A stretch of 64,000 nucleotides of DNA from Ischnura elegans (Eukaryota; Arthropoda; Insecta; Odonata; Coenagrionidae): positions 43,276,881 through 43,340,880 of the forward strand of contig NC_060252.1 in assembly GCF_921293095.1 (NCBI RefSeq), given 5' to 3'. The translations under genes and the position numbers were made by a program. The notes under the pieces were generated by a model. That model saw only the letters and a program-made list of their open reading frames with translations, had not been told where the DNA came from and did not search any database. Positions 1 to 64,000 of this stretch are shown piece after piece (position 1 is the first letter of the stretch; every line of letters begins with the position of its first letter).

Positions 1-1502
1 TGTATTATGACTTTTGTCGAGGACGCCGCGCCAACATCAGTATAAAATCTAGAAATGTCCGTAAATATTTGAAAGTAATGTAGTATTTTAATCAAAATAA
101 GTGTCATGCTGTTTATATTCAACGATAAAGGATCAATATTTGCAGATATCCTAAGTTTTGGTGTCGAAACCGCGTTTGTGCAGTGGAGGTATCGATACTT
201 AAAAAACACTTTTATCAATTTTGGTGCCTAAAATTTCTAATGTATACATTAATAACCAAAATAAATTTTTTTAAATAAATGTAAATAATAACTAGTAATT
301 AAAAAACACTCACACACAAACACACACTTCTAAAAAAAGTTAAGGAAAGTGCGTTCCAGCACTGCTTACTTTTCCATGACGTCACTGGTTTTAAGTCCAG
401 TTTCATCAACTTTAACAATGCTCTGAAGAATATCTGGTAATAATTGCAAACAATCACCTACACCTTAAAATATACAGACAATAAATTGAGGGCACCACGG
501 CCAAAATTCTAAAATTAAGTAGCTAAATGGTAAATCGTGATGGTCTGGAGTTAACACTCATTCAAATAAAATCCACTCATCTAGTAGCCCTAGTAGTACT
601 AGATGAGCAGATTTAATTCGGAGGGGGATATTGTTGGGTGTTTGTGCAGTGGAAATATCGAATTGAAACGCATCAAAAATCATACTTTACATCAAATCAG
701 CCGAATGATCCGTATACATAATGCTGAAAATTGAATTTATCGCTGATTAATGGTAAACACTATGAAATATATCAACATTTAAAAAAATGAAGAGTCAGAG
801 GGCATAGATGCAAATAGGATCTCCAAAGCAGATCATACTGTATGTAGTCGTCACAAGGGAAAATTTTCTGGGGGGCTAAAACTCACAAAGCCCACCCACC
901 CTACTGGCGACGTGCCCATCTACATAAACGCTTATTGTATTGAATCATTTTGTAAAATGCTGCCATCACATATGATAAGTCCTCCGATCACGATTAGGTG
1001 TTCCAATGCGGGAGGATGTTTTCTCCATGAGTACATTTCATAAGTCGGCAATTGAAATCTAATTCTACCCTAAATCAATGCATCCACTCTCTGCGAATAA
1101 ATGTGACAAGTAGTAAAACTCTTCACCTCCTTATGTAGGTACAGTGTGCATTTGTCTTTCTCTGGAGTTTTGGTCCAATATTGAAAGCGGGTTCATTCCA
1201 ATACCGATTTTTGGCAAATTTATGGATTTTAAACCAAAATATTAGAATGCATAAAAACAGAATTAGGTAGTTCCTGTAAAAATGCAAGTAAAAAGTGAAG
1301 GATTTCATTAAAAATGCTTAAGGTTTTGCCCTGTTTGATAAATTAGATAAAATTTGAAGCCCAAGAAGAAAGCATTTAATAAATATGCCGATATACCGTG
1401 AGCGGAAGTAATACTTTTCATTCTGGACCACGACTCAAGAGAAAGAAAAATGAATTTATGCAATCTTAAGAGTATTTTCGACGTATTCCATTGTTTCAAA
1501 AC
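1..1502. other. No gene seen: downstream flank of secreted-protein gene
   Basis: AT-rich sequence beyond the poly(A) signal, containing a short CA-rich tract near 309-330 and the 576-607 hairpin. The reading frames on the minus strand between 1308 and 1649 overlap the 3' UTR and look like chance. Confidence 0.5.
576..607. repeat. Short hairpin, 11-bp perfect stem
   Basis: CTCATCTAGTA (576-586) and its exact complement at 597-607 enclose a 10-base loop. It is kept in the second copy near 25911-25942. Function unknown; it may be a relic of a small foldback element. Confidence 0.45.
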
Positions 1503-1508
1503 TTTATT
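1503..1508 (-). terminator. Polyadenylation signal of secreted-protein gene copy 1
   Basis: AATAAA on the minus strand about 290 bases past the TAA at 1794, in AAGTAATAAAGTTTTG context. The same signal in copy 2 is at 26838-26843. The distance is plausible for a 3' UTR; the cleavage site itself cannot be seen. Confidence 0.5.
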
Positions 1509-1793
1509 ACTTATGCCACAGTTGGATGACAAGTTATTACACAGTGCATTCAAGAACCAACAAGAACAATAGCAACACATAGTATGTCGATTGATTGGTA
1601 TGGGATGTACAGACATGAATCCACAAGTATTGTTGATGTTGAACGGCAAAAAATCGAAAGCAAACTACTCCAGGCATGATTTTCTAAAGAAGCAGTCCAG
1701 GATGCTGAAGGCAATACTGCGGCAAAGCGGATTCACCAAAATCCAGAGCGTCTCCTCTTTCATGTATCAGTTTTAAATCAGTGGATAGTCCAG

Positions 1794-4700
1794 TTACGTG
1801 CAGGAAGAGTAATGTCCATCGTTGCAGCAGATGTACTGAGGGGTACTGGCCTTGAGGAACTCCCAGTTTCCGTCGCAGAGCTTGGAGAAGGCGGCGATCT
1901 GAGGAGTTTGAAGGTTGCAATCAGTTGATAAATAAAAGATACAGTTTCTGGCGTAATTCGGTGGAAATATTTATTTTTTAAAATATAACTAGCTATCCCA
2001 TGCGAAAATTTCGTGCTTTCACACCATCGGGAAATAAGTATTATATTATATTATTATATTCTCAAACCACCGGATACAACTCTTATTGGCCATTTTACAC
2101 CGGCGTGTTCAACAAATTCAACAAGTAAACGTACACAAACGACCATGCCCTGGACCGGGTAAACCTACCCAGGCGGGACTCGAACCCGCGACCTCTTGTT
2201 TGGCAGGCGAGAACGTTACCCCGCCGCCACCGAGGCCAGCAAATGGAATATGATAAGAATGGAATATGTTAAGGAAACCGTGTAATTGGGGTTTGAATAG
2301 AGAAGAAGGTGTGTCATAAAGTACTTTCTTCGTGCTTGTTTCCTTGCAAAAATATATAAAACATATGAATACAAAAAGGCAAGAGAGTCTGGTACCAGTA
2401 GGGACAATCAACACGTCATTGAATTATTGAATACTTTCAACACAATATTTTTATTTACTCGTGATACACGTTATCTTTAAGTTCATTACACACGTCTCTT
2501 TCAGAGTACGTTTAGCATTCTTCATACTTCTTTGATTTTATTTTTAATATTTTTGCCTGCTTGTGTTTTGTTTCTTTGGTTTAGTTATGGATTTAACGGG
2601 TTATTAAACTTTTTTTTTTAAGTTAAAAATAAAGAAATGTGTGGAGTCGATATACCTCGAGCGAGTAATCGACATGGAAAAATCGAAGCATTTAAGTTAA
2701 ATTAATGGGTAAATAGTGAAATTTGAGACTGAGATTGTATTTTTAGCCAGAAGCCAGGGATTCAACGTTTAAAATGATACCTCATTAGTCACTATATGTG
2801 AAGTATTAACGGAACATATGTACACGGAATGAAAGAAAAAGACCTTTATGCAATAATATAAAGGTTATTGAAAAGGACCTTTCTATATCCATACTTATTT
2901 ATTCCAACCCACCCAGGTTTCGGCGCATAATGCCATAAATAGATATAAGTGTGGAAACAGACAAGTCCTTTTCATTATGTTAAAAAACAGTTGATTAATG
3001 AAACTATAATAATTTAAGGAGCGAGTCAATCATTGAAACTAACAGACCAAGATTAAATTTATCTAAACGTTGCTTTCTCTGTATGGGGCCAAAGATATTT
3101 AATCTACTGCCCACTGAAATAAAAAAATTAATTCTTAATTAATAAAATGTTAAAACCCTCCAAAGACAGGTTTTTCTCCAGAATAATTGAACATTTATTT
3201 TTATGTAATTTCATTGGAACACTAATAATGTAATAGTCTCTGTGTTTATTTTGTGGCATAATTTTTGTTATTTTATGGTGGCTCAATTCTGGTATTTTGA
3301 CATTGGAGACCACCTTAGTTCCCTCTCCTTTTTCTATTAAAAATTGTACAATAAAAGATAATGGGAGCAAGTAAATTATTATATTATTATAAAAAGTTCG
3401 GAGATAAAAATCACTTTATGCACTTCAGTATAAAGTTGAGCTCTATGCTTCACATTATAAACCATTCTTATTTCGACCCATTTGGCTCATAAAACAAAGC
3501 ATTTGGGGAAAGATTTGAGGTTTTCCCGGTGGATAATACGTGAAAAATATTTCAAGTTGGCAACATTGACTTTATCTTAAACGTTTCGGCAGCTCGCTCT
3601 GCTTTTAACTTCAGGGAAGACATGTATCGAGTTCTGTGGAGTAGCCGCAATACATATCGTTGGGTGTCACTGTTGAGCGTGGGAAAATTGAGTTACTTTC
3701 AAAAGTATGTATTGGGGCCACTTCTCATACGTCGACACTCTTCACCCCTCAAAACAGTAGCGAAAAGAGCTGTCGAAATGTTGGAGATGGAGCCATTCAC
3801 ACGGCTGTCAACCTAAGAAGAATTTATGCTAATCAAGGTATTCCAGGTGAGCTGTGGGGGAGGCGTTCCATCCTCAGGACTCCACCCTCACTTCCCAACA
3901 ACCCTTTCCAATTATCCCTAAAGTCTAAATCACACGAGCATTTTATCCGTCCGTTTGAGGGATAGCTCCAACGATAGCTTTTCAGGGACCAAAGAAATGA
4001 TCGCTCCATCCATCATTTTAAGAATCACACGTCCATTCCCACCGTCCTTTTTCCATCGCTTTTTCCTGTCATTTTCTGTATTTATAAGTGTGTTTAAACT
4101 AAAAGCCGAACGTGTCGTTGCTATCGCTGTTAAAAGCTGTGCCAAGTGAACTGCATAGAGGAGGCCCAATTCTATACGGCAGAAGGTAGATTTCTGTTGC
4201 CTCCTCGGTCGCCATTTAATCGGTTTAAAAAAATGTCCGCGGCGCGGTGATGAGTGCGATTAGATCCACTTTTTTCCCAAATTATGCAGTGTAATGCGTG
4301 CTATTGCGAGGAATAGCATTGAAAAGTTATGCGTTTGATAGATCACGTCATTATCTATATTAATATCGGTTAAAACCGCTATTTATACCACATTTCCCCG
4401 TGAATCTCGGATCATTTTGTCCGTCAGCGACGCGAGTGGCGACCCATTTTGTAAACCCATTTGAATATGCGGTGGTTAACAACACGTTTAAAGGCCAACT
4501 TGAGGATCCTCTTTTGTAATACTCATAGGCTGTGCGTCCTGATTGACTGAAGGACGGTGCAAGCTGTGGTTTCAGCGATGTCTCGAGTGATGGAAAAAGG
4601 GATGGAAATCCCATCCCTCGAGCTATCGCGGAAAATGATCGCGAGAAACTGTCATTTTTCCCGCCATCGCTGGAGCGGTCGCTTAAGGTGTCCCTACAAA

Positions 4701-7345
4701 GGAATGGAAAAAATACGGCGTTGTTCAGTTTTAACCCTCACCTACTGCATCGAAAGACCGAAGGAATCTTCTACAAGCATGCATCGTGTTCCCATGTAGT
4801 CATCGTTTTGGCTCAAAGAAAAGCTAAGTGCAACGCTTCGGCGCAATCACTAAAGTGCACCGTAATTTCAGGTCTGAAGGAAGACCGTGTTCCTTGCCTT
4901 TAAGCAAATCCGGATGACTTACGCCTCCGAAATACCGTCATCGTCATAATGACGAAGCACAGAGTAAAGTTTGATCAGAATCACAACCTTGGAATTACCA
5001 AAATGCAAAAATGAACAAAGAAAGTCCCGCAATGACCAACTTTTACTCGGCAATGAATATTTTAACCTTTATCGTCGATGAGTGTCCGAGGGCAAAACCT
5101 GTTCAAGGGTAAAGGAGGTACTTAAATGTAAAGAGGCTTACTCGCTAGATATCTCACTAACAGGACACCTCTGTATTTTAGATTTTTTCTTTAAAATTGC
5201 CAAAAATTTATTTGAATTTTTTGCCTCACGTACGTCCTTCATTGCTCAAGTGATCTTATCGAAAATATCATATCTCTTCATCCTTATATCTCTTGTTCCT
5301 ATGAGGAATATTATTACCCTGGAGGTCTCTCTAGTCGGCCACAGTTACCCACCGCGCATTTTAACAAAAGCCAATAGTCCCGTCGCTGACGGAAGAGCGT
5401 TCTGAATTTCACGGGAAAATAATCATTTATTGAGCTGTGAATGGAGATTTATCTTATTGATAATATGATATATCAAATCCATAAATTTTCACTGATATTC
5501 GTCCTTATTTCAAAACTTATTTGCATTGGCGTCGATTGGTGTACGGGCTTCCGGGAGGTCGGAGGGGTATCGAATACCTTGAATGAGGGAGTTCAAGGGC
5601 CCTCCCCCGGAAAAAAATTAATCATGGAAATTGTGATTTTAAAGCAATTTTTACCCCATTTATATCCAATTTTATACCCCATCAGGAGATTTTTCGCCTT
5701 ATTCATAATAACCTCATTAAATTTTCTGGGCGACATCCCGACGCATCAAATATAAGGGGGATGAGCTCCCCACAGGATAGACGTCAATGATTCATTGCAA
5801 ATATTGAGAATAAATGGACCACTCTGTGCCCATCGCCGCACTGTGGACATTTTTGAAAACTGATTAACACGCTCTAAAGGGGCAACATGAATTAACTTCT
5901 GAGGGACGGACTGGAGCCTCGTCTTTGAAGTACACTTGACTTTGCCCTTACCTCTCCCATGTTAACATCCTTGTCGAGTAGACTGCAGGCCAATTCACCC
6001 ACTGTCTTGCCGTCGGGTCTGACGTAGTCCAGGTTTCCGCCATCGGTCATCAGGCCAATCTGGAACAGCGGGAATGTATGATTCATTTTACGCTGAAATT
6101 CCTCTAAACTTTCAACACCCTAAAGCCCGAGCAAAATGACTAAATGTGACATAAATTGATTAATTAAGAACTAGAGCACTTGATACAATACTCCTTCATT
6201 CACAGCCCAAACCATTCATCAACCATGAAATCGATTTCACTCGACTTACGATAGCTTTTAGCTCTCACCATAGAATTATTAACTTCCTTGCTACAAGCAA
6301 ATATTAAGAAACATTTTAGCATTTTTCAGCTAATGGCAAACCTAACCCGAGTTGCGCCATTAAAAACTGTGAACCAATACAAGCTCTTTTTTTTATTTCA
6401 ACCCAATATTTTTGCCAAGTAAAGTCATGTTAAGTTTTTGTGAACAAGGATTAAGGCTAAAGTTCCCTCGAATGAACTCAAACACATTTTGGATAGTGGC
6501 ACAGAGTCGCGAAAGGATTGACGAGTTTGCTATAATTTCATGGAAAAGTTAATTAAGTTATAGAATTCTCTGCGAGTTATTTTACGACTTTAAACCATTA
6601 TGCCATCAATATTGCTCAGTAAAAATAAACGGCTAGATAAGCAAGGCATCGCATATTTAGGAACCTCTTAACTTTTCATAGTTATTTTACATTTGCTAAG
6701 TCAAAAACTTACCCTTATACAGGCAAAATTTCGGAAGATTAGATTAAATCATTTATTCTCATTACTCATATTAATGTAAGACGAATCTTATATCCTTATA
6801 AGTCATTGGCTACATGATCTTTTGAAAATAAATGTATTGTAATTAATGCTAGAATAGAAATCGCACAATTAACCAAAGAATTCACTTACGCTCTGGGCGC
6901 ACATATCGGAGCAAGCCTTGTGCATATCATCTCCTTCGCAGCTGTCCACATGCTCATCCTCCTTGAGGTACATTCTTGAGGTCAGATCAGGCTGGCTGGG
7001 ATCTTCGGATGACCTCAAAAAGGCCGCACACTGACACTGGCCTTCGGCGCTATTTTAAAGGAGATAATCAAGAATGTAGTTAATTATTTTTGCAGCAATC
7101 ATTCGAAATTATCCAGCAAGCATTTTACTATGCTTATATCACACGATTTAGTGCCACCAAGGGTAATTTTGCTTTCCGTCTCTGTGTTCAGAAGAAGATT
7201 AATTGATCTATGCAAAAATTGATCTCGTCACCGATTTGTAGTTTGTTTTGGCCAAATCGTCGCTATATCAAACAAACAAATGCAGCGCTACTTACTTGGC
7301 ATAGTGGAGAACTGCCACAAGGAGAACGGCAAGGAATCCCTTCAT
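1794..7345 (-). CDS. Small secreted cysteine-rich protein, copy 1 (4 coding exons)
   Basis: Spliced minus-strand gene read by eye. Coding exons: 7345-7296 (ATG at 7345), 7049-6890, 6059-5952 and 1898-1794 (TAA). Each intron starts GTAAG(T/G) and ends AG, and the phases join into one 140-residue frame. Residues 1-19 form a signal peptide: Lys3, a hydrophobic L/V/A core, and an A-N-A cleavage site. The mature chain is acidic and has ten cysteines (22, 24, 54, 63, 67, 95, 114, 130, 131, 139), which would allow five disulfides, so it should be extracellular. The exon-4 acceptor (CTCCTCAG before 1898) is the phase-0 choice. A longer exon 4 starting near 1950, or an extra exon inside the 4-kb intron 3, is possible. 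A TTCTTTGTTCCAG acceptor ends at 7371, implying a further 5'-UTR exon upstream. I do not recognise the family and assign no function. Confidence 0.78.
2118..2238 (-). mobile_element. tRNA-Gly-derived SINE (copy 1)
   Basis: On the minus strand the first ~75 bases resemble a tRNA-Gly(GCC). There is a GGTGGC...GGGGTAACG A-box region, TTCTCGCCTGCCA across the anticodon (GCC), and a perfect B box GGTTCGAGTCC (complement of 2176-2186) inside an intact T arm (GCGGG/CCCGC). The anticodon and acceptor stems are mispaired and a non-tRNA body follows toward 2118, so this is a SINE head rather than a working tRNA. It lies in intron 3 of the secreted-protein gene. Confidence 0.75.
2239..5951. other. Intron 3 of secreted-protein gene copy 1: no further gene seen
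   Basis: Contains the SINE at its 3' end, an ATT-rich tract near 2039-2062 and a GC-richer stretch around 3600-4900. Several overlapping frames of 60-107 codons on both strands here resemble no protein I know. Their equal length in the second copy only reflects the duplication. Confidence 0.4.
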
Positions 7346-8329
7346 ACTGGAGGTTTATTTCAAACTGATTCTGGAACAAAGAATAACAGTTATCCACCCA
7401 AAATTACAAGTAACAAAAAATGATAAAAAATCCCGAAGGAAATCGAATATTACAGCTCATAAAGATTAAGAAACACATATGCAATAGGACATGAAAATTC
7501 ATTTCATAAATTCCACACTAATGCTTTTTTTCACGACAGTGGTTCTAGCAATACTATGCCATTATTCAGGTCTCAATAATAAACACCTTGATGATGAAAT
7601 AATATTGTCGAAAAAATGATCGGGAAGAATAGTTCCAGGTATTTTCGAAGTGAAAAGTGTTTTAAATAAAACGTTTAACAACAATTTAAAAATTCCGGGG
7701 TTTTAACGCTTTCTTATATTTGTTACACTTAACTTTCATCAGTCAATCACCTATCAAATGAAAGAGCAACTCAAACAGTTTTACATAAACACCGACAAAA
7801 GTTCAATGTGAGCACTATTTGTCACACCTCACCGCCCTAAAAATATATTTGCATAAATACCTTCTACCTCTTGCATTTTGGAGAATGAAAGCTGAAGTGA
7901 AATATCAACACCCGGGCAAAAATTTGGCAGGGCTCACGGTGAGCTAAAATCATCTAAAGCCGGTGAAAATCCAAAAAGATTTTGAGTTTGGAAACTGAGG
8001 CTTCAGATAAAAATGCACAATAAATCTGCAAGCTTACGGTGTGGTACCCGAATTTTATGTTGTGAGCGCACATTCACAATATTTATGACGTCCAATGAGC
8101 ACCGATTCTACTTAGAGGTCTTCTAAATTTTTCCGCAAAATTTATTTTACAGAATTTAAGAGATTTGAAGATACAAAAGTTATACAAAAAACCACTCATA
8201 TATGGGTAAAGTACATGTTGCTCTAATTAGTTTGAATTTTCCTCGAGAGAGGGGAGAAGGGTAACTAATCCTCTCTGATCTCCTCCCATGAAATTGTCCC
8301 GTTAAGTTACGTAGGATAGACTCTATAAT

Positions 8330-8640
8330 ATTTTATGAATCTAACACCAGTTGGAAGACCAAATGGATGGTTAAGGCAGAAACGCGGTGCTAAAGAATAA
8401 CAGAAAGAAAGGAACTGTGGAGAAACATACGCTAGAGTAGGAACCGGTGGATAAGTCATGTCATTTATGACAAAGCAATCACGTGAAAATATAATGGAGT
8501 GATAAAGCGAAGAAAAAGTCCTCCGAGGAAGACCTAGAGACAGATATCATGGGAAAGATGCAAAAGGACACAAGTACGAAGTACATCAGGGACCTGAAGG
8601 AACTAGCAGAGAAGGGGAGATATTGAAGGCTACATTATAC
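8330..8640 (+). pseudogene. Decayed LINE reverse-transcriptase C-terminus fragment
   Basis: Broken frames on the + strand keep the C-terminal signature of arthropod LINE polymerases: an arginine/tryptophan-rich piece ending WISHVI, then a basic stretch with K-R-R-K-S-P-P-R near 8500, where intact relatives have a G-R-P-R block. Stops and shifts are frequent. The second copy is at 33670-33980. Confidence 0.5.
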
Positions 8641-8999
8641 CAATCCCTGTGAATGAACCAGGTTTTGAATCCAGACTCTCACAAAGCAATCCAGTGCCCT
8701 GACCAGGAGCGGATTCAGGATCAAATATTGGCGGGGGTTCAAGGTCTGAGTCTGGGGAGTATGGCGTACCCCAAGGTCCTTAAAATATAAATTTCCATAA
8801 ACCGAAAATATTTTCTGGCTACGGCCTTGGATGAGAGTAGTTTAACCAGCCAACACCGCATAAAAATTCTTGAGATAGTTGAAAGGGAGGGGTAACTAAC
8901 TTGTTTATGCCATATGAGGAAATGGAATGCAAAGAAACATAACGATCGGCTTAAGTTTATCAAGAGCATTTTTTTGAGAATCACGTCAGCATAGGAGGC

Positions 9000-9200
9000 T
9001 TACACGAATAAGAAGGAGCCAATGAGAGAATATTTATGTAAAAGTTTAGACAAAGCTGGTTAAGAGACTTATCAGGAGTTATGGCCTTTACGTCGCAGAA
9101 ATGTGGACGCTGATGAAAGAATACGAGATAACAACGGAGGAATTAGAGATATGGGATTGGAGGAGAATTGATAATGCGAAGTGGAAAGTTTAATGGGAAG
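9000..9200 (+). pseudogene. Second decayed LINE RT fragment
   Basis: One + frame around 9076-9190 reads VAEMWTL...ELEIWDWRR...KW, the degenerate form of the E-x-W-T-L ... E-M-W-x-W-R-R motif found just before the C-terminus of many arthropod LINE polymerases. Stops lie on both sides. In an intact protein this piece would precede the fragment at 8330-8640, so these are two separate remnants. Copied at 34340-34540. Confidence 0.5.
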
Positions 9201-9313
9201 TGGTAGTGAAGGAAAAACGTCGGTTAAAACCGATTTTTCGAGCGATCGAGATTTAATCAAAATGAAAAGCTCGACTTTCCAACATCATCGTCATCATTAT
9301 TCAACGAGCCTAA

Positions 9314-9547
9314 AGGCCGTTTTACACGGTACACGGAATTGCGCAGTCTGACGTACGTGTGAAGGCGCAATCAAAATTGCGTCGTGTAAAGCGGCGAATT
9401 GCTAGAACACATGCGAGAATGCGTGGATGCGAGACGGCAAAATAGCCCCTGTTCTAATTTCGTTCATGCATTCGCGCAATTCCACGCCATTTTAGAAATT
9501 AATGCAGCTCTAACCTGCGCAATTCCGTGTACCGTGTAAAACAGCCT
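9314..9547. mobile_element. 234-bp MITE, Harbinger-like, TAA target duplication (copy 1)
   Basis: Terminal inverted repeats begin AGGCCGTTTTACACGGTACA and end with its complement (one mismatch, cAgcct) and extend about 34 bases. TAA flanks it on both sides (9311-9313, 9548-9550). The interior is non-coding. It lies against the 3' end of the LINE fragment at 9550-10017, whose frame stops in the right-hand TAA. Confidence 0.82.
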
Positions 9548-9549
9548 TA

Positions 9550-10017
9550 AGAATGGTTAGACGAAGCTCGCCATTCCACTCTCCTATACCCTAACTTTTT
9601 CGTAGCGACATATTTCCTCTCATTAACATCCTTGATAACCTGTCCAATGTAACTCATTCGGGGCCGTCCCTTGTCCTCCTTCCCTTCCATCTGTCCTTCA
9701 AAGATTGTCTTTATCAGGCCATTATACCTCAAAATATGACCAACTAAGTTTTCCCCGGCCCTAAGGCCCCGTCTTCTGCTTAAGGTTTTTAGGATAATTC
9801 TCTTTTCTCCCACTCTCCTTCGCACTTCCTCGTTACTTACACGGTCGATCCATCTCACCTTCATCATTCTTCGGTAGCACCACATTTCGAATGCTTCCAC
9901 TCCTGACCTCTCTGCTGCTGTCACTGTCCAAGCCTCGCTTCCATAGAGAAACATTCTCCATATATAGCATATGATGAATTGTTTTCTTACTTCTATGCTT
10001 GTATTCTCAGCAAAAAA
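9550..10017 (-). pseudogene. LINE reverse-transcriptase C-terminal fragment (copy 1)
   Basis: An uninterrupted minus-strand frame of about 155 codons. It has the typical end of an arthropod LINE polymerase: R-K-Q-F...Y-I-W, F-L-Y-G-S-E-A-W-T-V-T, F-E-M-W-C-Y-R-R-M-M-K-V-R-W, E-E-V-R-R-R, G-H-I-L-R-Y, I-F-E-G-Q-M-E-G-K, G-R-P-R-M-S-Y, then E-W-R-A-S-S. The fingers/palm part and the endonuclease are missing, so it is 5'-truncated. It is clearly younger than the fragments at 8330 and 9000, which have stops. Confidence 0.8.
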
Positions 10018-10600
10018 ATCGAAATTTGAACCGAAAGATCGATTAATCGAAAAAATAGACGGTTCTTTAAAAAACTGCTTTTACAAATACATGGTTATTA
10101 CTTAATCGAAAAAACACTAAAAATACACATTCGAGTTTTTTAAAAAATCTCCTTAGAATAAATGCTTACATTATTGGTAGATAAATTTACAAATGCTCCC
10201 ACATCAAAGTTTGGGGAACACCGCCTATAACCATTCGACTTGACTAAAAGTTTTGAGAAAGATCAACTGATTGAGGTGCTTTATTGGTGTAGAGGGCGTG
10301 ATTTCCAATCGGGTCTTTCACATGGGACGGATGACGTTATCATAGGCCGGTAGTGGTGCTGCTGAGATCAAACGAAATGGTCAAGATCGAACTCGAAAAA
10401 TCGAGTTTGAATCGATAATCGAAGATCAAGGCTTTCTCTATCTCGATTTCCTCGATCTTTGGCATTTAAAACTCGACTTTCGATTTTTATCGAGATCCAT
10501 TGTTCCATCGCTCGAAAACAAGGAAGACAGGCAACGAAGTTCTCGACGTGGTGGGTGATTAGAGGTATATTGTTGAGGAAATAGTCAATAATATACAAAA
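10018..10600. other. No gene seen: TCGA-rich spacer at the duplication edge
   Basis: AT-rich, with many ATCGA/TCGAT words at 10010-10090 and 10375-10515. These echo the palindromes of the adjoining satellite. The segment ends at the sharp breakpoint at 10600. Confidence 0.4.
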
Positions 10601-11874
10601 CGAGTCGATTGGGTGCTTGAATTCTTCAAGCGGGTAATTAGGAGGGTGGGAACATTGTTGTGTCACGTGTTGTCGAGCATTGTGTCCATAAGTGTTTAAA
10701 ATATTCAAAAATTTCCCTGCCGGTTTTTGAAAGGGTAAGGAACTTAATTGTTTACTTTTAAAATTATTTGTTATTTTCAATATGATATCATTTAACGGAT
10801 AGTTCATTATTTGAATAGGCTAAGTTTAGCACTGAGACATAATTGGAATAAGGTTTTTAAAATTTCAAGACACTGATGATTTTGTGGTTATTTTTCAACT
10901 CTTAAAGTCCAAAAGCGTTGTGATAAGCGAAACTTGAAAATGAAACGCAGATTCCTTAGGTAAATATATAAAGATATACCACTCGCAAAACATATGTCCA
11001 TAATGCAGTGTGTAAAATACTAAATTGTAACGATTCCCCAAATTTCTTTGGTACTAAAAAATAGTTATTCTCAAGATAGTCCAATTTGAAAAAAATAGCT
11101 TTGGCATATTTGCTATCATTATCGTATCGAATTATCAAGTATACTGACACGTGTATTTAAAATTCGCAATCCTATTCCAGTCTTCGATCATCAACCCTAA
11201 AATTCCTGGTCAACTAATTACGTGGATAGAAAATCCTGTATGTAATAACGATTCGATATATTTTAAGAAAAAGCATATTCAATATATATACATCGTGAGA
11301 CTACACGCAAAGCATATTTCCATTGGGCATTGTGAGGAAGACCAAGATGTACCCATTCACCAAATTTCATTGGTCCAACGGATACACTAATCAAGTTATG
11401 CCAATTTAAATATTTGCTAAAATAATCAAATCGATTTTTCAATTATACTGACATCTGTACTGTTAAATCCGCAATGCTATTGGTTTAACGTCCAGTCTAT
11501 GGGTATCTACTACATAATTCCTGGTCAACTATGTCCTTGGATGTAAAATCCTATATGTAATAGCAATTCGATATATTTTAAGAAAAAGTAAATTCGATTT
11601 ATATCGAACGTGAGACTATAAACAAAAAATACTTCCATTGGGCATTATGAGGAATACCAAGATGTACCCATTTACCAAATGTCATTGGTCCAACGTAAAT
11701 ACTAATCATGTTATGCCAATTCGCGTATTTGCTACAATTATCGAATCGATCTTTCGATAAAACTGCAATCTGCACTGTAATATCCGCAATGCCGTGGATT
11801 TTAATTGCAGTTAATAGAAAACTTCTCTATATTTCCTGGTCAACTATGTCCTTGGATGTAAAATCCTACATGTA

Positions 11875-13193
11875 CCCAGCCAGCACAGATTTGAACTTAT
11901 CCTTGGAGAAATCAGATATTGTGGGGATAAGCTTATCCTCCATGTGTAATATCCCTTTTTTCCACGATTTCAAGCGTTTGGGGAGGGGATGTCATGGTAC
12001 CATATTGCCAAAATTGGCCGCATAGCAGCGCTGAAGTCCTCCATTACCGTTAAAGCCATTAGTGGCTTCGTGTTTACATTTTTGGTGTTGTGTATAGTGG
12101 TGTTTGTGAGTAAAAATCGTTGATTATTTTGTGTATACAATAATAGTTAATGTGATAATGCGACCTAAGCATCGTTTTTGTGTGCCTGAGTTCGATGTAA
12201 GCTACGACGGTACGTACAGTTGTGGCGACACATCAAAACATCCCGGATTGTCGTGGATATTAATGAAGGAATCATCGACAGTGCTGTGATTTGTTAACAA
12301 ATGCGAGGTATTAGTGATCGTAATTGCCAAATTCTTTGGTATAACGGTAATGGATTTCGAATTTGTGCTTTTAGAAACCATACGTAAGGTAATTCACCAG
12401 TCTCCTCTATAATGTGATGTAAGGAATTGAACAGTAAGATTTATGGTTTACCGATGAAGGTATAAGGACTGCTCCGTGTTCTAGTGTATTGTATATCGTT
12501 TCAAGATGAATCATTCATTAAATATATCGTTTTTAGAGCAATAATTTTGTTTATTTTCCACCTTACTTCTAACGGATTTTTGGGTATGTTCCTAAACGTG
12601 CGTGAATGTGTAACATAGTGAAAAAAAAAACTCATTGTGGAGACTAATGCGGTATTGGCTTTCGATGGTGAATGATTCAGTGCATTATATTTCATCGTGT
12701 ATGTTATTATACAGTATTGTATTGCAGTATCCCATGTAGCATCAAATATCTCAGAGGAATCTCACGAGATATGATCTCATAGGCCTGATACAGACCTCAT
12801 AGACAGAGTGGTCATATATGCCTCGTGAGATGTCTCTGGCATATTTGAAGCTATAAGGGATACCATAATATAAAATGATGAAAAGTAATGCATTGAATCT
12901 TTCCTCATCGAAAGCCAATTTATGTTATTACGGTTATTACATTATTTTCACGTAGTTCTCATGAATCTCGCGTGGCAGCGCAGCGATCGTACGCGAAACA
13001 GCTGCCACCTAGCGGCAATTATACGGCGTAAGGATAGGCATATCTCCAAAAATGCGGAAGTGCATCTCCGATTTATCCCAAAAAACGGCGTGGATTATTC
13101 ATACTTTATCTCTGCTTTCAGATAGGTTTCGTCACGGCATATATGTATAATATCCTCGTATTTAGGGATAAGGCAAAATCTGTGCTAGTTGGG
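11875..13193. mobile_element. 1319-bp TIR element, TA target duplication, foldback core
   Basis: Left end CCCAGCCAGCACAGATTT and right end complement CCCAACTAGCACAGATTT form terminal repeats of about 28 bases (CTTATCC also shared). TA lies outside both ends (11873-11874, 13194-13195); neighbouring monomers show the empty site atgTAatagcaattcg. A long imperfect inverted repeat (12653-12711 versus 12861-12919) folds the core. No transposase is recognisable; short frames at 12167 and 12922 are unassigned. A 2-bp TA target fits Tc1/mariner-like or ISL2EU-like elements; the superfamily is not settled. Confidence 0.8.
12730..12860. mobile_element. 131-bp palindromic MITE nested in the larger element
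   Basis: Ends TCCCATGTAGCATCAAATAT and the complement of ATATTTGAAGCTATAAGGGA, with CTCACGAG paired further in. TA lies at 12728-12729 and 12861-12862. It is at the exact centre of the outer inverted repeat, so it is either a nested MITE or the tip of one large foldback. Confidence 0.65.
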
Positions 13194-14999
13194 TAATAGC
13201 AATTCGATATATTTTAAGAAAAAGTAGATTCGATTTATATCGAACGTGAGACTATAAACAAAAAATATTTCAGTTGGGCATGGTGAGGAATACCAAGATG
13301 TACCCATTTACCAAGTGTCATTGGTCCAACGTAAATACTAATCATGTTATGCCAATTCGCGTATTTGCTACAATTATGGAATCGATCTTTCGATAAAACT
13401 GCAATCTGCACTGTAATATCCGCAATGCCGTGGATTTTTATTCGATTAAATAGAAATCTTCTCTATATTTCCTGGTCAACTATGTCCTTGGATGTAAAAT
13501 CCTATATGTTATAGCAATTCGATATATTTTAAGAAAAAGTAGATTCGATATATATCGAACGTAAGACTAAACATAAACAATATTTCAATTGGGCATTGTG
13601 AGGAATCCCAAGATGTACCCATTCACAAAATTTCATTGGTGCAACGTATATACTAATCAAAATATGCTAATTTCAGCATTTGCTATAACTATCGAATCGA
13701 TCTATCGATTATACTGACATCTGTACTGTAAAATCCGCAACGATATTGATTTTATTTCCACGATATGGTCATCTTCTATATAATTGCTGGTCAACAATGC
13801 CCGTGGGTGTAAAATCCTAAATGTTATAGCTATTCGATATAATTTGTGAAAAGGCAGATTGGATATGTATCGAACGTGAGACTACATGCAAAACATATTT
13901 CCATTGGGCAATGTGAGGAATACCAAGATGTACCCATTCACAAAATTTCATTGGTGCAACGTATATACTAATCAAAATATGCTAATTTCAGCATTTGCTA
14001 TAACTATCGAATCGATCTTTCGATTATACTGACATCTGCACTGTAAAATCCGCAACGATATTGATTTTATTTCCACGCTATGGTCATCTTCTATATAATT
14101 GCTGGTCAACAATGGCCGTGGGTGTAAAATCCTATATGTTATAGCAATTCGATATATTTTAAGAAAAAGTAGAAACGATATATATCGAACGTGAGACTAA
14201 ACATAAACAATATTTCCATTGGGCAATGTGAGGAATACCAAGATGTACCCATTCACCAATTTTCATTGGTCCAACGTATTTACTAATCCAGTTATGCCAA
14301 TTTGCGTATTTGCTAAAATAATCTATTCGATCTTTCGATTATACTGACATCTGTAATGTAAAATCCGCAATGAAATTTTTTTTATATCCAGTCTATGGTC
14401 ATCTACTATATAATTCCTGGTCAACAATGCCCGTGGGTGTAAAATCCTATATGTTATAGCTATTCGATATAAATTGTGAAAAAGCAGATTCGATATATAT
14501 CGAATGTGAGACTACATGCAAAACATATTTTCATTGGGCATTGTGAGGAATACAAAGATGTACCCATTCACCAAATTTCATTGGTCAAACGGAAACACTA
14601 TTGAAGTTATGCCAATTAACGTATTTGCTATAATAATCGAATCGATGTTTCGATCATACTGACATCTGTACTTTAAAATTCGCAATATTTTTTGTTTAAT
14701 TTCTGGTCTATGGGTATCTACTATATATTTCCTGGTCTACTATGTCATTAGATGTAAAATCCTATATGCTATAGCAATTCGATATATTTTAAGAAAAAGT
14801 AGATTCGATATATATCGAGCGTGAGACTATTTACAAAACATGTTTCCATTGCACATTGTGAGGAATACCATGATGTACCAATTCACTAAATTTCATTGGT
14901 TCAACGTATACACTTATCATTTTATGCCAATTTGCGTATTTGCTATAAAAATCGAATCGTACATTCGACTATACTGCCACCTGTATTGAAAAATTCGCA

Positions 15000-16246
15000 T
15001 CGTATTGATAACCCCTCCATTCTAGGGCCATACCCTTATCCCTCTCTTCTCTTGTATCCCCGCTTTCAAAATTTCGACTATGTTCTTATATTGGTGACGT
15101 ATATAGGGCGATGCGTGTATTTCTTACGGGGAGCTAATACAAAAAGATATAAATTCATATTAATATATCTTCGTTAGGAAACAATACTCATCTAAATAAT
15201 TAATGTGTACGCATAATTCATTTCTTCCCTTACATATTGTTATAATTTTTATCCCCGTAACTATGTAAATAGGTCTGAAAAATGGCGCAATCGAATGCAA
15301 CCTTTTATCGATCATAACTTCGACTGTAATCGCTCGATTTGCTTGATTTAACTTTTGTCGAAGAAAAGACATTAACAGTAGTATTATGTATGACTTTCAC
15401 ATTCATGCCTTGATTAAGAAAAAAGTTATTAGCGATTTAAGCGTAACCAAGGAGATTGGTATCGATATAACTCGCACATGAATCGATCGAGCGAAATGCC
15501 CATCATTGCAAAAGTTGACCATTTTGATAAAAGTATTACCCTAAAAATTTCATTCATGTAGCTGGAACGGTTGCTAAGATATTCAAGATTGCATGCTCCA
15601 CAAAAAAATGGCGACAATGATTTTTCGCGTGCAGGACGGTTTTTCCAGAAGAGTCCAAATTTTCATATGGCACATGTCTCAAGGCTGAAATCCGAGTTTG
15701 AAAATTCGCCCATCACGACAATGTTAATTCGAAATCGTTTATTCCTCGGAATTGTTTCGACATATGAAAATTTCAAGATAGCCAAAAAATCAACCAAAAA
15801 ATTCTCTACCAAATAAGTCAAGGAAAATGTCGTACGATTATTGAAAGTTGGTCAAAAAAATTCCTAAACTTTTTCCATAAGAAAAGCATAGAAAACGTTC
15901 AAAAAATAATAAAAAATACTGAATATCAATTTGTCGCTATGGCACCTATACCAAAAAATCGACCAAAAAATCTACTTTATGTCCATTGAATATCATGTTC
16001 CTCAAGCGTTTTAAAGTACAAAATAAAAGCGAAAAATCTTTAGTTCCATAAGGCTCCCATGTTAATTCAAGTCGATATATCTCGAAAACTAATCGATTTT
16101 TTCAAGTTTTAAGATTTTTCCTCCCGATGAATTTTTTTTCACTTTTACATCCAATAAGCCAAATATCCACACCTACCACAGTTTGGGCTGTGAATTTTGA
16201 TGAGTCAGTCAGTGGTTAACCAATTTGCCATCTTATATTAGCTTAA
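15000..16246 (+). repeat. Satellite tail module, unit 1
   Basis: Non-monomer sequence shared with 21800-23134: blocks such as gttgctaagatattcaagat, caaaaaaatggcgacaatga and gtcgatatatctcgaaaa. The unit-2 version has about 85 extra bases near 22438-22525, including a small hairpin gagggttcggagaaccctc. Confidence 0.8.
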
Positions 16247-16338
16247 CGAGTCGATTGGGCGCTTGAATTCATCAAGCGGGTAATTAGGGGGAGTGGAAAC
16301 ATAGTTGTGTCACATATTTTCGAGTCATGTGCCCATAA

Positions 16339-17341
16339 GGGTGCGGTCCAATGAATGCTACTTTCGCTACCAGACGCTACAGACGGAAGTGCTCCGGAGC
16401 TCCGGTCCATAGGCGCTACGTTCGCAACGAGAATTTCTTTTCGGACCGGTCAGGAGCGAAGTCAAGATGGCGGAAATGAACGAGGGCGAGCAAACTGGGA
16501 TTATGAAATCGAATATATGGTTTTAATTGCGAATTGAGGTGATTATGGCAATTGAATATTAATAAATATATAAGAATATCATTTAAATGAATTATATTTT
16601 CCAATATCGAGGTTCCACTAAGTAAAGCAAGAAACTTTGGACCGTATTTCTCACAGCTACCCTCGCCTACCCCTTCTAAATGAAACTCATTACCCTAGAA
16701 AAGGAAAAAGTAGGTACTCTACCGTTTTCTCAGTTGAAACATGTCAACTTATTATGGCTAAGACTATTAAAAACATTAATCCTTTTCATGTAAATCCTAT
16801 TTTTCTTCAGATTTAAAGTTATGGCATGAGTTGATTTGTCGTTATGTGTTCTTACAATCCTTTCTTATATTACATGCCCCTTTTAATAATTTTTTGTTGC
16901 CTTTTGTATGTTAAGGCTGCTTCCAGAGACATTAGAGTTCATTTTGGGGGAGATACGAGAATGTTTGCGGATAGATAGTTCTTGCTATATATTTATTTAA
17001 ATCACGATTAAATTTACATCTATTTACTATGTGCGTCTACTCCGTTACTTCGTAGTCATTTTTATAGGAGAAAAGCGTCCACATTCAGCGTCCAACATCT
17101 GCAACGTGAGTAAACTCTCCATTGCCTCAATGCATTCCCTTCGAATTTCCGCCAAAAATTGACTCGCTCCTCCGCTGACCCAAGTTTTCAGGGGAGCGTC
17201 TGGAGCTGGTCTGGAGCGAGGCGGGAAACGGGTGTATGACGTTTGCCGTGACGTCACAGCCTAACCTGTAGCGCTCCGTAGCGAATAACGGACCGCTTGG
17301 TGGCGCTCCGAAGCATTGGTAGCGTTCAACGGACCGCACCC
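16339..17341. mobile_element. 1003-bp Harbinger-like element, exact TAA duplication
   Basis: Ends GGGTGCGGTCCAATGAATGC and the complement of a matching right end (GGGTGCGGTCCGTTGAACGC), about 23 bases with few mismatches. TAA flanks both sides (16336-16338, 17342-17344). The unit-3 head gives the empty site with a single TAA (cataagtgg). A 3-bp TAA target is typical of PIF/Harbinger. It is GC-richer than the satellite around it. A minus-strand 70-codon frame (17257-17045) holds an E-I-R-R-E-C-I-E-A-M-E-S-L-L helix-like stretch that could be a captured or accessory exon; no DDE transposase is visible, so it is non-autonomous. Confidence 0.85.
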
Positions 17342-19609
17342 TAAGTGGTTTAATATTAAAAAATTTCCCCGCCGTTTTTTGAAAGGGTAAGGAACTAAAT
17401 TTTTCACTGTTAGAAATATTTGTTATTTTCAATGTGATTTTATTTGACGGATAATTGATTCTTTGATCCATTAAGTTAACCATTGACACATTATCGGAAT
17501 AAGGTTTTAAAAATTTCAAGAGAGTGTTGATTATGTGGTTATTTTTCAACTGTTTAAGTTCATAAGCATTGTGATAAGCCACTCTTGAAAATACAACGCA
17601 GATTCTTTAGATAAATATACAAAGATATTCCACTTGCAAAACGAATATCCATAATGCAGTTTGTAAAATATGAATTGTAACGATTCCTCTAATTTCTTTG
17701 GTCTTAAAAAATAGTTTTTCTCAAGATATTCCATTTTGCAAAAAAGATTTGGCATATTTGATATCATAATCGTATCGAATTATCAAGTATACTGACACGT
17801 GCATTGAAAATACGCAATCCGATTGATTTACCTTCCAATCTTTGATCATCAAAACTAAAATTCCTGGTCGACTATGTACGTGCATGCAAAATCCTATGTT
17901 ATAACGATTCGATATATTTTAAGAAAAAGCATATTCGATATGCATCAATCGTGAGACTACATGCAAAACATATTACCTTTGGGAATTGTGAGGAATACCA
18001 AGATGTACCAAGCACCAAATTTAATTGGTCCAACGGATACACTATTCAACTTGTGTAAAATCCTATATGTTATAGCAATACGATATATTTTAAGAAAAAG
18101 TAGATTCGATTAATACCGAACGTGAGACTATACACAAAATATGTTTCATTTGGGCATTGTGAGGAATACAGAGATGTACCCATTTGCCAAATTTCATTGG
18201 ACCAACGTATAAACTAATCAAGTTTTGCAAATTTGCGTATTTGATAGAATAATCGAATCGATCTTGCGATTACACTGCCATCTGTACTGTAAAATCCGCA
18301 TGGCTATTGGTTTAATTTTCAGTCTGTGTGTCTACTATACAATACCTGGCCAACTATGCCCTTGGATGTAAAATCCTATATGTTATAGCGGTTCGATATA
18401 TATGAAGAAGAAGCATATTCGATATATATCGCACGTTAGACAACATACAAAGCATATTTCTGTTGGGCAGTGTGAGGATTACCAAGATGTGCACATTCGC
18501 CAAATTTCATTGGTCCAACGGGTATACTTTTCAAGTTATACCAATTTGTGTATATGCTATAATAATCGAATCGATTTTTCGATCATACTGACATCTGTAC
18601 GGTAAAGTCCGCAATCCCATTGGTTTAATTTTCAGTCTATGGGTATCTACTATTTAATACCTGGTCAACTATGCCTGTGGATGTAAAATCCTACATGTTA
18701 TAGCAATTCGATATATTTTAAGAAAAAGTAGATTCGATATATATCGAATGTGAGACTACTTACAAAATAAATTTTCATTGGGCATCGTGAGGAATACCAA
18801 TATGTACCCAATCACCAAATTTCATTGATCCAACGGTAAATCTATTGAAGTTATGCCCATTTACGTATTTGCTATAATAATCGAATCGATTTTTCGATCA
18901 TACTGACATCTGTACTGTAAAATCCTCAAGGCTATTGGTTTAAAATCCAGTCAATGGGTATCTACTATTAAATCCCTAGTAAACTATGTCCTTGGATGTA
19001 AAATCCTACATGTTATAGCAATTCGATACATTTTAAGAAAAAGTAGATTCGATATATATCGAATGTGAGACTACGTACAAAACAAATTTTCATTGGGCAT
19101 CGTGAGGAATACCAATATGTACCCATTCACCAAATTTCATTGACCCAACGGTAAATCTATTGAAGTTATTCCCATTTACGTATTTGCTATAATAATCGAA
19201 TCGATTTTTCGATCATACTGACATCTGTACTGTAAAATCCGCAAGGCTATTGGTTTAAAATCCAGTCAATGGGTATCTACTATTTAATCCCTAGTAAACT
19301 ATGTCCTTGGATGTAAAATCCTACATGTTATAGCAATTCGATACATTTGAAGAAAAAGTTGATTCGATATATATCGAATGTGAGACTACGTACAAAACAA
19401 ATTTTCATTGGGCATCGTGAGGAATACCAATATGTACCCAATCACCAAATTTCATTGATCCAACGGTAAATCTATGGAAGTTATGCCCATTTACGTATTT
19501 GCTATAATAATCGAATCGATTTTTCGATCATACTGACATCTGTACTGTAAAATCCGCAATGCTATTGGTTTTAAATCCAGTCTATGTGTATCTACTATTT
19601 AATCCCTAG

Positions 19610-21531
19610 CACGGTCTTAGAATATGAGAAGGTCTGGACACTCTCCGTTCAGGCATGGTCATTTAATGAAGCCGTTTCCCGTTGAGGCCGGTAGGGGCGC
19701 CACCTATCCTGAAGGGCAAGTTTCCTACGTATCTGTATACGATACTTCAGTAATTATGAACTAATTTATGGCAAAAATGAATATAAACACATCGACAGTG
19801 GTTACTAGTTAACAAGTTCATATGCACTTAACATCTTATAGCGAAAAATACCTAGAAATCGTTCTCATACGTGAGTATTAATCAAATGGAAGGCGTTGGA
19901 TTTCAGCTTCGTCTGCTTCCATACCTTTGTAAAATCAGTTACAGCCATAACGAAAGATTGTCAGCAGTTAAAACCTTATGTAGTGAGGAAAGGAAATTTT
20001 AAGGAAATAATTATTTATAGCTATCTTGTGGTAAACGTTAATATAAGTTGTCATAGAAGCTATACGTACGCACCATTGCCTCTGAGCCCATCGGCATGTT
20101 TCCACGGCCTTATAAGAATATAGATGTTATTCCTTGCTTTCAAACACTATTAACAAATATAATATCAGAAACGCAAACGGCTTCTTACCAAGGCCGAAGT
20201 GAAATACTTCTTATGAAGTGACGTATGTTAATGTTTTTAATCTCCTGAGTCTCGATCAAGTGATAATAATAATGGCAGGGCACAGCAAACCTAAAAAAAT
20301 GATTCTATCCTAGGGACGTTTTGCGGGTATATAATAGGCATATTTAATCGTTGAACAGGGTGAATAATTTCCGGAAGTACCATTATTACCGTTAAAGGCT
20401 ATTTTATAACGATGCTTGCCTACTCACCAAAGGAATAATTTGAGATTTAAGGAAGTAAAATACCATATGAAAGATAAGAACGAAAGAGATTTTGCAAATA
20501 ATTTCCGAATAAACTTCCACGAAAACAGTGCAATGGATATAATCCGAGGGATTTGCGGATGTCTGATCACTTTCAGGTGCTGGCAAATCTGAAATATTAT
20601 CCCTCACCCAAAAATAAGATGAGTAGTTCGACATAAACCACAGGCTAATATTACTGCTAATACGCGGTAAATGTACTTTTCATGAGAGTTACACGCACCA
20701 TCGATAAAAGCTGCATTAAAAGAAATCATCGAAAGAGGTATTAAGAATGAAAACGATTCACATTTTTCCAACTTATATAATGTACACACACATCAAATCT
20801 ACATTTCCAGAATGATTACACAATGCTGTTGAAACTGAGATTATTTATACTATCAATGCAAGGTAATGTCATGAAAAATAAATTTTAAGTACTCACAATT
20901 TAACATTTCTATTAATTCTTTCAATTACTAATTTCTATTTCTAATTACTAATCATTATAAGAGATTCAATTTAGTAGGAGAGAATGATGAATAGTTGATG
21001 AAAGTTGTGTTACTTCATTCCTCCGCTGTGAATGACATTGACCACTGGAACAGCAGAACCTGTAATTTAAAATATGTATAAATTTTGGAGCTTTAGCACA
21101 CCAAAAAAAGGAATCGTACAGCTATTTCATCGCTTCTCAGGGTCCGTGGGGACTCTAAAAAGCGAAATCCCCGAAGTCTTGTGGCCATAACCAGTGGTGC
21201 AACGCGGTACCACACACTTCCACGGCATTTTCCTTTTTTCAGTAAATCCGCGATATATATCCACGAAATATTAATGTAGAACAATAAGGAAATAATGCAG
21301 AAGACTAACATTCGAAACTAAATGAAAACTAAATCTTAATTAATTACAAAAATGACTATTTCCACTCACCTGTAGTATGCGCTCAACAATACGGAAATTA
21401 ACTTATCCGCTAATTCTTGCCCTCCAGAATACGTGGCGCCGCCCCGGCAAACGTGCGGCAAGTTGAGGAAACGACTTCAATAAAAGACCATGGGTTCCCA
21501 ATGGAGTGGGATAGGAAGTGTCATGGGGCTG
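19610..21531 (-). mobile_element. 1922-bp P-element-like DNA transposon, decayed
   Basis: Inserted in a ~315-bp monomer with an exact 8-bp duplication ATCCCTAG (19602-19609 and 21532-21539); sister monomers show the single copy. Ends begin CA, with a weak outermost match. There is a ~65-base subterminal inverted repeat (CATGGTC-TTTA-TGAAG-CGTTTCC ... GCGCCAC-TAT-CTG-AGGGCAAG) near 19654-19714 and 21435-21500. Inside, on the minus strand, is a THAP DNA-binding domain start (21228-21127) and an AG/GTGAGT donor at about 21372. THAP plus an 8-bp target duplication is the P-element combination. The rest of the transposase is missing or unreadable. Confidence 0.8.
21127..21228 (-). pseudogene. THAP domain of P-type transposase, broken by a stop
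   Basis: ATG at 21228 opens a 33-codon frame with the THAP N-terminal pattern: M-P-W-K-C5-V-V-P-R-C10 (first zinc-ligand pair), G-Y-G-H, I-S-L-F-R-V-P, D-P-E-K-R. A TGA follows at 21127-21129, where THAP proteins normally carry the invariant Trp; frame-matched N-S-C-T-I-P continues after it, so a TGG to TGA change is the simplest reading. The second C-x2-H ligand pair is not found. Confidence 0.8.
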
Positions 21532-21799
21532 ATCCCTAGTAAACTATGTCCTTGAATGTTAAATCCTACATGTTATAGCAATTCGATATATTTTAAGAAA
21601 AAGTAGATTCGATATATATCGAACGTGAGACTGAATACAAAACATACTACCATAGAATATCGTGAGGAATACCAAGATGTACCTGTTTACCAAGTTTCAT
21701 TGGTCCAACGTACACACTTATCAAGTTATGCCAATTTGCGTATTTGCTATACTAATCGAATCGTACTTTAGACACTGCTGACATCTGTACTATAAAATC

Positions 21800-23134
21800 C
21801 GCAATCCTATTGATATCCCTTCTATGGTCACTCCCTTATCCCTGCCTTCTCTAATATCCCCGCTTTCAAAATTAAGCCTATGTTCTTATATTGGTGACGT
21901 AATTGGACGGGATGCGTGTATTTCTTACGGGGGCCTAATACAAAAAGACATAAATTCAAATCGATGTATCTTCAGTAGGAAACATAATTCATCTAAATAA
22001 TTTATGTGTGCGCATAATTCATTTTTTTCCTTACATATTGTTAAAATTTTTATTTCCGTAACTATGTAAATAAGCCCAAAAAATGGCTCAATCGAATACA
22101 ACCTTGTATCGATCATAACTTCGAGTCTAATCAATCGATTCGCCTGATTTAACTTTTGTCGGATGAATGACATTTTCAGTCGTATTTTGTATGACATTCA
22201 TGTTAAAAACTTGATTAATAAAAAAGTTATTAGCGATTAAAGCGTATCCAAGGAGATTCGTATCGATATAACTCGCACATGAATCGATCGAGCGGAATGG
22301 TCATCATTGCAAAAGTTGACCATTTTAATAATATTATTTATCTGAAAATTTCATTCCTCTAGCTTAAACGGTTGCTAAGATATTCAAGATTGCATGCTCC
22401 ACAAAAAAATGGCGACAATGATTTTTCGCCTGCAGGACATTTTTCGGAATTTAATTATTGATTAACCAAGAGGGATACGGCGAAAGTAAGCTCAAACGTG
22501 AGGGTTCGGAGAACCCTCTAACGGTTTTTCTTGGAGATTCCAAATTTTCATATGGCACATGTCTCAACGCCGAAATCCAAGATTGAAAATTCGACCACCT
22601 CTACAATGGAAAGTCGAAATCGTTTATTCCTCGGAATTGTGTCGACATATGAAAATTCCGAGATAGAAAAAAAATCAACCAAAAAATCTAGTATCTTGCG
22701 TTTCAAGGAATTTGTCCTGCGATGATTGCAAGTTGGTCAAAAAAATTCTTTACGTAGTGCCATAAGAAAAGCATGGGGCACTTTCAAAAAATCATAAAAA
22801 ATACTAAATATCAATTTTTCGAAATGACAACCACACTGAAAAATCAACCAAAAAATCTAGTTTTCGTCCAGGGAATCTCATGTTCCTGACGCATTTATAA
22901 ATACCGAAAAAAACCTAAAAAATTTTAGTCCCATAAGGCTCCCATGTTAATTCAAGTCGATATATCTCGAAAAGTAATCGACTTTTTAAAGATTTCAGAT
23001 TTTTCCTCCCGATGAATATTTTTTTACTTTTACGTCCAATATTCCTTATACCCACACATATCACAGTTTGGGCTGCTAATTTGTATCAATCACACAATCA
23101 GTGAATCAATTTCTAGCTTTAATAGGGACGTTAA
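21800..23134 (+). repeat. Satellite tail module, unit 2
   Basis: Aligns with 15000-16246. It runs directly into the unit-3 head (gacgttaacgagtcg), as unit 1 runs into unit 2 (agcttaacgagtcg), showing true tandem order. Confidence 0.8.
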
Positions 23135-23782
23135 CGAGTCGATTGGGCGCTTGAATTCATCAAGCGGGTAATTAGGGGGGGTGGAAACATAGTTGTGTCA
23201 CATATTTTCAAGTCATGTGCCCATAAGTGGTTTAATATTCAAAAATTTCCCCGCCGTTTTTTGAAAGGGTAAGGAACTAAATTTTTCACTGTTAGAAATA
23301 TTTGTTATTTTCAATGTGATTTTATTTGACGGATAATTGATTCTTTGATCCATTAAGTTAACCATTGACACATAATCGGAATAAGGTTTTAAAAATTTCA
23401 AGAGAGTGTTGATTATGTGGTTATTTTTCAACTGTTTAAGTTCATAAGCATTGTGATAAGCCACTCTTGAAAATACAACGCAGATTCTTTAGATAAATAT
23501 ATAAAGATATTCCACTTGCAAAACGAATATCCATAATGCAGTTTGTAAAATACTGAATTGTAACGATTCCTCTAATTTCTTTGGTCTTAAAAAATAGTTA
23601 TTCTCAAGATATTCCATTTTGCAAAAAAGATTTGGCATATTTGATATCATAATCGTATCGAATTATCAAGTATACTGACACGTGCATTGAAAATACGCAA
23701 TCCGATTGATTTACCTTCTAATCTTTGATCATCAACACTAAAATTCCTGGTCGACTATGTACGTGCATGCAAAATCCTATGT
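23135..23782 (+). repeat. Composite satellite unit 3, truncated head
   Basis: Follows the unit-2 head closely and shows its uninterrupted state (cataagtggtttaatattca near 23221). It stops inside the first monomer at aaaatcctatgt, where unrelated sequence begins. Confidence 0.85.
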
Positions 23783-25335
23783 ATTATAGAAAGTAAAAAT
23801 AAACTCGTAACAAATGCCTCTGACACTCAAAAGTCCTTGACTGCGATGTTGTTTTCAGAGGGTCGAACAATGCCTTGTGTTGGTCTTACATGTATTACTA
23901 GGGATTGTTGAGGAATAGCTGGGAAGAGGGAATTTACAGGTGGGTTAAGGAAATGTTAAGATAGAAGTGAAAGGATGATACCAGTAGAGAAGAGATGTCA
24001 ACTTCCAATGCAATTGCATCCATTGGAGTGTTAATGATTGGGGGTTCCAGAAGTGCTTACGAGCACCCCCTGCAAATTAAGTCTCTTAGATGGGCGATTA
24101 TTAAGCAAGTTCCTAATTGAATATGTATTTAATAAAATCTTTTAAAATAATATTCTTCCGCTATTTTTCAACGACTCGACTATTACAATAAGGAATCAAT
24201 AAAATGAATAACAATGTAAACATTGCAAGTTATACTTCTTAATATTCAGGAAATGTAAGATTTTTTATTATGAACTATAATTATTTATCAAGAGAACGAT
24301 TTTGAAGATTTTAAATATTCCTTTTTCAAGGGGTTTCTGGGCTACGTTATTGCCCCTTATACAGGTAAATCGTGCGTGGGTGACGTGACACCCTTTGTAG
24401 ACATACCTATTGTTGGTTCTTTAGTGCCCGCTACAGAACCTAAATGTAAGAAGAAGAACTTTGCTTCATAAAAGCAAAGGAGAAATAGGTAATGCCCTGG
24501 TTGTCAAATCTCAACGGCGCAGAGGGCAATTTGAATAACCTCATTCCTGAGCGTAAAATTGGAGCACCGCTGAAAAACACGAGTTCCTTGGCCATCATGT
24601 GGTTTCCGATTTTGCCAAATGCCTTGCCTTTCCTCATTTCATTCATTTTACATTTAAAAATCATTTCACAGTTTAATATCGCTTTATGCGCACCAAAAAG
24701 AATTAATTTATACGACCCATTGCATACTTCTCTGACTGATTGACTATATTTATAACTTGCAGTTAACTTGGTGGACATCATTATGAAATTCGACTTTGAT
24801 GTAAGAGATACCGCTTACCGCATGATCATGATTGTTTATCGTCTTTAACTGCATAAAAGAGTGAAACTTATTCAACATTCGAGAGTGAGACTAATTCATG
24901 CTTCTAATTTAAGATTTCATTCCCAATGTTTATGAAGCCCATTCGATGGGAATGAACATCAGGTGGCCTATTAAACTGCTCAGGGGACATCCAAAGAAGT
25001 GGTTTGAGGAACTTCAGAAATTGACCTAAATCAATCATCCCTCGCGTTATCACCGAGGGTGTCCTTGGGGGCAAGTAAAGATATAATTAGCTTATTTGGT
25101 GGTCCAGCGAATAAACGTTGACTTATCAAGTTATCTTCAACAAGTATTCCATCACTCTCGCTTTCATCTGGAAAGAAAATAACGGACTGAATGCAAGCTC
25201 TTTGCGAATTAAGGGGGCTCACTAACTACGGGAAAAACGCAACTTTCAAAAAGTAATAAAAGCCACTGGTTCTCCATTTTCATTTGAAATCAAAGTGAAA
25301 TACTGCATTTATGAATGTAAAATATAAAAACCTGT
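23783..25335. other. No gene recognised between satellite and segment A copy 2
   Basis: AT-rich. A 113-codon minus frame (24781-24440) and an overlapping + frame (24492-24743) are the longest; neither resembles a known protein. It has no counterpart to the right of copy 2. Confidence 0.35.
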
Positions 25336-26837
25336 ACATATTATGACTTTTGTCGAGGACGCCGCGCCAACATCAGTATAAAATCTAGAAATGTCCGTAA
25401 ATGTTTGAAAGTAATGTAGTATTTTAATCAAAATGAGTGTCATGCTGTTTATATTCAACGATAAAGGATCAATATTTGCAGATATCCTAAGTTTTGGTGT
25501 CGAAACCGCGTTTGTGCAGTGGAGGTATCGATACTTAAAAAAAACTTTTATCAATTTTGGTGCCTAAAATTTCTAATGTATACATTAATAACCCAAATAA
25601 ATTTTTTTAAATAAATGTAAATAATAACTAGTAATTAAAAAAACACTCACACACAAACACACACTTCTAAAAAAGTTAAGGAAAGTGCGTTCCAGCACTG
25701 CTTACTTTTCCATGACGTCACTGGTTTTAAGTCCAGTTTCATCAACTTTAACAATGCTCTGAAGAATATCTGGTAATAATTGCAAACAATCATCTACACC
25801 TTAAAATATACAGACAATAAATTGAGTGCACCACGGCCAAAATTCTAAAATTAAGTAGCTAAATGGTAAATCGTGATGGTCTGGAGTTAACGCTCATTCA
25901 AATAAAATCCACTCATCTAGTAGCCCTAGTAGTACTAGATGAGCAGATTTAATTCGGAGGGGGATATTGTTGGGTGTTTGTGCAGTGGAAATATCGAATT
26001 GAAACGCATCAAACATCATACTTTACATCAAATCAGCCGAATGATCCGTATACATAATGCTGAAAATTGAATTTATCGCTGATTAATGGTAAACACTATG
26101 AAATATATCAACATTTAAAAAAATGAAGAGTCAGAGGGCATAGATGCAAATAGGATCTCCAAAGCAGATCATACTGTATGTAGTCGTCACAAGGGAAAAT
26201 TTTCTGGGTGGCTAAAACTCACAAAGCCCACCCACCCTACTGGCGACGTGCCCATCTACATAAACGCTTATTGTAATGAATCATTTTGTAAAATGCTGCC
26301 ATCACATACGATAAGTCCTCCGATCACGATTAGGTGTTCCAATGCGGGAGGATGTTTTCTCCATGAGTACATTTCATAAGTAGGCAATTGAAATCTAATT
26401 CTACCCTAAATCAATGCATCCACTCTCTGCGAATAAATGTGACAAGTAGTAAAACTCTTCACCTCCTTATGTAGGTACAGTGTGCATTTGTCTTTCTCTG
26501 GAGTTTTGGTCCAATATTGAAAGCGGGTTCATTCCAATACCGATTTTCGGCAAATTTATGGATTTTAAACCAAAATATTAGAATGCATAAAACAGAATTA
26601 GGTAGTTCCTGTAAAAATGCAAGTAAAAAGTAAAGGATTTCATTAAAAATGCTTAAGGTTTTGCCCTGTTTGATAAATTAGATAAAATTTGAAGCCCAAG
26701 AAGAAAGCATTTAATAAATATGCCGATATACCGTGAGCGGAAGTAATACTTTTCATTCTGGACCACGACTCAAGAGAAAGAAAAATGAATTTATGCAATC
26801 TTAAGAGTATTTTCGACGTATTCCATTGTTTCAAAAC

Positions 26838-26843
26838 TTTATT
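26838..26843 (-). terminator. Polyadenylation signal of secreted-protein gene copy 2
   Basis: AATAAA on the minus strand in the same context and at the same distance from the stop codon (27129) as in copy 1. Confidence 0.48.
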
Positions 26844-27128
26844 ACTTATGCCACAGTTGGATGACAAGTTATTACACAGTGCATTCAAGAACCAACAAGA
26901 ACAATAGCAACACATAGTATGTCGATTGATTGGTATGGGATGTACAGACATGAATCCACAAGTATTGTTGATGTTGAACGGCAAAAAATCGAAAGCAAAC
27001 TACTCCAGGCATGATTTTCTAAAGAAGCAGTCCAGGATGCTGAAGGCAATACTGCGGCAAAGCGGATTCACCAAAATCCAGAGCGTCTCCTCTTTCATGT
27101 ATCAGTTTTAAATCAGTGGATAGTCCAG

Positions 27129-30100
27129 TTACGTGCAGGAAGAGTAATGTCCATCGTTGCAGCAGATGTACTGAGGGGTACTGGCCTTGAGGAACTCCCA
27201 GTTTCCGTCGCAGAGCTTGGAGAAGGCGGCGATCTGAGGAGTTTGAAGGTTGCAATCAGTTGATAAATAAAAGATACAGTTTCTGGCGTAATTCGGTGGA
27301 AATATTTATTTTTTAAAATATAACTAGCTATCCCATGCGAAAATTTCGTGCTTTCACACCATCGGGAAATAAGTATTATATTATATTATTATATTCTCAA
27401 ACCACCGGATACAACTCTTATTGGCCATTTTACACCGGCGTGTTCAACAAATTCAACAAGTAAACGTACACAAACGACCATGCCCTGGACCGGGTAAACC
27501 TACCCAGGCGGGACTCGAACCCGCGACCTCTTGTTTGGCAGGCGAGAACGTTACCCCGCCGCCACCGAGGCCAGCAAATGGAATATGATAAGAATGGAAT
27601 ATGTTAAGGAAACCGTGTAATTGGGGTTTGAATAGAGAAGAAGGTGTGTCATAAAGTACTTTCTTCGTGCTTGTTTCCTTGCAAAAATATATAAAACATA
27701 TGAATACAAAAAGGCAAGAGAGTCTGGTACCAGTAGGGACAATCAACACGTCATTGAATTATTGAATACTTTCAACACAATATTTTTATTTACTCGTGAT
27801 ACACGTTATCTTTAAGTTCATTACACACGTCTCTTTCAGAGTACGTTTAGCATTCTTCATACTTCTTTGATTTTATTTTTAATATTTTTGCCTGCTTGTG
27901 TTTTGTTTCTTTGGTTTAGTTATGGATTTAACGGGTTATTAAACTTTTTTTTTGAAGTTAAAAATAAAGAAATGTGTGGAGTCGATATACCTCGAGCGAG
28001 TAATCGACATGGAAAAATCGAAGCATTTAAGTTAAATTAATGGGTAAATAGTGAAATTTGAGACTGAGATTGTATTTTTAGCCAGAAGCCAGGGATTCAA
28101 CGTTTAAAATGATACCTCATTAGTCACTATATGTGAAGTATTAACGGAACATATGTACACGGAATGAAAGAAAAAGACCTTTATGCAATAATATAAAGGT
28201 TATTGAAAAGGACTTTTCTGTATCCATATTTATTTATTTTAACCCACCCAGGTTTCGGCGCATAATGCCATAAATAGATATAAGTGTGGAAACAGACAAG
28301 TCCTTTTCATTATGTTAAAAAACAGTTGATTAATGAAACTATAATAATTTAAGGAGCGAGTCAATCATTGAAACTAACAGACCAAGATTAAATTTATCTA
28401 AACGTTGCTTTCTCTGTATGGGGCCAAAGATATTTAATCTACTGCCCACTGAAATAAAAAAATTAATTCTTAATTAATAAAATGTTAAAACCCTCCAAAG
28501 ACAGGTTTTTCTCCAGAATAATTGAACATTTATTTTTATGTAATTTCATTGGAACACTAATAATGTAATAGTCTCTGTGTTTATTTTGTGGCATAATTTT
28601 TGTTATTTTATGGTGGCTGAATTCTGGTATTTTGACATTGGAGACCACCTTAGTTCCCTCTCCTTTTTCTATTAAAAATTGTACAATAAAAGATAATGGG
28701 AGCAAGTAAATTATTATATTATTATAAAAAGTTCGGAGATAAAAATCACTTTATGCACTTCAGTATAAAGTTGAGCTCTATGCTTCACATTATAAACCAT
28801 TCTTATTTCGACCCATTTGGCTCATAAAACAAAGCATTTGGGGAAAGATTTGAGGTTTTCCCGGTGGATAATACGTGAAAAATATTTCAAGTTGGCAACA
28901 TTGACTTTATCTTAAACGTTTCGGCAGCTCGCTCTGCTTTTAACTTCAGGGAAGACATGTATCGAGTTCTGTGGAGTAGCCGCAATACATATCGTTGGGT
29001 GTCACTGTTGAGCGTGGGAAAATTGAGTTACTTTCAAAAGTATGTATTGGGGCCACTTCCCATACGTCGACACTCTTCACCCCTCAAAACAGTAGCGAAA
29101 AGAGCTGTCGAAATGTTGGAGATGGAGCCATTCACACGGCTGTCAACCTAAGAAGAATTTATGCTAATCAAGGTATTCCAGGTGAGCTGTGGGGGAGGCG
29201 TTCCATCCTCAGGACTCCACCCTCACTTCCCAACAACCCTTTCCAATTATCCCTAAAGTCTAAATCACACGATCATTTTATCCGTCCGTTTGAGGGATAG
29301 CTCCAACGATAGCTTTTCAGGGACCAAAGAAATGATCGCTCCATCCATCATTTTAAGAATCACACGTCCATTCCCACCGTCCTTTTTCCATCGCTTTTTC
29401 CTGTCATTTTCTGTATTTATAAGTGTCTTTAAACTAAAAGCCGAACGTGTCGTTGCTATCGCTGTTAAAAGCTGTGCCAAGTGAACTGCATAGAGGAGGC
29501 CCAATTCTATCCGGCAGAAGGTAGATTTCTGTTGCCTCCTCGGTCGCCATTTAATCGGTTTAAAAAAATGTCCGCGGCGCGGTGATGAGTGCGATTAGTT
29601 CCACTTTTTTCCCAAATTATGATGTGTAATGCGTGCTATTGCGAGGAATAGCATTGAAAAGTTATGCGTTTGATAGATCACGTCATTATCTATATTAATA
29701 TCGGTTAAAACCGCTATTTATACCACATTTCCCCGTGAATCTCGGATCATTTTGTCCGTCAGCGACGCGAGTGGCGACCCATTTTGTAAACCCATTTGAA
29801 TATGCGGTGGTTAACAACACGTTTAAAGGCCAACTTGAGGATCCTCTTTTGTAATACTCATAGGCTGTGCGTCCTGATTGACTGAAGGACGGTGCAAGCT
29901 GTGGTTTCAGCGATGTCTCGAGTGATGGAAAAAGGGATGGAAATCCCATCCCTCGAGCTATCGCGGAAAATGATCGCGAGAAACTGTCATTTTTCCCGCC
30001 ATCGCTGGAGCGGTCGCTTAAGGTGTCCCTACAAAGGAATGGAAAAAATACGGCGTTGTTCAGTTTTAACCCTCACCTACTGCATCGAAAGACCGAAGGA

Positions 30101-32681
30101 ATCTTCTACAAGCATGCATCGTGTTCCCATGTAGTCATCGTTTTGGCTCAAAGAAAAGCTAAGTGCAACGCTTCGGCGCAATCACTAAAGTGCACCGTAA
30201 TTTCAGGTCTGAAGGAAGACCGTGTTCCTTGCCTTTAAGCAAATCCGGATGACTTACGCCTCCGAAATACCGTCATCGTCATAATGACGAAGCACAGAGT
30301 AAAGTTTGATCAGAATCACAACCTTGGAATTACCAAAATGCAAAAATGAACAAAGAAAGTCCCGCAATGACCAACTTTTACTCGGCAATGAATATTTTAA
30401 CCTTTATCGTCGATGAGTGTCCGAGGGCAAAACCTGTTCAAGGGTAAAGGAGGTACTTAAATGTAAAGAGGCTTACTCGCTAGATATCTCACTAACAGGA
30501 CACCTCTGTATTTTAGATTTTTTCTTTAAAATTGCCAAAAATTTATTTGAATTTTTTGCCTCACGTACGTCCTTCATTGCTCAAGTGATCTTATCGAAAA
30601 TATCATATCTCTTCATCCTTATATCTCTTGTTCCTATGAGGAATATTATTACCCTGGAGGTCTCTCTAGTCGGCCACAGTTACCCACCGCGCATTTTAAC
30701 AAAAGCCAATAGTCCCGTCGCTGACGGAAGAGCGTTCTGAATTTCACGGGAAAATAATCATTTATTGAGCTGTGAATGGAGATTTATCTTATTGATAATG
30801 TGATATATCAAATCCATAAATTTTCACTGATATTCGTCCTTATTTCAAAACTTATTTGCATTGGCGTCGATTGGTGTACGGGCTTCCGGGAGGTCGGAGG
30901 GGTATCGAATACCTTGAATGAGGGAGTTCAAGGGCCCTCCCCCGGAAAAAAATTAATCATGGAAATTGTGATTTTAAAGCAATTTTTACCCCATTTATAT
31001 CCAATTTAATACCCCATCAGGAGATTTTTCGCCTTATTCATAATAACCTCATTAAATTTTCTGGGCGACATATCCCGACGCATCAAATATAAGGGGGATG
31101 AGCTCCCCACAGGATAGACGTCAATGATTCATTGCAAATATTGAGAATAAATGGACCACTCTGTGCCCATCGCCGCACTGTGGACATTTTTGAAAACTGA
31201 TTAACACGCTCTAAAGGGGCAACATGAATTAACTTCTGAGGGACGGACTGGAGCCTCGTCTTTGAAGTACACTTGACTTTGCCCTTACCTCTCCCCTGTT
31301 AACATCCTTGTCGAGTAGACTGCAGGCCAATTCACCCACTGTCTTGCCGTCGGGTCTGACGTAGTCCAGGTTTCCGCCATCGGTCATCAGGCCAATCTGG
31401 AACAGCGGGAATGTATGATTTATTTTACGCTGAAATTCCTCTAAACTTTCAACACCCTAAAGCCCGAGCAAAATGACTAAATGTGACATAAATTGATTAA
31501 TTAAGAACTAGAGCACTTGATACAATACTCCTTCATTCACAGCCCAAACCATTCATCATCCATGAAATCGATTTCACTCGACTTACGATAGCTTTTAGCT
31601 CTCACCATAGAATTATTAACTTCCTTGCTACAAGCAAATATTAAGAAACATTTTAGCATTTTTCAGCTAATGGCAAACCTAACCCGAGTTGCGCCATTAA
31701 AAACTGTGAACCAATACAAGCTCTTTTTTTTATTTCAACCCAATATTTTTGCCAAGTAAAGTCATGTTAAGTTTTGTGAACAAGGATTAAGGCTAAAGTT
31801 CCCTCGAATGAACTCAAACACATTTTGGATAGTGGCACAGATTCGCGAAAGGATTGACGAGTTTGCTATAATTTCATGGAAAAGTTAATTAAGTTATAGA
31901 ATTCTCTGCGAGTTATTTTACGACTTTAAACCATTATGCCATCAATATTGCTCAGCAAAAATAAACGGCTAGACAAGCAAGGCATCGCATATTTAGGAAC
32001 CTCTTAACTTATCATAGTTATTTTACATTTGCTAAGTCAAAAACTTACCCTTATACAGGCAAAATTTCGGAAGATTAGATTAAATCATTTATTCTCATTA
32101 CTCATATTAATGTAAGACGAATCTTATATCCTTATAAGGCATTGGCTACACGATGTTTTGAAAATAAATGTATTGTAATTAATGCTAGAATAGAAATCGC
32201 ACAATTAACCAAAGAATTCACTTACGCTCTGGGCGCACATATCGGAGCAAGCCTTGTGCATATCATCTCCTTCGCAGCTGTCCACATGCTCATCCTCCTT
32301 GAGGTACATTCTTGAGGTCAGATCAGGCTGGCTGGGATCTTCGGATGACCTCAAAAAGGTCGCACACTGACACTGGCCTTCGGCGCTATTTTAAAGGAGA
32401 TAATCAAGAATGTAGTTAATTATTTTTGCAGCAATCATTCGAAATTATCCAGCAAGCATTTTACTATGCTTATATCACACGATTTAGTGCCACCAAGGGT
32501 AATTTTGCTTTCCGTCTCTGTGTTCAGAAGAAGATTAATTGATCTATGCAAAAATTGATCTCGTCACCGATTTGTAGTTTGTTTTGGCCAAATCGTCGCT
32601 ATATCAAACAAACAAATGCAGCGCTACTTACTTGGCATAGTGGAGAACTGCCACAAGGAGAACGGCAAGGAATCCCTTCAT
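27129..32681 (-). CDS. Small secreted cysteine-rich protein, copy 2 (4 coding exons)
   Basis: Second copy of the 140-residue secreted-protein gene, inside the duplicated segment. Coding exons: 32681-32632, 32385-32226, 31396-31289 and 27233-27129. All splice sites, the signal peptide, all ten cysteines and the stop are preserved. Against copy 1 the coding sequence differs at two bases, both replacements: Ala26 to Thr (GCC to ACC, exon 2) and Met104 to Arg (ATG to AGG, two codons before the exon-3 donor). No silent difference was seen. The intact frame argues that both copies are usable, but two changes are too few to infer selection. The same SINE lies in intron 3 of both copies, so the duplication came after that insertion. 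Confidence 0.76.
27453..27573 (-). mobile_element. tRNA-Gly-derived SINE (copy 2)
   Basis: Same element as at 2118-2238, carried by the segmental duplication. The tRNA-like head and B box are unchanged. Confidence 0.75.
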
Positions 32682-33669
32682 ACTGGAGGTTTATTTCAAA
32701 CTGATTCTGGAACAAAGAATAACAGTTATCCACCCAAAATTACAAGTAACAAAAAATGATAAAAAATCCCGAAGGAAATCGAATATTACAGCTCATAAAG
32801 ATTAAGAAACACATATGCACAATAGGACATGAAAATTCATTTCATAAATTCCACACTAATGCTTTTTTTCACGACAGTGGTTCTAGCAATACTATGCCAT
32901 TATTCAGGTCTCAATAATAAGTACCTTGATGATGAAATAATATTGTCGAAAAAATGATCGGGAAGAATAGTTCCAGGTATTTTCGAAGTGAAAAGTGTTT
33001 TAAATAAAACGTTTAACAACAATTTAAAAATTCCGGGGTTTTAACGCTTTCTTATATTTATTACACTAAACTTTCATCAGTCAATCACCTATCAAATGAA
33101 AGAGCAACTCAAACAGTTTTACATAAAAACCGACAAAAGTTCAATGTGAGCACTATTTGTCACACCTCACCGCCCTAAAAATATATTTGCATAAATACCT
33201 TCTACCTCTTGCATTTTGGAGAATGAAAGCTGAAGTGAAATATCAACACCCGAGCAAAAATTTGGCAGGGCTCACGGTGAGCTAAAATCATCTAAAGCCG
33301 GTGAAAATCCAAAAAGATTTTGAGTTTGGAAACTGAGGCTTCAGATAAAAATGCACAATAAATCTGCAAGCTTACGGTGTGGTACCCGAATTTTATGTTG
33401 TGAGCGCAAATTCACAATATTTATGACGTCCAATGAGCACCGATTCTACTTAGAGGTCTTCTAAATTTTTCCGCAAAATTTATTTTACAGAATTTAAGAG
33501 ATTTGAAGATACAAAAGTTATACAAAAAACCACTCATATATGGGTAAAGTACATGTTGCTCTAATTAGTTTGAATTTTCCTCGAGAGAGGGGAGAAGGGT
33601 AACTAATCCTCTCTGATCTCCTCCCTTGAATTAGTCCCGTTAAGTTACGTAGGATAGACTTTATAATAT

Positions 33670-34540
33670 TTTATGAATCTAACACCAGTTGGAAGACCAA
33701 ATGGATGGTTAAGGCAGAAACGCGGTGCTAAAGAATAACAGAAAGAAGGGAACTGTGGAGAAACATACGCTAGAGTAGGAACCGGTGGATAAGTCATGTC
33801 ATTTATGACAAAGCAATCACGTGAAAAATATAATGGAGTGATAAAGCGAAGAAAAAGTCCTCCGAGGAAGACCTAGAGACAGATATCATGGGAAAGATGC
33901 GAAAGGACACAAGTACGAAGTACATCAGGGACCTGAAGGAACCAGCAGAGAAGGGGAGATATTGAAGGCTACATTATACCAATCCCTGTGAATGAACCAG
34001 GTTTTGAATCCAGACTCTCACAAAGCAATCCAGTGCCCTGACCAGGAGCGGATTCAGGATCAAATATTGGCGAGGGTTCAAGGTCTGAGTCTGGGGAGTA
34101 TGGCGTACCCCAAGGTCCTTAAAATATAAATTTCCATAAACCGAAAATATTTTCTGGCTACGGCCTTGGATGAGAGTATTTTAACCAGCCAACACCGCAT
34201 TAAAATTCTTGAGATAGTTGAAAGGGAGGGGTAACTAACTTGTTTATGCCATATGAGGAAATGGAATGCAAAGAAACATTACGATCGGCTTAAGTTTATC
34301 AAGAGCATGTTTTTGAGAATCACGTCAGCATAGGAGGCTTACACGAATAAGAAGGAGCCAATGAGAGAATATTTATGTAAAAGTTTAGACAAAGCTGGTT
34401 AAGAGACTGATCAGGAGTTATGGCCTTTACGTCGCAGAAATGTGGACGCTGATGAAAGAATACGAGTTAACAACGGAGGAATTAGAGATATGGGATTGGA
34501 GGAGAATTGATAATGCGAAGTGGAAAGTTTAATGGGAAGT
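33670..34540 (+). pseudogene. Decayed LINE RT fragments, copy 2
   Basis: Duplicates of the two remnants at 8330-8640 and 9000-9200, with the same stops. Confidence 0.45.
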
Positions 34541-34652
34541 GGTAGTGAAGGAAAAACGTCGGTTAAAACCGATTTTTCGATCGATCGAGATTTAATCAAA
34601 ATGAAAAGCTCGACTTTCCAACATCATCGTCATCATTATTCAACGAGCCTAA

Positions 34653-34886
34653 AGGCCGTTTTACACGGTACACGGAATTGCGCAGTCTGACGTACGTGTG
34701 AAGGCGCAATCAAAATTGCGTCGTGTAAAGCGGCGAATTGCTAGAACACATGCGAGAATGCGTGGATGCGAGACGGCAAAATAGCCCCTGTTCTAATTTC
34801 GTTCATGCATTCGCGCAATTCCACGCCATTTTAGAAATTAATGCAGCTCTAACCTGCGCAATTCCGTGTACCGTGTAAAACGGCCT
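34653..34886. mobile_element. 234-bp MITE, Harbinger-like, TAA target duplication (copy 2)
   Basis: Same insertion as 9314-9547, inherited through the duplication (TAA at 34650-34652 and 34887-34889). Here both outermost repeats match perfectly (cGgcct); the copy-1 base is the derived one. Confidence 0.82.
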
Positions 34887-34888
34887 TA

Positions 34889-35356
34889 AGAATGGTTAGA
34901 CGAAGCTCGCCATTCCACTCTCCTATACCCTAACTTTTTCGTAGCGACATATTTCCTCTCATTAACATCCTTGATAACCTGTCCAATGTAACTCATTCGG
35001 GGCCGTCCCTTGTCCTCCTTCCCTTCCATCTGTCCTTCAAAGATTGTCTTTATCAGGCCATTATACCTCAAAATATGGCCAACTAAGTTTTCCCCGGCCC
35101 TAAGGCCCCGTCTTCTGCTTAAGGTTTTTAGGATAATTCTCTTTTCTCCCACTCTCCTTCGCACTTCCTCGTTACTTACACGGTCGATCCATCTCACCTT
35201 CATCATTCTTCGGTAGCACCACATTTCGAATGCTTCCACTCCTGACCTCTCTGCTGCTGTCACTGTCCAAGCCTCGCTTCCATAGAGAAACATTCTCCAT
35301 ATATAGCATCTGATGAATTGTTTTCTTACTTCTATGCTTGTATTCTCAGCAAAAAA
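34889..35356 (-). pseudogene. LINE reverse-transcriptase C-terminal fragment (copy 2)
   Basis: Duplicate of 9550-10017 with an equally open frame. One visible replacement restores an Arg codon before C-Y-I-W where copy 1 has Ile. Confidence 0.8.
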
Positions 35357-35942
35357 AAATCGAAATTTGAACCGAAAGATCGATTAATCGAAAAAATAGA
35401 CGGTTCTTTAAAAAACTGCTTTTACAAATACATGGTTATTACTTAATCGAAAAAACACTAAAAATACACATTCGAGTTTTAAAAAAAATCTCCTTAGAAT
35501 AAATGCTTACATTATTGGTAGATAAATTTACAAATGCTCCCACATCAAAGTTTGGGGAACACCGCCTATAACCATTCGACTTGACTAAAAGTTTTGAGAA
35601 AGATCAACTGATTGAGGTGCTTTATTGGTGTAGAGGGCGTGATTTCCAATCGGGTCTTTCACATGGGACGGATGACGTTATCATAGGCCGGTAGTGGTGC
35701 TGCTGAGATCAAACGAAATGGTCAAGATCGAACTCGAAAAATCGAGTTTGAATCGATAATCGAAGATCAAGGCTTTCTCTATCTCGATTTCCTCGATCTT
35801 TGGCATTTTTAAACTCGACTTTCGATTTTTATCGAGATCCATTGTTCCATCGCTCGAAAACAAGGAAGACAGGCAACGAAGTTCTCGACGTGGTGGGTGA
35901 TTAGAGGTATATTGTTGAGGAAATAGTCAATAATATACAAAA

Positions 35943-38900
35943 TATAGAGGGCTAGTTCGGGGGTTTGGATGGAGCTAAGTAGGGAGGAGATTTTAAACGC
36001 CATTTTGGAGGGACTAATGTTAGGCAAGCAGGGAAGGGAGGAAGAGAATAGTATTAATATATGAAATGTAATTGATAAGGGTTTAAAGGGAATCGAAGAA
36101 AGAAGTTCAATTTGGGGACTCATCACTACTTCCAACATAATACCTTCGTCATCGGCCGAAAAAATCATTTATCGGGTGATACACGGCAGATACAGAGAAA
36201 AAAAGTTGCACTTGTGGTAAGGGTTGCCTACGACGTACAAAGACGACCTCGCTGGTCATTTGCGTACTATTGAAGGTCATCTTAGCTTCATCCTCCAATG
36301 ATTCCTCCGATGCATCGTGACACGCGATCGAAATTATGGGCCTCATATCGCAGGCGGATTTTTTTTCAAAACCTTTCAGGTAATACGATATTAAAATGTC
36401 ATTCATTATTGCTTGGATGATTTTCCCCGGGGAAAAAATTCCTAAAACTGAATTTACACTCCACCGCACGAAAAAAGTTGCTTGGAAAAGTGTTTTTATG
36501 ACAAAAACCATACATATATAATCCAAAAATATTGAAATCTATTAAATAGCATGTTTCATGCTGATCAAGTATAATGATATTTATGCTATAAAAATCCATT
36601 CAAAACTCTAATCGCCACTAAAATTTAAATATTTTGAAGAAGAAGGAACCGGGCAGGGAAATATTCCACCCCTTGGTAGTTTAAAATTACAATCTAGCGT
36701 GGGATGATATTGAAGATTCGGCCCCTAAATTTTCAACATCCTCCATTTCAGAGGCCATCAAAGAAGTTATTACTGCAACGCTAAATACGTATTCCCATTT
36801 ATTTGAAATACCTCCGCCATATCATGCACTTATCATTTCATTGTGCATAGCCCATGTCACGATGTCTCCATTCCCCACATAATATCAACGGCACTGCTCA
36901 GTTACACAAAGCCATTTCTAGCAGAGATCACAGTGGAGACTCAGCATTATTGCTCAAGCCTAATAATGTCCTATTAAGTTGTGTGATTACTGTAAGACCA
37001 ACCAGTTAGTTTTTACCACAACCCCACGAAAGCTTTAGAGTCATTCTTTTTTTCCAACGCATTTCTCCTCTCTTACCCTCGGGGATGGCTAAGCTTTTAT
37101 TATTTCCTGCTCAAAGGTCACCTCAGCAATAAAAAACAACTCGATCCTCTCCCCCAGAAACACCTCGCGCTTCTCGGAATAACGTGTAGCCATGAGATTG
37201 TCTCGATTCACTCGACAGCGGACTGTTCGAGGCGGGAAGGTTAAAAGGATAACATTTCAATTCATCAAGATCTTTGGCGAGGATTTGATGGGCGGAGGTG
37301 ATTCTCTCGAAGAAAAGAAAAATTAGTCAAGGGACAGCGACTGAGAAGCAGACGGGCAAGGATATATAGGAATGGGAAATGGAAAACGTAAGAGAGTTTC
37401 AATGACTTTACCACGGTGGTTGAGTGCGCAATTTCCGACAAAAGAGCCATTGTATATTGTTGCGCTAATGATGAGACTGAGAGAGAGGGAGAGAGAGGGG
37501 AGGAATTTGCTTATGCCTGAGGAGTTAGCGTGCGAAATGACAAAAACACCGCGTGACAACTTTGGGAGAACAGTCACAGGCACCCAGGCAGAAACAAAAA
37601 AGTCATGAATAATTAATACATAGATTTACCGGCGCAAATTTTTAAGAATACTTTAATTTATTATTGATTACGGAACTCAAATGCAATTGAACAGCAAAGG
37701 TATGAACAAAAAATGCGCTAAGAACAAATGGCGGGTAGTCTTTCACATCGAAAATTTATCTTTAATGAATGTGTTTTCTTTAATGTAGGTATACGAATGA
37801 TTGCTCTCTTGTACGATTTTGCCGGGGCTAGAAAAAATGTTAACTTAGTATCTAATTATGCACTTCATACTTCCTGAATTTCATTTAATTATCTCCACCT
37901 ACAAAATGATGCCTGGAATCCACTATAAACCACTTGAAGCAGCACAGCTTCAATATCCTCGCTTTCGTATTCAATTTACCTAAACAATTCGAATAACATA
38001 CGCACGATATACACGATAAGATTAACCTTCCCTGAACTGATAGCGCAGTCACGATCTTGAAACAAATCCCGATTTTTTTTAACGAAATCAGGATTCCTCA
38101 CTAAAAGTACAGTAAGAAAACAAGAGTAGAAAAATTATTTACGACATAAACTTTGAGAAAATAATATTGAAAATGATCCTCTCAGAGGCTTGCAAATGAC
38201 GAAATACTGACATAAAGCGATTTACAATACCCTGGGTATTAAGGTAGGTACCGCGGTAGATGCAAAAAATCACGAATACTGGGTATAGAGGGTGTTTCAG
38301 GGGGAATATGCGATATTTCAGGAGATGGTAGGGGAGACAATTATAAGCTTTTTTGTCCACAAACATGGGGTCGCAACTCCTTAGTTACTGAGCTATGGCA
38401 ATGAAAACATTTCTTGGATGCACACTACAGTTGTCATGAAAAGTCTAAATTTTTTCCATTCCATTTATAAATGTTAAATTACGTAATGAACATGACTAGA
38501 ATACACATTTTCTAGGATAGAAGCAATAATAAGAAAAATGTATATTGGATCCAAACCTCTCTTCAATGCACATTCCTCAACGAAGGAAAGAATTATTGAA
38601 GTGAATAATTGTTCTACTTTCCAGTCGTTTTCACATTTGAATTGGCCTTAAACTGTGTAAGCATTAATAATAATTGCACTGTAATTAAACCAACCGCTCC
38701 CCTGGAAATTAAAAGGTGCGTGGTACCGTTACGCTCGAAAAGACATTAAATCCAGTGCAAAGATTATTTTAGGAACATCTATTGGGAGCAAATGTACAAA
38801 AAAACATGATGATAGTAAAGATAAGCTGATATTATTACATGAATATCAACATCAATTACACCTTATTAAGCTCCTCTAAGGGACTGACCCCGAGACTACT

Positions 38901-39200
38901 TCCCACCCCGTTTGAACCACCTATATAGTTAAGTATATTTTATTAATTGAAATATTCGGTATTGAAGACGAACTGTTCACTGTGTTACAGTTCTCTATGA
39001 CCTGTTCACACTGTCCTGTGGGGTTCAACTAGTTGCTCGCTAACGCTGAAGCCTTTTCTTCACTATTTTTAAAGTTTTAACAGAAAATTTATGTAAATTT
39101 GTATTAAAAAATAATGATTTATCCACTTTCTACAGTTCTCTTAGTAACGTTGTAGGAATGGGAAAAAATAAAGTGAAAATTCTTTAGCAACTGTGGTCAA
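35943..39200. other. No gene recognised: right flank of the duplication
   Basis: Unique sequence starting tatagagggctagttcgg. A 125-codon minus frame (36526-36149) contains a polar stretch (H-D-A-S-E-E-S-L-E-D-E) but no family I know and no convincing splice sites. A GA-rich tract lies at 37478-37500. A block around 38290-38395 (gggtgtttcagggggaatat) looks like a dispersed repeat end. Confidence 0.35.
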
Positions 39201-39857
39201 TAGGGTGGTTTCCTATTATTTTTTTATTGCCTATATCGGAAGATTATTACTCAGTACGTATTTCACGCTTTTAGATTTTTAAATGGCGATATCTATTTTT
39301 CGCGATTAAATGAAAAGTGAAAATTTTCAAGCGCGCGAAAACGCGACGGGTAAGGAAATCTCTCCGTGTGACGTATTTCTGGTTCCCCCTCCCGCCTTGT
39401 GAGGTGACCTTGATCGAGGCTCTGAGCGCTGATAGGACGCAGGATGTTAGCGGGTAGCTGAGTATCTTGCTGGATGGTAGCGCTTGGCTGAAAAAAGGTT
39501 TATTAATACCTTATCAAACGAAGGAAACTTTCCGACCTTAGCCAGTTTTAATAGGTGATTATTAAGACATATTTCCCTGAGCTCTGCGCCTCATGCATGC
39601 ATTGGTAATCTCAGACGATGTATAACTCCTATCTTCTCGTATAGAAACTAGGTGCCTGTGACGTCACGTGGAGTGGCATCGCATGGGCGCCAATCTGGCC
39701 CTTTTCAAATGAGTATAAAAATTGACCATTGCCATTCGTCTAAACCGGTATTTCTAAAACGAAATAATTTGTATAAGTATTATGAATACAGTAATGGTGG
39801 GTAACAAATCGCAATCAATGCCATTCGGTTTCTTTGATGAAGGAAACTACCCTATTA
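39201..39857. mobile_element. 657-bp MITE, copy 1
   Basis: Close relative of 50257-50913, of exactly equal length. Ends TAGGGTGGTTTCCTATTA and the complement of GGAAACTACCCTATTA form short inverted repeats. The interior is non-coding, with ttcaagcgcgcgaaaacgcg and a CRE-like tgacgtcacgtggag. No clear target duplication was found. Confidence 0.75.
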
Positions 39858-40071
39858 CATGATCCTCTATAATTTAGACTCAATGAAAACAGAAGCGGCA
39901 GTCGATTTTGTATAAAAAATAAAATTATGCTTAAATAGGAATGGAAAAAATAAACCGGATGGCAATATGGTCATGCGAGCAATGAAGTGGTGCTCTGCTA
40001 TCTAGACAGATTTATGCGAAAACGGCGTCTAGGCTTCCGTGTAATAACTATATTGGAACCATATTTTCATA

Positions 40072-40765
40072 TACATCTACATAATACCCCGCAAGCCGCC
40101 TAAAAGGCGTGTGGCAGGGGGTGTTAGGACACCAGCCGTTTACAGCTATTAAAAAAAAAAGAAGTGCTCTAACGAGGTTGGGACAAGCGTTTATTAAGGT
40201 CCTTTATTGTTCGGGGGAAAAACGAATTCCCATATCTATCCGTTCGGCAAAAAATCTCTCTTAATTTATCGCTTCTGTCGGACCTGGAGATATAGTGTGG
40301 CTCTAAGATTATGTTCTCAGTGTCGCTCTTAAAGATATCCATTCTTAATTGTTCAAGCAATCTAAGCCTAGCGCGCAGCCTCCGAGTCTCCAACGGCTCC
40401 CAGCCTAATTCGCTTAACATCTGGGTAACACTGTCTGTACGCCCGTAGCGGTTTTTGACGAAACGCGCAGCCTTCCTTTGTATCTTATTCAGTTCGCGGA
40501 TTAAGTCTTTCTGCACTGGATCCCATACACTCGCTGCATATTCAAGGTGCGGTCGGACGAGAGCGAAATAGCACCTTTCTTTTACTTTCTCATCCGGAAA
40601 TCTTCCCACAATACGCTTGACGAATCCTAATTTCTTCAGGGCTATGCCGCAAATATTCTTTATATGTGTTCCCCACGTGAGGTTCGAGGTTGTCGTAACT
40701 CCCAGGTACTTCACTTCGTCTGTTGCCTTTATGTTAATGCCATCTACTGCATAAACATTAGTGGA
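40072..40765 (-). pseudogene. 5'-truncated LINE (CR1/L2/Jockey-type RT end plus 3' UTR)
   Basis: Open minus frame from about 40765 to 40169. It holds the C-terminal third of a LINE polymerase: V-K-Y-L-G-V, W-x2-H-I, L-G-F-V-K-R-I-V-G-R, Y-F-A-L-V-R-P-H-L-E-Y-A-A-S-V-W-D-P, I-Q-R-K-A-A-R-F-V, L-G-W-E-P-L, R-R-L-R-A-R-L, and C-R-T-D-R-Y-G-N-S-F-F-P-R-T-I. The + strand left of it has a 3' UTR with a small stem (gcctaaaaggc) and the tail catctacataatacccc. Clade assignment is tentative. Confidence 0.8.
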
Positions 40766-42805
40766 CTTTTAGTCTAGAAGACATTTAGGCTTACGTTGAC
40801 GTCGGATTGTATCGATGAAGATGATTTAGTGTCATGCTTAGCAAAAGCCATGTCCAATAATCTGCACTTATACAATTATTTATGTAAATATTTAAAGATT
40901 TTTCAACAAAAATGGTTTTTAAGACGAATTTTATTATCAAAATGTCAAAATTTAAGATTTAGGGGAAAATATTATTCATAAAAATATACTTCGAATCAAC
41001 AGCATAGCAAACAACATCCTTACTGGATTAAAAAGTGTAATACACAGGCGTTTTGGTGGGATATTCTTTGTTCGCAACTATATATATCAACTAAAATGAC
41101 CATTAGTGATCTAAAATGACTCAATTGAAAATCTTCAATATTAAGCGAAAATATTTACACCCCATTACTCAGATAATGTATTACGGCTCTAATAAACCCC
41201 ATTTCCTTTTACTGCGACGATATATCCGATGACGAGGCGGATTTTTTTGAAGATAATGTACTAATGATACAAGTAATTAACCTTCTATGTATATGGGGAA
41301 AAAAGTATCCAAACAAAGTTTGTGCCGCCACTATCGCTCCGCGGAATAGTGGGTTTCCTTTCCAGTGGGTTGTTATTCTTTGGTCAGTGAGGGAAATTCA
41401 AACAAGGCAAACCATTTCCTATCTCCGTCGTCCAAATACACCACCGACTACTGAGTCTCCCGCAACCCAGAGCATGATTCGCGATGAACTCCGTAGAATA
41501 GAGGCGCATTCGACGGCATCATGTGCGCACAATGGGAACGCTCCTCTGAATTTTCCTTCGCCTATCTCAACGATACGGCAAAAATCACTACCCACGTATT
41601 TGAATGCAGTTGATTTTGAAGGAGTTTTAGCTTTTCCGGAAGGACTGACGAGCACATTGCCAGAACGCGTTTTTCTTACGATCGAGAGGGATATGTTCCT
41701 ACCTTGATTTAAGATGCCTTTGTCAGCAGGCGAAAGGGGGAAAAGTAGTCAGCTTGTTGGAGGCAGGCTTAACAGTAGCGGAAACATAGCGAAGGATGAA
41801 TAAAAATTGAAGTACCGTGTACTACTCGGAGAAACGCAACAGGGAGGGTAATGAGGTATTGAAAAATCGGAGAAGACCTCCACCTGATTTCCATCTGAGA
41901 TGTGACCGATTAGGACCGAGGTGTACAACCGCAGATGTTGATACAGACATATAATACATCGAAGTGCTGCTGAGAATTTTATAACAGGAGAGATATTGTC
42001 CCAAGTGAAGTGTGAATTCATTGGAGTATATTTTTCGTCCTTTTTTCCTCCATTATTTTTGTTCACATTAATTTAGATATCTATTTGATCCTTACATATT
42101 GTTACAAGTAAGCGAAATGTCATGCATTGTTTTGATTTAAAAATATTGGTTTTCAAATAAATTGGAAAGAAAGTGAGGTATCAAACTGCAGAAAATAAAT
42201 GTTTTTTCCACTGGCTAGGGAAAAAAATGTTAGTTTTGTTTTACGATTTATGGAATTTACCTGGAAAATTGTGTGTCGTCAATTAAATTTGTAGCAATCA
42301 TGTGCATATGATTGAGAAAATTTTCAGTCGCAATTGACGCACTAAAACCTTTTAAAGTGATAATTGTTTAGGCATCAGTGGTCACCATAGATTTAGTTCT
42401 GTGTACCGTGTAGCATATTGAGCCCTGAAGGTCTTTTTTTAGAGTAGAGAGTAGGGAAGGGTGTAAATATAATGGTGGGTTGATAAATAAAAGGGTAAAT
42501 TCAGATGTTCTCACAGGTAAAAGTTCTTCAAGAAATGAGAATAGAGTGAAAGAAAGAAAAATCAGCCTGTCATAATCCGCATTACCAATTTACAATAATA
42601 CAGGTTATAACGTTAAGCATGAGAAACGTCAGTTGAATCATAATATCAAAGGCAGTCAAGGTTAAAGTATGGTGAAACAATAAAATCTGCAGAACCATGA
42701 AGTAGGGATATAGAGCCTAAAAATAGTCTAATAAACAGGAGCGAATCAAAAACAGTCCCGAATCGCAATGATACTAGTTTCAAAGTAATAACCTTGGCAT
42801 TAATT
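40766..42805. other. No gene recognised; one GC-richer 147-codon frame
   Basis: The + frame 41264-41707 is long for this base composition and is preceded by an acidic stretch (D-D-x3-D-D-E-A-D-F-F-E-D). It has no domain I recognise, and the opposite strand is also open at 41655-41419. It may be a fragment of an unknown element. Confidence 0.3.
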
Positions 42806-43505
42806 AATGGTCGTAGTTTAAGGAATTAAATTCCCGAATTCTACCATTTAATTCATAGGACGAAGTAAAATGTTATTATGGGAACAAATAGTTGACTAAC
42901 AGATGAAGATTTAGACGGTAAATTCTTCCCAAAATCGTTCATTGTTCATCGAAAAGATAGAATTAATCGAACTGGAGGCGGAGTATTTATAGCTGTAAAT
43001 AATTCAATCGTCAGATAAGCGGAAACCATAACTGAGACCAGCGTTTAATCTGTGTGGTGTTCAATTAAATATCTTAAATTTAAAAATATATTAGTAGCTA
43101 GTACTAAAGAGCACCAAACACAGATTTAACATCAAAGTTAGATTTTGAAACCCAAATAAACAACATAGCATCCAAGTATCCTGAAAGAAACTTGATTTTG
43201 GTGAAGATTTCAACGCACCTTCTAAGGATTAGGAGACGTATAGCTTCATTCCTGATGGGGGGAATTAATTGATTTGCGAGGCGTCATTACACATTTTTAC
43301 ATAAAATTCATTGTTTCAAATAGCATCCGCACCCAACAGAGGAGACAGTATTCTTGATTTATTAGCGACAAGTATACCTCATCAGGTAATAAACGTGAAA
43401 ACCGCCGAAGGAATAAGTGACCATAGGGTAGTAACTGCAAAGGTTTCTCTAAATTCCACTGAAATGTTCAAGAAAGAACGTAAAGTTTTCCTTTTTAAGA
43501 GCTGA
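42806..43505 (+). pseudogene. LINE endonuclease (APE-type) pseudogene
   Basis: Broken + frames keep the order of a LINE endonuclease domain: N-G-R-S-L-R ... E-F-Y-H-L-I near 42806, a T-D-E-D-L-D-G ... Y/H-R-K-D-R stretch, T-G-G-G-V-F-I-A-V near 42974, then P-E-R-N-L-I-L-V near 43180, and finally an open piece (43311-43505) with R-G-D-S-I-L-D-L-L-A-T-S and G-I-S-D-H-R-V-V, the SDH-type C-terminal active-site motif. At least three stops and shifts break it. No polymerase follows. Confidence 0.75.
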
Positions 43506-44361
43506 TTCTGATGGGTTTAAGAGTCATCTGAAAAATGCCTTCCCCGCGTTATAAGTAATTACTTGAACCTAAGATTATTGCAATTATAAAATTTTACGAT
43601 TTCATTGGTAGCTTTCTTTACAAAATAGCGTTAATATATTATGTGAAAATAAATGAAGGTATTAGAGAACCTGATGATTTTGTGAAAAGGTTAATCGTAA
43701 GGTTATTTTTGAGCCTTTTTTTAAATTTCAGTGCAGCGTCAAGGAAAGCATTTTCTAGATATATGAGAGAACTTTACTACACTTTAAAATTTACAAGCTT
43801 TACACCTGAAATTATCACTTTTCACAGTATTTTTTAATGCGAAAATCTAATTTTCATTAATTTTTATCTTGTTTTTAAAAGAGAGAATCGAGAAAAAATC
43901 TTTTTCGTGCATGCAGTTTCCTAAAATTTTCCGAAGAGGACTACCGAATTCCTCGGCAAGGAGTAAGGAGTGCCCCACCATAAGCCCTTTCAAGGGCTCC
44001 CAATCTACCCAGACCGCCCCTGGATTCGTCAAGCTTTCTTGGAAATATTTGTGATTGACATAGCAAGAAAGAGGTACTACTCCGCATACGAAATGCCATA
44101 CCGTTAATATGTAACGAGTATATAAGATTCAGCGCAGAAATACTGTGTACGTTAAATTAATAGAATACAAAGATATCCGCGCAGTTAAAAAAAAGACTGC
44201 AAAATCCGTAGAGAAAGCGATACACAAATTATCAGAAATAAATTAGAATTGAAGCCGTTAGCCGAAGGATACGCTAATGGTTTATATTGCTTGAGCAATT
44301 AAAAATAAATATCATTCAGTGTAACATAAAGAGCATAAAAAGAGAATCTCTTTGCCAATTC

Positions 44362-44417
44362 ATCACCAATAGAAATCATTAACACCATCACCACCATCAC
44401 CAATAGAAATCATTAAC
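44362..44417 (+). repeat. Direct repeat of a 23-bp block
   Basis: atcaccaatagaaatcatta followed by aca occurs twice, separated by a short ccatcaccacc run. Looks like a local slippage or repair duplication. Confidence 0.6.
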
Positions 44418-44849
44418 AAAGAAAGATGTTTTGCCTAACGGAAAGGTGTAGTAATTAGGTTTTTTCCCTAGTTAAAAAGGACTAAAATAGGTGATAGGTG
44501 GTACTTTGTACACGCATTTGGGGTTATCTATTAATTACGGGTGGCATTTAGGGGGGCCGTGGGTCAAGGCGATTCTCACCCCATCTCATGTCGGGTACAG
44601 GGTCGTACTGGCAAATATCACAATATTTTTCCGCGAGAAACAGTGCAAAATTGCGATCTAAGTAATCGAAAATAACAGTGTATAACTAATATTAAATAAA
44701 AATAATTAAATAAAATTGTGTTTTATGACCTTAGTACTGTAGATCTTTCTCTCAGTACTGGCCGTTTCCAATAATTTTGTGTTATTTATTAAGAACTAAC
44801 CGTTGATGGGAGAAATAGGTGTTTGGTATCCCTTTAATGAATGAATTTT

Positions 44850-45060
44850 CCTTTTTTTCATTTAGAGGCTGGTACCATTTTGTTAAAAAATAGCAAACTA
44901 CGATTTTTAAAAAGATGGATGAAGTATAATGCCGCCTGTAGCAAAATTCTTAATGATTTCACAAAAAAATTAAATTTTCTATCGTTTTTTTCATTTATTT
45001 ATTTAGAGGTTAGCACCACTAAGTTGAAAAATGGCAGGCTACGATTTTTTAAGAGACGGA
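44850..45060 (+). repeat. Imperfect direct repeat, period about 135-140 bp
   Basis: tttcatttagaggctggtac ... gcaaactacgatttttaaaa is repeated as tttatttagaggttagcacc ... gcaggctacgattttttaag about 140 bases on. The two copies are roughly 80% alike. Confidence 0.55.
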
Positions 45061-46745
45061 TCGCGTAAAATTACGTAGGTACCAAAAATCGAAGGATTTT
45101 ACGTGGCGTAATATTACGCCCTTAGCACCCAAAGTGTTAGTAAATCCAACGCAATGAAGCATAATGTAACGTATTGCTATGAAAATTTCCAGATGCCACC
45201 AATGTGAAGCAAACATTTAGGCCGTTTATTCATTATTTCGTATTTAAATATTTACAGTAACATTATTATGAATCTATCAGGTGAAAGATACTTCAAACAT
45301 TGGCGTATTCATTGAGTTTAAATACTAAAACTTACCGAATAAATCGTATGGGATGATTCTGGATCAGATGCGTCTGGTCTTCTCAATCCCGCTGTCCTGG
45401 TGCAAGTTACTTGGGAATGCTGTTGGCCTCTGCTTATATAGCATTGTGAGCTACCGTGGACCCACCAAGGAGGGGAAATCGGAAGACATCATTCCTCACG
45501 GATGTTAGTATCACCCATGTCTCACCCAGGTATCACCCATGTGTCACGTGTCCCATGATGATTTGCGCCAATAAATATTTATAAAATGACCTCTAGAACG
45601 AGCATAATATTTATTATTAATAATTATTATTTCGTATCACTCCGAAAAAGACCGGACGAATAAAAGATATCCGATTCTCAATACTGCGAAAACATTTCCT
45701 TCTATTTAATCAACGGTGAAATCGTACTCCAATACAAGTTATTGATTGACGTAATAGATCTTTTTCAAGAAGAAAAATCTTATTTTCAACAGGAAGTTAA
45801 GTTGTTTGCATACTTTTATATATCTCCCATTGCAGTATTTACGGTCTTTTGAGAAAAAACGTCGTATCATCGCTAAGATTGACGTAGGTGTTTGTTGACA
45901 ATCGCGCGGTACTGCATCCGCTGTGACTACAATTCGCTATTGACGCTTTTTTGTGCCCGTGAAAATTCTTTATTTGCGCAAATCCACTGCCGACGCATGT
46001 ATGGTTGGACAAACATACAGAGGCTAAGACTTCCGGTCTCTGGTCGTCGGCGTTTCCTAATGCGTGCTCCCCTGTTAAACACCCTAGACGTGGCTCGCAG
46101 GTTATTATGTAGATGCAGCTGTAGCTGTAATGCCATCGGCGCGGCGCCCGTGAGCCTCTCTCTGGCGCAGACTGTAGTCCAGCAGGACTGAACTTACGCG
46201 GCACATCCTACCCCCTATATTTTTTGGGGAATCGTGAGTTTCTCTTGATTAAAAATTCAGTGCTTAAGTACCCACAATGGCGCATTAAAATTTAGCTTGC
46301 ATGGAATAATCTTGCATCTTACTTATGAATTCAAAATATAAAAGAGTGCTGCACATTGGAATCAAATTGGTTTCAACCGAGTTGTTTCAGAATAGTTTGA
46401 GAATTTTGTTGATCGCAGGAAATTACAGCTTATTATAATGTAATCGCTGAGAAGTGGCTTAGCTTTATTCAAGCCTAGATAGTGCGTGAACCATGCAGAT
46501 GAGTTTTGTTATGTATACGTTGAAATTACTTTGAAGGCTCAAAGGTGGAGAATTACTCCCTTTTTCAGACATAAGCTTTTTTTTTACTGCCTGTTGGGTG
46601 GCCAAGATAAAGGATGGGCTCCCCATGTGTTGTGAGGCACCAGTGCAGGGCTTCTTACTGTTGGACTAAGGGAAAACGTCATAAGGAATTTGCCATTCCC
46701 ATGATTTGGCGGATCCTTCTTCAGACTGTTATTTTTGTTGAAAAA

Positions 46746-48150
46746 ATGAAACGAATTACACTGAAGTCAAAACACACAGTAAAATATCTAGACAACTTTG
46801 AATCAGCGATACTAATGTTCCCTCACTCTGAAAATGTAAAAGAGCCGGAACCAATGGAGTATGTTAGTCTTAGCGAAGATTCAGAAAGTAATCAAGAACG
46901 TGATAAGGAAGGATTCGGAAACTCGGAGGACCCAAATTTTGGAGCGAGTACATCTGATGGACCTCATTTTATAGCGCAAGAGAATTTAAATGATCAAGTG
47001 CACGGTTTAAATTTTATCAAAAAAGTAGGGTGAAATATTAGGACCACGATTGGTCCTAAGATTGGTTGGAAATTGCTGGATCCACATACGAAACTTTTAA
47101 TGTCTCCATCTCGCCATGACAAATTAGAATTGATTTTTTCTCTAGAAAACCATTTGATTTTTTTTCAATGATGTTCTCTCCGATATGGATACTCTTAATT
47201 TTGAATTCAACACAGATGATTACGTTTGTTCATTTACTCCTCCTAGGTTATATTAAAGACTAATCTCTAACATAATGGCAATGAGCTCCCATTAATGCTG
47301 TTAACTCATTAAACTGAAATGAAAGAATTTTACGAGAATATGCAGTTACTTTTAGAAAAAAATCACTACCAAAAATATAAATGGAAAATTTGAGGCCACT
47401 AAAAAGTAATTGCAATTTGACTAGGCTTACAGCTTGGTTATATGAAATGTTGTTGCTTCATCTGCGAGGGGGATATAAGAGACAGAAAAGAATTATTACT
47501 TGAAAGAAAAATTGTCCGGAATATAAAGAACTCGTTCCTGGATCCAAAAATGTCCTTTGTCAGCCTTTGGTCGATCCAAAATATATTCTTTTTCCACCTC
47601 TACATATGAAATATATAAGGACTTTTTCAATTTTGTGAAAGCAATGGTCAAAAATAGTGCTGATTTTTCTTATTTGAAACAAAAGGTCCTTCAATTAAGT
47701 GAGGCAAAGATCAAAGAAGGAATTTGTATTGGGCCACAGATTAAGGAAGCGCTGAAGGATTCGGAATTTCAACAGCAATTGAGGTCAACGGAAAAAAGCG
47801 CGTGGAACGCATTCAGAAATGTATCTGGACATTCTTTAGGAAATATCATGGCTGAAAATTATCATGATCTGGTGGCTAATATAATTAATTGTACCAAAAA
47901 ATGAGCTGCAATATGATTAAAAAAAATATTTTCTCGACTCACACCTTGCCTTTTTCCACCAAAACTCAGCGCTGTTAGAGATGAACACAGTGAGCGTTTC
48001 AACCAAGATGTTTTACATTTGGAAAAATAGTACTTACCTCGGAAATTTTAGCAACATCTTAGCAGATTACTGATGGACACTTAGTAGGGACTTACCAGAT
48101 GCTAAATTTTCGAGAAAGTCCTATGAAAGTACCATTTTTTCACATTTTAA
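46746..48150 (+). pseudogene. Decayed ORF of a dispersed transposon-associated arthropod family
   Basis: From ATG 46746 the + frames, joined across stops and shifts, follow the order I associate with a long uncharacterised protein that recurs in many arthropod genomes. The order: a K-H-T-V-K-Y start and acidic/serine linker, D-P-N-F-x-A-S-T-S (~46930), M-K-E-F-Y-E-N-M-Q-L-L-L-E-K (~47330), L-Q-L-G-Y...C-C-C-F-I-C-E (~47430), an open piece 47557-47904 with K-I-K-E-G-I-C-I-G-P-Q-I and E-K-S-A-W-N-A-F, then R-D-E-H-S-E-R-F-N-Q-D (~47980) and L-P-D-A-K-F-S-R-K-S-Y (~48110). I recall the family by pattern only and cannot give its name or chemistry. A degraded mobile-element protein is the likely identity. 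Confidence 0.6.
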
Positions 48151-50256
48151 AAAATCACGATTTATTTGCTTAAATATCCTTGAACCCTTATTTAATTCGG
48201 TTGTACTAAAGAAACTAGACGTGATAGAAAACAGCTGAGCCCAGATTTGGAATCAGAACGAAAAGAACCTCTAGGATGACCCAGCAAAATCTCTAGGACA
48301 GAAAAAAAAAGTTTTTGTTGACTAGTGAATTTAGAGTAATTCCTGATGTTCGAAACCGCTCCTCGCCATTGCTGCCTTTCAGGTTACGTCTAGCGAATAT
48401 TTATCCCGTAAATTTTCAGAGGCGAGAAAATGAGGCAGTGGAGATGGTCTTTAAGTGAATTTTATTACGAGTGCCAGTGTAGGTGCGAAGAAGGAACGGA
48501 AAGGAGGGTTAGAGGGATATAGCGGGTAAAAGGAAGGCACAATTCCTAAGGATATCGAATGCACCAACACTCTAGATAGGAGTACGAAATACGTTCGAAC
48601 CTCGGTCCGAGGCAGGAAAATTCACCGCCACGACCATGGTGGCTGAAAAAAGACCGTATTTGAATTTCCCTCGTCTTATTCCAAGGATTATATACCGTTA
48701 GAAAGGGAATCCATTCTCCTGCGAAGCGATGGTGGCGGCACAAACTCTGTTGGGATACTTTTTTCCCCCATAGTACCCGTCAGTCTATTATCCACATGGT
48801 GGATTATTGATTCAGGTGCTGTCTTTCACCAACTTTTTAGATCGAATAAAGTCTTTGACCTATATTATTTTAGCGAATAAACCATGATATTCAACAGAAT
48901 TTGATTACTTATTGACAGGCTCCACACTTGTGCAAGTACTGATCAAGCGGAAAGAATACCAAACATCTCCAAAAATTATCTTCCGAATATCTGCTATTTA
49001 ATAAAAGTAGATGCACGCAAATTCATTAGGCTGCCTTATTTTGACATGTTTAAGGAAACATCAGGGTTATACCTTCATGTTGCCAGCTTGAGTGAGTGTT
49101 CTTTAGTACAATGAGTTCAGTACGCTAGACTTACGACCTAAATATGTCGAAAGTCTGACGAAACTGGTAACGCAAACTTTTATTATTTCTGAAAAAAGGC
49201 GCATTTATGTTGGGAAAGAGACAGAAAGGTGTAAAAGCAGAAGATATATAGTTTTAGATCAATGCACGGAAAAAACAGCGGAGATAAAAGTGTGAATTAC
49301 CAACATCGGGAACCGATTTAATAAAAATAGTGTCTGATAAAAGATTGTAAATGATAGGATTAGACTGTTGGAATAAATCAAAAGTGGGTAATCCAAGAAT
49401 ACCATAAGCTACCCAAAACAGAAAATAGAGGTAAAAGACCCATAACTACGAAAGCCAAGAACGCTGGATAGGTGGAGAAAGTAAATCATAGCATATGGTG
49501 TAACATATGGTATCACACTCAAATACGTGAACATCAAATGTCGGTCTAAATCTCCGGCAGCTCTTCACTCTGTACATATCGTATGACTTAAATACGTTGA
49601 CATGGAAATTTTCCAATTGGCCTATTGTGAGTTGTCATTTGAGATGAAAAATCTGAATTTTGCCAGTTCAATTTCTCTCAAACCCGTCATTTTTTTGCAA
49701 ACGCCTTGGGTTATGCACTTGCAGTAGGAAAAAAAGTGATTGCAATAAATGTTACCGAAGGACTTTTTCATTGAATTGAATTACGATGACCCATTTCCGT
49801 GGCTTTGGATGTTCATCCACTTGGAATATATGGCATTTTATTTCCCTTTCGCCTTTTCCACTGTGCATGAGCTCACTCAGTGTAAAGATTATGATATGCA
49901 CATCACTCTCTCTGAATATCATAATGACTGAGGACTCCATTCAAGGACAACATGAAAAACCTCTTGATGTGAGTTTTCTCACGTAATTTCACTAGCAATG
50001 CATTTGGATAGTTGGATATTAAAATAAACTTATGTATTTGCACGAATCTAAGACGACCTCTTTTTTTGTGATTCCGCTGGGAAAAATATTTAATTTTTAG
50101 AATTAAGTAGCGTAGATATCCAAATTTAGTCCCCTCTTTTTTTCCCACAGTCTCCCATTCATAAATAACAGGGTGACCTGTATCATGGCTAACTTTAATA
50201 ATTTAGTTTTAAAGAAGGTAATGGCTATTTTGAAGCGCAAGTACTTGAGTGACAAA
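48151..50256. other. No gene seen
   Basis: AT-rich. A tRNA-like gttcgaacctcggtccgagg at 48592 does not fold further. Frames at 49749-50148 overlap on both strands and look random. Confidence 0.4.
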
Positions 50257-50913
50257 TAGGGTGGTTTCCTATTATTTTTTTATTGCCTTAATCGAAAGAT
50301 TATTACTCCTGGAGTACGTATTTCACGCTTTTAGATTTTTAAATGACAATATCTATTTTTCGCGATTAAATGAAAAGTGAAAATTTTCAAGCGCGCGAAA
50401 ACGCGACGGGCAAGGAAATCTCTCCGTGTGACGTATTTCTGGTTCCCCCTCCCGCCTTGTGAGGTGACCTTGATCGAGGCTCTGAGCGCTGATAGGACGC
50501 AGGATGCTAGAGGGTAGCTGAGTACCTTGCTGTCTGGTAGCGCTTGGCTTAAAAAAGGTTTATTAATACCTTATCAAACGAAGAAAACTTTCCGACCTTA
50601 GCCAGTTTTAATAGGTGATTATTAAGACATGTTTCCCTGAGCTCTGTGCGTCATGCATGCATTGGTAACCTCAGACGATGTATAACTCCTATCCTCTCGT
50701 GTAGAAACTAGGTCCCTGTGACATCATGTGGAGTGGAATCGCATGGGCGCCAATCTGGCCTTTTTCAAATGAGGATAAAATTTGACCCTTGCCATTCGTC
50801 TAAACCGGTATTTCAAAAACCAAATAATTTGTGTATTATGAATACACTAATGGTGGGTAACGAATCGCAATCAATGCCTTTCGTTTTCTTTGATGAAGGA
50901 AACTACCCTATTA
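50257..50913. mobile_element. 657-bp MITE, copy 2
   Basis: Roughly 95% like 39201-39857 by eye, same orientation. The CRE-like site is mutated here (tgacatcatgtggag). The shared interior and ends with different flanks (gtggtcaa versus gtgacaaa) define the element. Confidence 0.75.
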
Positions 50914-51086
50914 CACGACCTGGAAATCATCGCCAAGGCATAATTTACGGCGTAGTGGACGTAATCATACGCTGATCTTGATTGAAAGATTTGCATGCCA
51001 ACATATTTTTCTTGTGGTAGGCAATAAGCGCTTGCTTGGTAGAACGCCATAGAATTACAACATACTATAATTTTTTCTCATTTTGG

Positions 51087-51606
51087 CAGGGCCGGCCTTA
51101 GGGCGGGGCGACCGGGGTGACCGACCCGAGCCCCGCGCTTTGGGGGGCCCCGCGTTCGTGAAAAAAATAAAAATATACGATAGTTTTGAAAACGCAATTT
51201 CAACTATTACTGTATTGTTAAGTCCGTGCTAGACAAAAAATAATATTATGAAAAAGGAATAATAATGCAGTAATTTTTATTGTGCAATTGCGTTTCTCAG
51301 TGCAGTACTGTGTCGTGCGAGTGATAACAACGAGTGAGAGAACTTGACATGAGTGAGAGCGGGTGCTTTTGAATTTTATGAATAAATATAATTATAAATT
51401 TTATTTGTATTATACTATTTTGAACTCAACTGCGTGATGGTATCATAACGGCGTAATTACGAAGTCTGAATTTGGGAGGGGAACACATACTTAGCTAGAG
51501 AGTGGTAGGGATTCAAAATGCTCGAGTTTGTAGATGGGGTATAGAGTTTAATATTTTAAGTGAAGGGCCCCGCACTGAAGGTTCGCACCTGCTAGGGCCG
51601 GACCTG
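51087..51606. mobile_element. 520-bp hAT MITE with 8-bp target duplication
   Basis: Starts CAGGGCCGGCCTTAG and ends with the complement of CAGGTCCGGCCCTAG. CATTTTGG is present directly on both sides (51079-51086, 51607-51614). An 8-bp duplication with CAG ends is the hAT signature. A GC-rich subterminal ccccgcgctttggggggcc and an AT-rich, non-coding centre. Confidence 0.88.
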
Positions 51607-51614
51607 CATTTTGG

Positions 51615-52655
51615 AATGATGTGAGTGAGTAGTGAACACGACAAAAATTTTCATTGGCACAGAGGACATGGTAGAGGAAAATTTAGACATTTTTATAAAG
51701 AATTATCATGAACAGGTGTCATAACGAATATAACATAATAAATAAAATTTCTCATTATTTCGATGTAATTCAACTTGCCATTCACATTTTATGCTAGTAT
51801 GTTTGGGTTCCAAGGCTACTTCAGCGTCCAAAGCGCTTCTACTGATGGCACCCTCAAGTGTTAAACATATAAATAGAGACTTTCCTTTTCCCCCTTGTCC
51901 AATGGATCTTCTCTTTTTGGTTAACGCTAATATCTTCAATCCATTGAGTTTATGATCTTTATTCTTCCTAATTGCTAAAAGCCCCACAATCCTTCCACTA
52001 TTTTACCAACAATATCAACAAATTGAGATGGCACACCATAAAAATAAGAGAGCAAGACATTTTTTGAAGTGATCACATTCTCATACCCAATGCATGTTAG
52101 GTGAGGGAGGAAATCTCTATTGGAGATGACAAAGTGTCCAAGGGCGATGGCGGAACTTGTATTGAAGGCCTAAGATAGAGGGTAGTAAGCTAAGCCAATC
52201 GCGAATGGGTTTGCCTCAGGCCAAGCTGAAGCACAAAATATTAACCGTTGATGTGTTCCCCAGCACACTTTATTCCGAAGAAAAACCAAGACTTAGGGAC
52301 AGACATTCCACAGAGGAAAAATTATTCACCATGGCTCACACTCGTGACCAAATTTCCCTGAGCAGCAAAGAAATTTAAAAGATGCTAGGTCGAACATACG
52401 CGAACATTTTTTTAAACTCTCTAAAACGTTTAACGACAAATTTCCGAACACCTTCCGCCACACCCCTGTTGAGGCTTTTTGCAGGGTAGAATGTAGACGT
52501 AAATAACAGAATATATTTCAAATGAGAATATGGTCACATCAGGACGAAAATATCGCTCCTTTTTTAAAGAATATATAATGATAATTATTTTAATAATTCC
52601 TAAATTATCTCTGATTTGGAATTTAGACATAATTTCAGGCAATTATTTCTGAATG
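51615..52655. other. No gene seen
   Basis: AT-rich. The 93-codon minus frame at 51987-51706 is unassigned. Confidence 0.4.
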
Positions 52656-53551
52656 TTGCTATCTACATCTACATAATACCCTGCGAGCCACCTCTAGGGT
52701 GTTTGGCAGGAGGTGATCAATCACCAGCATGCAGCATGCATTTGGACTCCCACATGCACACCACACCGTCCAGAAAACGTCCCGTATAATAACAAACTAT
52801 ACTACCATATGCTGTTAGAAATAGAATAGAAATTCAGAAACATGCTTCAAGTCTTACATAGGTTAGTAGGCTACACTACAAGTCATGCAATCTATTTACG
52901 AGGTCTATTGCTGCCGTTATAATCTCTTATTGATCGAGGAAAAAATGACATTCGAAATCTGTCTGTTCTGCAATCTATCTCTCTTATTTTATTTATATGA
53001 TCTGATCTTCCGTAGTACGTTGGCGTCCGCAAGATATGGTTAACTTCGTCAGAAAAGACACTGCTCTTGAATTTATCTAAAAGGTTTAGTCTATTTTTCA
53101 ATCTACGGTCCGACAGAGATTCCCATCCGAGTTTATCTAAGAGGTCAGTTACACTAACAAGACTATCGTAACGACCTTTCACATACCTGGCAGCTCTCCT
53201 TTGCACGCGTTCTAACTCTGTTATTAAGCCTTTTTCATGAGGGTCCCAAACACTGGCAGCGTATTCCAAATGTGGTCTAACGAGGGAAAAGTAGCTAGTT
53301 TCTCTCACTTTGTCGTCGCACTTTCCTAATATTCTTTTAACAAAACCCATTTTACGATTAGCTTGACCGGTTATTTCTCGAATATGTTTATTCCACGATA
53401 GATCATTATTGAGTCTAACCCCTAGATATTTCACGGATTCAACTGCCTTTAACTGGGTGCCCCGAATGATATAGTTACGCTGTAGGGAGTTATTCTTCTT
53501 CCAGAAATTCATTACGACGCATTTTTCCAAATTTAATTCTAACTGCCATTA
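52656..53551 (-). pseudogene. 5'-truncated LINE, RT C-terminus plus 3' UTR
   Basis: An uninterrupted minus frame of about 220 codons: L-E-L-N-L-E-K-C-V-V-M-N-F, V-K-Y-L-G-V, L-S-W-N-K-H-I, Y-F-S-L-V-R-P-H-L-E-Y-A-A-S-V-W-D-P-H, V-Q-R-R-A-A-R-Y-V, L-G-W-E-S-L, C-R-T-D-R-F-R-M-S-F-F-P-R-S-I. It is a relative of, but distinct from, the LINE at 40072-40765. The 3' UTR (52656-52890) ends in the same tail (complement of tatctacatctacataatac) after a ccctgcgagccacc block. The 5' break abuts a 21-bp tandem duplication, attattcatgatgaaac, at 53549-53587. Confidence 0.82.
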
Positions 53552-54142
53552 TTCATGATGAAACTGCTATTATTCATGATGAAACAAAGTAGTAATACTT
53601 CGGATTTACTTTAATATCAATCTACCCTGTAATCGGCAGCTCTGTGTCATTATTTAGGAAATCACACTGAGGTACCGAAATCCGGGTCGATTGGATTCAA
53701 ATGTTAAGGGCTTAATGTTAACTATTTAAAAAAAGTTAAATGTTTTACTTGGAATAGTCTACGATTTCACCTGAACGCATTTATTAAGCTCCTTTCTCTC
53801 TCGGTGAAAAAACTAATTCCTACCTAATATCTCATTTAATCGTTTCTGTCAGTCCCTAAGTTATAGTGCGGTTTTACGATGATACTCTCCGTATCGTTGA
53901 GAAAGATAACTGTTCTTCATTGATCAAGCACCCTTATCCTAATTTAAATTAAGTTTTTTGGCGGGCACTTTCATGATGAGTTAAATTATATACATATTAA
54001 GTTACTGCTGAATTAAATTTAGACAATAGAAATATAACCTTTCTTTATTTTGATCGTTAACTCTCTCTTCTATAAAACTAAAATTCTCTTTCTGTGTGGA
54101 TTTACTTTGCCTCAGGCAAAAAATTATTCACACTACCCTGAA

Positions 54143-54420
54143 GTTTATATGAGGGGCTGAGAAGTCAAGGGGTTCAAAATATTTTCTTTCTAAACCGAGT
54201 TAGGCACAGAAATTGACAAAAGAAATATACAAAAACTTGGTAACCAAGGGGCACGAGTGATTCTCTGTGCTATGCTGACATCGAGTGGAAAATCAAATGC
54301 ATTACTAAATATTTAGTCGGTTTCGTTTCTTTAATTACAAAATTTCTTTTCCTAATTGTATTCAGAAAAAAATCGCTTGTACCCCTTCGCTCCTCAGTTC
54401 CTCATATGTAATTTTTTTAT
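54143..54420. mobile_element. ~275-bp foldback / MITE-like inverted repeat
   Basis: tatgaggggctgagaagtca + aggggttcaa (from 54151) pairs with the complement of tacccc-ttcgctcctcagttcctcata (to about 54409), about 80% over 32 bases. Target duplication not resolved. Confidence 0.5.
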
Positions 54421-57400
54421 GGTATAAAAAACAATTCAATTTTATTTATATTCTGCCTGCGTCTAGAAAACTGCGCCTTCTGTATAATATGAGCGATCAA
54501 GTGATTGCACCCGTGTTGCACTTATCGCTAATTGAACTGAAAATTACACGGCGACGCAAGCAGCTAAACGATAGAAAAGACGAAAATGCTTTGTGTTCTA
54601 TAAAATTAGCGATTTTCAAAACAAAAGTGCCCAACGAGCAAACTCAACAAAAAACATCGAATAGTGATATGAGGTACCTTATCTCTAGAGATACGTGAAA
54701 ATAGCACTTTCATTTTAATTTTATAAAATTCAATTTCAGTTCATAGCATTTTGTAACATCAATTTTCTTCTTTATTTTCATAATGTAGCACTAGTAGTTC
54801 ACGAAAAAGTGTGACGAAACACAGTTATTTGAAAAAATACGGAAAACTGGAAATAATTATGGGATATAACAATATTAAATTAAGGAATAAGACATAAAGA
54901 AAATAATTAAAAAAGATATTAGTTCCTTAAACATCATTTACACTAATTGAACATCAACACTGAACAAGTTTCAAAACTTTCTTCCTTCAACCGGTTGCAT
55001 CTGTCAGTCACAACTAGATTCTACTGGCTAAAAAACCTTTCTGCATCCACGATGCTAACTGGTGTTCAGATTGTGTGGAGTGCAGCATTACCAAACTCAG
55101 TCTTTTCTAGGCAGATGGCAAGAAATATTTGCTTATCATCGCAGAAGCTACCAGGGTTCTCTCTCAACCTTTCTAGTAGCTGCCGATGAAAATACAGGTA
55201 ACCATCTATGAAGCAGTAAGGCCCAACGTCCAGTGGCGTAGCGAGGGGTGGGCTCGGCACTAAATTTACGAATTTTGCCATCGAAAAGGCAAATTTGCGG
55301 TTTAAATATCATAAAAGTCTAGTCATCGCGCCTATGACGGATTTATTCACGTGTATCGCATTTATCGCATATGCGATTTTCACGTATCACTACTAATCAC
55401 CAACGAATACTGCTATTTGATGTATTAGCTCGTTTATCCTGTACTCAAAGTCAACATTCATTAATCAAATAAAAAAATCTAATTGAAATATATGTCGACC
55501 AAGCTGCATGGTTCGAATGTTGCCTTTTTCTTAACAAAGGTTGCCACACATTAAAAACCTTTAAAAAAAAACAATAAAAGTTTAATTTAACAGCTAATTA
55601 TGAATCGTGAAATTGCAACGGAACCATTTTTAACAGTAGATTTCCTTTAGCGATAAATAAAATTAATTATCTCCTAAATTACGTTAAGAATAAAGATTAT
55701 TCTGCCAAATAAGCCCAGCGTAACAAGGCAGCATCTTGATTTGGGATGGAAAATTGACCAGCAGCTCTTTATTTTCGCGGTTCCGAATACAGCGGAGCGA
55801 TTTCGTTCAGGGCCTGAGCAAGCGTCCAATCTGAGGATCAGCCAACGACGCGTTCAGCAGGAAGTGTGTAAACAGCGAGGAGTACTTATTATTTTGGAGA
55901 AGTCCACGTGTCTGAGGGTAGAAGGGGAAAGAGATAAACGATGGCCTTGTCGCTGAATAGCAAACTTCCTTCAAGGGTATGGGCTAACTCAGACAAGTTC
56001 CTGGAGGGGGTTTGAATACATCTTCATTTTTTTCATAAGCCGAGGCTGCAGATGTATTCTGAAGGCACTTTTGACTTTTCTTAGGCTTATTCAACATAAG
56101 GGACTGCATTTATGCTTCACCCGAGGTAAAGCAACATGGAGGACGGGCTGAAATACTAAACCCCCAGGCAGCCCAGGCTTCACCAGTCCGCGGTAGGGGG
56201 AATGGCTAACCCAATCTCCAGGAAACTCTATGGCCTACTGTATACATTATTGTAATATGAACACAAGGGACTGGTAAAGTATGACATACCCCAGCCGGTC
56301 CCTGTGATGATGGTGATTTTTTTCCATACAAATCCGAGTTACAGCAGTTTCTGCCACAAATAGTTGATTTCTGTTTTCTGCGTGGGCTTTAAGCCACCTC
56401 ATCATCACAGAAGTTTGTTTTAGTATCCCTTCACCTCACATTCACTCAACTTACATGCGTGCGTACATACTTACTAAGCTCAGAAAGACCACCGAGTCAG
56501 AATTGAAACAGAGATGGAGCTGCTTATGTAGGCAGATCATTGAGTATGGAACCTAGTCTATCACGCTGAGAGACATTTAATCAACTTAATGGAAGTGAGT
56601 GAATACATTTTTATGTCAGAGTTTTACAACAGCAACGAATGTACTTATATGTTAGAGTATGTCATTTCACTTACATCGAAATTATATACCAAAGATCTCC
56701 AATAAAATCAATTTTATTTTAACATAGTAAGTCCGCCAGAGCTTGTATGTTAACTAAAACTGATTACAATGAGAAAGAGAGTACAGTGCTACCTAGAAAT
56801 ATTATAGACGGAAGTATACCTTTACGAAAGGAAATGATTCGACCACTCAGGCAATCCAATTTGAAGTCTTATAAGAGAAAATGACATCCAGTCGCACCTC
56901 AATGCAGCGATCAGGTGGTGGACCGAAAAACTGACCGCTAATGCAAGGCGGTTGCTATTCAGAGTGAGCTGCATTCGGGAAAATTATGAATCAGTTTGTA
57001 TGAGCTGAAACTAATTTGATCGAAAAATGCAAATTAAGCTCCATAAAAGGAATCACGTCAGCTTAAGAACTACAAGTCAACTGAATTCTAATACACCGTG
57101 TGCAGCAGTCATCTGTTCGTTTTCAGAAGCTGGATAAATATCCTTCATCATGCCTTAATATTTTTATGAGCCCTAAAAGAGTCTTGAAGCTGGTCTTAAG
57201 TAAAGTTTATTTACAATATTTCGCTATTTTTCTACAACTCGAGCTTTACGGTGACAAAATTGAAGAAAAGAGTGGCGTTCGTATCACCAATTTCAGTTTC
57301 ACCTCGATGAACCTCCAAACTTACTGTTCGGAAGGCAGATAGATTACTTAGAAGGTAGTATGAGCAATGGCAATGCAATGCCATTTATACAACACGTTAT

Positions 57401-57855
57401 GATATTTCTTTGTTAATATGAAATAGCTAATTCTTTGAAAACCATATAATAATCCAAAAATAAAAATAAAAGCATAAAAATTAAAAAAATGACTAAAACT
57501 AAAAAAATGCTATTCTTATACTATTCTTTTCCTAGTTTTACGATGAAGTACTACAATATGTTACTTTCTGACCTCTAAATTTTGTTATTATTGTAACTTA
57601 AAAAAGTATGCAGATGAATTTAGTCAGACGATTCCCGAATAACATTGCATTCAGACTTTAAGTTGTGACAATTTCATTGATTAATATTAAATTTTTGCTA
57701 AGTTTGTCCCAAGTTGCTGATTTTTCTACTCATGCTGCTCAAAAAGAATATATTTTTTGTAATTAAGTGGTATACCTCAAGAACAATTCATAAATTATTC
57801 ATTGTTATTGTTAATTCCAAGGAGAAGCAATAGTATGCACCGCGTGTGTCCATGT
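54421..57855. other. No gene seen; one isolated hAT-like end
   Basis: AT-rich. CAGTGGCGTAGCGAGGGGTG at 55231 is a typical left end of a hAT MITE, but no matching right end was found. Frames at 54489, 54947, 55741 and 57100 have no recognisable content. Confidence 0.4.
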
Positions 57856-57911
57856 TCGTTGACGACAGTTTCGCCACCATTGCAGCTGACTTCTTCAGGT
57901 CAATGAAGTGC
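57856..57911 (+). repeat. Penelope-type 3' motif, + orientation
   Basis: gttgacgacagtttcgccac ... cttcttcaggtcaatgaagt. An inverted partner lies at 58371-58428. See the finding on the paired motif. Confidence 0.5.
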
Positions 57912-58370
57912 AAATATGTCATTATGTGGCGCGCCGCAGGCGCGATATTGCTGTGCCGGTAAACCAAGTTCACCATAACCAGCCAGTTTACAATAAATTT
58001 TATATTATGCGCATTTGTTTCTGAAGTGGAGGAAGTGTTGTGTTTGTGTGAGCAGAAACTTAAAACTAATAATTGTGTTGAGCATTATGAGAAATAAAAA
58101 CATTGATCATTTTGAAGACAGGTTTTTAAATTTATTTTTTTCTACCGTTTTTACAGGATTTGTTTTGCTGGTTTCATTTTTTAAACTTTTTTTTGACCGT
58201 CCTTTACACACATCCGTCGGAGTCAGGCGTCTTCTCATTAGCCCATAGGGAAAGCCGGAGACTTCTCATTGGTCCGTTTCCCCTGGTGTTTTCCTTTTTC
58301 TCCCGAGTTGATTTGAGCACTCTTTTCCATGAGTTGGATAGTTCAAAACGACGAAAGCGATAGCTCAGCA

Positions 58371-58428
58371 CTTCATCGATCTGAAGAAGCCTTCTGCAAA
58401 GCCGACGAAACTGTCGTCTACTTGAATG
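58371..58428 (-). repeat. Penelope-type 3' motif, - orientation
   Basis: The complement reads gtagacgacagtttcgtcgg ... cttcttcagatcgatgaagt, matching 57856-57911 over about 55 bases, just downstream of the GIY-YIG remnant in its own sense. Confidence 0.5.
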
Positions 58429-58631
58429 AACTTTTCTCAGATTTCAGCGCATAAGGCAGTCAACGTTTCGCGTACCGTCTCGTCACCCAACTCAAGGCTA
58501 ATGATTAAAAATTTGAAGTGATCGTTGAAGCTCGGCATCAGGAGGGGCGGGATTGATCGAATCCCGATTGTTGTGCCGGAGGACCGTGGACCAGCGAAGC
58601 TCCGGCAATCGCAATTCTTTTCAGAGTTCAA

Positions 58632-59370
58632 TTTTAAGAGCTACTGATCGAATACCCGGTATCTCTGTTGATATTTTTCCTTTCGAGGCTTATCTTTATA
58701 GCCTTTTTATTTCATCGATCCCAACATTGGTTGGATCGCCATAAAACTGTGATGTCATTCCACCTTATTTTATGGTTTTGACTCAGGCTATGCACGACTA
58801 CAGCTGATTTTTCCGGTTGACCAAGTTGAAATGCCGTTGGTTGAGTCGAGAAAAGATAGTTCGCCCTGTCTCCCCCACGTAGATATAACCACACTCACAA
58901 AGGATTTTATAAACCTCCTGAAGACGTAAGGCCAACTGGGTCATAAACACAAACAAGGCGGTCTCTTAAATTTGACATGGGCCCAGTGGCGCCGACTCCA
59001 TGGGGCCTGAGGGGACCCGAACCCCCTCAAAAATTCGTTATGGGTGTGAAGAAAAAATGTGCCAGGCTTGTCGATTTTCCCCGGAGTGTCCAGATATCGA
59101 GATTCGAGCTATCAGGGTTCTTATGTTAATCATATAGACTCTTCTAAAATGCTTAAAAAACTTAAAACTCACAACTTATAAAATTTCCCGGGGCAAGATC
59201 CCCGGTTTGGGCCCCTCAATATTTTTTGTAAGTCGGCATCCCGGCATAGGCCGATGGATGGTTTCGATGTTATACCTCTTGTATGTCGTATACTTGTGAG
59301 AAAAATAGCTCCGCAACCTAGTACATATTAGGATTGCGATTTCAGAACACACGCTTAGAATAAACTTGGT
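58632..59370 (-). pseudogene. Penelope-like element, GIY-YIG end, split by a hAT MITE
   Basis: Minus strand. The run from 59302 reads Y-N-I-E-T-I-H-R-P, is interrupted at 59252-58976 by a MITE, and resumes S-N-L-R-D-R-L-V-C-V-Y-D-P-V. After a 1-2 base shift comes V-Y-K-I-L-C-E-C-G-Y-I-Y-V-G-E-T-G-R (58910-58860), the GIY-YIG nuclease core, then H-S-L-S-Q-N-H-K-I-R-W and N-I-N-R-D-T-G-Y-S (~58650). One TGA lies between them. This is the C-terminal region of Penelope-like retroelements; the polymerase core is not seen. Confidence 0.82.
58984..59244. mobile_element. 261-bp hAT-like MITE inside the Penelope-like element
   Basis: Starts CAGTGGCGCCGACT; the right end complement is CCGGGATGCCGACT. 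The 8-bp flanks are catgggcc (58976-58983) and cataggcc (59245-59252), a target duplication with one mismatch. Removing it rejoins the Penelope frame. Confidence 0.75.
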
Positions 59371-59474
59371 TAAATGTGGCCAGTGGCTGTTTCATGATGG
59401 GGACAACGACAGGAGGGAGTAAACCTTCCAGCAGAGGTGGAGATCCGAACATAATTACCATTCTATCTTTTGTA

Positions 59475-59532
59475 AATGGGATACCCAAGGGGAGGGCTTT
59501 ATCCCCCCAAAACCCTCTCTGGATCTGCCTCT
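59475..59532. mobile_element. Isolated hAT-like end
   Basis: ccaaaaccctctctggatct followed by gcctctg is the complement of the common CAGAGGCAGATCCAG-type terminus. No partner end found. A similar lone end (CAGGAGCGGATTCAGG) is at 8703 and its copy, and another (gatccgccactg) at 61046. Confidence 0.4.
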
Positions 59533-59570
59533 GTGTTGTAACATACCAAAAGCGTGTAAAATAGACACTA

Positions 59571-60206
59571 CACGGAAAAAAAGATTTGTTACTAATTGCC
59601 AAACAGGTATGATAGGTAGTAAAATATACTTTAACTTTGATGCAAATAACAAAGCGCTTGATTTATTTTTTCAACGTTCTTGATGAATTTTAACGAGCAT
59701 TTAGACATTTCCTAATTAGGTCAATTGTACGAAAGAGCTTGGTAAAAATAACTGCATAAATTCGACACGCATTAGAGGTTTTAAACTTTCATCGAATTAT
59801 CTTTACGAACGTGCTTGCTTGTTTGGTAGCAATTATCACACTCTTTTGTTTGATTTGATAGAATTTACAAATCGTTTTGTGAAATAAACTTATTTTTCAG
59901 CACTTCTTTTTTATATTTATTTTGCGGAAAATTACGTTAAACTCCTAATTTTATGATTTTCAATCAGGCCAATGTTTTTCTGGGTGGAAAATCTTTCATA
60001 TGCGGACACTAAGTCGGTTTTATTATCCTTTTGATCTTAGTAGTTTTTATCAAACAGCTGCGGCCATTTTGGCAGTGTTTGTCAAACTACATTTATCAAA
60101 CTGGTTTTGTAAATGTCACCTAGATATTTATTGTTCCATATGAACAAAAAATTTCGATAAATTTCATCAGAATCTGATATTTATAATTTGACATTTTTTT
60201 CTGTGT
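59571..60206. mobile_element. Possible TIR element, about 636 bp
   Basis: acacggaaaaaaagatttg at the left and the complement acacagaaaaaaatgtcaaa at the right form 14-base ends. AT-rich and non-coding. No target duplication seen, so boundaries are tentative. Confidence 0.35.
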
Positions 60207-60794
60207 AAATTTAGAGCTAATTTTTATTTCAATTCCTTAAAGTAGATAAATGTATCTAAAAACATAACTGAATACTATCATTGTGGATAAAAATATGTTG
60301 GAAGATATTTACGATTTATTGCTTTTAAATACTTATAGGATATTGCAATATTCCTGAGTTATAATTTTATTTCTTTTTTTAGGCCTATAAAGCTGATGAA
60401 AAGTACCTGAATATGTTCTACTTTTGACGGAGAGAATGGTTAAGACATTTGCTGAAGAGGGCAAGGTTGATGCAGAGCATGAATTTCTCTGAAGTTGATG
60501 ATTCTAGAAATGAAGAAGAAATATGGTGAAGTCTCGGAAGCTTTATCAGGACCACTTGGTGCTAAGCTCATGTCTTGCCCGAATCCAGTGCCTCTTCGTC
60601 GTGTTGGACTCTTGATGAAGATGGAGAGATGGAGTGATACCAACCTATCATGTAAATTACTCCTACGGGATGAGTGAGTAAAACAAAATTTTTTGCATAT
60701 TAATAATCAAACTTCACTTTTTGCTGACATTTTGATAAAGCTGTGAAGATGAGCGCGTGAAAGGCTATAGGGTAGTGGCAACCAACAAAAATCG

Positions 60795-60929
60795 TGTAAA
60801 AACTCTTCTCGGGATACCGCGCGGGTAAGATTATATGATAGCCGTGAGAATGGGTAGCGAGTCGGTACCCGAAACGTCGGCGCTCTCATATAATCTTACC
60901 CGCGCGGTATCCCGAGAAGAGTTTTTACA
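60795..60929. repeat. Perfect 44-bp inverted repeat with 47-bp spacer
   Basis: 60795-60838 and 60886-60929 are exact complements (core cgggataccgcgcgggtaag). The spacer contains gggta...tacccgaaacgtcgg, which resembles the GAAAC/GTC half of a hammerhead motif. Confidence 0.85.
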
Positions 60930-62002
60930 TGTTGTTCGCCGGGAAAGTGTTAAATATTACACAACAAAAATCGGCTTTATCTAGTGTGGGTTTCGACCCA
61001 ATCGGGGGGTTGTAGCCCCCTTAGCCCCTCCCATAGATCCGCCACTGCATGTGGCCATCAGCATAAATTCATTAACCAGGTAGCGGCCCTGATGACTTCT
61101 GTGCTTCCGCCGACCTTGGCCAGTCGGCCACTAGGAGCTTTACACAGAATCTTCGGCTTCTCTGACATTCTCCATTGACTCGAACTGCGGCCTCTTATTT
61201 TGCTTTCGTTAAACAGAGGCATTAAATCGTTGACACGGTCTCGCTTATCAATAGCAACTGGATAATCCGGGTCAGATCGGTTATGCGACCCCTACACATG
61301 CTTGGGTAATTAATTATAAACATTCAGTCGGTCAATAACCACTCTTAAAAGAGATATGGCCAGGACAAGGTTAAGAGCATTGCGAAAAGCAACACGATCA
61401 AAACCTATCACCGAGTATGACCTTCTTGCTGTAACTTGAGTGATGACTCCGTGTTCGAATGAAGACTAGAGACGGAGACGATATTAAATATGCCAAATAA
61501 AACTTTCGATTCTCGTTGTCAGAATATGAATCACAATCGTCTTATAAGTTATCGATTGAGAGCACCATTATTAGGGGTGATTCAGCTTTTCATGGCTGAA
61601 TATGAGTGTTATTGTCTCATTCATCACATTACGCATAACAGCTGCCAATGGACCCCTACCTTAACATAGAATTACCTTAGAGATATCCAAACCTTGGAGA
61701 AAATTGCATGAAATTTAATTAAAATTTAATCCATTATCGATGGTTAAATGACGATGTCTATTTACACGAGTTAAAATCATGATGGGTTCGTTCACTAACT
61801 TCCTTTTACCGTCGGGAGACTTGGAGTTTGAAAAATTAAGGAACCCATCACGCGGGATTTGGAAAAATACTCAATCCACCAAACATCTTGTATGACTGGA
61901 AAACAGAGTACCATTTCAATAGGCAGGGAACGACTACTTGCGCGAGGAGCAAAATATAAACTGAAATTGGTGAGCAAATTCGGAGCAAAACATTCCCTCA
62001 GA
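60930..62002. other. No gene seen
   Basis: Contains a lone MITE end near 61002-61049. Short frames only. Confidence 0.4.
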
Positions 62003-62235
62003 TAGTGGCGTAACTATGGGGGATAGATCCCCCCTAAAGGCCCAGAGAAAATAATATTTAAAACTATTGCCTAGTTTTTACATATAATAACTTCATTTGC
62101 CTTAATTTTAAGATCATTTATTAACATCATGGCAGTGAGACGAGTCACAAAACCCCAGAACTCTCGTTGCCAAAGGGGGGTCGCACCCCCAGGCCATTCC
62201 ATCCCCCCCAAAGCATATACCTAGTTACGCCACTG
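62003..62235. mobile_element. 233-bp hAT MITE with 8-bp target duplication
   Basis: TAGTGGCGTAACTA at the left (first base mutated from the usual C) and the complement CAGTGGCGTAACTA at the right. CCCTCAGA is perfect on both sides (61995-62002, 62236-62243). Subterminal runs of C and G are typical of this MITE type. Confidence 0.88.
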
Positions 62236-62540
62236 CCCTCAGATAATGTGAAAATTTTCCAACGCTTGACGCCGTGCCATAGAAGAAAAGAATACGAGTT
62301 ATATTGAAGAAAACAGAACGTAGAACGGAAAGATATAACAAGCCGTTCTTTTCTCGGGCTTTATGGAATAGCAACCATTTTGTGGTTCTTGATTTTCATC
62401 TCTACCCTCGCAAGAACGATAAAAACCAAGTTTCCTTTTTTTGCTTGAGTTATCTCCTTTATTTCTTCCTAGTGTTTCCGGTATTTGATACTTACCTCGC
62501 ATGGATGAAGTTAAGTTCTTCGCTAACCATCTCTGTCCAC

Positions 62541-62972
62541 TTAAGGGCGATTCCACGCGTCACGGACTGACCGTCACAATGATTTTTGAACTTTTAAGAG
62601 CACTCGTAACGCGAACGGACTGACATACAAAACTTTTTCAAGTTCCAAATTGCTGCACAACGGTGTGAAGTTTAACTTTGGTTGATACACTACTTTGTCT
62701 TGAAAAATACAGGACTTACGTGACTTAAAATTCACTGTCACGGACTGACAAAAATGAAACGAACTTTCAGCTCAGAGTAAAACCTCTAAGGTTTGCTCTA
62801 AAACAAAGAGTGATCAGAGTTTCAGTAAAATACATCTCAGAACACCAAATGCAAATTTCATAATGCTTCAAAGCCCATTACAATAACTGATTTTACAGAG
62901 GAGTAATTCCTCTTGAAAAGCATCGTCACGGACTGACCAGAAATGTCACGGACTGACTTTTGTGATTCCCTT
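62541..62972. mobile_element. MITE-like block with repeated GTCACGGACTGAC
   Basis: The 13-mer occurs exactly at 62559-62571, 62737-62749, 62925-62937 and 62945-62957, with a near copy aacggactgac at 62614-62624, all in one orientation. Outer ends AAGGGCGATTCCAC and the complement AAGGGAATCAC suggest a decayed terminal repeat; TTAA precedes the left end only. Confidence 0.55.
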
Positions 62973-63490
62973 CTGGTATAAATTTATTCACTGCCAAAAA
63001 ATTTTACAAAATAACTTATTTAATTCAAAATAAACAAAACAAATTTGTGCAAAAACTCTTAAAATCATTCAAAATAATGAACGAACCTCGAAATAGAAAA
63101 AATTATTAATACAGTGGCCATAAAAATCAATTAGCGAAACAGGTGTTTTTTGCGCGTTGATGACTCATTAAATTTAGTATGTGTCTAAAAACTGTGGTGA
63201 GCACATAAAAAATTTCTCTTATCAGAGACACACGCGACTCATGCTAGTGTCAGCACTTAATAACGAAAGTCTAGACTTTATAGCACAAATTTTGATCCAT
63301 ATCAGAGCCTCCAACCACTTTTTTATTTAACCAGTCAGTATGACATTTACGTGGAATTGCTCTTAAGCATTCTATGGAGGTGTACTTGCCCTGTAATCTC
63401 GTGTGTTTCATTGAATGGTGCATACTGGGGAGGGGTCTCACACCGCCCGAACCCAGTCCACATCTTTTAGAGCGATGAAATGCACATTTA
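62973..63490. other. No gene seen
   Basis: AT-rich spacer; the minus frame at 63516-63271 runs into the LINE 3' end and is unassigned. Confidence 0.4.
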
Positions 63491-63560
63491 GAGTCTATCT
63501 GCATACTACCCTGCAAGCTACCTCTGTAAACGTCTGGCAGGAGATGTAAGGATAATATCC
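63491..63560 (-). mobile_element. Orphan LINE 3' end
   Basis: gagtctatctgcatactacc ctgcaagctacctctgtaaacg matches the tail of the LINE at 52656 (tatctacatctacataatac, ccctgcgagccacctc). No polymerase frame beside it, so a very short 5'-truncated insertion or a decayed one. An inverted fragment, aggtggcttgcagggt, lies at 63614-63629. Confidence 0.6.
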
Positions 63561-64000
63561 GTTCAGCTGGAACTAGTTCATTGCATGCGGGTAAAAATTG
63601 ACCACCTGCCTTGAGGTGGCTTGCAGGGTCTTACGTGAAAGGAGACAAAAATAACATTATTTATATCAGAGGCGACAAAAAAGTGACGAGAATGTGTTGG
63701 TGGAGTCTGTAAAAAGTGCGGTTAGGAAAATCATTCGGGCATTCTATTTGAATGCAAGAATGGATGATTGGCTAAAATGGGAGTTGAATTTATTTGTTAA
63801 TATAACATGTTAAATGTATTACTCCACATCATATTGTAAGAATTAAATAGTCTAATGACAAACAAATTTTTTAAATCGTTCAGAGTTCATAATTGTTCGC
63901 GTAATTTTATTGCCCCAATATCATTTTAAGTGTGTTTAACAATGATAAAAAGGTCGAAAATGTATTAGCCTGGACGTAGAGGTATTTAAAAATTATATAT

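Follow-up and report, generated by a model that had tools for sequence, protein, structure and literature searches.

Tandem block copies and the sequence between them

The window, by which we mean the whole 64,000-nucleotide stretch of Ischnura elegans DNA analyzed here, contains copies of a 12.15-kb block (U), separated by satellite-like sequence and followed by a native right flank (Table 1; coordinates are window positions, with negative numbers lying left of the window). In the 324 kb of context examined, U is present in three tandem copies, A, B, and C, in the order L-U_A-Sat(8.25 kb)-U_B-Sat(13.19 kb)-U_C-R, with the left seam satellite occupying 8,251 bp at -9795..-1545. A fourth copy, Z, lies 33 kb upstream of A and has no satellite. 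The L and R flanks are common to the tandem locus and copy Z, and the ancestral state is L-U-R, still visible at copy Z. Since this arrangement is kept (at Z and at the U/R border of C) beside the rearranged one, each edge can be read.

Table 1. Positions of block copies, seam elements, later insertions, and seam edges
Feature	Position	Strand	Remarks
U_B, middle block copy	1..10600 within window	+	Starts at -1544
U_C, right block copy	23788..35942	+	
R, native right flank	35943..53492	+	Also right of copy Z, with gaps
U/Sat edge	10600..10601		ATATACAAAA joined to exact terminus CGAGTCG of the transposon; same edge at -9796/-9795
E1, nonautonomous rolling-circle element, both ends	10601..16246	-	3′ end CGACTCG at 10601, 5′ end TTAAGC at 16246
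E1 3′-terminal hairpin GCTTGAA..TTCAAGC	10601..10660	-	14 nt from end; -5.7 kcal/mol, z -3.15
E1 internal 315-bp repeats	11201..15009 (11201-11873 + 13193-15009)	-	
1,319-bp DNA transposon within E1	11874..13192		Ends CCCAGC../..TAGTTGGG, TA duplicated; identical in both seams
E2, second tandem element, both ends	16247..23134	-	Other 5′-end subtype, TTAACG; two later insertions
996-bp insertion in E2	16343..17338		Inverted ends GGGTGCGGTCC / GGACCGCACCC
E2 internal 315-bp repeats	18054..19609	-	
1,922-bp insertion in E2	19610..21531		Flanked by 8-bp ATCCCTAG duplication; not in left seam
E3, truncated element	23135..23787	-	Only 653 bp at the CGAGTCG end
Sat/U edge	23787..23788		Truncated element joined to U left edge; identical at -1545/-1544

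A preliminary description had noted that 1-10600 recurs almost unchanged at 25336-35942, and self-BLAST bears this out (3-10600 against 25339-35942, 99.236% identity over 10,607 columns, with 69 mismatches and 9 gap openings), a match that cannot have arisen by chance. Its right limit at 10600 stands, but position 1 is merely the window edge, and homology between B and C runs from -3800 (paired with 21532) to 10600 (14,414 columns, 99.34%). Likewise, the tandem repeat that it took for a duplication is real, but it comprises three copies, and a fourth, Z, lies upstream. The satellite that it predicted to the left of the window is present, with a block copy beyond, but is shorter than expected, giving a spacing of 20.4 rather than 25.3 kb. 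The left seam has a 2.7-kb deletion (15355-18049) and lacks the 1.9-kb insertion found in the right seam only, and the other 319 bp of the shortfall probably correspond to about one 315-bp repeat.

The U copies differ by 1.10% (A and B), 1.14% (A and C), and 0.57% (B and C; 69 differences in 12,142 bp), and diverge from Z by 1.0–1.3%. They are mosaics, with 50 sites grouping ZA against BC, 8 grouping ZB against AC, and 2 grouping ZC against AB, alongside 24 sites private to B, 35 to C, and 49 to A. Because the copies are mosaic and divergence is greater in the flanks than in U itself (2.8% for L and 1.5–1.9% for R), the order of events is blurred. Compared from seam to seam, a tract of ~5.2 kb carries a single difference in 5,213 bp, as against 69 in 12,142 for U_B and U_C (Fisher P = 6e-10), implying recent homogenization, probably by conversion or exchange. 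The E2 arrays of the left and right seams are only 96% alike, while the sequence on either side is 99.6–99.98% alike, which a simple history does not explain.

A difference of 0.57% between B and C could be allelic in size, and the near-identical seam tract could mislead an assembler, so that allelic copies of a two-unit locus might have been strung into three or a haplotypic duplication retained. We consider such an artefact improbable, and assembly error unlikely: B is flanked by satellite at left and right and is set apart from A and C by private differences spread over 12 kb, the seams differ by the 2.7-kb deletion and by the 1.9-kb insertion, which carries a target duplication of its own, and the contig spans 118 Mb, with zero N across the 324 kb. 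Amplification through selection on a gene in U is not supported: of the 14 frames in the window that reach 120 aa, 10 were scanned, including 3 in U, and none matched Pfam at 0.01 (2 of the 4 omitted frames are copies of scanned ones, and split exons would escape such a scan). Near the window, a whole-genome search with U listed copy A alone, and with 37 of 30,504 candidates scored it is unfit for counting U copies elsewhere.

The seam elements and their family

CGAGTCG starts all three satellite units of the right seam (10601, 16247, and 23135), as had been described. The satellite-like element is dispersed and noncoding, with 315-bp internal repeats and an exact CGAGTCG terminus, and its 26-base terminal pattern has 1,212 exact matches. 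Among 12 other heads read, including the minus-strand loci L004, L006, and L008, similarity ends at CGAGTCG in 10 and the remaining 2 adjoin the tail of another element; AA precedes the terminus in 11/12 dispersed heads (L006, with CG, is the exception), corresponding to a Helentron/HINE-type TT target. At the far end, 13/14 carry TAGCTTAA, the exception being C1b. Elements frequently lie head to tail, with array spacing in 315-bp steps in 49/52 pairs (among 100 listed places), and full ends meet as TTAA/CGAGTCG at 16246/16247 and 23134/23135 as well as in C3, C1a, L003, L051, L054, and L055. A classical satellite is ruled out, since the 315-bp repeats sit inside elements with fixed ends. The insertions end mostly at AA, where a 2-bp AA duplication and no duplication look alike, and none of the complete insertions was matched by a paralogous empty site; element C3 sits between 23-bp direct repeats.

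E1, E2, and E3 each have a hairpin with a 7-bp stem 13–14 nt from the 3′ end (z -4.89 and -4.85 in E2 and E3). The common 3′ end also occurs 3.8 kb past the helicase match of a 1,491-aa frame at C1:60604224, which joins a Rep domain (Helitron_like_N, PF14214) and a PIF1-type helicase (PF05970) in one frame, and three further Rep/Helicase frames show the same layout. At the probe's own place and the next three best 3′-end matches, the end lies 5.9–6.3 kb past the start of the Rep match on the same strand. We infer that the C1:60604224 frame and the 3′ end, with the stretch between them read in part, form one element. Three more near-full-length 3′-end matches (73–76%) have no Rep/Helicase frame listed nearby, and most listed Rep/Helicase frames have no such 3′ end among the matches listed. 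The 5′ end of the satellite element was not seen in the 901 bp upstream of one Rep/Helicase frame, and a C-terminal endonuclease fusion is absent from one partner frame, in which a stop follows 849 bp into L057, just past the helicase (read at that end only).

Judged from its sequence, the satellite is a rolling-circle (Helitron-type) transposon, because it combines the terminal hairpin, head-to-tail arrays in 315-bp steps, and a 3′ end in common with Rep/Helicase elements. The 5′ TC and 3′ CTRR of canonical Helitrons (Helitron1) are absent, the ends being TTAAGC.. or TTAACG.. and ..CGACTCG. Neither the asymmetric terminal inverted repeats of Helitron2 nor the 12–15 bp subterminal inverted repeats of Helentron/HINE elements were found in E1 or E2, in which the first 40 and last 120 nt share no inverted word of at least 6; 8-nt inverted words pair only from ~150–180 nt inside the 5′ end.

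Seam edges and the origin of the triplication

Each seam has two edges of different kinds. The preliminary description correctly read the right edge of the repeat as ATATACAAAA followed by CGAGTCG at 10600/10601 and by TATAGAGGG at 35942/35943, where copy C borders R without satellite. This empty border is identical in Z and C, and the U/Sat edges after copies A and B are identical to each other. The U/Sat edge is an exact transposon end, because CGAGTCG is the terminus of a dispersed element, and in Z and C nothing is inserted at that site; the earlier suggestion of a junction at a repeat boundary thus holds in a stronger form than claimed. We put the chance that a random break would strike the exact CGAGTCG end at about 1 in 4,000 (array spacing 3.3–5.4 kb). 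At the Sat/U edge, identical before copies B and C, a truncated element is illegitimately joined to U with microhomology of 0–2 bp (AG). Position 10600/10601, previously proposed as the duplication junction, is therefore a seam edge but only one of two, with the illegitimate one at 23787/23788.

No satellite occurs at the outer edges, where L/U_A and U_C/R are uninterrupted as in Z. Recombination involving the satellite had also been suggested, and an element does lie at the seams, but had satellites on either side of U recombined in the ordinary way, the outer edges should still carry them, and this route is ruled out. A transposon insertion on just one of the partners fits the geometry better. 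Classic duplications arose by Bar-like unequal crossover, and an insertion on one homolog at U's right edge could have recombined with an insertion on the other homolog at U's left edge, so that the element stayed at the seam only. This would account for the element-free outer edges, yet it requires two insertions in the same orientation 12 kb apart and a natural end at the left edge of U, where the element is in fact truncated after 653 bp, and we regard it as improbable.

We give about an even chance to a history in which native U was triplicated in tandem, with short runs of head-to-tail copies of a nonautonomous rolling-circle transposon forming the seams, through a two-step origin followed by unequal exchange. 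First, one of the chromatids or homologs would have received an element concatemer at ACAAAA/TATAG, where U meets R; the exact 3′ end lies there. Second, end-joining or microhomology would have linked an internal point of the third element with U's left edge on the insertion-free partner, giving L-U-Sat-U-R with satellite-free outer edges; the junction of truncated element and U is observed, as is the unoccupied site in copies Z and C. Unequal exchange between U copies may then have produced the triplication, a source that we favor because the edges are identical in both seams. Finally, later changes would have set the seams apart, with the 2.7-kb deletion at left and the 1.9-kb insertion at right, and the ~5.2-kb tract would have been homogenized. 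No intermediate L-U-Sat-R haplotype was seen in the one assembly.

Insertion and duplication could also have been a single event, in which the 3′ end joined the U/R border normally and the failed other end was repaired to the sister chromatid at a distance of 12.15 kb. That a rolling-circle transposon whose insertion fails, its 3′ end joined but the opposite end lost, is itself able to duplicate target-side DNA in tandem, with concatemers then homogenizing the seams, seems to us rather unlikely. It agrees with the finding that, of the two edges, one alone is a genuine transposon end, the other being an illegitimate join to truncated sequence, with the target site being empty in C and Z, and with direct duplications through aberrant transposition of maize Ac (PMC3744419). 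Its product, however, equals that of the two-step history, so that the two cannot be told apart here. Furthermore, among the candidates scored (40 of 6,134 in one search), no second local copy turned up for any of five other insertion flanks, two of them 1,500 and three 199 bases long; flanking duplication is thus rejected as the usual outcome of insertion.

A circle of U plus truncated satellite, excised from the insertion-bearing chromosome, might instead have re-entered an insertion-free L-U-R by homology as a monomer or dimer. This would yield L-U-Sat-U(-Sat-U)-R with clean outer edges, possibly with three copies at once, and circular intermediates have been proposed for human segmental duplications (PMC7450558). 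Yet no direct trace of a circle is present and the three U copies are unequally distant (above), making this route very improbable. Rolling-circle read-through capture of U was rejected, as U retains its native L and R and the U-plus-satellite unit has no element 5′ end at either end.

Known systems and significance

Duplication seams bearing transposons are known, and they usually show repeat pairs that have recombined. The elements described here resemble HINE and DINE-1-type nonautonomous Helentrons (PMC4067079 and PMC7492417) in being noncoding and dispersed, with central tandem repeats, a 3′ palindrome, a TT target, and tandem copies, but no 5′ subterminal inverted repeats were found in them and the one partner frame read at its end has no fused endonuclease. 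Head-to-tail arrays also characterize the tandem Helitrons attributed to rolling-circle amplification (Xiong et al. 2016, as summarized in PMC12628747); those comprise truncated copies with multiple 5′ ends and single 3′ ends, whereas here full ends meet in the joints read. In poplar, a rolling-circle element lies beside every copy of a tandem KCS array and is the proposed cause (PMC13253262), but there it is a canonical CTAG Helitron proposed to carry the gene, while here U lies outside the element and native flanks are kept. Duplications by alternative transposition of maize Ac likewise place a transposon with exact ends at the junction, with 8-bp target duplications and two nearby elements in the cases described (PMC3744419), whereas at this locus an exact end is paired with a truncated one.

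If confirmed, the locus would tie a Helitron-type insertion to tandem amplification of unrelated neighboring DNA, and would bear on the origin of dispersed satellite-like DNA and of tandem gene arrays.

Block U, its copies and its flanks

The large repeat reported in the preliminary description is present in the window (contig C7:43276881-43340880; genome, 1.72 Gb): self-BLAST aligns 3-10600 with 25339-35942 at 99.24% identity, with 69 mismatches and 9 gap openings. The start assigned to it at base 1, however, is merely the window edge, and homology continues from -3800. We added 260 kb of neighbouring DNA and aligned the total of 324 kb against itself, which gave a repeated unit, U, of ~12.15 kb, with an upstream copy (Z) and tandem copies (A, B and C) separated by seams of satellite (Sat) DNA.

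Copies of U, seams and insertions on C7 (window positions; negative, left of the window; E1-E3, successive satellite elements)
Feature	Position	Description
U copy Z	-76210..-64046	
U copy A	-30844..-9796	Longer by 2.1- and 6.8-kb inserts
Insertion, copy A only	-23857..-21795	2.1 kb; 12-bp flanking duplication GGGAAAATAATC
Insertion, copy A only	-18428..-11605	6.8 kb
Left seam	-9795..-1545	Right-seam train without 15355-18049, ~1 fewer 315-bp repeat, without 1.9-kb insertion
U copy B	-1544..10600	
Right seam	10601-23787	E1 + E2 + 653 bp of E3
Insertion, right seam only	19610-21531	1,922 bp; 8-bp target duplication ATCCCTAG
U copy C	23788..35942	

Copy Z lies between native flanks without satellite (L-U-R). 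Its left flank, L, is shared with A (37 differences in 1,311 bp) and its right flank, R, with C (110 differences in 5,810 bp and 83 in 5,712), so the second locus reads L-U_A-Sat-U_B-Sat-U_C-R. Z and C have the same undisturbed U|R border, and a single base distinguishes the L|U borders of Z and A. Both seam edges are also constant: U|Sat is ATATACAAAA|CGAGTCG in A and B, and Sat|U is CCTATGTATTAT|AGAAAGT in B and C.

The U copies are mosaics. Informative sites group Z with A and B with C at 50 positions, ZB|AC at 8 and ZC|AB at 2. Between U_B and U_C there are 69 differences in 12,142 sites, and between U_A and U_B 132 in 12,037. A 117-column segment common to Z and A but missing from B and C, and a 106-column segment with the reverse distribution (window 27842 / 28750, copy C coordinates), fit the ZA|BC pattern seen in the point differences.

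Over their first 4,754 bp the two seams differ at a single site, and the adjoining 459 bp of U at none, against the diverged U_B and U_C (Fisher P = 6e-10 for the seam-start tract versus the U_B/U_C difference rate), indicating that the seam starts were homogenised or exchanged after the U copies diverged. This exchange was local, as the final 2,256 bp of the seams show 10 differences and the E2 arrays diverge by 4%. The insertion confined to the right seam is younger than the seam split.

The satellite as a rolling-circle transposon

The satellite is a dispersed transposon. Among the best 40 of 2,254 candidates, a 600-bp probe gave 40 full-length matches on 12 contigs, including its own place in the window and the left seam. 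Outside the window we read parts of elements, including 12 further heads (the CGAGTCG ends), six of them with ~150-200 bp beyond both ends (C2, C4a, C3, C1a, C4b, C1b) and six more (L003 to L008). In 10/12 the flank is not element sequence and similarity ends precisely at CGAGTCG; in the other two (C3, L003) the tail of another element adjoins it. AA directly precedes CGAGTCG in 11/12 heads (CG in L006). Far ends carry TAGCTTAA in 13 of the 14 read (all except C1b), and 3 of these 13 pass directly into the next head. The exact 26-base terminal pattern, AA required, has 623 + 589 matches (control, 0). Among 100 listed places, all on C1, 49/52 same-strand neighbours less than 6 kb apart are spaced in 315-bp steps, and no opposite-strand neighbours lie that close; the 315-bp repeats thus vary in number within head-to-tail elements. 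At C1:64972954-64973303 a far end lacks TAGCTTAA and continues into an apparent inverted tail of another element. An element at C3:91250654-91254747 (L039, L040) is bordered on either side by an identical 23 bp, TTTGCCATTATATATTAGCTTAA, the terminus of a different element; such flanks are odd for a transposon presumed to lack target duplications.

We class the element as a rolling-circle transposon without assigning it to a subtype. On the minus strand its 3′ end consists of the hairpin GCTTGAA-GAA-TTCAAGC and a further 14 bases. It has neither TC nor CTRR ends, and a search for inverted repeats near the 5′ end found none. A 1,491-aa Rep/helicase (Rep/Hel) frame, the candidate autonomous partner, has one terminal-pattern place downstream. 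A 203-bp probe of this 3′ end matched its own place (C1:60610300), C5:80627118 and C8:100469212 (90%) and C1:157178380 (81%), each 5.9–6.3 kb beyond a Rep match start on the same strand. Weaker near-full-length matches (73–76%) at C7:91159213, C5:126010289 and C10:75298973 have no listed Rep/Hel frame nearby, 25/40 listed matches are shorter (last ~80 bp, 92–95%), and most listed Rep/Hel frames are without such a 3′ end among the matches listed (best 40 of 904 candidates). From these sequence relationships, we infer that this Rep/Hel family counts the satellite elements among its non-autonomous partners. The satellite 5′ end was not found in 901 bp upstream of one Rep/Hel frame, so that sharing is demonstrated for the 3′ end only. 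The one Rep/Hel frame whose end was read terminates after the helicase.

A second, longer class of Rep/Hel frames (~1,790–1,925 aa) occurs on C3, C4, C5, C7, C13 and other contigs in several equal-score copies, some clustered (C5:75920280, 75959279 and 76037654, spaced by 39.0 and 78.4 kb). Retroelement-like frames, whose appearance suggests an animal genome, gave no Pfam match.

Origin of the seams

The two seam edges differ in kind. U|Sat has the look of an ordinary insertion edge for the transposon. Sat|U lacks that appearance: here the transposon breaks off after 653 bp, and the two sides of the joint have no more than two bases (AG) in common. Had elements on either side of U recombined, copies would be expected at the outer edges, where none are present.

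Central repeats and tandem copies have been described before in rolling-circle elements (PMC4067079; PMC7492417; PMC12628747; PMC5148889), a poplar tandem gene array was linked to canonical Helitrons in 2026 (PMC13253262), and direct tandem duplication by Ac is possible (PMC3744419). Among the titles and abstract openings listed in searches of open-licence literature, none describes a tandem-duplication seam formed by a rolling-circle concatemer that is exact at one end and truncated at the other; such a seam may, tentatively, be novel.

No second local copy of the flank was found at any of five other insertion flanks searched, so duplication is not the usual outcome of insertion. The observed map could arise from one insertion right of U, joined to an insertion-free partner at the left edge of its U; insertion and fusion may have been one event or two, either of which fits one assembly. 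Unequal exchange would then have produced the triplication, which would account for the identical edges at both seams.
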